In this document: positions 1-64,000 of the stretch, one piece after another
Numbering within the stretch: the stretch's first letter is position 1
How the letters are laid out: each line of letters begins with the position of its first letter
Assembly (NCBI RefSeq): GCF_963678975.1
Contig: NC_089279.1
Coordinates: forward strand, 35,793,933 to 35,857,932
Reading direction: 5' to 3'
DNA length: 64,000 nt
Origin: Dysidea avara
Taxonomy: Eukaryota; Porifera; Demospongiae; Dictyoceratida; Dysideidae
Position numbers and translations under genes: made by a program
The notes under the pieces: generated by a model
Seen by the model: only the letters and a program-made list of their open reading frames with translations
Databases searched by the model: none
Told to the model about the DNA's origin: nothing

Positions 1-69
1 TTAACAATAAAGTAATTCCAATTAATGCTTTATACATCCTAATACAACATACACCATGTGTGTGTTTAG

Positions 70-3000
70 GTTGTAGCAATCAGTTCTGGCGGGTTAACAA
101 CCAGAGAAGGGTATAAAGATTCCAGAGAAGTGAAAATATTGTTTGAAGAAACATTCTTTAACCAACGAGATGAGAGTTACCGTGTGTTGTGCTTGGAACA
201 ACCTTTAGAAGGAGGTACCTTATTTGTTTGCTTACACATTTAAATTGATAGATTTCTATTGGTTGTAGCTATTTTGGATGAACCAGTGGTCGTAGAATTA
301 GAGTCACTAGAAGATTGTGTGAAATTTTTATGGAGTGATTCCAGTAAGTGTGTGGAGGTGTGAGGGTTCACAACTTGGGTAGAGTGAGGGATCCCAAATT
401 TGTTCAAGACAAGATTTCTAGCAAAAAATGTAATGCTCAGATCACATGACGCTTCTGTGATTATATTTGATCTTTGAACTAAAACTGGAACCATAATTCT
501 ATAATATACACAATACTAGAATTAATGCTGGGACCATAACAATAAGTTGAAAGCATGTAAAGTTGGTTATTATATCAGCTACATTTGTTGCCAATACTGG
601 AACTGTAATTTGGACAAAATCCAGTTCAATGAAGCTGCAAACCCAAAGATTTTGGTTCTACAGACTTCTTAATTCTGCAAAATTAAACAATACTGATTCA
701 ACTGAACACACTCGTAGTTATTGGAAACATACATATTCAATTGCTGTGTGTGTAGACTTGGTTTGGCTTTTTTATAATTTACGTGCATAAATCCCAAGCC
801 AGTTGGTATGTTTTCTTCAGATATAGTAAACATTGCGTGATATTTCTAACATGAAGACTTAGGTAGGCGTTAAATACAATACCAAATATTGTGTCCATCT
901 ATTGTTAGCCAGGCCAGTAGTAGGTTAGATTAGTGATGCACCGATTAATCAGTAAATAATCAGAAGTCAGCCAACTTTCAGCAATATTGGTATTTGTAAT
1001 TATAACTGCCAATTTATTCGACTGGCCCTTATGATATTGGAAGTTTTAAAAATGGTAATTTTTACAAAGTACATCTGTTAAACATAATCATTGGGTCAGT
1101 TATCAGTATCGGCCATTGTGTGAATTTTAATGTCGGCTAATCAGATTGTTGGCAAAATCCCTTATCGGTGCATCTCTACTAAGACTAGAACTTTTACAAG
1201 CCTAGCTAGCAAATTCTTTAAACTTTTGTTCTTCTACCCTCTCTCACCAGACTAAGCAGATTCTTTGCATGTTCCAGTTGTTGTTACCCTTTCCAGACAC
1301 ATACAAGACGAGGAAGAAGATTGATGGATTACTGGTGCAGTTTTCACTGATGGAACACGAGCAGGATAAACCTAAGAAGAGCCGCATTCAAGTACTAGTG
1401 GTAAGTGTGCTTTTAATAGACATCATACAGAATTGCTTTTGATGTATATGTATTATAATATGTAAGCAGAATAGACAAATTGAGAAGGCTACCTTCTTAG
1501 AGACACTGCTTACAGTTATAATCTTTGCACACACAAAATTGTTATAAATCAAGATTCAATTGTAGGTGCCTCCTTAGCGCAGTAGGTAGCGCGTGAGTCT
1601 CATAATCTCAAGGTCGTGAGTTCGATCCTCACAGGGGGCACATTTTTTTTGTTTTGTTTTATGTACTTTTTATAGTTACATGTTTTCTTCTTTTTTTTAA
1701 AAAAAATTTGTGTACTGTAATTTATTTTTGGCAGCAGTCAGTAGAACTGTAGCTCCATTTATCAACCCATATCATAGATATTTCTCAATTCTAAAGTTCA
1801 AAAACGGAAAAGGTTTATGCGCACTAAATGATTTATTGTGTATCTGTACAAATTATTGTTCATCTCAACTTTGTGTAGGATGTATGCAGAGCCTTCTTTG
1901 CTCATGCCTTGCACTTTGCCAGTAGAGATGGGAACATTGTAAGTGTCCACGACTACACTACAATATGTGTTATGCTGCATGTGTGTATTGTCCACATTAT
2001 TAATGCTTACAATTATGTGCCATATAAACAGAGCAGTTAGTAGCTACTAGCTAGGAAAGATAAATTTTGAGTCATGTGAGCTATCCATGTATGCAGTTTG
2101 GTGAACTAGTTACTGTACATAAAGAAAATTTCCTTGCCTGCTTTGTTATTGGACTGGATGAGGAACTACCTGTAGTAATGTTCACGTACTTACACACACA
2201 CACACACTACACGCACACATACACAAACACGCTACACACACACATTACACACACACGCTACACACACACAACAGTACGCACACACAGAGATGTACTACAC
2301 ACATGTGATTGTTACGTAATTCTCTCATACTAGAGAAAACAAATTCATGGTAGTGGGGTACTGAAGAAAGCTCTTTACCAAAGCATTGAGGTGAGTCTGT
2401 CAACAGTTCTGAGCTACATAACAGTGTACACATATGGTGGCCTACAATACTTGACTACACAAAGCATTGTACAAAATAGCCTTCACACATGTACCTACTG
2501 TATGTATACAGTATGATATCTATAACATACGATGTCACCTGTCTATGTATATTTCCCCACGTGTGTCATTTGTAAAGTATGCTACAAGGTGTGTGCTTAC
2601 ACTGCATCTACTATCTTGCTGCCATACCATAGACTCTAGTTATTAGACACACATGGTTAAGTGCATGTTGCCTGTTAAGAACATATAGTTGAAATTGCTG
2701 CTGCAACCTCATGTTATACAGGATTGCAGCGAAAGATTGTTACAATAAACCAGAAGTGTCACAGCACATTCAATGGCTTGCCCAGCTTCTGTCTAGCATA
2801 CACTACTGCCTGTAATGATAGCTACACTTGACTTGTCAGGATTGCCATTTCCTCAACTGAAGCAAATTATTTGACTGAATACTGCTTTGTGGGCTCAAAT
2901 AATTCCCTTCTAGTAGAAACTCCTTGGTGTCATTGATAAGTGCATAAGCACATGCACTTAAAAACCAGAGTGTGTGGTACCATGTGAGGTACAGTAGTTA

Positions 3001-6000
3001 TTCATATAGTCTGCATATCTTTTACATGATAATTGTATAGTGAAATTCATCTGTTATCATCAGCCATACTTTCTAATCACCTGGTGGGCATGTTAGCCAG
3101 ATGTGACATGTGTTCTCCCTGCATGTTAAGTGTAACATGAATGTATCGTACATGTAAGGATGTGAGGTGTATGTAATATGTATCAGGTGATGTGTAGCTT
3201 AAGTATTACACCTTTGATCATGAGAAGTTGTTCTTGCCTTTTCTGTCCCACTAGTTTATAAAATTATTTTGAACATTTTATGGTATGATTTCTGTTCTGT
3301 GGTGTTGTAGACGTACATCATGTCTCAAGTGTTCCGTAATGTCTTTAAAGAGGTGTGCGTCCAGCGGTCGGGTCAGGTGAGCAGTAATTAGAGTATTATG
3401 CATCACAATAGTATGACTACGTGTTGTGTTAGGATGCTGAGCTGAACACTACCACCCGTAAGTTGTCGGACATTACTCCACACCAGCTGGGAGTGAAGGC
3501 TCATCATCAGTAAGTTTGTTAGTTGAGGTGATTGTGTAGTGTAGTGTGTTATGTAGGACTAACCTTGTTGATGTGAGGGATAAGCTATCACAATTGAATA
3601 ATGTGAGTATGTGTAGTGTTACTAGTATGTACATGTTCAGATACTTATAGCAGATGTTGGAGAATCAACCATATGCCATATGGGCACCTTGGTAGTTTAC
3701 ACGTTAACATTATTTAGTATTTTAGAGTGTTGTCGCTCACCAGTCCTTGAAGCCTTTAAGAGTCTTCAGTGCCTGTAGAGTTTCCCCGCCATTTCAGATA
3801 CTTTCTTTGTTCTTGAGGTTTGCTCTCAGTCTGTCACAAGTCATCACATCCGTGTGGTGGGTGGCAGGTAGCAGTTTAGTGACGGTTAAACAAAGGTGGA
3901 GCCTGACTAGGGTACCTTGACATCTCGCCACATACACATTTAAACATTTCGCATTTTCATGATGCCTCTATATCTTTCAGAGAGATAGACTTGTCTGACA
4001 TCATTTTACAGGCCATCAGAAAAACAGCCATCTTAAGCAGGCCCAATAAGTTGAATGTAGTTTAGTGTGAAAATTTTCAGTCAAATACGTAGTGCAGCAA
4101 CGTCATGTTGGTTTTTAGCCTTTAGACTAACTCATATCGTTGATTTTTTACAACATCCAGTCACATATGATATCCTATTCCCTCCACTATTAGTATCGTA
4201 CCCCAATGGAGAAGCTAATCTGCATCAAGATGGCCATTGGGGCACTACATGGTCCAGCCACTAAGAGCAGTGAGGGTGAGTAGTGACTTGTCCATCCGTC
4301 TGTGTGTCATTACATCCTCTTGTAGCCATGACAGCAGATGAGCTCCTGTCAGTGTTCATCTACCTCATCATAGCATGTGACATTCCTAACTGGTGAGGGG
4401 TGTGGTTTAGTGTAAGGGGTGGAGATGAGATGTGCAGCATAGCTAGTAAAGGATTCACATTTAAGAAGCATAGTACATTACCTGACATGATCCTCACACA
4501 TGGTCTCTAATTGGCAGGTTTGGTAACATAGTCTACATCAAAGGATTCAGTCTATCACAGTGTACCAGTGAGGATCACATGTGAGCTACTTATGATGTCA
4601 TTTTTGTCTGATATGATTGGCTGTATTCTGTTGCAGCTACCTGCTGACATCACTGGAGGCAGGGCTGCAGTACCTCACCAGCAATCAGCTGCCAGCAACC
4701 ACACCCACTGAAGGGAAGGGCTTGGAAGGCTCCACACAAGTGCCATTCGTCATTCGGTCAGACAATGTATGCCCCAGTGAGAAATCTGAAGTGGACGTGT
4801 TTTTTGAGGTGAGTTTGTTGGGTTGGAACTTAAAGAGTTCTTAATTTGTGGACACCTTTGCTGTGTACATTATATGTAATATGAGAAGATTTGGATGATC
4901 AGGGAAAGTTCAGTTATTGTTATTTGGCTAAAATTGTTTATGTCAATTGAGGACATTTTTTAAGTATGTACATACCGTATGTACGTATGTATGTACCAAA
5001 AACAACTAATGTAATACTAAGCTTTACATGACAAATGACGACGATAACATTGTTACAAACACAGGCCATCATCAACAATGACATAGCGAAGGTCAGAGCC
5101 CTACTCAACAAGGATAAGACAATAGAGGACAATGTCGACTTCACCGACTTCTGTCACCCTCTCTGTGACTGTGATCGTTGTGAGGAATTGAAGAGGCAGC
5201 AGCGAGAGGAGACACAAGACGACGATGATGATGAAACTGATTCTGCTACAGTGTATTCCAGAGGGGAACAAGGCCGCACTGGACTACACCATGCAGCCAG
5301 GAAGGGTAAGTCCCTATTGCCCGAAGGTCAATGTAACATAAGTATTTAATAGCCTGGTAAGTCCTAGTGACATATGTTGAAGTTTAGAACATTTGCACCA
5401 TTCAATAAACTTTCTGTAGTTAACAAAAAAAAAAAAAAAAAAATTCAACTATTTAGGTCATGTGGACATTATTGAATTACTACTGGACTATGGCTCATCA
5501 GCAGTTGCCCCTGACAACCATGGTTCCACTCCCCTACATTTAGCATGTCAGAAAGGTCACCAGAGAGCTGCTGTAAGTTGGCACCTTTTATGTGATCTCA
5601 AGTGTGTGAGTTACTATGGTTACAGCTGCTGTTACTGGCCAATGAAGCAGAAGCTAACAAGGTTGATATCAGAGGAAACACTGCTCTACACCTGGCATGC
5701 TCATATGGCCATGTTGAGGTGTGTCCATCTGTACGTGTGTATATGTGATACTATCAAGAGTGAATAACCTGACAAGAATCCTGTAGTTAGAACATGTTCT
5801 TTTATGGGAATAGTTCTGTTTAACCTTTGGGAGCCAAGTTACACCTGACTCTTCTATAAGATAATGTGACTGCTTTATGACTGCTCTTTAGAGTACAGTA
5901 TCTTAAATGTAAATCCTCTTCAATTACATTCATTTTTGAGGCAACTACCTTGGTTGGCTCAGTTTCTCTTCTGATTGGCAGAAATCTATCAGTCAAAGTT

Positions 6001-9000
6001 TACAAGGAGTCAAAGTGTTTATGTTTTCCTTTACTGTTCCTTGTAGTGTGCCAAGGTGTTGTTGTTTCATAATGGTTCCACAACATGTGACGTTAACTGT
6101 GCCAATGATGTCGGGGACACACCCCTTCACAGAGCAGCACGATGGGGATACAGTGAGTGAAATATTACAATTTTCCCCAATGTGTGTGTGGAGCATGGTG
6201 TTTAGTTGGTCATGGTGTTTAGTTGGTCATGGTGTTTTGTACTTGAATTGTAAGGAGGTTTTCAATGTTGTAAGAGAAGCCAGCACTTTTGTAAATGTTT
6301 TGGTGTAAAAGTGTTGCATCATCCAAGTAGTATGAGATGATATGTTGTAAATATTTACCCTCTAATAAAAGTACAAGCTCAAAAAGATACTGGGAATTCT
6401 TCCTCATAAGTACAACAAGCCAAGTTAAATGTTGGGGTGCTAAAAGAGTGGATTTAATTAGCAAACTAGCAAGGAAGCTCAAAGGCACAGTACAAGAACC
6501 AATATGACCAGAAAGGATTATAACTAGTCTTCGTTGATCTGACAGTATGTCAGATCAAAGTCAAAGTCATGATCTGACATTGTATGGCAATGCTTAGCAG
6601 CATGTGTAAGCATGCCAATTTGGGGCATATCCCTTGAAAAAATTTTGAACTTGGGTGTGAGTATTTTGATACCTCCTTCAGCAGCCATGCACTGTTACAC
6701 TGTTAAACCATATACATAATAAATAACAACATTATGATGATTTGATATGAAATTATCCAATGTGATGTTTTGTGACATATCTATCAACTATGGTTTTAAT
6801 TGCAGGACATTTAAAACCCGTTTAGAAGCCTCTAAAACAGTGTGTGAGCATGTGGTAGAATGGTGCAGATTGCACTTCATTGAAGGGTGCAGCTTCGATT
6901 CCCCAAGTCAGTTTTTGTTCTTTGAACCTTTTAGGTGCACCTTTTTGGACTGCTCTATTAGAGTCGCTGACTGTTCTATTAGAGTATATCAATCTTTTTT
7001 AGTGGAAATCAGTTGGCCATCAACTGTTATAATCCACTCTGAACATGACAAGTCTATATAATCTTCAGTTTTTAATGTTCATTCCTCCAAATGCACTCAT
7101 TTGCTGAAGATACTGCTGGGGTCAAGTATTTAACGTAGGTTAAGAAATTTATTTTCATGGAACAAATTTTTGTGGTTTAGATGTCAATCTCCATACAACT
7201 TGTACATAGGCTGTAAAAAGCCCACGAAATCCATGAAAATTTGTATCCCACAAAAATTTCTTACCCTATGGTACCATACACTGATGGCAAATACACCTTC
7301 GGTAATTTACACATTATGTTGTATTCACTGTTGCAAATGGAGATGCCTGTCTGTAAGTCAGCTTCTGAGTATTCTTTTTAATTGACCCAAAATACATGGG
7401 CCTGCTAGATTCCAGATTATTTACATGTAAATGGAAGATCCAAAATCACACAAATGCTTTAGCTTACATATTTGTAGCAACTGCACTGTGTGTAGTTTAT
7501 AGTGTGGTTGTGTTGTTGGAGTTGTCATGCTTCATGATATGATCTATCCCTGTAGTTGTGATAGTAGCACTACTACTAGAACACAGAGCTAATCCGTTAC
7601 TAAGGAACAAGGAGAATGAGACACCATATCATTGTGCCTACCACAAGAAGGTATACAGTGTGTACTAGTACTGGTTGTGATGATACTACTACAGGTTCAA
7701 GATATCTTGTTGCCATTCCTCAATCCTGCAGCAGCCACTGAAGCTGCTGCTGCTAAACTGCACCGAGCTGCAACCATATCTCATCTTTCTACCCCTGAGG
7801 ATAAGGAATCTAAACTACGTCATGTATCTGATTCTTCCATAGTAAGTGTGTGTGTGTAGTTGCTGGTGATGTCCCTGACCATGCAACGGAGACCAGGGCA
7901 GGGCTGAGGGTTTCTTCTAAAGGTCTTGCAACAGGAAATACCCTATGCATACAATTAATTCATGATGTTAGTGCAAGACAGAGCTACACAACAGCTCCTT
8001 GGCTAGATAATCAGGTGCAGGCACATGCTATTGTCCAGGGCCTTTCCATTTTGGGTTGCCTCACCTGTCGGCTGCTTAGCATCCCTTTGCCAGGTGGTAT
8101 GGCAACATGTGGAGTGGATGAGATTGTGTTACAGTCAGTTCCACAGCTCTGTGATATGTATAGAGAATGTACTGTACAAACATACTCATACACAGTATGA
8201 CACACACATTCCTCCCATACAGGGTTCCAAGTCTAGTACACTAGGCAGGACCACCAGACCAGTTTCATCAAGTGGCCTCAGGTCAGTATCCCTCACTCAA
8301 CCACCATCCCCAGCAGTCCAGTCCAAATTGGATCGACTGATCAAGAAATTACTGAAGGCTGGTAGTGATGGGGACCTGGGAATGGTGAAGTTCCTGCTAC
8401 ACTGGAATAACCCTGCAAAAGACAACAGTAATGGTGACACTCCTTCCTCCAGTGTTGCTGTCACTACAGTAGTTTGTCATCCACTGTGCGAATGTGATGA
8501 TTGTATTAAGAAGGTAAGCAGTGCGTGTTAGGCAGTGCGTGTTAGGTAGAGTGCATTGGGTCCTTTGGACTTGGGAGTGTAGAACTCTGTAAAGAGTGCA
8601 ACAGTGTGTATTTGTGTGTGTGTGTGTGTGTGCGGTGTGTGTGTGTGTGTGTGTGCGGTGTGTGTGTGTGCGGTGTGTGTGTGTGTGTGTGCGGTGTGTG
8701 TGTGTTCATTCTTAGTCACTAATTCTTACATATGCAGTGTTCATAAAAACACAAGTATAAGAGAAAATTAAGAATTTTAAGTTCATCATAGAAATAAGCA
8801 GAGAAACAATGGAGGTCGTTGACACCTGCAGATATACTAGTGGATAAAACAATCTCTAATTCAGTCTGTATTATTAAAATTCTTGTACTTGTTTGTTCAC
8901 TTTTTGTAACATAATAAATTATGACTGGTTAATACATGTACCACATCAAAAGAAACAATGGTGCCAGACATATTGTTTTCGTCTGAACGCTCGTCGTAAC

Positions 9001-12000
9001 AATCAATTACTGAAAGCTGTTATGCTCTCATTGGTATGTTCAGCCTGTTACAAATAAAGAACAATACAAGAAGTGGCTCATCAATCCAGTCACTACACAG
9101 GTCAATTCCGGGAAACCGGATCACACACTACCGTGAATCAACAATTTGAGCTGTCAGCAAAGAGAGATGGGACAAAGATAAGTCCATGATGCGTGTATTA
9201 ACTGTACATATTGCAGCATGCCAAGGCCCTCAGCAGTGATAAAATCAAGCCCATAATCTTAGTTGTTATTAAGTTACAGTTGTCTGAAGGCATCAGTAAG
9301 TAAGTCAGTTAGTCAGGCAGGACAGATTCCTCTAAATAGAAAAAAAAATTGTAACAATCTATTGGAAGCATTCCAACCCATACTTAAGACACTTTTGGGC
9401 TTGGTTAAACCTAACCAATACTGCCAAGGTGTCATGAAGGTATTGTGAGGTAGCTGATTTCTGGCCAATATTTTATTTGTGTGAGAAAGTATAAACCTTC
9501 ATGATCCCTAGTATACATGCAGTTACTACCATACTGTATGGTAATACTATTAAATATTTTGTCCTCAAATCTCTTACTGTATTTTTAAGTCACATGTGTG
9601 CATTTGAGGAGTATGTGCATCCTGTTACCATGGCATTGTTGTTGCTATAGAAACTAACAGTTAACTCATGTGATATGAACGGAATGACGTTATTACATCA
9701 GGCTTGTCTCCATGGACACCGCAAACTGGTTGAGTTATTGATAGAACATAATGCTAACATCAATGTCACGACGAACACTGATCGACTATCACCACTGCAC
9801 TATGTGTGCCAGTATAACCACAAGGATGTGCGTATGTGTCTGTCAGTGTGTTGGTCTGTCTTGAAGTCTGTTATAAGACTTTGCTGTATGTATGTACACA
9901 CACTATATTTAATATATGATACAATTTCCATTTCCAATTGGAAATGGAAAGTTATCATGTACCATTTCCAAGATTACAGTCTCACTTTTGAGATCACCTC
10001 TAGTGGTACACCAATATGAAAATATTGGCTACAAAATTATTGATATGTTGTAGAAAGGTTACAATCTGAACACAAAAGTTATAAGTGTGGACACCGTATA
10101 CAATAAATGTAAATTTCAGTGCTTGCTGGCCATATTTACAGTACTTGGGTACGCTCTGCGACAAGCCCTCGTTTTTAAAATTGATTGCTGAGAAATGTGG
10201 TTGCTATTGAAGATGTGTTCTACCAAGGATATACGGTATAGAGACTCACATAAAATTCCAAATAGTAATTACTCAATTAAAGTAAGCTGTACAAACACAT
10301 GCCTGGTATTCAAAGTTCTGATAGTGATATTATATTGGTGTGCCTCTAACTACCTCAGCAATATGATTGCTAAATCAAGTGTGGTACATTTGGAACTGGC
10401 TACTTGTGTTATTGTAAAGAGGTTGACAATTTCAGAAATAAAATTTTATTAACAAGTCTGGGATTATAAACTGTTTGTTACCCAGTTAGTGATGCACTGA
10501 TATTAAAATGCCAGGAAATCAGTTTACCAGCAAAGGTTTAAAAACAATTTATCCATAAATATTAGCAGATGTTTTAACATATTTTATTAATGAAATCAAG
10601 ACAGAAATCAAAGAAAATTTATTGACTAAATTACTGTGAAGTACCAGTTGATAGGATAATCAGCAATATGTACTATCAGTGTATCTGTAGTATCCATTGT
10701 GTATACTGTAACACATGCTGCATCACATGATCTGTTGATACAACTGCATCACATGATCTGTGATACACTCCATCACATGATCTTATTAATTACAGATTGT
10801 ACTATTGCTATTGGAGAACAAGGCTAATTTGGACCCCCGAGATGTCCACCTTAACACTCCACTACATTTCTGTTGTAACAATGGTCACATGGAGTCTGCT
10901 ACTCTCCTTATGATTGTGAGTGTGTTGTGTGTGTGTGTATGGGGGGGGTCTACTCTAAAGGACTACAAGAAACCCCTCTACCATAGGAGAATTCTTTGTA
11001 AAGATGTCATTACAATATGTAGAGAATTTTTTTCTAGTGAAGTTCTGCAATGTTGAGGGGTACCAATGCAGTACATATTGTTAGTGTATGAAAAGCAGTA
11101 TCAGTGGTGTAGAGTATCATGACCAACATTGTCACTGCTACTGCTGTTGTAAATACTGATTGAAAGTTGTTCAGCATTTCCTCGTATCAAAGCCCGGGAT
11201 TTTATTCCTTCCCAGCATTTTCACCCGGCCTATAAGCAAATATGGCCTTTATTTCAGACCAGTCATTTAGTTTGGATAGGAGTGAATGACTCCAAGAATT
11301 TTATCAAATTGAACTTGTGGCAGAACACCTAACGTTAAGTATGAATACCTTTATACAGTGTGTTGTTACTATGTAAACAAGTGAAGTGAAAGGCCTAAAG
11401 TGATTGACAATGATACATTTCTGCATGTGGACTTGTCTGATCACTTGTATGATTACTCATAGCGCCTTCATCTTTCAGATGACTCTAAACTTAATGTTGA
11501 TAACAGTACCAGTAAGGAAAAGAATTAAAGCCACTAACAATAGGCTGGGCCTGTATTCAAGACCAGCCATTTATTTTCCCAATGTACTCCCCCGGCTTAT
11601 AATTGAGACTGGTGTTTATTCAAATTCAGGGTTATATGAAGAAATACTGTACAAGGACATGATTATATTCTGAGTCTTTTTCTGACCCCATGATATAACC
11701 CCTTGTATCTGTGTTTGCCGTGCCTAGCATGGAGCTAATGTCTACTTGCCCAATGAGAGAGGAGACACGCCCCTGCATAATGCTGCTAAGTAAGGTGTTA
11801 TCATGAAATGTAATTTGATTGGGTATAAATAAGTGTTGTATAAAGGGACTTCTTTATGGTAGATCCTTTGGGACTAGTGAAACTTCATATAAAATTGTAT
11901 TCAAGGCCATCCTTTATTATAGCACTTCAGAAAAATTAAAAGAGAAATAAGGTGGTTAATATCCTATTATGGAAGCCCAGGTGTATGATTTGGGAAATAT

Positions 12001-12624
12001 TGAGCAGCCCAAAACATAGCTAAATGAAGTGCCTGACCAAGGTAGTGCATTGCATTTTATTTCAACTTATTATCACTGGCTATTGTCTGGAGCCCTTAAG
12101 CTTCACTGTGCCCATGGGTGAATGTGAAACCAAAAATTCACTTCCTTTAGTAAATTTACTTTATATAACACCACTAGATGGAATCATCCTGAACTAGTAC
12201 ATGAACTATTATTATATGGAGCGAAGCCGATGGCAGTCAACCAACACGGTATGACACCATTTGATGTCACAAAGAGTGAAGACTGCCAGAGAACATTACT
12301 AGAAGCTAGGGAAGGTATTATTCAAGTTGGTGTCCATGCTACCAAACCTGGTGACATTGAGACCTTTTCATCGTCGCACAACAAATTTGACAGTAGTCCA
12401 GCAACAGCAATTCTTGGTAACCATGACAGTGTGATAAAGTCACCTTCCAGTGACGCTAGTAGCTGGGATGTGATTGGTTAGTTTTGTTACCATGACACCC
12501 ATGTATATTATGGTAACATATTTTAGAATCACCATTATTTAGGAGAAGACGGAGTTTTGCGTCATCAAATATCTTCAAAGACATTGAATCTTATGATAAG
12601 ACTGTCTCGTTGGAAGAAAAGTGA
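70..12624 (+). CDS. ANKRD27: ANKRD27/VARP homologue, VPS9-domain ankyrin protein (5' partial)
   Basis: Exons read as 70-214, 269-343, 1251-1400, 3311-3376, 3433-3509, 3557-3602, 4194-4275, 4326-4392, 4518-4580, 4637-4808, 5065-5305, 5457-5572, 5626-5718, 6047-6152, 7556-7650, 7695-7841, 8223-8513, 9651-9827, 10796-10915, 11728-11789, 12178-12476, 12527-12624. GT-AG phases agree at every junction except 343/1251, where one short exon is unseen. About 928 residues are visible. Order: LFEETFFN block, VPS9 domain (ADELLSVFIYLI, YLLTSLEAGLQYL), first CHPLCDCDRC (about residue 344), five ankyrin repeats, linker, second CHPLCECDDC (about 665), five more ankyrin repeats, short tail ending VSLEEK. In human VARP this order serves Rab21 exchange, Rab32/38 and VAMP7 binding, and zinc-dependent VPS29/retromer binding through the two Cys motifs on endosomes. 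The same roles here are inferred from family. The true start lies left of the window. Confidence 0.93.
931..1180. mobile_element. hAT-like MITE in ANKRD27 intron
   Basis: The ends are inverted: TAGTGATGCACCGAT on the left and ATCGGTGCATCTCTA on the right, about 250 bp apart. The TIR resembles the element at 48217-48677, which has a clean 8-bp duplication. No clean target duplication is visible here, so this copy is probably old. Confidence 0.6.
1568..1640 (+). tRNA. tRNA-Met (CAT), elongator type
   Basis: A 73-nt cloverleaf lies in an ANKRD27 intron in the same orientation. Acceptor stem GCCTCCT pairs with AGGGGGC (one G-U), discriminator A. D arm is GCGC-AGTAGGTA-GCGC, anticodon loop CTCATAA, and T arm GTGAG-TTCGATC-CTCAC. 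The sequence is very close to the usual animal elongator tRNA-Met. A run of T follows immediately and fits a Pol III terminator. No intron. Confidence 0.95.
2191..2286. repeat. (CA)n-rich microsatellite
   Basis: Imperfect CACA tract with TACA and CGCA interruptions inside an ANKRD27 intron. Confidence 0.85.
7138..7266. mobile_element. Foldback MITE with TA target site
   Basis: Long imperfect inverted repeats run from GGTTAAGAAATTT on the left to AAATTTCTTACCC on the right, flanked by TA on both sides. Inner arms also pair (TTTCATGGA with TCCATGAAA). The 129-bp length and TA flanks fit a Tc1/mariner-type non-autonomous element. Confidence 0.7.
8596..8705. repeat. (GT)n microsatellite with GCGGT interruptions
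   Basis: TG dinucleotide tract broken at intervals by GTGCGGTG units, in the intron after the exon carrying the second Cys motif. Confidence 0.9.
8749..9530. repeat. Dispersed repeat R1 (non-autonomous DNA element), copy in ANKRD27 intron
   Basis: Shares landmarks with the precisely bounded copy at 60338-61104: an ACACCTGCAGATATACTAGT block near its left end, a CAGT/CAGG-rich tract in the middle, TTTTGGGCTTGGTTA..CCTAACCAATACTGCCA near the right, and TTCATGATCCCTA at the end. No coding capacity seen. Confidence 0.65.
10486..10690. mobile_element. Degenerate hAT-like MITE
   Basis: The left end TAGTGATGCACTGATAT and the right end TATCAGTGTATCTGTAG are eroded versions of the GATGCACCGATA inverted ends seen elsewhere in the window. 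Confidence 0.4.
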
Positions 12625-13430
12625 CAACAGATGGACAGACGGATGGACAATTTCAAAATCAATTCATCATTAATTCTATTTCATCAATTATTGTACTATT
12701 TTGAATTCTCTGTGTGCTGTGAGTATTGTATGTGTACGTCCAGTAAGCTTATCTGACAATGAACTACTCTACATGCTACTATATCACTATCTACAACGGC
12801 CACTGGTTATTACTGTGGCTACTTGTTGGACTGTTTGTGTAATGTGAGTAGTGATTTTTGTAACAATTTCTTTTTATAGCAAAATTTGTAAGGTTTAAGA
12901 TTATCTGAAATTTCACCTGATTAAGACAGCCACTTCAATGATTTTATTGTACCAGAAAACTTTGGTGAATTTGGATTTTGGAAAGAAAGAGTTTGGCAAA
13001 GTTTTAGTAGTTATTTGTATTGAACAAAGATACAGCAGATTTTAGTTTGGCTAAACACTATTCACTTGCCAGAAGAACACGTACCACTGCAGGATCTTGA
13101 TAATACACACTGATGTAATTCTCTCTACTACGTTATATTATGGTCTGAGAATTGGCAGTAAAACTGCAACCCAAAACGTACCTTACTACATTAATATGGG
13201 ACCAGCCAAGTCAATGTCCATTAACAATAATGCTTACCAACCAGTTGTACAGTGCATTTCCCAAATCAGGAATACCAAGAATGTATTGTTACTGTCAGGT
13301 ACTATAGGATGAAATATCGCTAGAATCTCCTATAATACTAATTATAGACAAGCAGAACAATTAGTTTCTTTGCCGCAATGTAGACTTTCCTCTTCGGAGA
13401 GGTTTTTGCAAGCATGTTAATGGGCCCTAC
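12625..13430. other. ANKRD27 3' flank, no gene seen
   Basis: AT-rich sequence holding the 3' UTR of the ankyrin gene and then unique-looking DNA. I see no convincing exon, RNA or transposon end. Confidence 0.6.
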
Positions 13431-13439
13431 TCAGCTTTT

Positions 13440-13900
13440 AATGCACCTCAATAATGCCATCATCATCACTACTGTCACTAGACCCCTTGTTACCTGTTAA
13501 CAATAACCACACGCTACACCAGTGTCTGCACTAGGGTGGTGGACTGTCGCACTCAGACCACTTTTCTCCCTTATCGCTTATGCATAGCGCATTTGAGTGG
13601 GACTAGACTGTTAGCGCTGGTGGAGTGAAAAATAATCCAAAGACATGAAATAATCACCCAACGGTCCATCCATGATAGCTTAGGTTCTTGTTTATGGTTT
13701 TGGCTTATCATTCGTTTGTGTTGGCTGGCTGGCAGGGTTGCCTAGGTACTGAAGAGCTAATCGTTTGCTTGTTGGTACGGGGAGCTTCTACAGCTTCAGA
13801 AGGTTTGTCTGTATTTTCGTGTTTCTTCTTTGTTGGCTTTCGCTATAGCCTCGCTAGAAGAACTTCCCGTGAGTGAATATCAACTTGAACAATGTCCATC
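13440..13900 (-). pseudogene. Degenerate copy of the Lys/His-rich tail protein gene
   Basis: On the minus strand this matches the three-exon gene at 35198-35819. The shared acidic stretch, a CTGTTAACA intron border and parts of exon 1 are recognisable in the same order. The middle of exon 1 is replaced by unrelated sequence and the Lys/His tail at the 3' end is gone. A TATATA box and the 5' flank leading into the tRNA-Met at 13970 are kept. It cannot encode the intact protein. Confidence 0.7.
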
Positions 13901-13969
13901 GAAGAGTCAATGATCTGCAGACGACAAAACCAGATTTATATACCTTATAAATCGATAAGTCTTTCAGGT

Positions 13970-14042
13970 GCCTCCTTAGCGCAGTAGGCAGCGCGTGAGT
14001 CTCATAATCTCAAGGTCGTGAGTTCGATCCTCACAGGGGGCA
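13970..14042 (+). tRNA. tRNA-Met (CAT)
   Basis: A 73-nt cloverleaf with one D-loop difference (AGTAGGCA) from the gene at 1568-1640. All stems are intact, the T loop is TTCGATC, the anticodon loop CTCATAA, and a T-run lies a few bases downstream. It sits upstream of the broken protein gene at 13440-13900, transcribed away from it. Looks functional. Confidence 0.93.
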
Positions 14043-14401
14043 CGATTTTTTTTTCTATTTTAATAACTTTTCAGTGCACCTTTTTTAAATTATTTTTTTT
14101 TCTCCACATCTTTTCAGTAAACATAGCTTCTTTTGATCAACGAAAAAACAGAATAATGTAAGAAGGAACTATTATGAGTTGCATTGGTTGAGAACTTGAG
14201 GTGTAAAATTTTATTTGTAAGCTAATTATATAAGTGCCATCATGTGTGTTTTTGGTAGTGTGGACACAGCTGCTTGCTTATAAAGCTGTTCGCCACATTC
14301 ATGGGACTGATAAAATATTTCTGAGGGTGTCAATGGTGTTGTCAAAAAAGAATCACATAAACACACTTGCAATGAAGCTATAAAACACGTGAAAAAGAAT
14401 G

Positions 14402-14474
14402 TGCCCCCTGTGAGGATCAAACTCACGACCTTGAGATTATGAGACTCACGCACTACCTACTGTGCTAAGGAGGC
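14402..14474 (-). tRNA. tRNA-Met (CAT), altered D stem and T loop
   Basis: A 73-nt minus-strand tRNA-Met facing the gene at 13970. The D stem is changed on both strands (GCAC with GTGC instead of GCGC with GCGC), so pairing is kept. The T loop reads TTTGATC, so the usually invariant C56 is T, which would weaken the G19-C56 contact. Acceptor and anticodon stems are intact. Could be functional or at an early stage of decay. Confidence 0.8.
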
Positions 14475-14499
14475 AACTGCACCAGTAGCAGTCTTATTT

Positions 14500-15530
14500 A
14501 AAATCTTATTGACTTCTGTACGTTTTATATAAATCGAAGTAACTCCACACTGAGATGACACATTGAGTAACCTTTACAAACTGCATACAAACATGTGGGC
14601 TTAAAAATTCAATTTTATTTTTTACGTCCAAATAAGCACAACTTCTCCCCCTTAAATAGCACCTAATTCACACTGTCCTTGGTTACTTTCAATTCAGGCC
14701 AACCCGGGTTATCAAACTCAAGTCAGCCCTTGTTCACGCTACTGCTCAACAAGTGGGCTAGAGATTGCATGTGCTAAAATGATAAGCTATCACAAGCAAA
14801 CAATCATTAATAAGCTGATTATTTAGACACTTACGCATTGGAATTGTTGCGAGGAAGCATAGAACCAGTTGAAATAAATCTAATAGCCACCATGTTCAAA
14901 CTATTGGGTGCTCCTTTCATCAAGAATATCAATGCGTCATCAGAGCGCAACTGTCTAATAGTCTACTGGAAGCACAGTTATGTCATTATTAATATACTTG
15001 CTGTGTGGCCAACAGAAGCAAATATTATCAGCCTGACTTGGAATGTGTTGACACTTAATTCTATCCTGGGGCCAACCCATGCCAGCCTTAAGTTTGTTGT
15101 ACCATGCTGGGTACAGTTTGGGACAATTCAATTGATTCGCACTACAATTTATTTTGAGCCGTGCCCTGTTGTACCCGGGTCAGAAGGTACATAGTGTGAA
15201 TGGAGTGTAAGCAAATAAATAGGATTCCCCTTGAAGTCAGCTATTTAAAGACTCCTGACTTAACCCCTGTTCTCAAATGGGAAATCAACGCTATAGCTAG
15301 CTGATTACATGTATGTATTGTAAAAGTACATACACTGAATAATGAAATATCTTGTAAGCATTTACAATGAGCCTAATCCTCAGAAAATATAATTTAAACC
15401 AAAGTTCGCCATGGTACCCCTTCCAGTTAAGTTTTCATACAAGTGTTATGGTGAGGAGAAAATGCTAAAATAGCTGACCCAATGAGAATCCTATTTACCT
15501 GTATTTGCTTACTTAGAACTTTCAAAAAAG
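14500..15530. other. No gene recognised
   Basis: AT-rich stretch. A frame at 14838-15194 is open for 118 codons but has no family signature, splice context or promoter. GGCCAACCC-type words recur near 14698 and 15072 and may mark an old repeat. Confidence 0.45.
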
Positions 15531-15533
15531 TCC

Positions 15534-16255
15534 ACCAGTAGTCCATTCCACTGTTTACACACTCCCGACTTCATTGTATGTAGTGTATAGTAATGACATC
15601 ATTGTACTACACTGGTGGGCTTGGTTGGAGCCACAAAGAAGTAGAAGACCTTAGTGGAGAAAGCTGCCAAGCTGGATTTCTCTGATTGAATGATTTATTA
15701 TTTAAACTCACAGTACTCATTCTTCCGTACTGGAGTACACATAATACACAACACATACTACACATAATACACAACACATACTACACATAATACACAATAC
15801 GCAGTACACAGCAAACAAAACTACATTCAACAACCATACATAAATAACTATTACACCATTTTAAATTACAAAAGAACAAACAATTCAAGACAAGTCATGT
15901 AGGTACTTGAACAGACCGCATCATGAAAATTAGCAATGTCATCAAATAAATTAAGTGGCAGTGAATTCCACCACACTGTAGCCTGATGCCGAAAGAAATC
16001 TTTTTGGATCGAAAAATGTCTGTAAACCAAGGTGAACATCTAGTTCTCTGAGCAGCCATCACTAGTAAGATACATCTACTACATCTCTCACGCCCTCCAG
16101 CAACCACCATCAATAGAGGATGACCAAGAGTCATTATACACACTGTAGTTATAGATTCAGAGTATTTTGGCTGTCTGCTGCAGACAGGTTTAAAAATTTC
16201 ATTACACCATTCCAGTAGTCTATATATTCCACTGTTTACACACTCCCAATGAAGT
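15534..16255 (-). mobile_element. LINE-type retrotransposon 3' remnant
   Basis: On the minus strand, about 16035-15880 reads DFFRHQATVWWNSLPLN, which resembles the C-terminal end of many LINE reverse-transcriptase proteins (FF-R-WN-LP). A stop follows. The unit is bracketed by a direct repeat: CCACTGTTTACACACTCCC occurs near 15550 and again near 16229, in the same orientation. The rest of the polymerase is absent, so this is a 5'-truncated dead copy. Confidence 0.5.
15736..15804. repeat. Three-unit 23-bp tandem repeat
   Basis: TACACATAATACACAACACA-type units start at about 15736, 15759 and 15782. On the minus strand they follow the LINE stop codon and could be that element's 3' tail. Confidence 0.8.
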
Positions 16256-16299
16256 TTTATAAGGTACAACAGAACAACTACGTACAAAAATAGTGTCAA

Positions 16300-17218
16300 G
16301 TAACTGCTAAAGTTTTTATGCCAATAATATTATTATGGCTAATTGGTATCCCACCCCTGAATTGGTAGCCACCCCAATAATACCAACCCTTTTGTGACAT
16401 TTTCCAACCGACCAAAAAAAAAATTGGATGCTGTTCATGTGAATGAATTATTATATACTTAGCACTCATCATTTATAATGTTCTGTTGCTCCCCTTGTGC
16501 TAAAAATTTACCTTGGCCACCAGGCAAAGCAAAAGCAAAGTCTATGGCAGCTGTGCAAACCACAGCTATTGCCACCCAGTGAACCAGCACTGTAAACTAC
16601 TCAGGCGGTTGAGCTTTGTGCAGGCAAATCTCAGGGTTAGTAACCCACAGGAGGAGTCCAGGTCTCATGGAGAGAAATCATGGGACCTGATCAAAAGTTC
16701 CACAATGATCCCAACACTGGTAGGCAAGGAAACAACAGTTCTCACTTCTTCTAATCACACTGTACTAATGTGACTGGCAGGCCCTATATAATAGTGATCC
16801 AGAGAATTGCCCAGAACAATAATAATCATGTTGGCCAGTATCAACTAATCAGCCAACATTATTATGTTAGCCTCCAAAATTGCTGGAATTCAGCTATGGT
16901 AAATAATCTCTACACCATCAAGATTGTAGTGCTTATAATGGTTGCATTGTGTGTGTGTATGCTATTTGTGAGGTTACCTGAGCATACGTACATGCTCATG
17001 ATATATAGTCTATCATGATTTATTCACACAGATATGGGGAGTACCACAAAATGCCAGAATGATATTTAGGTATATATGTGTGGTTAAACTGGTTACCCAT
17101 AATCATATGTATGTCCCCTTCCACTTATACACGTCATATGCACAACACAACTATATTATGCATTGTGTTTATCTCATGTATTTTATCTTGTACTGTGTCT
17201 TAAAATTGGGTTACCTTG
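16300..17218. other. No gene recognised
   Basis: AT-rich sequence without recognisable coding or RNA signatures. Confidence 0.45.
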
Positions 17219-17220
17219 TA

Positions 17221-17429
17221 CAGTGTTCCCTCAATTATCTGAACCCCTATCATCCAAACACTTGGTTAGCCAAACAGTAGAAATGACTACTCTATTAGAG
17301 TATTTTGTCTAAGATGTATGTTCTATTAGAGTATTTGAACAAGGCTCTGTATATAAATAAATGGGCTTTGATTATACAAATTTGAACATGTATTGATCCC
17401 AAGGGGGTCGGATAATTGAGGGAGCACTG
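17221..17429. mobile_element. pogo/Tigger-like MITE, TA target
   Basis: Inverted ends CAGTGTTCCCTCAATTAT and ATAATTGAGGGAGCACTG are flanked by TA on both sides; length 209 bp. Related to the elements at 24529-24756 and 61574-61802. It carries two copies of the CTATTAGAGTA motif. Confidence 0.8.
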
Positions 17430-17431
17430 TA

Positions 17432-18198
17432 TTTATCAATAACGTGCACATAGTGTGTGTTTGTGTACATGTGTGTGTGTGTGCGTGTGTATGCGTGCAT
17501 GAGAGAGTCTGTACAGGTCACTGTAGAAAATAAACCTACCCCTACCCCAGTAAAGGTCATGGTAAAAGTTGCAAATGGTTATATCACCACTCAAATTCAA
17601 AAATGTGAAACACACAATATAGTGGAGGCAAATACAACTCATCTCATGCTGTATTAGTCTCTTGACATGCCCCCACATGCTGTATTTTCTGAACACAGTG
17701 CAGCAGTGATATAACTATTTTGATATAAGTGAATATTAACAGGCTTGTAACACAGATCCTTTGACATGTATGTAGTATACTATGTCATCACTAATCCTGT
17801 CTATTTGTAATCCAGTCAAAAAGTACAGTGCGAGAATGTCAACATACCAATTGTTCCTGGATCACTGTTTGGCCTATTGACTTCTCAGTGCTAAGGTGTG
17901 AAGTTCCATACTCTAGATCACTATTCTGGATGATGCTACTTCACTCTTCCTGTTGGACTTGACATAATTATTTCTTGGCAGTGTCCACTCAGAACTGATA
18001 TATCGTAATCTTACCAGAGTAATGTTTCAACACCATGCGGGTACAATGTCAGTCACTTTAATATTGTTCAGAATGTATAATTATATGCTGTAGCAGAGGA
18101 TACTATTCCCATAATAGGAATCAAACACATTGTGTTTAGTAGATTTGCTGTTATAATAAACATACTGTATGAAGCTCTTATAGAAATGTAAATTGTGA
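17432..18198. other. No gene recognised; short GT/CA tracts
   Basis: A short GTGTGT tract lies near 17450-17500. The rest shows no supportable feature. Confidence 0.45.
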
Positions 18199-18208
18199 GT
18201 AGTAAGTA

Positions 18209-18532
18209 TATAGAGGTGTGTGATTATCTAGATATCAGAAGACTTATCGAGATTAGGATAATAAGTATTATCTAGATAATAGTAAACTTCTGTAAATTAT
18301 TTGTATATCAAGGAATAACTGATGGTGTAGACATCTCCAACTCTCCCACCACTTGAGCACTGACTGCACTAAAACTAACATTTTTCACTTCTTCATACTC
18401 TTCAAAATTGTAATTTGCTCACCTTACTGGTTATATAATTGGCAGTTGACTATAATAATACAATGAAGATAATTGAGATATGTTCAAAAGGAAATATCGA
18501 GATATGTCAAAGTTTGTTATCGCACACCTCTA
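18209..18532. mobile_element. hAT-like MITE
   Basis: Ends TAGAGGTGTGTGAT and ATCGCACACCTCTA are inverted. The direct repeat GTAGTAAGTA lies at 18199-18208 and 18533-18542; an 8-bp duplication within it would fit hAT insertion. About 324 bp, non-coding. Confidence 0.75.
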
Positions 18533-18753
18533 GTAGTAAGTACAAATGTCATTGTGATAGCAATGAAAGAGCATACGTAGCCTCTTAGCTCTACAACCTG
18601 TAGCTGTTTTAACAAAATTAATGTGCAAACAGTGAAAATGCATTCTGGATTTTATGCATGCCTCTGAAAACAAACTTGCATAGCACAAGAACTGTCTAAA
18701 AACTACAAACACCTTTTTGCTCACTGTTAAATGTTCGCATCTTTATATTAGAA

Positions 18754-18800
18754 CATAGATAATATATACCTCCGGTGTCCGGAGGTATATATTATCTATG
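18754..18800. repeat. Perfect 22-bp-arm palindrome
   Basis: Two exactly complementary 22-nt arms, beginning CATAGATAATATATACC and ending in its complement, are separated by only TGT. There is no mismatch. Could form a cruciform or be a minimal foldback insertion. Confidence 0.95.
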
Positions 18801-19187
18801 ATTAGAAAGGGGATATGGCAGTTTGGCACAAATTTTGTAATCTAAAACAGACAAATGTGTGAATGGACAAATCATGCAATCATACAAATTGATGAAGAAT
18901 ACTGTACACAGTTGTGGTTACCCAGTATAACTAGTTAATATAGTCTTCTGCCCACACACAGTGCTATAACTATCACTGTGGTCACCAATAAACTATTCAT
19001 ATATATAGCACTATTTTTGCTTTGATCTTGTACTACAAAGTCCTTTAAACATTATATATACTTTTAATATGGTACATGATACATAATACAGTTAGCTAAA
19101 TCTTTAGCTTAATAAATAATAGTACAGTATCATCCTTTACAATGGTGTAAGGCATGTGCACTGCTAGATGACTGCCACACATCAATC

Positions 19188-19385
19188 ATTTAGGACAGTT
19201 GGGCCATGTGCAGGCATATGGCTTTTCACCAGTGTGAGTGTACATGTGGGTTTTTGAGGTTGTCGCTTTGATAGAAGCTTCTCTTACAGAGTTAGCATTC
19301 AAATGATCGGATACCGGTGTACTTTCTCGAGTATCTTCCTAGCTGGTATGATCATGAGAATCCCTTTCCACATCCCTCATGGTCA
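19188..19385 (-). pseudogene. WT1-like C2H2 zinc-finger fragment (copy A)
   Basis: On the minus strand the sequence reads CGKGFS..YQLGRYSRKYTG, then a finger with CKRSFYQSDNLK, then THTGEKPYACTWPNCPK. This is the order and linker pattern of the last three fingers of WT1/EGR-type factors. In-frame stops fall at the second Cys region and before YQLG, and a frameshift precedes the THTGEKP linker. Several zinc ligands are lost. No flanking exons seen, so it is a dead fragment, present again at 59083-59835. Confidence 0.65.
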
Positions 19386-20780
19386 AAAATTTTAACTATA
19401 CTGTGGACAATAATGTGGCAATTCAGCAGGTTATTATAGCTTTAATTAAATACCTCTCGGAACAACTGGGATACATACAGACTAAATACTTGTGGCATCC
19501 TTCATTGACCCTCTGTGGTACACAGTGCTTTATTGTCTTCACCTCCAGCATGATATATGTACTGTTAGTACTAGTCATATGGTTATCCAAATTGTGGTAG
19601 CTCCTTGGTACTTGTAAGCAACACATTAACAAAGTACTCAACTGAGTGAGGCTGCTGAGCATCCAGGAATGTCTGTATGCCATGCCAGCATCACTTGGTT
19701 CTGGAGAGGAGAAGCAGACAAAGCCATGCAAGGACAGGATGAACTTGTTGGGGCTTAAAGAAGTATCAGGTTAGGTTTACTTTACTAGCAGATGATAAAT
19801 ATTTACTCACTGGTGGTCAATGAGGTGTAAGAGATGTTCATGATGCAAGTATTCTGGGCAAACATCGTCATCACAAGGAGACACTATGTGGATGGAAAAG
19901 ATCAATATCAAAGAAAGGCATTTACCTAATCTGGCTGGGGATCACAAAAACATTAGTGACTTACCGATAAGTACAGCTATTGAATATGATTTGGACAGGA
20001 TTGGTTGTTTGGTCATTAATCAAACTAGCCATGCCTATAAAAATAAATAAATAACCTAACTTAGGCAAACTAAATAGTGATAACCACAAGTAGTAAACTA
20101 TTTAACTTTGATCATAGTTCATTGGTGTGTAAAATAAAGCATCAGCAATACCAGCATGTGATTGGGTAGATGTGTATATCTGTATGACTGTAGTAACTGT
20201 GTTACAGAATAGCTACTTACCATAATAACTGTATCTTTACCTGCTATGAGAGTTAAAGCTGTTAAAGGCATTGCAGTTCATGCTGTCCACATTTGCTTAC
20301 CAGTATTTTAGTGTATAACTTCAGTGCTAAGGCAGGTAGTGCCATTATACCATTAGAGCTATATATAAACATCACAACTCACCTCTGTCTCACTGGTTGT
20401 CAATCTAACAGTTAGTTGTGATGGATGGTATCAATTATAGTCCTAATATTCACAGGTGGCTGGTAACTGCACCTACATACACAAAGGGTGGGACTAAGTT
20501 TGAGCCACAATTAACATCCTATTATGTTGGCTGTGCTTATACCCAAGCCTGGGTGGACTTAATTGGGAAACATTGGGCAGTCCAGAACATGGCTAAGTGA
20601 AGTACCTGACCAATGCGGGTTCTGCATTACACTTGTCATCTTACAACTGTGGCTATTATGTAACAAGCATCATGGTCAATCTACTTGGCCAAGCAGCTTA
20701 CTGCGCCTAATTTCCCCAAAATTCTAACTTTACATCATAGTAGACATACACACGCACGCATGTACGCACACGCACGCAAG
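19386..20780. repeat. Duplicated non-coding block, also at 59.8-60.3 and 61.1-61.6 kb
   Basis: Words such as TGGTGGTCAATGAGGTGTAA, CATCACAAGGAGACA and GTTAGTTGTGATGGATGGT recur in the same order in the right-hand part of the window. 19901-19910 is the empty site for the R1 copy at 60338-61104. No gene seen. Confidence 0.7.
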
Positions 20781-20859
20781 AATATGAAGCAACATAGATA
20801 CAACAAGCACAAGTACACAAAAAGATTTGGAAATTTTAACTAGAGTAGGGACCATATCA

Positions 20860-21905
20860 CATTGATGCACAGTAGGGATATAACACTTCTTATTGTTTTA
20901 CTGTGATTTTAACATCATGCACTACTCCAGCTTGTTTCAGTACTTTTTATTGATGTGCTATATGGTTTAAAAATTCCAATTTTTTGTGTACTTGTTTGTT
21001 AACTTTTTTTGTAAATTAATTATTATGGCTGGTGAACCCACACACACTGCATCTGAAATGGCACCACACACCCCAGTTATATCAATTATCATCTGAAAAG
21101 TAGAGTATCTGTTGTCAGCTATGTTCAACCTGTTACACAGCAATTCGAATCAAGAGCTGTTCGAAAAGCACCTCTACAATCCACGCATATCGAAGGTGCA
21201 GCCCCAGTTATATCAATTATCATCTGAAAAGTAGAGTATCTGTTGTCAGCTATGTTCAACCTGTTACACAGCAATTCGAATCAAGAGCTGTTCGAAAAGC
21301 ACCTCTACAATCCACGCATATCGAAAGTGCAGCCCCAGTTATATCAATTATCATCTGAAAAGTGAAGTATCCATTACGCTTCGTTGTTGGCTATGTTCAA
21401 CTCATTACACAGCATTACAAATCAAGAACTGTTCGAAAAGCACCTCTGCAATCAAAATAGCCACTATAAAAATATGGACGATTTTTGTTACGAAGAGAAG
21501 CCATCACATGCTACCGCCAAATTGACACTTTTGGTTGTCAGCAAAGATGAATGGGACACAAAGGAGGACACTGATAAATTCATGAAGAATGCATTGTAGA
21601 TACTGCGGTATGCCAAAAGGCACCTCTCAGGCTGAAGCAACATCGAACAGTAAAAAAATCAATCCCATAGCCTTAGCCGTTGTTGAGTTATGCTTGTCTG
21701 AAGGCATCAGTCAGTTACTCAGTCAGTCAGTAGAAAATTCTGTAGCAACTTTTTGAAAGCATTTCGGGTCGATCTGAAGACTTTTTTGGGCTTAATTTTA
21801 CCTATCCAATACTGCCTCATCGTCGTCAAGGAAAATTGAGGCTGGTTTTTGGATGATATTATTTTGTGGGCCATGTCTACTCCTTTGTGGTCCCTACTAT
21901 ACAGT
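20860..21905. repeat. Dispersed repeat R1, expanded copy
   Basis: Carries R1 landmarks: a GTAACTTT-like left part, a CAGTCAGTCAGTAG tract near 21715, and GGGCTTAATTTTACC plus CCAATACTGCC near 21795. An internal block is tandemly triplicated (21071-21400). Confidence 0.6.
21071..21400. repeat. 131-bp tandem repeat, nearly three units
   Basis: Units begin with CCCCAGTTATATCAATTATC at 21071, 21202 and 21333, an exact 131-bp spacing. The first two are almost identical; the third diverges in its second half. Confidence 0.93.
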
Positions 21906-22599
21906 ATGATAACAGTACTATCGTACTCTATGATGTTGAGTAGCAGACATATTGAACAGTACACATACAGTGCCAAATTATGCAAAAGGCATGGCTATTT
22001 TATTAATGTAAACCGAACCAGACTGAAATTCAGGGCTTAAGCGTGCTCTGTATAGTTCATGTATAACTCCCATGAAATTACCATAACTCACAAATGGTTT
22101 GAGCAAATACACTGTACTTTTTTAGCAGATATAAGCTAACACTAGAGCACACTTTAGCCCAAACCCAACCGCTAGAATGGTCCTTTAAACTAGAACTAGT
22201 CTTACAGTTTACACACTAGAGCCTTGATACTTATATGATACACTATACAAAATAGTACAAACTATTGTGCATTTTTAGTTTTGTCTTTTAGCTTCTCAAT
22301 CACCAGATGCTTAACTTCCGGTTTGACACTGCCACCAATCTTTCTTTTCACTTCCATGCTATTTGTCACCCAAAGTTGCTATCAAAAAACCACAAGCACT
22401 CTTTTTTAGCAAAATTATTACAGTAACTCATCAAAATTTCATACCTTTTGGGTGAAAAATGACAGACTAGTTCTATTTTAAACATAAGGGTGTAGAATAG
22501 CAAGGGGCGTGCCTGTTGCCTAACACACAGGTGTTAAAAATTCAGTAATAAGCCACAGACTAATTAATGACCATAATAGTTCCATCAATGTAGAAGATA

Positions 22600-23300
22600 A
22601 CCTGTTTTGCCATGTGACTTGGGATCCCTTATGCAAACTGTACAGAGTACCCTTAAATTGACGTGTGGCCAACGGACAATTTCTGGGTAAAAACTACGGT
22701 ATATTCACAGACAAAAACTTCCGCGCAAGAGGGATCAAGTTCTAGGTCTACACTTTCAGAACAACGGGTGGAAATCACATGATACACACATGATACTGGC
22801 AGTATACGGGCTATAACAACATGACAGTTTCTTGAGTATCATGTGCACTTGAATCTTGTTATTGTTGTAGAAGTTCCTACACCTTTGGGTGCTACAAATC
22901 TAATCTGGCCCTTTCAGTAAGTGTCTGGTGAAATACAAATCACCTATCATGTCTACAGGAATTCAATTAAACTGTGACGTACCATTTGTTACTTAAAATG
23001 ATTACACTAGCTAATCCAGTTGCCAAACGATTTCTATTTGAAGTATCAGTGTAACGTCATTGGCCCACCTTAATTGACCAGTAAGGAATTTCTAAGCTAG
23101 AAACAATTTAGGATCTTTATTTCACCAGACCCTTACTTTATAAGTAAAGGGGCAGGCAGCACCAGACTACTACAAATCTCCATGACCATGGTAGGTGGGG
23201 TGTGACAATGACAAGTAGGAAGGAGACGCAGAGATATTTTCAAGAAGCTGCAACCAGTGTAAACACACATTCATCAAATGATTTAGAGCTATCTAACAAG
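22600..23300. repeat. Older diverged copy of the 25.1-25.5 / 62.1-62.5 kb block
   Basis: Shares ACTTTCAGAA, TTTCACCAGACCC, GCAGGCAGCACCAGACTACT and GAAGGAGACRCAGA in the same order with both other blocks, with more mismatches. No coding signal. Confidence 0.65.
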
Positions 23301-23527
23301 TAACATTTGTATAAACAATCCCATCTAAACAGCTTATAGCTGTAGAAAAAGTGTGTGTCCAAGTAAATCAGAGTTGACTGCAACAAAAAGTAGTGATACA
23401 TCAGAGTGTGGCCATGTGTGAGTTACTGTCATGTGTGAGGTATGCAAGTTGTGAATATTAATCAGATAGTACAATTGTTAAAGTATTAATGAGTACGAAG
23501 TAATACTGCTAGTTTTTAAGTCCTGCG

Positions 23528-23744
23528 AGCATCATCATAAATGCCACTCAAATTTGATTCTCAATAAGCAAAGTGTATAGATTCTCTGATAGCAATAAAT
23601 AGTTTGAGGTTGGCTGCCTTTCCTGTATACGGCAATGCTGTGAACAAAGGAAAGGCGGCCAAACTCAAACTATTTATTGCTATCAGAGAATCTATACACA
23701 ATGCTTTATTGAAAATCAAATCTGAGTGGCATTTATGAAGATGC
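23528..23744. mobile_element. Foldback element with about 95-bp arms
   Basis: The left arm from GCATCATCATAAATGCCACT to GCCTTTCC is complementary to the right arm from GGAAAGGC to GTGGCATTTATGAAGATGC with few mismatches. A loop of about 20 nt separates them. Non-coding; a transcript would form one long hairpin. Confidence 0.85.
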
Positions 23745-23778
23745 CTAAACTGAAGTTAACAGTTGAATGAGACTAAAG

Positions 23779-24330
23779 ATGGATGGTGACTCAGAATTGA
23801 TGGATGATGAACTCTTAAGGACCATGATACAAGAAGTGCTGACAACCATGTGGCCCTCACTCAATTGGGAACAGCTAGCTGCAGCAGGATGCTTCTCCTG
23901 ATGGAGAGACAATAACAGATGTGTCTCAAGTAGGGTTGAGTCAATGTAATACATGTAAAGAAGTCGCAGTTAAAGTTAAAATAAGTTTTCACGCCATGAC
24001 GAACATGTAAGATTTAATCAAACTGTTGAAGGAGATACGTAAACTCCAAACTGAACTTGACAAGGAGAGGAACACTGTGTAGTAGCTGAAATTTTTACAT
24101 CATTCCTAAGTTAACGCCAACAACAAGGAGATGTGTAAACACCATAAGAAAATGTTTGAGGAGATAGCCAAAACAGACCAACACATAAAATTACATTATG
24201 ACAGTAAGTTGAGCACCATTTTTGTAATGAAAAATATCTCCTATCTGTAGTGGCACTTGACAAATTGCAATCAATGGCTAATCAGGGAATATCTTCTGTG
24301 TCAGTATGGTGATGTGTATGAACTTTTTAA
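23779..24330 (+). pseudogene. Coiled-coil/CxxC protein fragment (copy A)
   Basis: An ATG at 23779 opens MDGDSELMDDELLR. After a frame change the sequence reads QCNTCKEVAVKVKISFHA, then a Leu/Glu/Lys heptad-like stretch (LLKEIRKLQTELDK). In-frame stops interrupt it, including TAA where the copy at 56406 has CAA. Further on, NANNKEMCKHHKKMFEEIAK is readable in another frame, which might be a further exon. I do not recognise the family. Copy B is slightly less damaged. Confidence 0.5.
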
Positions 24331-24528
24331 AACAATTAAAAACTGATTGATGCAATGTTTACCATTACACCAATAGAGCTACAAACATCACAACTCCCCT
24401 CTGTCTCACTGGTTGTCAATCTAACAGTTAGTTGTGATGGATGGTATCAATTATAGTCCTAATATTCACAGGTGGCTGGTAACTGCACCTACATACACAA
24501 AGGGTGGGACTAAGTTTGGCTACAATTA

Positions 24529-24756
24529 CAGTGAACCTCAGTTATCTGAACCCCTTGGGACCAGGGGTGGTACATAAGTCTCAAAAGTCCATATCTTTGA
24601 AATTGTGTATAAAATAGCATAAAGAACATCTTTTAAAATTTCAGTATTATCAACTACCCTAATAGAACATTCACCACTCTAATAAAGCAGTCATTTCTGT
24701 AGTTCAGTCAACTGAAAATTTGGATAAAAGGGGCCTGGATAACCGAGGTCCCACTG
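24529..24756. mobile_element. pogo/Tigger-like MITE, TA target
   Basis: Ends CAGTGAACCTCAGTTATC and GATAACCGAGGTCCCACTG are inverted and flanked by TA. The same insertion is at the same place in copy B, so it predates the duplication. Confidence 0.85.
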
Positions 24757-25476
24757 TAACATCCTATTATGTTGGCTGTGCTTACCCAAGCGTGGGTGTA
24801 AGATTGGCTTAATTGGGAAACATTGGGCAGTCTACAGTGACAAAGGTTAATGTTACAATGTCAGGCTGGAAATAACAGGTTTACAATAACAGGTACAAGT
24901 TTACTACAACAAATTTAAATTCAGGCTATTAGCTTCACTGCGCCAAATTTTCAGAAAATTTTAAGCTTTACATCATAGTAGACACACAAACACACACACA
25001 AACAAGAATATGGAACAACATAGATACAATGAGCATATCGAGCAGTACACATACATTGCCAAATTAGGCAAAAGGCATGGCTATTATATTAATGTTTCAG
25101 GACTTAAATTAACGTGTGGTCAGTGAACTATTTCCTGGCAAAAACGACCACGGAATTAAGTATATGCACAGAAAAAAAATTTTGTGTGTAAGAGACAGAG
25201 TTCTAAGTTTACACTTTCAGAAAAATGTACTGTTTGTTACATAAAATGATTACACTAGCTAATCCAGTTGCTAGAAACAATTTAGGTTAGGTGTTTCACC
25301 AGACCCTCACTAGGGCAGGCAGCACCAGGCTACTACAAATTCCAACCTGTTGCGACCTAGAGTGGGTGGGGCATGACATTGACAAGTGCATTATCATATA
25401 GGAAGGAGACACAGACATTTTCGACAAGGTAGACCAGTGTATAAAATACATTCATCAAATTATTTAGAGCCATCTA

Positions 25477-25859
25477 TAGTATGTTCACGTTGAGCTGAAT
25501 CTTCAAAAACATTTAATAACTCATGGATGCGATTACACATGATCTTGAAATTTGGCTTATTTGTAGTACTGCTTGACCCGCTAAAAATATTTCAAAAACT
25601 TTTGATTAAATGTTTGACATAATATTTACCGCCAATCAAAATTTTCATAATACATTTCCTATAGGGAAGCCATAAAAATACAGTGCCCATTACAGCCCTT
25701 TCCTGAACTTGTAATGGAGCCAAACCGTACGTATCTGTTGTTGACACCTTTGCTGTTACCAATAATCATCTGGTTGGCTGAAATGTTAACTCTGTTGAGA
25801 AAAAATCCACTTTTAATTTTTAGCTATTTTTCAGGATTCAGCTCAACGTGAGCGTACTA
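25477..25859. mobile_element. Tc1/mariner-type MITE, present only in copy A
   Basis: The 383-bp insert begins TAGTATGTTCACGTTGAG and ends CTCAACGTGAGCGTACTA (TIR 23 of 25 matched). It is flanked by TA on each side. Copy B has a single TA at the matching site (near 62521), so this is a clean filled/empty pair. Non-coding. Confidence 0.9.
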
Positions 25860-26168
25860 TAACAAGTAGTATTTGTATACAATGTAATGACAACAATCAT
25901 TAATCTTACATAGCAATTCCTATATATGTTTGAGCTATGTACTTAGCACAAGGCGGCGCCTAGCTGCATGTAGTGGTAACATAGCTACTTCAAATTAAAT
26001 GGTAGTGTAATTACAATTTGTAAACAGGGGTATACTCAGTAACCAAATACTGATTTTCAGCGGAGCCCTGCCCAGTGAGCAAAAAAAGAAGAGTACAAAA
26101 CACAAATACCACTATGTCTACTTCTTAAGTCTCTCGCGGGACCAAACCCTCCTGTTATGGTACGTATA

Positions 26169-26948
26169 GGGGAATTTGTGAATTGGGAATATTTACGGAT
26201 TTTTCATGCGTCACGAAAATTTACGAAACTGGACCATGACTGGACGTATAAAATTTGGCAGTCAATAGACAAAACGTGAAAAAGCAGCTCTGTCAGGTAC
26301 TCTTATATGTTAAAGAAGGTTTAGGATTGGTTGCTAATGTTTTTAAAAGCTTTCTAGCGAGATATTTAGCGAGAAAATTCGATAAGAGGGTGGTTTTGCT
26401 CGTACTCATGCCTGATACGGACATTGGCATAACAGCCTCACTGTTAAAGCTTTGGAGCTCAAACTCCCGACACAACATTGGTGTGAACTGGTTAACAACA
26501 AGACGTGTTCAATTACAAAATCGGGCTACTTGTTCAGCAGAAACCTCGACTTCAATTTCGCCATTGGAAATGTACGGTGATATTGAAGTCGAGATTTCTA
26601 CTGAACACGTAGCGCGATTTTGTAACTGAACACGTCTTGTTGTTAAACAGCTCACAGCAATGTTGTGTCGGGGGTTTGAGCTCCGAAGCTTTAACAGTAA
26701 GGCTGTTGTGCCAATGTCCGTATCAGGCATAGGTACGAGCAAAACCACCCTCTTAGCGAAGTTTCTCTCTAAATATCTCGCTAGAAAGCTTTGAAAAACA
26801 TTAGCAACCAATTCTAAACCTTCGTTAATACACAAGAGTACCTCATAGGGCTGCTTTTTTACGTTTTGTCCAGTTGCCTCATACATTTATACGTCCAGTT
26901 TTATTTATGTTCCGTATACTTCGAGTATGCGCAAATCACAAATTCCCC
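26169..26948. mobile_element. 780-bp near-perfect foldback element, present only in copy A
   Basis: Begins GGGGAATTTGTGAATTGGG and ends with its complement. Almost the entire length is two arms of about 380 bp meeting near 26560. Flanked by TATA at 26165-26168 and 26949-26952, while copy B has one TATA in GGTACGTATACCCAATAAC near 62993. Both strands keep a related open frame (26255-26629 + and 26509-26886 -) of 124/125 codons. No transposase motif is recognisable in them. Confidence 0.92.
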
Positions 26949-27381
26949 TATACCCAATAACCCAAGCTAGGCATAATAACTGGGCTAGTAGACTAGAAAG
27001 GTCTGGTCACGCGAGATCATTGCGCAAGATTGTACCACTTTACAAGCTTACTGCATAAACACCGCCTTGTCGTTCGCCTCCTTTTCCCTCCCTGTATTCG
27101 ACCATAGGACAAGGTATTCGCCCAGTATTGGCTAGTGAACCTCGTGGTGAAATTCAACATAACACCTATACGCTTATCAAAATCAATACCGGTATTCGTC
27201 GTCAATTATGTGCGCTTGTGCCATAGCTTAATTAGACTATCATAACTGTGATCATAGATAATAGACACCCCCTATGCTGTGATTAAGCATACAGTGAGAT
27301 TGTGATTAAATACGGGTAAGGGTACAGCCTGTATAACTTGAAGCTAGTTTTTTAAGTGACTAACAGTTGTGTAGACTATGT

Positions 27382-27413
27382 CGAGCCATAGATGTAGTAT
27401 CTATGGTCGAGCG
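27382..27413. mobile_element. 32-bp palindromic micro-insertion, copy A only
   Basis: The insert contains CCATAGAT-GTAGT-ATCTATGG with CGAG and CGAGCG outside. GACTATGT flanks it on both sides (27374-27381 and 27414-27421). Copy B has GACTATGT once (63398-63405) and no insert. Confidence 0.9.
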
Positions 27414-27937
27414 GACTATGTAATGGGGAATTGAAGCCACAAGAAAAGCCCAGCCAGTCTCTGCCTGGATCAAATCGACAGCAGCTACTGGATTGTCGCA
27501 AAGGTAGAAGAACGAGAACCACATAAACATCTAATGGTGAACGTAATATGCACAGTGTAGTCTCGAAAAATACAGGTGTACAGGTCGTGCATTTTTACGC
27601 ATGCGTACTACTGCAAATAGTTTCATACTAAAGAGCAAGTAAATTTTTGCCTACACTTATCATATAATGCTTTTGTTCACTTTATCTTGATAGAATGCAT
27701 GAGTACTTGCAAGATCACGTTTGCATTTGTTAGCTACACAGTGACTTTATTAAGGTGGCTACATTAGTCAGGTCACTACATGCAAGCTGTCACACTAAGA
27801 AAACTTCAAGAAGTGATGACTAATGGAACACATTCCCACACAGATGACAAGATCAAATGAGAAAAAAAAATTCCTATTGAATGTTATAAAGTTCTCAATT
27901 AACACCTCTTGTCTGTCCAGCCCAGTCAGCTACACTA

Positions 27938-27984
27938 GTCAGTATAAATAGTTGTATACTGACTGACTTCAATAGTTAGTGAAG
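27938..27984 (+). promoter_or_regulatory. Core promoter of hairpin-family gene A
   Basis: TATAAATA at 27943-27950 is 56 bp upstream of the ATG. It overlaps the left arm of a perfect inverted repeat GTCAGTATA / TATACTGAC (8-bp spacer). A second, shorter inverted repeat (CTTCA...TGAAG, 27967-27984) follows. The same layout precedes the genes at 38730, 42399 and 63974. Confidence 0.8.
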
Positions 27985-27998
27985 GAAGAGCTGTAATA

Positions 27999-28719
27999 AT
28001 GGGAGCTAATACTGTATTACTTTTAGACACTTTGTACAATAATGACAGTGTTATTAGAGCTACCAGTAAGGTGATGTCAGATAGTGAACTAGTAGTGGAG
28101 TCTCTGGAGACAACAGTTGATCATATTAACAAATACAACAAAGTTGTACAATATGGTACTACTACCTGGTGTTGTGTTGTGATGAGTGTTGGTATAGCAG
28201 CAATTTTGTGGACATGTTTGATATGCTGTGGTGTATTAGGACTATCATTATTTGGTGTACTAATCTTGCTGGCAGGACTGACGTACATGGAAGTAGGAGT
28301 AGTAATTCCAAATAAAGTGGAAAGATATCTGAATAATGAAGTGACAAAAATGGTAGAAGACAAGTTGCTACTTCAAGTAAAGCAACTAAAGGTGTCCATG
28401 GAGTTAGAAACAGTCTCAACTATCACTTTAGCAATCAATGGTGGTGGTACAGTAATATCAGTTTATCAACTACAAATCTTATAAATCTTTACAAGATACC
28501 ATCAAAGCTGCCAACTTGCTGAAATCTAAAATCTGCTCTAAATTCATCTTACTAAGACAGAAAAGAGATATTGAGAAAAGATATCAAAAAATTTCCAATA
28601 AGTTGTTGCCGATAAAACAAACATTAAAAGGTATGAAGATTTCAGCGCAACTACTGGATATTGACATTAAAGAAGAATACTACCGATTTGTTGTGTCTCA
28701 GAACTTACTAACTGTATAG
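27999..28719 (+). pseudogene. Membrane-hairpin family gene A, frameshifted
   Basis: Single exon. The first 161 codons carry the family pattern: DTLYNNDSVIRATSK, SELVVESL, VDHINKYNKVV, then two adjacent hydrophobic helices (about residues 58-102), then VEDKLLLQVKQLK. Against the fragment at 57225, four extra bases lie near 28465 and shift the frame to an early stop at 28484. The remainder continues open in the other frame to the stop at 28719 with KSKICSKFILLRQKRD and a C-terminal helix. The promoter is intact, so a 161-aa hairpin-only product remains possible. Function unknown. Confidence 0.75.
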
Positions 28720-29519
28720 CTTATAATAATATAATTTATTTTGATATTAATTTTATATGGTTTTGCTGTTGTTATATGTTTTGACTGTTTTATTAGAATG
28801 TTTTCAGCCCCTCTCGAAAAAAGAATAATTTTGGAAAATAAGGCTTAAGCTTGATAAGGACACTGTATTGTTAATTTATCTTATAACATGTCAATCAAAC
28901 TAATGCACATGTAGGCTCACACAACCAACCTGTACACACATCACTGGAAGGCAGTCAACACTTGTGGTCACACAGTATAGTAATGTATAGGTATCATGAG
29001 GGTTAGGGTTTTCCTGTCCAAAAATATCACCCACATCCCAGCTTTTGCGACGACTAGTTTATATCCAAGTGATGTGTAATTGTCAGCTTTGTACACATGT
29101 ACATGTTATATACTGACACTGCATTTTGAATGCCATTATTGCAACATTATTTTGGTGTTTAGTTGCTGCTGTGCACACAATAAACACTTTTCTTATCAAA
29201 GACAACAATTAGCACCTTATAATAATGGACTGCAGTATGGCAGATATTACCTATCATGCAAATCTTTGAAGCATATATGGCTTCACTGGCATACAAGTTG
29301 CTATATCCATGAATCATGATTATACGGTATAGTAATAAAGTATATGCATGGCATGGTGTTCCAAAGTAGGGATTTTCCCCATAATGCATACTTTGTTATA
29401 GCTACCATCATTCATATCTTTTGTTTCAACCTGTTACACTTCTCCATCAGTTCCCAATAGCTGGTTAGCCATGAACTGGAAGATGCACTATAAAAAATTA
29501 TTTTGGACTTGATGAGCTC
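28720..29519. other. 3' flank shared with the 57.7-58.7 kb flank; no gene
   Basis: TTTTATTAGAA, CAGCCCCTCTC and ACATGTCAATCA recur in the same order near 58450-58680, so gene 3' flanks were duplicated with the genes. No other feature seen. Confidence 0.5.
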
Positions 29520-29720
29520 CTGATTTCACTACTGCCACAATACTCACTAATTTTGTGTAGTGACGTTCATATGCACTACTTTTGTAGTGATTTTCACTTC
29601 GTTGTTGTAGTAACCCTCACTACATAGTAGTGAATGTCACTACACAAAAATAGTGAGTATTGTGGTAGACATTAGTGGTGATCTTCACTACATTTAGTAG
29701 TGACCTTCACTAATTTGTTT
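29520..29720. mobile_element. Foldback repeat of CACTA/TAGTG units
   Basis: CCACAATACTCACTA on the left pairs with TAGTGAGTATTGTGG on the right, with further internal CACTAC/GTAGTG pairing. Non-coding. Confidence 0.7.
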
Positions 29721-30490
29721 TTATTGTGTAAAGCTACTTATCTTTTTATTGCTGGAACTATTCTTCATTTAATATTTTTTATTGTACCCAATATAAATTG
29801 TATTGAATAGATGTATACTTATCAGGGGTGCATGGATCCAGACTTTTTGAAGGGGAGGATCAAAATGAAATGAAACTACAGGAAAGGTATACCTTAGTGC
29901 ACAAGCATGCCAGCCTAGGCAGTTGAGTTAAGAACGGTTGTATACGATCAATGGACTGGACTGGTGGACTGGACTCAGTTTTTTTTCTCCTTTTTCACCA
30001 AATATTGGCCAACTGGCTATTGTTTGTTATATAGAATATGCTAATCTTATGAAGTACTCCCACCTGCACACACAGACACAAAAAAGCAGTGTAGCTATGC
30101 CAGCATTGCCCAGCTGCAGCTATACAGGGTGTATGTACCACCTACCAATGGATGGAATTGCAAGACAGTCACTTAATTTTGCTGACTCTGAAGACCATTG
30201 CTTGTATTAGGACACATGGTTATTATATAGCTAAACATTTACTGTACGATTTTATACTCCATGATAAGAATGGTAGTCATGCATGACTCTCTGGAGATCA
30301 TGCTATGAAAGAAATGTTTGACTGTAGAACAGATGAGTATACACTTTCATTTAAACACAATGATGTAGTTAACAACTGTCTCTTTCAAGATTGATTGGCA
30401 AAATTAATGATACTTGCTCATTGTGTTAATATGCACAGGTAGTGCAAAGTAGACAGGTCTATCTGTATATTCTACAACCAATTGCCCAAA
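29721..30490. other. No gene recognised
   Basis: AT-rich DNA; a frame at 29938-30210 has no family signature. Confidence 0.4.
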
Positions 30491-30707
30491 TATTAGGGGT
30501 GCGGTAATTATGCCGGAAAAATTTTCAGCACAATGCCAGAAGTCATTATTCTATAGCATTATGCCAGCATTTTGAAAGAATTATTAAAGATTTCATGAAT
30601 GAACAATTGATATACTCTAATAGAACAGTCACCAGATACTTTAGCTGCAAAAAGCTACCATCAGTATCTATCACAATGGATAAATTTCATAATAATGAAA
30701 AAATCAA

Positions 30708-31212
30708 CCGTTGCCCTTAGCAACCTAAATTTTAAATTATTTGTAGGTGTCGATGTCTTCAGTCACCTCTCCAAGTTTTAAAAGGATAGCATATAAATCA
30801 TGAGATATGACATTTTGAAGTTGCAATTTTCCCATACATTGTCAATGGGAGGGCTTCTTGGTATTCACACAAATCATTGGATTCATAGAATGTCATATCT
30901 TATGACCTATATACACTATCCATTTAAACCTTGGAGAGATTATTGTTGACATTCACACCTACAAATTATGTAAAATTGAGATATATGTACTTTAGAATTT
31001 TTGGTTTTTGCATATGTTGAAATACCTCATTTTGTGATTGCCTAGAAGGAGTAACTGTAACCCTCTCACACAGATATGTATGGGAAAACCACAAATTTCA
31101 AAATGTCATATCTTATGACATATATATGCTATCCTTTCAAAATTTGGAGATGTTACTTTAGATGTTATCACCTAAAAATAATGGAAAATTCAGGTTGCTA
31201 GGGGCAACAGCT
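30708..31212. mobile_element. Foldback element with internal third repeat
   Basis: Ends CGTTGCCCTTAGCAACC and GGTTGCTAGGGGCAACAG are inverted. Long inner arms contain ATGTCATATCTTATGA-type sequence; a third copy of that block lies between them near 30895 in the same orientation as the right arm. About 505 bp, non-coding. Confidence 0.8.
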
Positions 31213-31619
31213 ATTTCTATATACTATAAATACTTATTATGCCATACTCCCAAAACTCCCAACAGCCACCCTAAAACCCACAATTAAAGATATTTGAGTG
31301 TTGTATAAAAATGCACAGCTAGCTGTGCATATTATTATAAGTGGAAATCAAACAAAATTTCTTTAATACAAACATTTATTTTCTTTTGATTTTTCTATAT
31401 TGCTGTACACACCAAAATCTGTTAAATATACAAACCTTTCAAAATTCAGAGTTTACCAGCATTTTCAAGGGAAGTGCATTCTATGATCCTGTCTAGTGAT
31501 TACACCATTGTATTTGAGTACACATAACAGGTGTGTACTGTGCAGAGTTGTGGATCAGAGGGTAGCTGGAAACCCTGGCCTGGCCCATCAACTCTATAAC
31601 ATCAAAATCATGGTAGAGG

Positions 31620-32739
<1,120 letters not shown>

Positions 32740-32830
32740 TCAGACTAGTGTTGACCGATTACCACTTTTTAGGCAAAACCGATATCCGATTTACTGATAA
32801 TTAACCAATAACCAATTGTAGGTCTCTACA
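32740..32830. mobile_element. Half of a hAT-like element
   Basis: Contains GACCGATTACC, CCGATATCCGATTTACTGATAA as successive words typical of the CCGATA-rich elements at 48217 and 43621. No matching right end is seen. Confidence 0.35.
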
Positions 32831-33159
32831 AGTTACACTTGTGCATACTCCACTAAAAGTACAGCTAATGTGCACAAATGTAACTTGTACAAGTGTTGTG
32901 TGAGGTTTTATGCTTACCTCAACTCGAAGTTGCTAGTCAGACAAGTGGGCTAGGTCTCCAACCATCACTGCTAATAATTGTGATTACCACACCACATAAA
33001 CAAATTACCTAAGTACATTCCAGAGCCTTTGACATCAGCCCTCCAGTGATACTATAGTGGGCAATTGGAAACAGTGGAAATGGAAACTTGAAACGAAAAG
33101 TGGAAATGGGAAGTGGAAATGGTCAAATTGTCATAATTGCACCCAGAGTAAACCCTTGT

Positions 33160-33528
33160 TTAGTGGCCACGTCTTAAGACCAACCACCTTCTTACAAAGG
33201 CCACCTCCATACAAAGACCACATTGTAATTGCATTTCAAAGGCTAAGGCATACTTAATGACCCTATAAATAAGACCACTTCATGGTTACCTTTAATAAAG
33301 GCCACCCTCTTTACAAAGACCGCCTCTTCACATTGTAATACCAAACATCTATTTCATGGTTTTATCAAAATATGAATGATTCGAGTAAAACTCTCACTTA
33401 GGGGTCACCTCTTTACTTTTTGCAAAGACCACCTCTGTACAAAGACCACAGATTCTAAAGTATACTTAATAGTCTGATTAGATTACTTCATGATCACCTT
33501 TTAAAAGGAACATCTCTTTACAAAGACC
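33160..33528. repeat. Array of degenerate CCACCTCTNTACAAAGACC units
   Basis: Variants of GGCCACCTC..TACAAAGACCA recur at uneven 40-70 bp spacing and resume at 33910 after an inserted element. No coding signal. A GGAAATGG-rich stretch lies just upstream (33057-33120). Confidence 0.7.
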
Positions 33529-33909
33529 CAGTGGTATAACTAGCCTGGAAGCATTGGTTGGGCACCGTTGTATGTGTACAAGCTGCATCAACCAGCATGC
33601 TGCAGCTAGGGAGGTCTGGGGGCATGCTCCCCCTGGAAAATGTTTGAAAATTACAATGTTACATGCTGAGATTCAATTTGGTGGCATTTTACAGCTAAAA
33701 TTTGTCATCTCTAGTAAGACACTAGCTGTACGTACATTTTGTCTGCATAATAATTATTATTAGTTATCTGTAGGAGGCTTCATATTGCACCTCGTATCGC
33801 ACAATTTAGCTATAGCTAGCTACGTACAGTGAGTACCTGAGTTAGTAGGGTACTGTAACTGATTGGTTGGGCCTGTGCCCCACCAGTACCTACCTTAGCT
33901 ACACCACTG
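33529..33909. mobile_element. hAT-like MITE inserted in the CCACCTC array
   Basis: Ends CAGTGGTATAACTAG and TAGCTACACCACTG are inverted. CAAAGACC on the left and CAAAGGCC on the right form an 8-bp duplication with one mismatch. 381 bp, non-coding. Confidence 0.8.
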
Positions 33910-33939
33910 CAAAGGCCACCTCTGTAAATGGCAATATTG

Positions 33940-34925
33940 ATAAGTTCTATAATGTATTTCATGACTCATACAAAGGGGTCAATGTCATCTTCCATACTTT
34001 GGTACACACTTCACTAAAGTATCTGTTTTGTTTTTCTACCAGAATGTGTCATAGAAAAATAGTGAAGAGGATTGACTGTTTATTATTCTATGGTTAATTA
34101 TTGCAAATAAACAAGATATTTGATTGTTCTATAGAGTAGCATGCAAAAAAATAGGATTTATTGCTTTATTAGAGTAAATATATGTGAATGTTCTATTAGA
34201 GTATCTCGACCACTGGATGAGATTGCCATGACATAATACAACACAGACTACACAGTATACTAAAAAAAAGTTTGGAAGGTGGGATCCTCTTGACCCACCC
34301 CCAAAAATCTGCCATTGATTATAATTATGTACTAATTATAAAATTTAATCATGACATGATCTAGGTATTTTATTATGGCCTTTTGTGGGCTTCTTCACTA
34401 GCTACACCTGTACTTAATGCTGACCTAGCTACTTTACGTCTGATGTGGCCAGACTGGTTTTCTAGTCATTTCATCTGCAGGGAATGAGATGGTTATTGAG
34501 AATTCAAGTAATGCATTGACCCTTTACACCCTACCCATGACAGGGATACCATAATATGCAAGGCTATTTTTATTTGAGTGACTTACCACAATTGTTTAGA
34601 ATATTGATGACTCATTACTGCATGAGGTTAATAATTATCTCTTGATAATATGAACTCAATTCTAATCATGGGAGCAGTTTTTGATTGCTATATTAGAGTA
34701 GCTATCTCAACCCTTGTTAAGATTATCATGTCACTACAGCAGCTCAGCTGACATTATGGGCTTACTATAGTGCAACAATCAAATGTCAAGTCTCCTTTTA
34801 GAAAGCAATTAAAGTGATTTACGGGCTGATACAAAATGCAAACATATCTCTTCACCTCTTATGATTTGCTTTAGTAAGTTCAGTCTAGTCACGTACATCA
34901 AGGTACTCTCCAGCTCAGCACTTTC
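33940..34925. other. No gene; several CTATTAGAGTA motifs
   Basis: AT-rich DNA with motif copies near 34165, 34191 and 34688. No exon, RNA or transposon boundary supported. Confidence 0.45.
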
Positions 34926-34931
34926 CAACTA

Positions 34932-35129
34932 CAGTGGAACCTCTCTTAACAAACTCCCTGAATTAAGGATGCAATAGAAAAAATACCTCCATAATAAGGA
35001 CAAAAATGTTGGTCCCAACAGGTCTGGTTAATACATATTTTACCTCTAAAAGAGGAAACCTCTACATTATAGCAAAAAGTGGCCAAAAATTCTGGGTCCA
35101 AAAATGTCCATAATAGAGAGGTTTCACTG
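34932..35129. mobile_element. Tigger-like MITE, TA target
   Basis: CAGTGGAACCTCTCTTAA and ATAATAGAGAGGTTTCACTG are inverted ends flanked by TA on both sides; 198 bp. It lies about 70 bp past the stop codon of the minus-strand gene at 35198-35819. Confidence 0.85.
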
Positions 35130-35197
35130 TACATTATTAAACAGATATTTAATTCATTCTATTAAATTGAGTGATAAAAAGTGTGTGCACGTGTGTG

Positions 35198-35819
35198 TCA
35201 CATGTGTTTATGCTTTCTCTTGTGACTCTTATGCTACAGCGGAAGAAGAGCAATGGATGACCTCAGTATGTACCTCAACAGGGCTGCTCACCTGCTTCAC
35301 TTGCTTCTTGTGTTTTTTCTTATGTTTCTTCTTCACTTCAACAATCTCATCATCACTACTGTCACTAGACCCCTTGTTACCTGTTAACAATTACCACATG
35401 CTACACCAGTGTCTGCACTAGGGTGGTTATCTACCTTTAATGGCTGAAGGGAGGGCTGGCCCATAATGACTGGAAGATGTAGCAGCTACTGCAGGCTGTG
35501 TTTTGTTTGCTGGTGGAGTAAAAATCACCTTTTCAGGTATTTTGACTGTGTGTTGTACACCCATCCATGATAGCTTAGGTTCTGGAGTTTCTTGTGGTAA
35601 CTGTTTAGTTTCTGTTGCTAGCTTTGACTTATCATTAGTTTGTGTGGGATGGCTGGGTTGCCTAGTTACTAATTCCAATTGTTTGTTTGTTGGTTCGGGA
35701 GCTTCTGCAACTTTAGAAGGTCTGTCGTGTTTCTTCTTCGCTGGCTTCATCTTCACTGAGTTCGCTAGCGGAACTGTCTGTGAATATCGACTTGAACAAA
35801 TCCATCGAAGGTCTTTCAT
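35198..35819 (-). CDS. Lys/His-rich tail protein, three exons, about 169 aa
   Basis: Exons on the minus strand are 35435-35819, 35292-35380 and 35198-35233, with GT-AG introns of 54 and 58 bp and matching phases. The protein starts MKDLRWICSSRYS. It has a Pro/Thr/Lys-rich, probably disordered middle (PAKKKHDRPSKV, PSHPTQTNDKSK, SHYGPALPSAIK), then an acidic patch SSDSSDDEIVEV. It ends in a basic tail with KKKHKKKHKK and HKSHKRKHKHM. Such tails are common in nucleolar and RNA-linked proteins, including the ends of some USP36/42-like proteins; that link is weak and no catalytic domain is present. I do not recognise the family. A degenerate copy is at 13440-13900. GTG at 35823-35825 is in frame upstream, but ATG at 35819 is preferred. 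Confidence 0.7.
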
Positions 35820-35848
35820 CTTCACTGACCTGCAGATGACACAACCAG

Positions 35849-35862
35849 GTTTATATACCTTA
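35849..35862 (-). promoter_or_regulatory. TATA box of the Lys/His-rich gene
   Basis: GGTATATAAACC on the minus strand lies about 35 bp upstream of the ATG. The degenerate copy keeps the matching TATATAAA near 13936-13945, so the box was part of the duplicated locus. A CTGCAGGT word between TATA and ATG could also be a splice border. Confidence 0.5.
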
Positions 35863-35884
35863 TAGGCTACGATGTCTATCAGGT

Positions 35885-35943
35885 GCCTTTTTAGTGCAGT
35901 ACCACCAAGTGAATCTCATAGTCTCAAGGTCGCAAGGGGGAGC
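35885..35943 (+). pseudogene. tRNA-Met pseudogene
   Basis: Reads like tRNA-Met from GCCTTTTTAGTGCAGTA through CTCATAGTCTCAAGG, but the D arm is scrambled, the anticodon loop altered and most of the T arm (B box) deleted. It stands where copy A has the intact tRNA at 13970-14042. Confidence 0.85.
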
Positions 35944-36214
35944 AATATTTTCGGTTTCAGTACCGTTGTAGGTGCATGTTTTTCAAGGCATGAGTATAAA
36001 TCATTCCAAATCTGTTTTACCTTTTCAGTGAACTTCTTTGTATCAAAAACATTGATAACAGCAGAAGGATATTACTTAACTATATTGGTTGGTTGAGATG
36101 ACAATTTTTCATCACTTTTATTGTTAAGTGCCATCATGTGTATTTGGACAGCTATCTGTAAAGCAGTCACTACACAAAGATGTAATAAAACCATGCATAC
36201 AAAAAAAAAAATTG

Positions 36215-36287
36215 TACCTCCTGTGAGGATTGAACTCATGACCGTGAGATTATGAGACTCACGCACTACCTACTGCGCTAAGGAGGC
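36215..36287 (-). tRNA. tRNA-Met (CAT), mildly divergent
   Basis: A 73-nt minus-strand cloverleaf. Acceptor GCCTCCT pairs with AGGAGGT (terminal G-U), D stem has a G-U pair, anticodon loop is CTCATAA, T loop TTCAATC. The first T-stem pair is A-C instead of G-C. It occupies the place of the tRNA at 14402 in the other locus copy. Probably functional but not certain. Confidence 0.8.
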
Positions 36288-37135
36288 ACCTGTACTAACA
36301 GTTTCGTATGACTCTTAATAAACCTTAGACAATTAAATTCTTTGATTGTGAGCTACTCACAGCACAGCTCTTGTTTCACTTATACGATTCGATCTGTTCT
36401 AGTTCCTGGAGAAGTAACTTGGTGTGATCATTACTTCAAATTTAAAATGACAGAATGATTACTGTCAGTATATTGTATACAGGGAAACTCAATCTCTAAA
36501 CTGATTGTGAAAGACTATGATGTACTGACAGGGCTACGCTTCTGAGACCTTGTCATGACTATTGTGGACTCTCTATACTATTAAGATTATAAGTCGGTGC
36601 AATGCAGCAAGATGGATCAAAGTATATTCAACCTATTTATTTTTCAGTGGACTAAATGTAGTGATGAATGTTTAAAGGAAGTTGGATGGCCTTCTTTGGA
36701 GCTGAGCTATAACTGTGCTTGTACATGCTACCCTACTCTTATGAAGTGTTATGGTCATACATTTTCAGATGGAATACCGTATAGCGGGTTATTTTCGAAA
36801 CAGAAATTTTCGCACAAGAAGCAAAATCTGAATTTCAAAAGATTTTAATTTTGAAGAGTACATATTTCGAAGTCCGGATGGATTTCAAATAAACGGAAAT
36901 TCGTGTCACAAATTATGAAGATGCATGAATGTTTGCCAAAAGCTGACTTACTGATGAAATAAGCGTGCACAATTATACTAACTAAGGCTTTCAGGAATTT
37001 GATCCAGCAACTCTCCATATGTTTTTGTAGGTATTATACAAAGACTGTCCTCTGCTATTGGGCCCTCCATCCAGCTGCAGTGGATGTTTGAGTTAGTTGT
37101 TTTGTCTGTGTGCTCATTTATTTATGTATTTATAC
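36288..37135. other. No gene; fragment of an AGCGGGTTATTTTCG repeat
   Basis: Near 36776-36905, GTATAGCGGGTTATTTTCG and TTCGCACAAGAA resemble one arm of a common invertebrate foldback repeat; the other arm is not clear. A frame at 36597-36848 lacks family signatures. Confidence 0.4.
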
Positions 37136-37139
37136 ACTA

Positions 37140-38085
<946 letters not shown>

Positions 38086-38670
38086 AATTGTTGCTTTCTA
38101 GTTAAGTTTATTTTGTGTGTGTACTTTTACTACTAATTAAGTACATTGTACACTCTAAAACTTTGTTATGTGTTACCATATTGTCTCAAATTATGGCTCG
38201 GGAGTTCATTTGCCTGGCAGTCCTGTTATGTAGAAATGTATACAGTAATTTTTTCTTTAAACCAAAAGAAAACCCACAAAAGGAAAAACCTCTGACTGGT
38301 AACAATGATGTGTTAAAGGATGAACAATAATGACCAGAATAGCATAATATCTTGACATGAGTCAGAGATAGAGAAGTGAAGACTTCTGACCACAACTTAA
38401 AATGTGTTAGGGACACACACAACACACATACTAATTATCACACTTGCTGTATAAAGGAGGTAATAATGGATATCCCAGAAACAACAACTGCCTTTGTCAT
38501 TATCACACAAATCACAAGACTTGGTAATGAAATTTTTTGAAGTTCCTTTCTTTTGTTTTATTAAAGTTCTCAATCATCACATCTTGTTCAGTGGTGGACC
38601 CTAACCCTCAGTCCAACCCAGTCAGGTACAACACACACAAGTGTTGATGGTACCTCACACACTACACTAT

Positions 38671-38718
38671 AGTCAGTATAAATAGTTGTACACTGACTGA
38701 CTTCACCAGTTAGTGAAG
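38671..38718 (+). promoter_or_regulatory. Core promoter of hairpin-family gene B
   Basis: TATAAATA at 38677-38684 lies 53 bp before the ATG, overlapping the left arm of GTCAGTATA / TACACTGAC. A 6-bp-arm inverted repeat CTTCAC...GTGAAG follows at 38701-38718. Upstream, CACACACTACACTA and AAGTGTTGATGGTACC are shared with gene C. Confidence 0.85.
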
Positions 38719-38729
38719 GAGTTACTATA

Positions 38730-39437
38730 ATGGCAACTACTCCAGATCATGTTGAAGAGTTTGTAGACACTTTGTACAATAATGACAGTGTTATTAGAGC
38801 TACCAGTAAGGTGATGTCAGGTAGTGAACTAGCAGTGAAGTCTCTGGGGACAACAGTTGATCATATTAACAGATACAAAAAAGTTCTACAATATGGTGGT
38901 AGAGCCTGGAGTTTTGTTGTATCCAGTGGAGGGGTAGCTGCCATTCTATGGACATATATATTTGCCTTTGATGTATTAGGCCCATTATTAGGTGCAGCAA
39001 TCCCACTGTGTGTGTTGTTTTGTATGGTATTAGGATTAATGGTAATACCAATGATAGTTGAAACATGGTTGGATAACAAGGTGATGGAAATGGTAGACAA
39101 CAAGTTGGCTCCTCAAGTAAAGCAACTACAAGCTTCCATCACAGAATTGCAAACAGTCTTGAGTTTTACAGTAGCTATCTCACATGTGGGTAGAGTTCTA
39201 GAATTGACACAAGAAAACTACCAGTATCTGAAATCTATACAAGTCACAGCTGTAGCTGTAAACTTGATGGCAACTAATATCTGCTCAATATGTGTATTAC
39301 TCAGAAAGAAGAGATGTCGGATAACTGAAAAGATTGCCAACAAGGTATTGCCACAGTTAAAACAAAAGTTTGAAAAAGTGAATGGTTCAGTACAACTGCT
39401 ACATGCTACAGTGAAACTTGTCACTTCACAGAACTGA
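38730..39437 (+). CDS. Membrane-hairpin family gene B, 235 aa, intact
   Basis: Single exon. Order: N-terminal helix with EEFVDTLYNN and VIRATSKVM; an amphipathic stretch with SELAVKSL and VDHINRYKKV; two hydrophobic helices with a tight turn (about residues 62-111, rich in Gly/Leu/Ile); a heptad-like stretch with NKVMEMVDNK and APQVKQLQASITELQ (about 112-145). A weaker hydrophobic segment with VAVNLMATNICSICVLL precedes basic RKKRCR (about 175-200) and IANKVLPQLKQ with a final helix. No signal peptide or catalytic motif seen. The first half repeats gene A; the TATA promoter is conserved. The shape suggests a protein that inserts a hairpin into a membrane. Function unknown. Confidence 0.88.
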   Translation: MATTPDHVEEFVDTLYNNDSVIRATSKVMSGSELAVKSLGTTVDHINRYKKVLQYGGRAWSFVVSSGGVAAILWTYIFAFDVLGPLLGAAIPLCVLFCMVLGLMVIPMIVETWLDNKVMEMVDNKLAPQVKQLQASITELQTVLSFTVAISHVGRVLELTQENYQYLKSIQVTAVAVNLMATNICSICVLLRKKRCRITEKIANKVLPQLKQKFEKVNGSVQLLHATVKLVTSQN

Positions 39438-40193
39438 TGCTATACAGCCTACAACAACACTGCTATATGCAATTGCTTTGATTATAATCTAGGATAAATA
39501 CATAATCGTTTTGATTTGTTCCTTTGTAAAGTAGACAAGAAATATTTTAGTTGTTCATGCACAGTAACAATATTCAATGTAACACTTTCACACCTCAGAT
39601 TAAAGGAGCCGCCCGGGCTACATTTAGCATGTAGCCCAGCTAGCCGGGTTACAACTGGGCTGTGATTATATAGAACTAAAATCGATTGTGAGGATCGATT
39701 AATACTCACATGTTTAGGATACATGACTTACATGAAAACCACTCAGACGGAGAGCATTTTGTTATCCTTGCCATCCTACAAGTTGAAAAACGTTGGGCTA
39801 AGGTGAGTACGAGTACTATAGCTTATCCACCAATTGTTTCCGCACATTTTCAAATATGGACACGCCCCATCATAAAGCTACCACTCTGTACGGAGTAACC
39901 ACTCTACAAGCAAGCTTACCTATCTAGGCCTTTAGTAAACTTTATAATTTTTCTATAAACGATTCAATAGCACTGATTAAAACATTAAACTAACGTAAAT
40001 GAAATCCTCCATGATATCACTAAGATATGTCCATTCACTGTAACCAAATGTAACTGGAACGTACTAGTTGCTGACCCACAATAAAAAATTTTAGGCATGC
40101 ATATATAATACATCCAGTGGCTACACTCACAATGGCTTGGATGATTTGATCGCCCTGTACAGGCTATCAGCCTGATAAGCGTTACATACTATC
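39438..40193. other. 3' flank of gene B; short GC-rich hairpin
   Basis: Near 39614-39640, GGGCTACA and TGTAGCCC pair across seven bases, and GGGCT words continue to 39662; this looks like a small foldback repeat. A frame at 39710-39898 has no family signature. Confidence 0.45.
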
Positions 40194-40277
40194 TGTGACA
40201 CGGGGCATTCGGGCTTTGCCTGCAGCCTTCGGGCAGTCGGGCATACATATCAGGCAAAGCCCTCATGCCCGTGTTAC
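40194..40277. repeat. 84-nt imperfect hairpin
   Basis: ACACGGGGCAT..GGGCTTTGCCTG pairs with CAGGCAAAGCCC..ATGCCCGTGT with two small bulges and a loop of about 28 nt that has further GGGC/GCCC pairing. It is either a small MITE or a hairpin RNA locus; sequence alone does not decide. Confidence 0.7.
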
Positions 40278-42335
40278 AACTATTACATGTACTTCCACTA
40301 TTTAGTATACTAAACAGTGTATACAGAGAGTACTAAGATGATCTAGTTATCATATAGTATGGTAGTATTGTGTAGAAGAGATCGTGGGATTTAGCTGTCC
40401 AATATTACCCAAAAACCTCACTCTTCCTTCATGACAGTTTGGCAAAGCACATAAATGGCTCCATGGCAACTCTAAATCTCTCTAGCTTCTGTGATTAAAA
40501 TTAGCTACAGGATTGATTTCTTCACTGTTCGATGTCGTTTCTACCCGAGACGTCACTTTTCACCAACTACAATGGCTACAGTGTATACATCATGGATTTG
40601 CCTTTGTCCTCCTTGTGTTGTGGTGAACATGTAATGGCTTCAGTTCAGCTATCACAAGAACTGTCCATATACTCCACAGTGACTGGGTTGATTGTAGAGA
40701 CACTTCTCATGCTGTTCTTCACAGTTGTATAACAGGTAGAACATAGCCGAAGTGTACTGGCAACTTCATTCTCAGTAATTGATAGTTGGGGGCGTACATT
40801 AAGTCACACATTAGTAGTGACTGTAGTGGGGCTCCTCATATTGTTCATTGCTTGTAATGCTTTGTATAATGAAGTGGAATGACCACGTCACTTTCCAGTA
40901 ATATAGTCAGGGTGCATGCAAAGTCACTCAATTAATATGTCTGATTCATTCTTTTGTTGTGGTATGTTTTAGTTCACCAGTCATAAATTATGACAAACAA
41001 GTGTAAAATTTATATTGAGTAAGGATCATAGAAATAGAGAAAGCATTGAAACAAGGGAGGTCAACTACACCTGCAAGTAAATCCCATAGCTATACTATTG
41101 ATGTGACAGTTAGTAGGGATTACATGTCCACTAGTATACAGTAGCTAGAGGTATAGATGACCTTCCTTGACCTGTTTTGTTTCTATGATCCATACTCAAA
41201 TATGACAAAGATGTAAAAATCTGTCAAGCCTTATATTTTAAGAGCATACTTTTACCACAAACTATGTACATTGTACAGTCTAAAACTTTGTTATGCCTCA
41301 CCGTATTGTCTCAAGTGATGGCTCGGGAGATAATTTCTTTCAAGCAACTTTTACCCCAGCTATTATAAGGGACAGACAACTATACAAGACCAGAGTGACC
41401 AGTATTCTACTACAACTACCCTTGATGCTTTCATCACGGATTTCAAGCTTAACGAGAACTCACTGAAACGTTCTTCACTTCAAAGTTCATAACGCTACAT
41501 GGAATTGCTAGAATTATGACTACATTAGGTGTTCCTGGTATTTATTTCTGTTATTCTGTATGATACCACCAGCAACTGGACGCTGATGTATATGAAGCTG
41601 GCCATAATTCAAGGCAACACGGCATTTCATATTGTGCCCATAAGTTACACGCATTACAGCAGCAGTTAAATCGGTTTAGATAGTCGTCCTTTGCTTTGTC
41701 ATCTCTTGAAGTTAAAGTATCTAATTAATGACCACCACTTCAGAGATAATCAGTTTAGTTACTGCTTAGCGTGTGAGGTACTGTGCAATACAGGAAACCA
41801 TTGAAACTGTCAGTTTGTACTTTTTAAAACGGCAGATCACATTTTCAGATTTGCCTGTATTATTGAAATTATATAAATTTCTTTCTGAAACAACCACAAT
41901 AACCTCAGTGAATACAAAGGGAAAACCTGTAAGACATAAAGTGAAATACTTTGTGTCTTGTTATATAAAATCATATGGCAAAAATCTTAGCACTAAATTT
42001 TCTGTAAGACTATGACCTTTAATTTCTGTCCTCCATTAGTAACCTTACAACTACACTGACAGACTAATTGTAGACTAAGACCAGACAAACTAACACACAC
42101 CTGTTGTATAAAGAAGGTAATAATGGATATTCCATAAACAACAACAACCACTTGGATGAGTTTGGCATTATCACACAAATCACAAGACCTGGTAATAAAG
42201 TTTTGAAGTTCCTTTCTTTTGTTTTATTAAAGTTCTCAATCATCACATCTTGTTCAGTGGTGGACCCTAACCCTCTGTCCAACCCAGTCAGTTACAACAC
42301 ACACAAGTGTTGATGGTACCTCACACACTACACTA
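40278..42335. repeat. Repeat-derived flank between genes B and C
   Basis: A foldback unit at about 41018-41205 pairs GGATCATAGAAA..GGAGGTCAACTA with its right arm ending TTTCTATGATCC and is related to the left end of repeat R1. 41260-41340 and 42090-42330 repeat the upstream flank of gene B (AAAACTTTGTTATG, ATGGCTCGGGAG, CAGTGGTGGACCCTAACCCT), showing that B and C arose by duplication. No other gene seen. Confidence 0.6.
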
Positions 42336-42382
42336 GTCAGTATAAATACTTGTACACTGACTGACTTCACCAGTTAGTGAAG
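42336..42382 (+). promoter_or_regulatory. Core promoter of hairpin-family gene C
   Basis: TATAAATA at 42341-42348 is 58 bp before the ATG. It overlaps the left arm of GTCAGTATA / TACACTGAC; CTTCAC...GTGAAG follows at 42365-42382. The sequence is nearly the same as for gene B. Confidence 0.85.
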
Positions 42383-42398
42383 GAGTTACTATAATATA

Positions 42399-43556
42399 AT
42401 GGCAGCTACTCCAGATCATGGTGAAGAGTTTGTAGACACTTTGTACAATAATGTTATTAGAGCTACCAGTAAGGAGATGCCAGATAGTGAACTAGTAGTG
42501 GAGTCTCTGGGGACGACAACAGTTGATCAGATTAACAAATACAACAAAGTTGTACATGATATTGTAGCCTGGTGTAGTATAGGGCTGATTGGTAGTGTAG
42601 CAGTAATTCTCTGTACATTTCTGTTAGTCTTTAACATGGTACACTTATCATTTGGTACACTGGGAGGACTGGTGTATATCTTATTTGGAATATTAATTGT
42701 AGGCCAAGTTGAAACACCACAAGTAAGAGAGAGTGTGGAGGATAAGATGGCACCTCTAGTGAAGCAACTACAGGCGTCCATCATGGAGCTACAGAAATGG
42801 CTGACAGCTAATCTTGTTATACTTGAAGGATCAGTTGCAAAGTTACAAGCAAACAATGGACTACTCAGTGAGAATAGTAATGCTGTCAGGAAACTGATCT
42901 CAGATAGTGAACTAGCAGTGAAGTCTCTGGAGAGAATAGTTGATGATATTGACAGATACAATCAGTTTGTACACATTGGTAGACAACTAGGGTATGGTGT
43001 ACAGATAGGTGGAGGTGTGGTTGCAGTATTAGCGATTAAAGGATTGTTCATAGATGACATAACTGAATTTTTCATAGGAATCTGTATAATGGGAATGGTA
43101 TGTGGAACATCTCTCATGATGGTTGGAATGGCATTTATAAAAGTGTTTAACAATGAACTGTATTTTGAGACAAATAGAATTGTGGAACACCGAGCTGTTC
43201 CTCTACTAAAGAAATTACAAGGATCCATCAATGAGTTGAAGGCACAATGGAGAGGTGTGGCAGGGGTGTGTGCTACCTTGTGTGTTAATGCAGCCAATCA
43301 AATGACACAACTCAACTATCTCAATTCTCAGAACATGTCACCAACTACCAACACATCTGTTAAGTGGTTGGCAAATGTTTACCATTTAAGTTGGAAATTT
43401 GTCCACAGTAAGACAATTTCGACAGCAGAGCAGATTATAGAGCAGCTGCTACCATGGTTACAACAGCAGATAAAGTACCTGAAGAATGCTGAACAACAAC
43501 TGAATAAAATCACAACAATGACTAGTACAGACCAACTGAAGTGTTTTAGCTGTTAA
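42399..43556 (+). CDS. Membrane-hairpin family gene C, 385 aa, two hairpin units
   Basis: Single exon. Unit 1 (about residues 1-150) has EEFVDTLYNN, VIRATSKEM, SELVVESL, VDQINKYNKVV, a hydrophobic hairpin (about 58-104) and VEDKMAPLVKQLQASIMELQ. Unit 2 starts near residue 160 with AVRKLISDSELAVKSLE and VDDIDRYNQFV, a second hydrophobic hairpin (about 198-250) and VPLLKKLQGSINELK. The C-terminus has a further helix and IIEQLLPWLQQQIKYL. A linker of repeated Leu/Asn heptads joins the units. The whole gene is open and the promoter intact, so it is likely expressed. Compared with B it is a fusion or internal duplication. Function unknown; a membrane-inserting role is inferred only from hydrophobicity. 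Confidence 0.88.
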   Translation: MAATPDHGEEFVDTLYNNVIRATSKEMPDSELVVESLGTTTVDQINKYNKVVHDIVAWCSIGLIGSVAVILCTFLLVFNMVHLSFGTLGGLVYILFGILIVGQVETPQVRESVEDKMAPLVKQLQASIMELQKWLTANLVILEGSVAKLQANNGLLSENSNAVRKLISDSELAVKSLERIVDDIDRYNQFVHIGRQLGYGVQIGGGVVAVLAIKGLFIDDITEFFIGICIMGMVCGTSLMMVGMAFIKVFNNELYFETNRIVEHRAVPLLKKLQGSINELKAQWRGVAGVCATLCVNAANQMTQLNYLNSQNMSPTTNTSVKWLANVYHLSWKFVHSKTISTAEQIIEQLLPWLQQQIKYLKNAEQQLNKITTMTSTDQLKCFSC

Positions 43557-43620
43557 TATTCTTGTACAGTTGATTGTTATTATTGTATTGAAAACAAGCA
43601 TAGGAAAATGTTTAATTTTT

Positions 43621-44335
43621 AGGGCTGTAACAATACTGATATTATATCGGTATTGATACTGATATTATATCGGTATTGATATTAATATTATATCGGCATT
43701 GATACTGATATTATATCGGTATTGATACTGATATTATATCGGTATTGATACTGATATTATATCGGTATTGATACTGATATTATTGGTATCGGTAACAGTC
43801 AATTGCAAATCTAATTAACTTGAGTTATATGCACTATTAAAAGTACCACAAGTACCATAAAAAGTTCCTTATATATGCTAAAGTGACTTAGTTGTCAAAT
43901 GGTAAAACTCTGAAGTTCTACATTCTCACTTAGCAAGAGTTAGCCTGGGCTCAAATTGCAGGTTGAGCAAGATTGCTTTCTCTTTTTCTGAAGGTTAATG
44001 CACCACTTTTTTTTGTGTTTTAGAGGTAGATTTTTTTTGGTCTTTAATAGCACTGACAAAAACAGACAAGTTTGGATAAAAACCTTTTGTAAACAGTACC
44101 AACGAATAAAAGGATTAGATTGATTTAATTGTTGAAAAGCATAATAATTGTATATAGTAATTTAACACAGCCATAGTGATCATGCTACATACTCTGTAAT
44201 GCTGTAATGCATATCGGTTAGGCTTTGAAGTATCGGCTGTGAATATGATATTGGTTCACTAAGAACCTGTATTGAAAATAGGCAATACCTATCAGATATC
44301 GGTATTGGATGTAAATGTGGTATCGGTACAGCCCT
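43621..44335. mobile_element. hAT-like element with internal satellite
   Basis: Left end AGGGCTGTAACAATACTGAT and right end GTATCGGTACAGCCCT are inverted. Inside the left end lies a 23-bp tandem array (43634-43795). No coding capacity seen and no clear target duplication. Confidence 0.7.
43634..43795. repeat. 23-bp tandem repeat, about seven units
   Basis: ATATCGG recurs at 43645, 43668, 43691, 43714, 43737 and 43760, an exact 23-bp period with few changes. The unit is made from the element's own terminal words (GATACTGATATTATATCGG). Confidence 0.93.
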
Positions 44336-45226
44336 ACTGATTTTTCTTCCACTTGTTTGTATAATTCATACCAGCACTTAACACAACAAAAGGAAAGAAT
44401 GTGCTAGACAACTTTATGCATGCACCAACTTATCAATTACAGAAAAGTGAAGTAACTATTCCTCTTTGTTTTCCGGTATGTTCTACCTGTTATACAGCGT
44501 TACTACGGAGGATCTATGGTGCAACAAGCACGAGAAGCACTGCATGATCAACCAGAAGTCAAGAACGTGGGTGGCTTTAGGAGAAACTCTCATTTGACAC
44601 TTTCCAAAAATGTAACTATAATCATACATACATAGCAGATGCCTAATACATAGCTCATATGCAACTATACCATCCCAGCAAATTTTAGCATGTAGGAAAC
44701 AAGCTAGTCAAGTGTCAAATCCCAGTTTGTCCCTCCCAAGCATGTTCTATTGCTAAGGTGGAACTGTGGAAGGCAAGAGCAGTCTATCAAGATTATTGCA
44801 TACATATCTATATGATCTTCATCTAGACCCTCTACTCTCTACACATACATTCTCACAGAAGGCACTTTTACAACAGAAGTGTAATGCAAACTGGATAAAG
44901 ACAAGAGCTCTTTTACAGTATTTGAACTGAAATTTCAGATAGCTAAGGGACTTTTCAATATAATATTTAATTTCCCTGGAGTGTCCCTTACATCACAAGG
45001 AAGTTAGGGGAAGTCCCACCAGACCACAAATGGTTAAGATAATCCCCTTGTATTGTATCTTCAATGTATAAACTGTACTGTAACCGTTTAACACATGTGC
45101 AGTGCTGTAAAATCTATGCTATTTGTTCCTTCTCTCAGCTGAACTGATCCACTTGCATATAGCTACACTACAAAATGATGCTGGAGACTTATCATATGCA
45201 AAAATATACAGTAATCTACATACAGT
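44336..45226. other. R1-like fragment and unique DNA; no gene
   Basis: 44460-44560 contains TGTTATACAGCGTTAC and a CAACAAGCACGAGAAGC stretch similar to R1. The rest shows nothing supportable. Confidence 0.45.
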
Positions 45227-47222
45227 AGTGTTGTTTTAGTTATAACTAAAACTAAAAGTGTTACTTTTAGTTATCTGAAACTAAAACTAAAACTGAAGTT
45301 TTTATGATTTTTTAAAAGAATAAAACTAAAAGTGCCTCAATTTTTACATTGAAACTTGTACAAAAACTAAAATATTACTTAATGTTTACAAATAACTGAA
45401 AATAAAACTAAAAGTACGAATACAATTCACTAAAAGTACAATTATAAAACTTGTTGCTTGTTTTAAACTAAGAGTACTTTGCTATGGTAACACTTGAACA
45501 CATATAGCTAATTATTCGCTATACACATACTATCAGTATAAAAGTGCTTTGCTATGAAGATATCTCAACTTTATTGCTAAAAAGTTCCTACTGTGATGTT
45601 TCCAAGCAAAACGTAGCTAAATTAAACTATCACAGGATTTAAAATCATATAGTATGGTAGTACTGTATATTAGGAGGTTTCGGTTTTTCTGACCAAAAAA
45701 TATCACCCAAAAACCAGCTTCATAATATCATCCTGGCACCTTGGCAGTATTGGTTAGGCATTACCAAGCTCAAAAGTGCCTCCAATACGACCTTAAATGA
45801 ATCCAATAGATTTTAACAAATTTTAGGAACTTTCTACTGACTAACTACCTGATGCCTTCAAGCAAAGCGTAATTCAATAACGGCTAAGGGTATACAGGAT
45901 TGATTTCTCCACCATTTGATGTTGCTTTGTCCTGAGATGTACCTTTTGGCATACCACAGTATGTACAATGCACACATCATGGACTTACCTTTGTTCTCAT
46001 TTGTGTGTCGTTTCATTTTGCTGACAGACAAAAGGTTCAATTCACAATAGCATGACACATATGTTTGTAAATGGGAATCATTCATATTTTATGTGGTGAC
46101 TTGATTGATTGCAGAGGTGCTTCTAATACTGTTCTTCATTTGTGTGCAAGCAAAGCATGTAATGGCCACTACACTTTTAAGTCAGTAATTGATACGTAGC
46201 TTGGGCACACATTCAGATGAAAACCGCATCACCTCTGGTGCCATCCTTTCTTTTCAAGCAGTATGCACAGGTCCACCAGTTATAATAATGTTACGAAAAG
46301 GTAAACAAACAAGTTTAAGGAATTTTAAGGTCAATTAGTGATTATAGAAAAAAGTACGAAAACAAAGGAAGTCGCCTACACCTGCAGATATACTAGTGGA
46401 CATTCAATCCCTAATTCAGTCATGGGTATAGACTGAGGTGGGGATTAAATATTTACTAGTAGTATATATGTAGACAACGTTTCCCTTTCTATGATCCCTA
46501 ATCGACCTTAAAATTCCTAATTTTTCCTTAAATTTGTAATAGCTCTTTATGGTAAAATCACATGCATACTTGTTCTTTGAAAAAGAATCATGTACATTCA
46601 TTATTGCATAACCAAACTGGTGGGTTGAAATGTGCATCAAATTATTGAAGGGTAACTGACTGCTAAATCAGTCTTCATATTTACTGCAATTGTTTTGACA
46701 CATGATCATTTTGATTTTGGTACCTTGGTGGTCTTGCGTTTACCATGTTCATTTTGGCACCTTAATTGTCACATCGTGTATCTTGTATTATTTAAGTGCT
46801 AATGGAAAAACAAACAATATACACATGTGTAATTATGCTTTTCAATTTGCAGCTGTGTAATTTCTAGCACTTAAATACATGCATGGCTTTTGGACTTACA
46901 AGTGTATAATACTTGTATAGGACTAATATATATGTTTTATGTAAGTTGCATTTTAGTTGAATTGGTACAATTTTGGCCAGAATAGCCCAAATTTTCAAGA
47001 TCCCTATTATACAGTAGTATCATAGGTAAAACTAAAACTCTTGAAATGTAACATCTAAAATGATAACTAAAGCATATTGAAGATGGTAACTAAAACTAAA
47101 ACTTTAACTAAAATATATTAATGATGGTAAGTAAAACAAAAACTTTTAACTAAAACGTTTTTCTATTTACAGCTATAACTAAAACTAAAACTAAAAGTCA
47201 AATGCATTACTAAAACAACACT
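45227..47222. mobile_element. 2-kb hAT-like element with (ACTAAA)-rich ends
   Basis: AGTGTTGTTTTAGT and ACTAAAACAACACT are inverted ends. CATACAGT (45219-45226) and AATACAGT (47223-47230) form an 8-bp duplication with one mismatch. Both ends are arrays of ACTAAAACTAAAA-like units. The interior carries R1-related sequence and a foldback; no transposase is recognisable. Confidence 0.75.
46319..46530. mobile_element. Nested foldback related to R1 left end
   Basis: AATTTTAAGGTCAATTAGTG on the left pairs with the arm ending CTAATCGACCTTAAAATT. Inner TATACTAGTGG pairs with its counterpart ACTAGTAGTATA imperfectly. Lies inside the 2-kb element. Confidence 0.75.
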
Positions 47223-47348
47223 AATACAGTGTACTAATTATAGTTGATGACCTCGTCATGTTCTAGCTCAGACTTGTCTCAACTATCACACATACACATG
47301 CATTCTAACAATTTCAAGGGATTCATTACATATCATAAACATTTCTGG

Positions 47349-47895
47349 CAGAGGAGGTTGGACACGCACACGTGAGCGCATACATTTTGTATTGAAAGTT
47401 TAACCAAGCGCTCATGAAAGTTTTCACAAATACCATTTGAGAGTGCATTTCAAGTTTAGTCTATTCAATCAGTCTAGCCCATTCAACCCCACTACTCCAG
47501 GCGCGTAAATCGCTCTTGAAATCTACGGGGATCACGTGTGTAAGCGTTTGCTGGGTGGAATCCATGTGTAATACTATAGGGACGCCTTATGTATGTGTAT
47601 TTTAGCACAATAATTGTCGAAGAAAGCAATGTGCATGCTAACAAAGCCTCCCAGGGTAATGAAACAGAAGAGCGGACGCCGCTAGCTTGGCCTCACAGAG
47701 AATCGAAAAGAGAATCAGAAACTCGCACACCTGTCGTGCAATAAGAATTTGCTGTTCAACTTAAGAAACACAAGGTAACGTGGTGTGGATATTGCTAAAC
47801 ATTTCTTCTATCACTTTCTCCTCGTCACATATTAGAAATATGCAATTAACAGTAATAAATTTCAGAAGCGCTTATATCGTGTCCAACCTCCTCTG
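47349..47895. mobile_element. Mutator-like MITE, 547 bp, perfect 9-bp duplication
   Basis: CAGAGGAGGTTGGACAC and GTGTCCAACCTCCTCTG are inverted ends. CATTTCTGG flanks both sides (47340-47348, 47896-47904). Ends and length match the element at 59210-59754. A 9-bp duplication is typical of Mutator-type transposons. Non-coding. Confidence 0.9.
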
Positions 47896-48216
47896 CATTT
47901 CTGGATATACTGTAACTAGCCGTTAACACAGCTTAATTGAGAAACTTCTTGTTAATTAAACGTTTATTCCTCCCTTCAGGTATGTATTTTATTGGGGGTA
48001 CACTTTTGACTTTAACTTGAAACATGCAAAAAATTGTGTAGAATTCTGAGCTCGATCTCACTACTTTTCACAATTCATCAGAGTCCTATTCACTGTGCTA
48101 CTGCTACTAGCTGCCGGCTCCCTGAATTTTTGACTATTTTAAATGCAAGACAATATAAAACAATGATTTAGCCTATATTAAAGAAGATAAAGCTGAACCA
48201 TAACCCTAATTTTGGA

Positions 48217-48677
48217 TAGAGGTGCACTGATATGGGATTTTACCGATATACTGATAACCAATATAATTAGCTTCAAAATACTGATTCCGATACCGATATT
48301 CTTTAGTGTTGGGTTGCATCTCAACATAAAAGGTTTTCAGTATGGGCACACTACAATGTAATATAACAAAAAGGTGGTTGCCAAAAGGTTTTTGTAAAAA
48401 GAAAAAAAAAGGTATGTGAATAAGGTGCTATGAAAAGTCTCAGCAAAGAAAAAAAAAGACTTGGAATCGAGCTTTGGTTACTACAAAATACTTCACATCT
48501 TTAGCCTAATGCTTTACCCTAATGCTTTACCCACAGCACTACAAGATCAATTATACAGAAAGCCGAACAATTATGGTACTTAATTGTTTAAAAAGTCAAC
48601 TTTTTACCGATACCAATATACTGATGTGCGATATCGGTACCAATACCAATACCAATCTTTATATCGGTGCACCTCTA
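48217..48677. mobile_element. hAT-like MITE, perfect 8-bp duplication
   Basis: TAGAGGTGCACTGATA and ATATCGGTGCACCTCTA are inverted ends, flanked by ATTTTGGA on both sides (48209-48216 and 48678-48685). 461 bp, CCGATA-rich, non-coding. It is the reference for other GTGCACCGATA elements here. Confidence 0.92.
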
Positions 48678-48700
48678 ATTTTGGACTCTAGAATCGTGAG

Positions 48701-48751
48701 AATTGGTTCCATAGATCGTGCCCTCTACTACCTAATAGTATGGAACCAATT
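48701..48751. repeat. Perfect 13-bp-arm hairpin
   Basis: AATTGGTTCCATA and TATGGAACCAATT flank a 25-nt loop. Small foldback or hairpin, nothing more can be said. Confidence 0.8.
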
Positions 48752-49068
48752 CCTTTTAATAATGAAAATGTACCCCAAATATTAGTAAGGGAGGTTTGGC
48801 AAGAATCACTAAGTGTGTGAAGCACACTCTGAAATGCATGAAGCACAAGTTTTCTAGGAGAGATCTGGGGGGCATGCCCCTCCTCCTTCCCCCAGGAAAA
48901 ATTAGGTGTAAAGATACACAATTTTGATGGAATTTGATTATACAACTTTAAGACAGATCATCAATTAAACCTTTTCATTTCAAGTAGGGGAGAACAGATC
49001 ACTTGAAAGATCTTTCATTCCATTGCAAACTCATAATTTCCTATCACCAAGAGTATATAATAAAAAAA

Positions 49069-49523
49069 CAAGAGTGTCGAACGGTGTATTAGCCCATGAC
49101 TAATGATTGTGTAAAATAACACGGATATTTCAGTAATTGTTCGTTTACGTGAAATGATAATTTGAAATGTGTACGTAGCAACGGATCTTTCTTCACCAGT
49201 TTTCCATGTTATTCAACCTAGTATTCAACAGTTATTGTACAAGGAAAGTGTAGTAAGGACCCAAGATAACTCCAACTCGCTAAAACAATGGTTGCACAAA
49301 TGAGTGTGTTGCCATGCCTTCAGGGATCCGCTTGGCAGTGCCAGAACTTTAACATTAGCCAATTCTCTTTAATGCTATCATGTTTTCACTTGGTTTAATG
49401 GCCGAATTTGGCTAAATACAGCAACCCTTAATGGCAATATAAATGAACAATTACTGAAATATCTGTGTTACTTTATGCAATCATCAATCATGGGTAATAT
49501 ACCCATTCGATACTCTTGGTTAC
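49069..49523. mobile_element. Foldback element with arms of about 80 bp
   Basis: AAGAGTGTCGAACGGTGTAT on the left pairs with ATACCCATTCGATACTCTT on the right. Pairing continues inward through CACGGATATTTCAGTAATTG and its complement. Non-coding. Confidence 0.8.
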
Positions 49524-50242
49524 TATTATATTGATATCACTAAGTAAGTACTAATTCCACTAAGTACTAATGTTGTACTTAGTAACACAATTAATACACG
49601 ACAGATACATATTTGTTGTACACATTACATACTGTACATTATACATCACAGTGTACATGCTATTACTGAAAACATGGTTTTCACACAGGCCTGATAAAAC
49701 CACCACAAAGACAACATATATCCGTACCAACAACAAAGAATAAATAAATAATAAATAAAAATACCCTTGGAAAGTCCCTATCTGTTATCTATAGTCACGA
49801 ACATTCACATTGTGTAAAGCAAAAGTCTCAGTTGTGCTATCAACTAGACAAACATTGGATGGCATTATGATATGCTGCATGCCATCCAGTATGGATGCAC
49901 TGAAATGACTTGATGGCTGAGTAACACTAAGAGTACATATAATGAACACTTGGTGATATTACTGATCACTCACCCATATAACATCTTATTGGTATTATTA
50001 TTTCATCAACCACAGGGGTAATACCCTTGGAATATCCCTACCCACAAGTGATTAGACTGACAATAACAGAAAACAACAAATGTCCTTATTTATAAAAAAG
50101 CTCTAGAACACATATATTAAATCATCCATTCAGTATTTCTACGGCAACACTTAAGTAGTGATATGGTAACTTACTCACTACTAAATAACAAATACATACA
50201 TAAAATACATCCCTCCTGGAGTAGACTGAGTGTGGCACTTGA
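49524..50242. other. No gene recognised
   Basis: AT-rich DNA. AATACCCTTGGAA occurs twice (near 49758 and 50020), possibly remnants of a repeat. Confidence 0.4.
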
Positions 50243-50528
50243 CTAGATATTGGGTGGCTTGCAGTTCAAATTCTGGAGTTGGAGGGACTTTTTCCCCTTC
50301 TTTGGCCCCTTTTGCTGTTTCACCTTATTGGCTAGGTTAAGTAACTCGTTTGTTGTCCAAACTTCAGTATGAGGCAAAGGCTGTAGATCAAGTTGCTGTC
50401 AGACTTTCAGTGCAAGAAATATACAACCAGATATTTTAACAATTGCAGTCAAGATTATGTCATAGATAAATAAATAAATAATGAAAGGTCTAGGGCTGCA
50501 CGCTTACTGAGTATAATCCATGTTCATG
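50243..50528 (-). CDS. Probable last two exons of an unknown minus-strand gene
   Basis: Minus-strand exon 50508-50528 has an acceptor after TTCACCAG and a GTAAGC donor. It joins in phase 0 to 50243-50395 (acceptor after CTGACAG). Together they read HEHGLYSQLDLQPLPHTEVW, then TTNELLNLANKVKQQKGPKK and a basic end ..NCKPPNI before TAG. Codon pattern and splice borders look real. Upstream exons are not resolved; a 21-nt candidate (QHDLSIE) may lie near 50651-50671. I do not recognise the family. Confidence 0.45.
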
Positions 50529-51038
50529 CTGGTGAATGAACAGACAATTTGTTTTATATAGTTTCAAACTACAGTAGCTGCTACAAGGATGGTCTGGCCA
50601 CATGAGACTACTACATTAAATGTTTTTAAGCGAATATATACTAACCTCTATTGATAAATCATGTTGCTTGTCAAGTGGGCGTGGTCATCCATCGTCTTCA
50701 GGTTTAATGTAACAAGGTTGTGATAAGCAGCATGCATTATATCCCATTTGCACTTTTGTGACCATAAGAGAACAATACACCAGAGGAGACAAGACAAATT
50801 TTAGGGCCACTAAAATGCATGTGAACAGAAGCATATATTTATTATATATCGTTTGGTTAACTGACCCTGCCATTTTGTTGCATTCTGAACAGAAGAACAC
50901 TGCTTCACTGCATTACACTTACCCTTATCAAAAATTGAATGCTGAATATGTGCACTACAACAATCTTACATAACTTTATAGCAGCACACAAGTAGTTCGC
51001 ACATTACAGTAAAAAAAATCAACAAAAAAAAGACATTG

Positions 51039-51881
51039 TCAACTTTCATTTAAAGTGGTTACAAGTTCCTCTTCTACAGACTTAAGATCAGTATTCTGTT
51101 GGGTTAAACATGGCAAAACGCGGCTATTGATTTGCGCTGCTGTTGGATGTTGTTCTCGTTTGACAATAGAAAATATTGAACCCACCAGTTTTACGGCACC
51201 TAAACCAGTAGCAATGCTAGCTGTTAGAACACCAATGGTTAGCATCACAGTTGGTACATGTTCTCCCAAAGCAGACCATATTTTTTTCACATATGCAATA
51301 ATATCTTGAGAGGGTGCTTGCATCTGTGCAAAAATAGCAGTGTTTGTATTGTTTGTATCACAGTGAGTAATACTTATTTCTACAGGATCAGCACACATGT
51401 CCCCTATTTCCTCTGATTTCACCTTTACTTCATTAATCGTGCCTTTCATTGATTCAATTGAAGGAGATACCACATCCAGTTTTTCCTTAACATATGAATT
51501 CATCTCATTGTCAGTACCATAAACTACAGCTGCCCCAAATGATGTGATTGCTATTCCACCAAATAAACAGACTGTTAACATTGTGGTACCTTTCACTGAT
51601 GGAAGGCTTTTATACACTGTCAAACAAGTTAGTATTCCTATTTTACTCCCAGTCACTGCACCAGCTCCAACAACCTGCATGCTATATCCAAATGCCTTCT
51701 TCAACTGGCTAATCTGGTACTGGCTGTTGATATCTTTTGCCGTTGTCATTAATAAAGGTGATATCCTCTCACTTTGTGAAACAACTTTATGTACACTGGA
51801 CAAAAGTCTGGAGCACTGAGCATGGCCATTCCTAGCACACCCGTGTCTAACTAATTTCCCTGCAACACTTAGTACACTCAT
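51039..51881 (-). CDS. Divergent membrane-hairpin family member D, 280 aa
   Basis: Single exon. The ATG at 51881 (MSVLSVAGKLV) is preferred over the in-frame ATG at 52019, because a TATAAAAG box lies about 40 bp upstream of it. TTAKDINSQYQI aligns with TTVDHINKYNKV of genes A and B. Then come two hydrophobic helices (about residues 70-118), VKEKLDVVSPSIESMKGTINEVK (same place as the VEDK..VKQLQ..ELQ stretch), a third hydrophobic segment (about 210-235) and basic KREQ, then INSRVLPCLTQQ matching IANKVLPQLKQ. Sequence identity is low but order and spacing are kept. It lies in opposite orientation to the other members and lacks their shared promoter sequence. Function unknown. Confidence 0.8.
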   Translation of the reverse strand: MSVLSVAGKLVRHGCARNGHAQCSRLLSSVHKVVSQSERISPLLMTTAKDINSQYQISQLKKAFGYSMQVVGAGAVTGSKIGILTCLTVYKSLPSVKGTTMLTVCLFGGIAITSFGAAVVYGTDNEMNSYVKEKLDVVSPSIESMKGTINEVKVKSEEIGDMCADPVEISITHCDTNNTNTAIFAQMQAPSQDIIAYVKKIWSALGEHVPTVMLTIGVLTASIATGLGAVKLVGSIFSIVKREQHPTAAQINSRVLPCLTQQNTDLKSVEEELVTTLNES

Positions 51882-51916
51882 TTCAAACTGGTAATGAAAT
51901 AAAAATGAGCTCTGCC

Positions 51917-51930
51917 TACTTTTATAAGAC
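51917..51930 (-). promoter_or_regulatory. TATA box of gene D
   Basis: CTTATAAAAGTAG on the minus strand, about 38-48 bp upstream of the preferred ATG at 51881. It falls inside the longer reading frame and so argues against the ATG at 52019. Confidence 0.6.
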
Positions 51931-52019
51931 AACATTACATCATTCCACAAGATGGTTTTTGGGGGAGTTTGATTACCACTACAGGCAAATTTAAAATTCC
52001 CTCTCACAGAAAATAACAA

Positions 52020-52620
52020 TAATGTAATTTAGTTAATCCCCTAACAGAGCTACACATAAGTAAATCTGAAGGACTAAAAATATTCTCAAACATCATTGTT
52101 GTCATTAATTGTGATAGTCCATTTCTTAACACTGTTGCTTGAACATTCACAAAAGTGTTAATATTGTGGGCCTTTGTGACATGTTAACTTGATATACAAC
52201 CCAACATAGCTGACAGATTTCACCTTACATACTTACTTTAAACACAAGAGTAATTTAAAAGCAGAGATTTATAATTCTCCCATCAAGGTTAAGTTGATTA
52301 TCATGAGATGGTGTATAATAAAGCCAGTAAGACCCATACGTAAATGTCACGCATTGCAATCTTATTGAAACAGCTACCTGCCCTACGTGCAGGACAATTT
52401 CTACATTAACTAAAATTCAATTAATGTAATGAGGAACCAAGCACTACTATTCATTAGATATGTACATGAACCTAATGCTATCCTTATTGCCCTATATAAA
52501 TGTGCTACCATACACTTTTCCAACAGTCCATGTGCTGTGAAGCAATAGCATGATGTTATGAACTTACTATGAGCAAATAAGAAAAGGTGTGCACATAAAA
52601 GGTACATAAAAAACGATATA
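52020..52620. other. No gene recognised
   Basis: AT-rich flank upstream of gene D. Nothing supportable. Confidence 0.4.
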
Positions 52621-52624
52621 TATA

Positions 52625-52702
52625 CCACTGGTGGGATTCAAACCCACACCCACAACCTCAATTTCAGGAAGGTGCTTTACCAGCTGAACTGTTTGTCCTG
52701 TG
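52625..52702 (-). ncRNA. tRNA-like sequence, probably a SINE head
   Basis: On the minus strand: A-box-like GTTCAGCTGGTAAAGC, B-box-like GGTTTGAATCC, a perfect T arm (GTGGG-TTTGAAT-CCCAC), and ends CCACAGG / CCAGTGG that pair at six of seven positions. The spacing between acceptor and D arm is too long for a standard tRNA. More likely tRNA-derived than a working tRNA. Confidence 0.5.
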
Positions 52703-52939
52703 GTTAGCAATGGAATGCAGAGATAATTTCTCTACATCATGGCCCCAACGTGCTGTAGCGGGTAAAGGAAAGCATGTAGAAGCTTGTAATAAACTTTGTG
52801 AGGTGGCCAGATGGAGAGCATTTCATTTCGCTCAAATCATGTTGATACATGCACAAATTGCTGAGTAAGCATTCTTAATATCCAACACATGAAAAACATG
52901 TCACAAAGATGCGGCAATGAGAAGAACAAAGTTGTCATG

Positions 52940-53008
52940 GGTAGGAATCAAACCTTGAACCTTGGGGTTAGCAGTTCTGTGCTCTAACGCTACAGCTCTT
53001 TGTTTGTG
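52940..53008 (-). ncRNA. Second tRNA-like sequence
   Basis: On the minus strand: GTAGCGTTAGAGCAC (A-box-like) and GGTTTGATTCC (B-box-like), with loop CTGCTAA between. The acceptor stem does not pair. Same orientation as 52625-52702 and about 240 bp away; probably the same SINE-like class. Confidence 0.35.
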
Positions 53009-53848
53009 GTTTTAACAGGAACGTAGAGCAAGTTTTCCTCTCCTTTAACACTTGCACTGTAGAGGACAAACGACAGTAGTTTGAAGCTTCATTTTAATTT
53101 AAAGAAAATAATTCTTAGATGGTGAGCGCTTCATTTGGCACAAAAACCACTTTGCTACATGCATCAGCTGGTAAGAAAATTGTTGGATTGCAGATGGCCA
53201 GACAGTCAGCGGCTTTTCAGCTTTATGTACATAGACTGTTGGAAACTTGACAGCTATACTGACAGTAACAATGTATCCTCTAAGTTCCAAAGTTACATAG
53301 GCAGTAATGTAGTGATATCTCATTAGCAAAGAGCAATCAAGAAACATAACAATAACAATTAGTGTATTTTATGTCGGTTGAGCTTGCGAATTAGACGGAA
53401 AATAACATCTTTCCGGAATACGTAATGAGGGTGCACGTGCCATGCACATGCAGGTGGAGTATGTATATAAAGAGTATGTGTGAACACATGTTTAATTCTA
53501 TGCTGTCGTTTTAAGTGTAGGCTACCTCCCACCCACCCACCCCCATGGTGATTTTCCTAAGCTGATTGGCAGATCCTGAGTTGAGATGGAGAAAGGAGAG
53601 TTTTGAACTGAACTGTTATGCACACTTTTTTTTTTCTTTCCATGCAGTTTTCATTGGGGGGTGGACGCACATGGTTTTTTCCAGACAGGCAAAAAAAAAA
53701 AGAAGCTAATTAGCCTATTCGGTTTTTTCCCTCGGTCTCACTCGGGCACAGTGATTCCTAAATTAATTGCACTGTGCAGGCCCCCACCCTCCTAGGTCAC
53801 GTACTAGTTGGATTTGTTTTTGTCACTGTGGTTTGTAAGCTTTGGTAG
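53009..53848. other. No gene recognised
   Basis: Mixed sequence with a CCCACCCACC run near 53530. No supportable gene or element boundary. Confidence 0.4.
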
Positions 53849-53944
53849 TGTGTTACATGATATGAACTAGTAGCCGCGCTTGGCAGCTACACATCCTGTG
53901 TTACATGATATGAACTGGTAGCCGTGCTTGGCAGCTACACATCT
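53849..53944. repeat. 48-bp tandem duplication
   Basis: TGTGTTACATGATATGAACT followed by AGCCGYGCTTGGCAGCTACA occurs twice in a row with two or three substitutions. Confidence 0.9.
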
Positions 53945-54698
53945 CCAGTTGTTGTGTGGGTATGGTGGTTTTATGACATGTATGAGGAAAGAGCAGTATA
54001 TGTACACACATAGATAACAGAATTACTATATACATGTGCTACATACATTATAATCAATACAACAAGCTACATGTGTATAACACCATAATGGCATCAACTT
54101 AGTTACTTAAATTGACAATACATGCAGAACACACTCGTATGTTACACTACAACCAATTCAAACTTTGATAATTACTATTGGGTTATGTGTATAGAATACA
54201 GTGTGGATGCAAAACACTATATGAGACATACACACTGACCTGGTTTGGTCCACTCTGGTGGTTTACTGAGGAGTCTGGTCCCACCTGCTACCACCACCCT
54301 TCCTCCTGTGAAACATGTGTACAGTGTATAACACATAGGTGTGCACTTACATATGGTGACATGGTGAGGCACCCCATTAAACTGAAGTTTTTCAACCGAA
54401 CTTCAACTAATGCTAATAAATTTTAACAATGCACACAGCCATTATTAAAATTTATTATTATTGCAGCCATTTGTTGGCCGCCACCTTTGAATTTTACAAC
54501 TTTTTTCACACAGGTTTTTTTAAGCTACACCTTTTTTCACAGCTTGTGTGGATATCACTTCATTTTGGAATTACAAGTTTCAAAAAGCCAGCCTATGGTT
54601 GGTCTTAATACATCCTTTCTAAATTTTTCCCTCTACCAGCTACAGGAATTGTCGAAGACTGCATGGCTATATCTATTTATGAAGAACTGAAATAAGAC
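53945..54698. other. No gene recognised
   Basis: A frame at 54178-54426 is open but lacks any family signature. Confidence 0.4.
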
Positions 54699-55735
54699 GA
54701 ATTTTGAAGGTGCATATATTCCGATGATAGCTGGGCAGATTTGACTCAAATTAGGAATGGGAGATGCTCTACACTGAGGAAGTTTCCACAGCAGAAATAG
54801 TTAATTACCATTCAAGCACTATTGAGCCACAGATACATGAAAATGGCGTTTTCTTTCACCCACCCACACCGGCTGTACTTTGCCACATGACAAAACTTGA
54901 TATAGACTATTTTCATAATTTTTTGTAGTACCCTAATAGAGCACATAATTTTTCTGAGCACTTCAATACAATGCATATGGAATGTTCTAGAATTTCCATT
55001 GATAGATCTACAAATTATCATTCTAGTGTACTAAACCAGAACTTTCATTCATAAGGTAGAAATTAAGTGAGGTAGGCAGAAAGGGCTCTATTAGAGTATC
55101 TTGACTGCACATTTTCACATGTTTTGCTTTATAACTCTTTAGCTAATACTCTCAGTACTTTCAAATCACAATAGGTTTGCACTACGATAGTAACTTCATG
55201 TACAGACCGATTTTAAAGTCATTCAGTAGAGCAGATTACCCTGTAGGCATGACAATAAATAATAAATCACTTTTGCAATTTTCTAAATCGTACATAAATC
55301 CATTGTTCTTATTTCGATCTGCATGAAAATCGGGCTGTAAATGTGCTGCAATATGCTCTTACTGTCCTCCAAATTGAAGACAATCAGCTAAAACATGCGT
55401 GAGTTATAGTGAGTGGAGCAAAAAGAAAAAAGATGAAGAAAAATACGAAGAAAATAAGATGAACTTTGAAGGCGCATATCTCAGTGATGGCAGGGCAGAT
55501 TCAATTCAAATTTGGAATAGGAAGTGCCCTACTCTGAGGGAGTTTCTGCAGCAAAATTGGTTAATTTCCGTTCAGGAAATAGAGCTACAAATGCGTGAAA
55601 ACAGTGTTTTCTTGGTTCCTGTAAAATACGCACTCGTCCGTCGCGCGTCCGCACTAGCTGTATCTGGCAACACGACACAATATTTTGTCTCCTACCTGAT
55701 AACTTACCAAGTAAAGTTTCATAGTAAAATGATCT
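54699..55735. repeat. Two diverged copies of a repeat of about 170 bp
   Basis: TTTTGAAGGTGCATAT..GATAGCTGGGCAGAT (54699-54855) and TTTGAAGGCGCATAT..GATGGCAGGGCAGAT (55445-55615) match in order through the GAAACAGTG/GAAAATGGCGTTTTCTT end. No coding signal. Confidence 0.65.
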
Positions 55736-56330
55736 AAGATGATCCATGTGAAACCTTAGGGCAGTTTTACATACATGAGGCAACCGTGAAGTTCCACCTG
55801 TAACAAAGTAAGGGGTGGGGCACAGTTGCTAGTACTCCTTCCTGTAGTTTCTTTCTTTTCTTCCCTTCCTTGCTGTCTGGCCTGTTCTATTCCTTTCCTG
55901 TCCTCCAGTGATATCACGTTGAAGACAGAAACTTCTTTCCAAGAATGTGGCCCCTTCTTACAGCAATTAGTATATGATTTTTGTTACTACCGGCAACTGA
56001 TGACTGATCCAGTAAACTTGTGGAATGGCCAATAGTCCCGAGGCAGTGGTGGACACCAATACTTCTAATGAGAATAATAGTGATAAATGCCTAACAGAAT
56101 GTGTACAGAAACAGTTGTGCAAAGATACACCATAATAGCCATAGGATGTGGTTGCTAGGTCTATTGTGTGTGGTATGTGTTCTATTAGAGTAGTTGAATA
56201 TAATGGGCTCTGGGTCCCTTTTAGACAAACTGCAACAGATAGCTTCCGTATCAGTAGCTATATCTTACCATTCACATCGGTCACTTCAAACCCCATCATG
56301 CAGGTACCCAACAAAGTGTAATGTTAGAAG
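55736..56330. other. No gene recognised
   Basis: A CTATTAGAGTA motif lies at about 56180. Nothing else is supportable. Confidence 0.4.
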
Positions 56331-56405
56331 TTTAATAGGGTGTAGAAGATGTTCAACTGATCAGAAGCCCGAACTGAAGCTACTAACAGTTGAACGAGAC
56401 TAAAG

Positions 56406-56990
56406 ATGGATGGTGACTTGGAATTGAGACTAGAAATGGATGATGAACTATTAAGGGTCACACAATACAAGAAAAGCTGACAACCATGGAGCCCCCTCTT
56501 GATCAAGCGGGATGCATCTCCTGATGGAGAGACAATAGCAGATGTGTTTCAAATAGGGTCGAGTCAATGTAATACATGTAAAGAAGTTGCAGTTAAAGTT
56601 AAAATAAGTTTTCATGCAATGCCAAACATGCAAGATTTAATCAAAACGTTGAAGGAGATACGTGAACTTGAAACTGAACTTGACAAGGTTAGACTACAGA
56701 GAGGAACACTGTGTAGTAGCTGAAATTTTTACATCATTCCTAGGTTAACGCCAACAACAAGGAGATGTGTAAACACCACAAGAAAATGCTTGAGGAGATA
56801 GCCAAAACAAACCAACACACAAAATTACATTATGACAGTAAGTTGAGCACCATTTTTGTAATGAAAAATATCTCCTATCTGTAGTGGCACTTGACAAATT
56901 GCAATCAATCATTAATCGGGGAATATCTTCTGTGTCAGTATGGTGATGTGTATGAACTTTTTAAACTGATTTAATATGAAATTATTACTA
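56406..56990 (+). pseudogene. Coiled-coil/CxxC protein fragment (copy B)
   Basis: An ATG at 56406 reads MDGDLELRLEMDDELLR. Then, in a shifted frame, SPDGETIADVFQIGSSQCNT, CKEVAVKVKISFHAMPNMQD and LIKTLKEIRELETELDKVRL run open to a TAG near 56721. A later stretch ANNKEMCKHHKKMLEEIAK is in another frame. It matches 23779-24330 closely. The CNTCK motif could bind metal, followed by a coiled coil, but the family is not recognised. The frame change near 56475 argues for a pseudogene unless a short intron is present. Confidence 0.5.
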
Positions 56991-57224
56991 GTGTGAAAAT
57001 TTTAAAGGCATACAAGTCAGTATGTAAAACTGCTCTAGGACTAGACGCCAAGTACACAGTATCAAGAAATATCTCAATAGTGTACAGTAAAGGGTCCAAG
57101 TATTAGTTTGGCCACATTATGTGACTATTATTTTCTCCTAGTTGTCACAGCCTATAGTGTGCTTAGACTGGGACCTAATACCTAACCATGTGGTAGTGTG
57201 GTTGCTAGGTGTTAACCACAACTA

Positions 57225-57650
57225 GGAGTAGTAATTCTAAGCAGACTTGAAAGATGGCTGAACAGCAAGGTAACAAGTATGGTAGAAGATAAGTTGGTAC
57301 TCCTAGTGAAGCAGCTACAGACATCCTTCACAGAGTTGGAAACAGTTTCAACTATTTCAGTAGCAATCAATGGTACGGATACAGTGGTATTTTTAAAACA
57401 TCGATCTTTCAAATCTTTACAAGATACAATCACAGCTGCTAACTCACTGGAAACTAGGATGTGTTCCAAATGTATTTTACTCACTTAGAAAAGACATCTT
57501 GAGAGCAGACATCAAAAGTTTGTCAACAAGGTGTTGCCATGGCTAAAACAGAAGTTAGAAGATGTAAAGACTTCAGCACAACTACTAGATGTTGAGGTGA
57601 AAGAAGAATACTTCAGATTTGCTGCTTCACAGAACTTACTAACTGTATAG
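57225..57650 (+). pseudogene. Membrane-hairpin family fragment E
   Basis: Begins abruptly at GGAGTAGTAATTC, matching gene A from about 28284, so promoter, N-terminus and hairpin are missing. VEDKLVLLVKQLQTS, TELETVSTISVAING and SFKSLQDTITAANSLE are readable. Unlike gene A it has no 4-nt insertion, but a TAG interrupts CILLT where gene A has CAG. The end AQLLDVEVKEEYFRFAASQN and stop at 57648-57650 are kept. Confidence 0.85.
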
Positions 57651-58025
57651 CTTATAACAATACTATAAATGTTTATATATTTTCCTGTTATTGTTAATAA
57701 GACATTTGCTCATTGTATTAATAGTTTTTGTGTGTGTATGTGTGTGTGTGGGCAAGTGGGTAAGACAATCTCACTCCTTGTATTCATAGGCTTTAGTAAG
57801 TGACCAGAAAACATTTCCCGTCATCCACTGACATACCAATTGAACAGTCAGCTGCTCTATGCAACCAAAACTAAATGAAGCATTATATGGGTTCATATGC
57901 ACCTAGCATTAAATGTCTTTGTCATCTGTATGGAAAGAAACGTAACTGTTTTATTAAAATAATTGGTGCATTGTCTGTTTCTGGAGTAATAAATAGTTTA
58001 GTCATTAATATAATAATAACCACTT
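57651..58025. other. 3' flank of fragment E; short GT tract
   Basis: GTGTGTATGTGTGTGTGTG lies near 57730. No gene seen. Confidence 0.4.
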
Positions 58026-58148
58026 GCCCGCCTTTCACAAGCATGAAATGGTTGAGGTGAGGGGAGGGGGCTAACCAGAGTATAGTATCTCTGGGGGCAC
58101 ATAGCACCTCAACCATAAACTATTATGCTTGTCCTATAAAAGGCGGGG
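58026..58148. mobile_element. Short MITE with CCCGCCTTT ends
   Basis: CCCGCCTTTCACAAGCAT pairs with ATGCTTGTCCTATAAAAGGCGGG, and ATGGTTGAGGTG with CACCTCAACCAT further in. About 123 bp, non-coding. Confidence 0.75.
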
Positions 58149-58715
58149 TATACAAAAGACTTCATACTTGGTAACAACTTTGTTGAAGAGTGCTTTTCGT
58201 AGCTTCATTGAAGAGAACTTGCTGTTTGTGGACATATCTATAATAAGGCAGGATATACAAGACAAAGGAAGAGTGTTTTTGTAGCGTTGAGAACTTCATA
58301 CATCATAAATAAAAACAGCTTTCACACATGGAACATGGGAAGAGATACAAGTGTCAAAAGAGGAGTGAGTAAATTAACACTCCTGCAAAATCAGTTTGCT
58401 TTTCACTTTAGACTATAATTATATCTTAGGGTAACATTGTTGAATGCTTTATTAGAAAGTTTTTATAATAGTTATATGTTTTCAGTCTCTCCAAAAGGGT
58501 AATTTTAGCAATCTTATTCCAAGGAGGGTTATGAGCCCCCCCTCCTTGGAGTGGGGCTTGAGCCCCTTAGCTCCCCTTTACCATTGCCTATGCTCACAAG
58601 TGAAGGTGATAGGAATAAGGCAAGATTATGTTGGCCTGATAGGGACACTACTGCTGACCATTATCTAAACATGTCAATCAGAATAACAATTAGGTCAGAT
58701 GAAAACACCCTGTAT

Positions 58716-58896
58716 GGCTCACACAACCAGTCAGTGTGGCTCACACAACCAGCCAGTGTGGCTCACACAACCAGCCAGTGTGGCTCACACAACCAGCCAG
58801 TGTGGCTCACACAACCAGCCAGTGTGGCTCACACAACCAGCCAGTGTGGCTCACACAACCAGTGTGGCTCACACAACCAGCCAGTGTGGCTCACAC
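58716..58896. repeat. 22-bp minisatellite, about eight units
   Basis: GGCTCACACAACCAGCCAGT-type 22-bp units in direct tandem; one unit is shortened. Gene A's 3' flank near 28914 has one single-unit equivalent (GGCTCACACAACCAACC), so the array expanded after duplication. Confidence 0.95.
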
Positions 58897-59082
58897 ATGC
58901 AGCATTTTCAGTACATAGTACTGCAGTGATGTAACTATTTTGATAATTGTACATACATACAGTTAGGTCCAGTCAGATACAGTAAGTATGCTGCTAATAG
59001 TACAGTAGTATCAAGTGTTAACTTTATAATGGTGTCACATGAGCATCGTTAGATGACTGCCACACACATCTGATCTGGCAAA

Positions 59083-59835
59083 TCATTTAGGACAGTTAGA
59101 CCATGTGCGGACATGCGACTTTTCACCTGTGTGAGTGTGCATGTGGGTTTTGAGGTTGTAGCTTTGACTGAAGCTTCTCTTACAGACTTAGCATTCAAAT
59201 GGTGGGATATAGAGGAGGTCAGTATGCATGTGAGCCCAATGGTTTTGTACTGAAAAGTGTACTGGGCCTCCTTGGGTGCTGAAATATCTCCCAATTGATG
59301 AAGTATGACAAGTACAGCACAATAAGCCCCGTTAAGCCCCACCGAATAGGTTAGTTTTTTTTAAAACTTGGGCTATGTATAAATCACATGAGATCTCATG
59401 CCAGGCCACGGATGCAGTAAATGTCTTTGTTGATGAGCTAGAAAGACAGAGAGGAGTCTCACTCGATAAAACAGTATGAATAAACACTGAAGAAGTCATC
59501 CTATGCAATGTACTTCACTAAGACGCTTGTGGCGTGCGCCCTATTTGGGGATCACATGAGACTAGAAAGATGAAGAAAGCCTCCAGACAAACGATAGTAA
59601 CAACTGGCCACCACGAAGAAGGTTAGAAATCAGTGAAGTACCTCACGGCCACTATTCAATGTTGCTGCCCTCCTTCAATGCTATATCCCACCTTACAAAA
59701 TGCAATTAGCACAAAAAAAATTTGTAGTGCTTATTATGCTTCCAACCTCTTCTGGGTCAGATATCAGTGTACTTTCTCAGGTGTCTTCCTAGCTGGTGTG
59801 ATCGTGAGTATCTTTTTCCACATTCCTCATGGTCA
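59083..59835 (-). pseudogene. WT1-like zinc-finger fragment (copy B), split by a transposon
   Basis: Matches 19188-19385 in two pieces, 59083-59209 and 59764-59835, separated by the Mutator-like element at 59210-59754. THTGEKS.. and the CKRSF-like finger are readable on the minus strand with stops. Both copies share dead positions, so the gene was probably broken before duplication. Confidence 0.65.
59210..59754. mobile_element. Mutator-like MITE, 545 bp, in the zinc-finger fragment
   Basis: Ends TAGAGGAGGTCAG and CCAACCTCTTCTG correspond to those of 47349-47895, as does internal TTTTGTA(C/T)TGAAA near the left end. GGTGGGATA (59201-59209) and GGTCAGATA (59755-59763) form a 9-bp duplication with two mismatches. 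The uninterrupted zinc-finger copy at about 19300 is the empty site. Confidence 0.85.
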
Positions 59836-60337
59836 CAGACTTTTTAACTGTACTGTGGACAATTATGTGGCAATTCAGCAGGTTATTATAGCTTTAATTA
59901 AATACCTAACTGGGATACATACTGACTAAATGCTTGTGACACAATTCACTGACCCTCTGTGGTACACGGTGCTTTATTGTCCTCACCTCCAACATGATAA
60001 ATGTACTGCTAGGAGATATGGTCATCTTAATTGTGGTAGCTCCTTGGTAGCATCAACACATTGGCAAAGTACTCAACCGAGTGAGACTGCTGAACATGAG
60101 GATTGCCAGGAATGTTTGTATGTCATGCCAGCATCACTTGGTTCTGGGAAGACAAAGTCAAGGACGGGCTGAACTTGTTGGGACATAAAACGTTAGCAAG
60201 AAACATCAGGTTTGCTTCACTAGCAGATGGTAAATATTCACTCGCTGGTGGTCAATGAGGTGTAAAAGATGTTCATGATACAAGTATTGTGGACAAACAT
60301 CATCACAAGGAGACAATGTGTGGATGGAAAAGATCAA
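59836..60337. repeat. Duplicated block matching 19386-19905
   Basis: Same order of words as 19.4-19.9 kb (GGCAATTCAGCAGGTTATTA, CAGCATCACTTGGTTCTGG, GGTCAATGAGGTGTAA). No gene seen. Confidence 0.75.
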
Positions 60338-61104
60338 CAAGAACAATAGGAATTGTAAGTTCAATTAGGGACCATGGAAAAAAGTAGGGAAACAAGAGAG
60401 GTTGCCTACACCTGCAGATATACTAGTAGACATTTAATGCCTACTTCAATTACTTGTTTGTTTATTTTTTTGTAACATTTAAGTGGCCATCATGCTTCCT
60501 TTCAGCTCATTATACACAGTGCTACAAATGAAGAACAGTAGGAGAAGCGCCTCTACAATCAATCCAGTTACCGTGAAGAATACGGACGATTCACATGTCC
60601 CAACTATCCATTACTGACTCAAAAGTAAGGTCCATTACAGAAAATACGGATGATTCTCATTTACAAATGTACAGAAGCCATGCATCGTGCTACCACAAAT
60701 CAGTACCTTGGTGTGTTAGCATAAAGAAATGGAGGACAAAAGTAAGTTCATGATGTGGGTGTTGTATGTACAGCGGTATGCTAAAAGGCACATCTCGGGA
60801 TGAAGCAACATCAAACAGTGAAAAAAAAACAAGCCCATAGCCTTAGCTGTTATTGAGTTATGCTTGCCTGAAGGCATCAGGAAAACAGGCAGTTAGTCGG
60901 TAGAAAATTCCATTGAATAATTATTTTTTCAATTTTGTAACAATCTATTGGGGTTGTACTGAAGGTAATTTGGGTTTGGTTATACCTAACCATGCAATAC
61001 TGCCAAGGCACCAGAATGGTATTGTGAAGCTGGTTTTAGGGTGATTTTTTGGCAAGAAAACTCAAACCTCCATGTTACCTAATATACAGTACGGTACTGT
61101 ATGA
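60338..61104. mobile_element. Dispersed repeat R1, copy with defined boundaries
   Basis: Inserted into the duplicated block: 19901-19910 (ATCAATATCA) is uninterrupted where copy B has about 767 extra bases between GATCAA and ATCAAAG. This fixes the extent of the element whose relatives lie near 8749, 20860, 37140, 41018, 44460 and 46319. TAGGGACCAT near the left end and a complementary ATG..ACCTA near the right suggest short inverted ends. No coding capacity. Confidence 0.75.
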
Positions 61105-61573
61105 CATCAAAGAAAGGTATTTACCTAACCTGGCTGGGAATTGTAAGGATACTATAAAAGTGACTTACTGATTAGTACAGTGATTTGGACAGGATTTAGC
61201 CTAAAACCATGGTTTACATTAATAAACTAACCATGCCTATTGCATAATTTAGGCAAACTCCACCTGATAACCACAAGTAGCAAACTAAGATCATAGTTTA
61301 TTGGATTGCAACATCAGCAATACCAGTATGTGATTGGACAGATCTGTATCAACTATATTAAGGAATAGCTACTTACCATAATCAAAGACTGATTGATGCA
61401 ATGTTTACCATTACACCAATAGAGCTACAAACATCACAACTCACCTCTGTCTCACTGGTTGTCAATCTAACAGTTAGTTGTGATGGATGGTATCAATTAT
61501 AGACAGGTGGCTGGTAACTGCACCTACATACACAAAGGATGGGACTAAGTTTGAGTGTATCTAGCTACAATTA

Positions 61574-61802
61574 CAGTGAACCTCAGTTATCTGAACCCCT
61601 TGGGACCAGGGGTGGTACATAAGTCTCAAAAGTCCATATCTTTGAAATTGTGTATAAAATAGCATAAAGAACATTTTTTTTAAATTTCGGTATTATTAAC
61701 TACCCTAATAGAACATTCACCACTCTAATAAAGCAGTCATTTCCGTAATTCAGTCAACTGAAAATTTGGATAAATGGGGCCTGGATAACTGAGGTTCCAT
61801 CG
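61574..61802. mobile_element. pogo/Tigger-like MITE (copy B of 24529-24756)
   Basis: Same element at the same place as in copy A, flanked by TA. Its right end is mutated (CCATCG for CCACTG). Confidence 0.85.
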
Positions 61803-63913
61803 TAACATCCTATTATGTTGGCTGTGCTTACCCAAGCGTGGGTGTAAGATTGGCTTAATTGGGAAACATTGGGCAGTCCACAGTGACAAAGGTTAATGTT
61901 ACAATGTCAGGCTGGAAATAACAAGTTTACAATAACAGGTACAAGTTTATTACAGCAAATTTAAATTCAGGCTATTAGTTTCACTGCGCCAAATTTTCTG
62001 AAAATTTTAAGCTTTACATCATAGTAGACACACATACACACACAAACAAGAATATGGAACAACATAGATACAATGAGCATATCACGCAGTACAGATACAT
62101 TGCTAAATTAGGCAAAAGGCATGGCTATTATATTAATGTTTCAGGACTTAAATTAACGTGTGGTCAGTGAACTATTTCCTGACAAAAACAACCACAGAAT
62201 TAAGTATATGCACAGAAAAAAATTCTGTGTGTAAGAGACAGAGTTCTAGGTTTACACTTTCAGAAAAATGTACTGTTTGTTACATAAAATGATTACACTA
62301 GCTAATCCAGTTGCTAGAAACAATTTAGGTTAGGTGTTTCACCAGACCCTCACTAGGGCAGGCAGCACCAGACTACTACAAATTCCAACCCGTTGCGGCC
62401 TAGAGTGGGTAGGGCATGACATTGACAAGTGCATTATCATATAGGAAGGAGACACAGACATATTTTCGACAAGGTAGGTCAGTGTATAAAATGCATTCAT
62501 CAAATTATTTAGAGCTATCTAACAAGTAGTATTTGTATACAATGTAATGACAACAACCATTAATCTTACATAGCAATTCCTATACATGTTTGAGCTATGT
62601 ACTTAGCGCAAAGTGGCGCCTAGCTGCATGGTTGGCAAGTCTTCGAGCACGCAAGCTGTCTTGAAATGACTTTGTTCTTAGTTCCTTCTTATTTCTGTAA
62701 TCAATTTGTGAACAGTTTGTATGAAAATTCATTTTTCACTGGCCAGTATTTGAGTCCCGTACCGTGCGTTTGCCAACTAGTGGGATATGATAATACTCTT
62801 TGTAGTGGTAACACAGCTACTTCAAATTAAATGGTAGTAGTGTAATTATAATTTTTAAACAGGGGTCCACTCAGTAACCAAAATAATACTGATTTAAGTG
62901 GAGCCCTGTGAGCAAAAGGAGAAGAGTACAAAACACAAATACCATATGTCTACTTCTTAAGTCTCTCGCGGGACCAAACCCTCCTGTTATGGTACGTATA
63001 CCCAATAACCCAAGCTAGGCATAATAACTGGGCTAGTAGACTAGAAAGGTCTGGTCACGCGAGATCATTGCACGAGATTGTACCACTTTACAAGCTTACC
63101 GCATAAACACCGCCTTGTCATTCGCCTCCTTTTCCCTCCCTGTGTTCGACCATAGGACAAGGTATTCGCCCAATATTGGCTAGTGAACCTCGTGGTGAAA
63201 TACAACATAAGACCTACACGCTTATCAAAATCAATACCGGTATTCCATTATTCGTCGTCAATTATGTGCGCTTAATTGTGCCATAGCTTAATTAGACCAT
63301 CATGAGTCTATGATTACAGTGAGATTGTGGTTCATACGGGTAAGGGTACAGCCTGTATAACCTGAAGCTAGTTTTTTAAGTGACTAACAGTTGTGTAGAC
63401 TATGTAATGGAGAATTGAAGCCGGGAAAAGCCCAGCCAGTCTCTGCCTGGATCAAATCGACAGCAGCTACTGGATTGTCGCAAAGGTAGAAGAACGAGAA
63501 CCACATAAACATCTAATGGTGAGCGTAATAATTATGCACAGTGTAGTCTCGAATAATACAGGTGTACAGGTCGTGCATTTTTACGCATGCGTACTACTGC
63601 AAATAGTTTCATACTAAAGGGCAAGTAAATTTTTGCCTACACTTATCATATAATGCTTTATCTTGATAGAATGCATGAGTACTTGCAAGATCACGTTTAC
63701 ATTTGTTAGCTACACAGTGACTTTATTAAGGTGGCTACATTAGACAGGTCACTACATGCAAGCTGTCACACTAAGAAAACTTCAAGAAGTGATGACTAAT
63801 GGAACACATTCCAACACAGATGACAAGATCAAATGAAAAAAAAAATTTCCTATTGAATGTTATAAAGTTCTCAATTAACACCTCTTGTCTGTCCAGCCCA
63901 GTCAGCTACACTA

Positions 63914-63960
63914 GTCAGTATAAATAGTTGTATACTGACTGACTTCAATAGTTAGTGAAG
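63914..63960 (+). promoter_or_regulatory. Core promoter of hairpin-family gene F
   Basis: Identical in layout to gene A: GTCAGTATA / TATACTGAC around TATAAATA (63919-63926), then CTTCA...TGAAG. Confidence 0.85.
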
Positions 63961-63973
63961 GAAGAGCTGTAAT

Positions 63974-64000
63974 AATGGGAGCTAATACTGTATTACTTTT
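63974..64000 (+). CDS. Membrane-hairpin family gene F, first codons only
   Basis: ATG at 63974 opens MGANTVLLL, identical to gene A. The window ends here, so whether this copy is intact cannot be seen. Confidence 0.8.

What the first reader, a model, noticed from the sequence alone, without database searches (positions are those of the whole stretch)
27999..64000. Clustered family of single-exon membrane-hairpin proteins with no recognised relatives
Six members or fragments lie within 36 kb (28.0, 38.7, 42.4, 51.9 minus, 57.2, 64.0 kb). Shared motifs in order: DTLYNN, VIRATSK, SELxVxSL, VDxINxYNKV, a Gly-rich hydrophobic hairpin, VEDKxxxxVKQLQxSxxELQ, a weaker hydrophobic segment with basic residues after it, and VLPxLxQ. 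Copies are intact, duplicated internally, frameshifted or truncated: the birth-and-death pattern of fast-evolving effector, immunity or recognition genes. The shape recalls hairpin-inserting proteins such as apolipoprotein L, but I see no sequence proof.
Basis: partly seen in the sequence, partly recalled or inferred. Interest (0 to 1): 0.85.

Follow-up and report, generated by a model that had tools for sequence, protein, structure and literature searches.

The report
Divergent apolipoprotein-L-like gene cluster
A tandem cluster of fast-changing membrane-hairpin genes in a simple animal, probably a sponge, looks like a distant branch of the apolipoprotein L family, which in vertebrates includes membrane-inserting immune proteins.

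Summary
In detail: six family members or fragments lie in the window, four with intact frames and two broken. The cluster runs on to C8:35.93 Mb (16 places) as two tandem 36-41 kb units and a partial third; 12 further places lie elsewhere in the genome. They look like real genes: 12 of 14 upstream regions tested hold a TATA box 45-58 nt before the ATG, and 10 of 11 older paralogue pairs show dN/dS 0.38-0.68. Half of the cluster's copies are broken: birth-and-death. "No recognised relatives" does not hold. No window protein hits Pfam ApoL, but distant members on other chromosomes link the family to the genome's own ApoL genes (sub-threshold Pfam hits on both exons, hhalign 95.5%, profile searches mostly above reversed controls). 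The ApoL order of parts is kept; the channel-gating Asp, kept in 5 of 6 genome ApoLs, is not. Best reading: a weakly constrained, lineage-specific ApoL-like branch of membrane-inserting proteins, one type with two fused domains, probably innate-immune or stress effectors or regulators. Function is inferred. The animal is non-bilaterian; its assembly statistics resemble the demosponge Dysidea avara.

The parts
27999..28716 (+). w28: N-type single-domain member, frame broken near 28470; its relatives w64 and B64 (L029, L030) are intact
27943..27949 (+). TATA box (TATAAAT) 56 nt before the w28 ATG
38677..38683 (+). TATA box (TATAAAT) 53 nt before the w38 ATG
38730..39437 (+). w38: intact N-type single-domain gene, 235 aa; hydrophobic segments at residues 91-109 and 172-190, basic RKKR after the second
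42341..42347 (+). TATA box (TATAAAT) 58 nt before the w42 ATG
42399..43556 (+). w42: intact two-domain gene, 385 aa (N-type domain fused to C-type domain)
51039..51881 (-). w51: intact C-type gene, 280 aa, closest to the full-length member L051 (C8:35927641-35928516)
51920..51926 (-). TATA box (TATAAAA) 45 nt before the w51 ATG
57219..57683 (+). w57: truncated copy with stops inside; its duplicate is C8:35892268
63975..64000 (+). w64: first codons of an intact N-type gene that runs on to C8:35858623
24631..28716 (.). early part of tandem unit A, repeated from 61677 to the window end and beyond as unit B

Best explanation
The cluster is a lineage-specific, fast-evolving branch of the apolipoprotein L superfamily in a non-bilaterian animal. 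The genes are intronless and have their own TATA promoters. Each domain is built from helices: amphipathic helices, a Gly-rich hydrophobic hairpin (where ApoL has its membrane-insertion hairpin), a helical stem, in some members a second hydrophobic segment (where ApoL has its pore-lining segment), and an amphipathic Leu-rich tail. Most likely these proteins insert the hairpin into cellular or microbial membranes as inducible innate-immune or stress effectors, or as partners of the genome's canonical ApoLs. Because they lack the pore-lining acidic residue, they probably do not make pH-gated cation channels; membrane remodelling or modulation of other ApoLs is likelier. Shown: the family, TATA boxes at a fixed distance, older purifying selection, tandem units, remote ApoL link, lack of the acidic residue. 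Inferred: membrane insertion, immune role, inducibility.
For: Homology chain: w38 to w42C (2e-14) to w51 (1.6e-6); w51 to L051 (7e-33); L051 to two-exon genes on C10 and to C8:10.14 Mb, whose C4 relative is 80% identical. Of 5 pieces of such distant members scanned in Pfam, 3 have ApoL first: exon 2 on C10 (profile 109-185, E 0.004) and C4 (119-185, E 0.003) and exon 1 on C10 (68-103, E 0.0045), collinear. hhalign of the C-type plus intermediate profile against six genome ApoLs: 95.5%, score 68.1; 80 column shuffles at most 17.8, reversed 42.5. hmmsearch over 277 ORFs: that profile finds ApoL L001 at 39.6 bits (reversed 26.5) and L005 at 31.4 (reversed 18.6); the ApoL profile finds both C10 exons at E 3e-4 to 1e-3 with reverses at E above 5 or not listed; the intermediates' profile finds L051 at 36.2 bits (reversed 3.3). 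Genuine ApoLs are in this genome, 7 matches over the Pfam cut-off. TATA boxes. Selection. In mussel, Apolipoprotein L heads a list of top non-shared hemocyte transcripts (PMC4581086, table passage).
Against: No cluster protein hits Pfam ApoL: 0 of 4 window proteins at E 10, 0 of 8 members at E 1, not among the 25 of 39 families shown for 7 members at E 10. A window-only profile against ApoL gives 41% (score 37.7; reversed 27.5), and the hairpin half alone is hardly better than its reverse (44.8 against 42.1), so that hairpin similarity could be composition. The ApoL profile scores L051 below reversed L051 (14.7 against 17.4 bits), finds the C4 and C8:10.14 pieces only at E 0.1-0.2 and window frames only at E 0.16 or weaker; the family profile scores ApoLs L006 and L007 about like their reverses, L003 at 1.9 bits and does not list L004. 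The channel acid is lacking. No RNA evidence. AlphaFold models are weak (pLDDT 61 and 56) and Foldseek of the w51 model found nothing at E 0.001.
Confidence: 0.7

Rival explanations
1. The family is unrelated to ApoL; a helix-hairpin-helix membrane protein arose separately and the profile match reflects shared hydrophobic and amphipathic composition.
For: The hairpin half hardly beats its reversed control; the direct ApoL-to-L051 score is below its reverse; no direct Pfam hit for the window proteins; other marginal Pfam hits of like strength exist, such as Neurensin 8e-4 for w28 and Dam1 1e-3 for L012.
Against: The C-terminal half alone links to ApoL (39.7 against 23.7 reversed, shuffles at most 16.6); both exons of the C10 intermediate hit ApoL collinearly; several profile hits clearly beat reversed controls; one divergent member, L052, has Asp at the ApoL pore position and the intermediates have Asn.
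Confidence: 0.15
2. The cluster is a graveyard of decaying duplicates with no function.
For: 8 of 16 cluster places are broken or split by my reading; recent copies show dN/dS near 1 or too few changes to tell.
Against: 10 of 11 older pairs have dN/dS 0.38-0.68 (one 1.00), 9 of 11 with p under 0.05, pairs overlapping; a TATA box sits at a like distance even in a member on another chromosome; long open frames remain at 48-58% identity.
Confidence: 0.1
3. The proteins are recognition molecules (allorecognition) rather than membrane effectors.
For: Tandem, copy-rich, fast-evolving cluster.
Against: No hydrophobic leader near the start of w38, w51, L029 or L051 by hydropathy and no receptor domain in the window proteins; the ApoL tie points to lipid-facing helices.
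Confidence: 0.05

Closest known systems
Apolipoprotein L family (Pfam PF05461; human APOL1-6)
   Same: Order of parts: helical N-terminal part, Gly-rich hairpin, helical stem, later hydrophobic segment (in some members), Leu-rich amphipathic tail; profile-profile match through intermediates; tandem clustering, as human APOL1-4 form a gene cluster (PMC8358165 passage).
   Different: Pfam score not reached; pore acid (human D348) absent at the aligned place; two-domain fusions; intronless frames with TATA boxes.
Canonical ApoL genes of this same genome (C1, C5, C10, C11, C15; L001-L007)
   Same: Hairpin and C-terminal segment with a similar short motif and then a Leu-rich tail; largely single open frames.
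   Different: They score 35-60 bits to PF05461 and 5 of 6 compared have Asp at the pore position; of the distant relatives of the cluster, L052 has it too.

Membership tests
ApoL (PF05461) | Pfam gathering score (25.9 bits) | tested here: not met
   0 of 4 window proteins at E 10, 0 of 8 cluster and related members at E 1; 3 of 5 pieces of distant members at 16.9-17.6 bits, 2 of 5 no hit
ApoL (PF05461) | Homology detectable by profile-profile comparison | tested here: met
   95.5%, score 68.1; 80 shuffles at most 17.8, reversed 42.5, for C-type members plus intermediates; the window-only profile gives only 41%
ApoL (PF05461) | Hydrophobic membrane-insertion hairpin in the middle of long helices | tested here: met
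   Hydropathy; two long helices around it in low-confidence models; insertion itself not tested
ApoL (PF05461) | Pore-lining segment with the gating Asp (D348, conserved in APOL1-6, PMC8358165 passages) | tested here: not met
   alignment read by eye: Asp in 5 of 6 genome ApoLs, Asn in the sixth and in 3 of 3 intermediates, Asp in L052; at that column L051 S, w51 G, L024 A, L012 S, w42C W, L011C S, w38 V, L029 K. Several of these have no strong hydrophobic segment there, so the column is less sure for them
ApoL (PF05461) | C-terminal leucine-zipper-like amphipathic tail | tested here: met
   C-terminal half (C-type plus intermediates) aligns to ApoL on its own, 73%, score 39.7 against 23.7 reversed; alignment; heptads not scored
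ApoL (PF05461) | Four-helix N-terminal core (PMC8316464) | tested here: inconclusive
   N-terminal part short and models too weak; a passage of the paper says that ApoL6 cannot form it either
ApoL (PF05461) | Membrane insertion or channel activity | not testable with these tools
   needs a bilayer or liposome assay

The most novel reading that the evidence does not exclude
A non-bilaterian animal has diversified its own ApoL-like branch into an inducible arsenal of hairpin-inserting proteins, including double-domain fusions without the channel-gating acid. That would mean ApoL-type membrane attack or remodelling is an ancient animal immune strategy with lineage-specific arms races, as in primates.
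Probability: 0.35. Interest if true: 0.65.

Novelty: new variant of a known kind. Interest (0 to 1): 0.42.

Why it matters
ApoL proteins are known mostly from vertebrates through trypanosome lysis and APOL1 kidney disease. A divergent, tandemly expanding ApoL-like branch beside canonical ApoLs in a non-bilaterian animal would suggest that the family's birth-and-death evolution is old in animals. It also offers natural variants without the pore-gating acid for separating membrane insertion from channel function. It shows that annotation by the Pfam cut-off alone would miss this branch.

Tried and rejected
PDB sequence search with the C-type profile: best E 0.53, nothing useful. Foldseek of the w51 model: 523 matches at E 10, none at 0.001; the 50 shown are an assortment of helical proteins (designed bundles, SMC arms, receptors, TTYH2, and also the alpha-pore formers SmhB and ClyA), all insignificant; not used. 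The w38 model was not searched. Marginal Pfam hits (Neurensin, Dam1, DUF948, SesA, TRIM_CC) were rejected: each fits a short stretch of one or a few members. The listings of seven paper searches for ApoL in sponges, cnidarians or other invertebrates show no description of this family; the one paper holding both Dysidea avara and apolipoprotein is a pharmacology review (listing only). PMC12248677 was opened for passages and not used. The genome-size phrase search found nothing. A census of canonical ApoLs with L001 as query did not complete.

Errors of mine, corrected: two of six ApoL rows (ap2, ap6) were translated from wrong coordinates; one search repeats the test with right rows and only its numbers are used. 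One search stopped at one of these rows; one search finished the work, and only the rows that one search printed before the stop are cited from it. In the tree one row was out of frame; one search repeats the tree. One search stopped before its last pairs; one search has them.
Full report
WHAT IS THERE. The window lies at C8:35793933-35857932 of a 550.8 Mb, 108-contig genome. Six family members or fragments are confirmed: w28, w38, w42, w51, w57, w64. w42 is an internal duplication: w38 matches its first half (E 1e-30) and its second half (2e-14). w64 starts at 63975 and is intact beyond the window (L029). The motifs DTLYNN and VIRATSK mark an N-type domain (w28, w38, first half of w42, w64); w51 and the second half of w42 are C-type. 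A domain tree of 19 rows groups the N-type rows (99/98) and the second half of w42 with its C8:34.59 and C10 relatives (97/92); several long branches, w51 among them, make deeper forks unsure. The two-domain form is old: C8:34.59 Mb (58% identical) also has both domains in one 353-aa frame, the first incomplete at its start.

GENOMIC CONTEXT. The cluster runs to C8:35.93 Mb. Units of 36-41 kb are repeated in tandem. Fetched pieces of unit B match unit A in the window at 94.5-99.5% over stretches of 0.9-4.2 kb, with offsets of about 36.0-36.2 kb and then 41.1 kb; a third, partial unit follows (start of unit B inside the window). The jump of about 4.95 kb is an insertion in the unit-B copy of w51. 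It has inverted termini, a 7- or 8-base flanking duplication and two long frames without a Pfam match at E 0.01, which I read as a DNA transposon. Merging by hand gives 28 places, a lower bound: 16 in the cluster (8 intact, 8 frameshifted, truncated or split by my reading) and 12 elsewhere (C8 34.59, 16.56, 10.14; C10 17.22 twice; C10 30.07-30.09 three times; C6 16.51 twice; C4 23.06; C5 32.60).

ARE THEY GENES? A TATAAAW box lies 45-58 nt before the ATG in 12 of 14 upstream regions (about 0.1 expected per 160 bases from the window's plus strand); the two without it are L024 and the two-exon gene L071. Several of the 12 are recent duplicates; as separate lineages they are the w28/w64 group, the w38/w42 group, w51, L051 and L012, the last on another chromosome. 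Between w28 and w38 the last 75 bases before the ATG agree at 61 of 72 aligned positions, whereas bases -160 to -76 hardly align (20 of 29 aligned, 141 columns); synonymous divergence is 0.44. dN/dS (NG86): of 11 older pairs taken (w42-L011 0.65, w42-L012 0.62, w28-w38 0.68, w38-L029 0.57, w42N-w38 0.55, w42N-w28 1.00, w42C-L011C 0.58, w42C-L012 0.60, L011C-L012 0.62, w51-L051 0.42, L076-L072 0.38), 9 are below 1 with Fisher p under 0.05; w28-w38 (p 0.08) and w42N-w28 (p 1) are not. The last two of the list have synonymous divergence of 1.65 and 1.19, near saturation. L076-L081, of middle age, gives 0.46 (p 0.003). Pairs overlap, so they are not independent. By Fisher's test young pairs cannot be told from 1: w42-L009 8.5 nonsynonymous and 0.5 synonymous changes (ratio 4.87, p 0.21, though its bootstrap interval of 1.66-7.30 lies above 1), w42-L010 1.05, L009-L010 1.17, w38-L026 0.65, w38-L027 1.46, L026-L027 0.87, w38-L028 0.81, w28-L029 0.43, w28-L030 0.46, L029-L030 2 and 0 changes. 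Reading: real, weakly constrained, fast-evolving genes with frequent death of copies. No transcript data were available.

RELATIVES. Window proteins do not hit ApoL in Pfam (4 at E 10; 8 cluster and related members at E 1). The link is indirect. w51 leads to L051 at C8:35.93 (E 7e-33), a full-length member with a clear Gly-rich hairpin. L051 leads to two-exon genes on C10 (exon 1 E 3e-5, exon 2 E 0.005) and to C8:10.14 Mb (2e-4), and back (0.003). In Pfam, 3 of 5 such pieces have ApoL first: exon 2 on C10 (17.1 bits, profile 109-185; DUF6861 close behind), exon 2 on C4 (17.6, 119-185), exon 1 on C10 (16.9, 68-103); all are under the 25.9 cut-off, and the C8:10.14 and C6 pieces have no ApoL hit. 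Profile-profile: C-type plus intermediates against six genome ApoLs 95.5%, score 68.1, aligned from the hairpin to the C-terminus; 80 column shuffles at most 17.8; reversed 42.5. C-type alone 91.7%, 56.0 over 46 columns (reversed 40.4). Intermediates alone 85.6%, 47.4 (shuffles at most 33.6, reversed 27.7). C-terminal half 39.7 (reversed 23.7). Hairpin half 44.8 (reversed 42.1), so not informative. Window-only profile 41%, 37.7 (reversed 27.5, shuffles at most 19.2). In a search of 277 ORFs the family profile finds ApoL L001 (39.6 bits; reversed 26.5), L005 (31.4; reversed 18.6) and L002 (14.1; reverse not listed), but L006 (15.6; reversed 13.2) and L007 (15.8; reversed 19.5) score about like their reverses, L003 gets 1.9 and L004 is not listed. 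The ApoL profile finds the C10 exons at E 3e-4 to 1e-3 with reverses at E above 5 or not listed; the C4 and C8:10.14 pieces reach only E 0.1-0.2, window frames 0.16 or weaker, and L051 (14.7) is below its reverse (17.4). The intermediates' profile finds L051 (36.2; reversed 3.3), w51 (13.2; reversed 3.7) and ApoL L007 (17.9; reverse not listed). Together I put descent from ApoL at about 0.85. Canonical ApoLs are in the same genome: 7 matches over the cut-off.

ANATOMY AND MECHANISM. Hydropathy shows the hairpin region and, in w38, w51, L051, L024 and L052, a later hydrophobic segment before the tail; w42C, L011C, L012 and L029 have none above the threshold at that place. AlphaFold models from alignments of five window sequences (pLDDT 61 and 56) give two long helices and no reliable fold. 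In human APOL1 the fourth hydrophobic segment lines the pore; D348 sets pH gating and cation selectivity and is conserved in APOL1-6 (PMC8358165, passages). At the aligned place 5 of 6 genome ApoLs have Asp and one Asn; 3 of 3 intermediates have Asn; L052 has Asp; the eight cluster and related rows have S, G, A, W, V or K (alignment read by eye). I infer membrane insertion without APOL1-type gating. [quoted passage not shown] an Apolipoprotein L heads a list of top non-shared hemocyte transcripts in a mussel (PMC4581086, table passage), and one was enriched under salt stress in oyster (PMC3595286, passages). Intronless TATA genes are often quickly inducible (general knowledge). Hence the proposal: inducible membrane-active immune or stress proteins, or modulators of the canonical ApoLs.

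ORGANISM. A nuclear copy of mitochondrial COX1 reads TGA as Trp, with AGA/AGG at Arg and ATA at Ile places that I recall as conserved. That code fits sponges, cnidarians and placozoans rather than bilaterians (recalled). The published Dysidea avara assembly has 575 Mb, 15 chromosomes, 162 scaffolds and N50 41 Mb (PMC12909245, passages), close to this genome; the species is not proven. A term search of that paper's main text finds no apolipoprotein.

VERDICT.

Noticed in passing
26217-26921: Long inverted repeat (346-nt arms, 86% complementary, 13 nt apart) that yields similar ORFs of 125 aa on both strands; probably a palindromic mobile element; no Pfam hit at E 0.01 for the plus-strand ORF.
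   Followed up: partly
5032-10019: Ankyrin-repeat frames, probably exons of one gene, upstream of the cluster.
   Followed up: partly
L049 and L050 (unit-B copy of w51): About 4.95 kb insertion with inverted termini and a 7- or 8-base target duplication; two frames of 383 and 413 aa with no Pfam match at E 0.01: possibly an undescribed DNA transposon family.
   Followed up: partly
37630-37882: Nearly pure GGCA tetranucleotide array, 63 copies at 99%; also a 208-bp TG array at 31621 and a 22-bp minisatellite at 58715.
   Followed up: no
1568, 13970, 14402, 36215: Four tRNA genes in 64 kb by Rfam.
   Followed up: no
G000 C1, C2, C3, C5, C8, C13 and others: Many nuclear copies of mitochondrial COX1, 21 matches, one nearly full length on C8.
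   Followed up: partly
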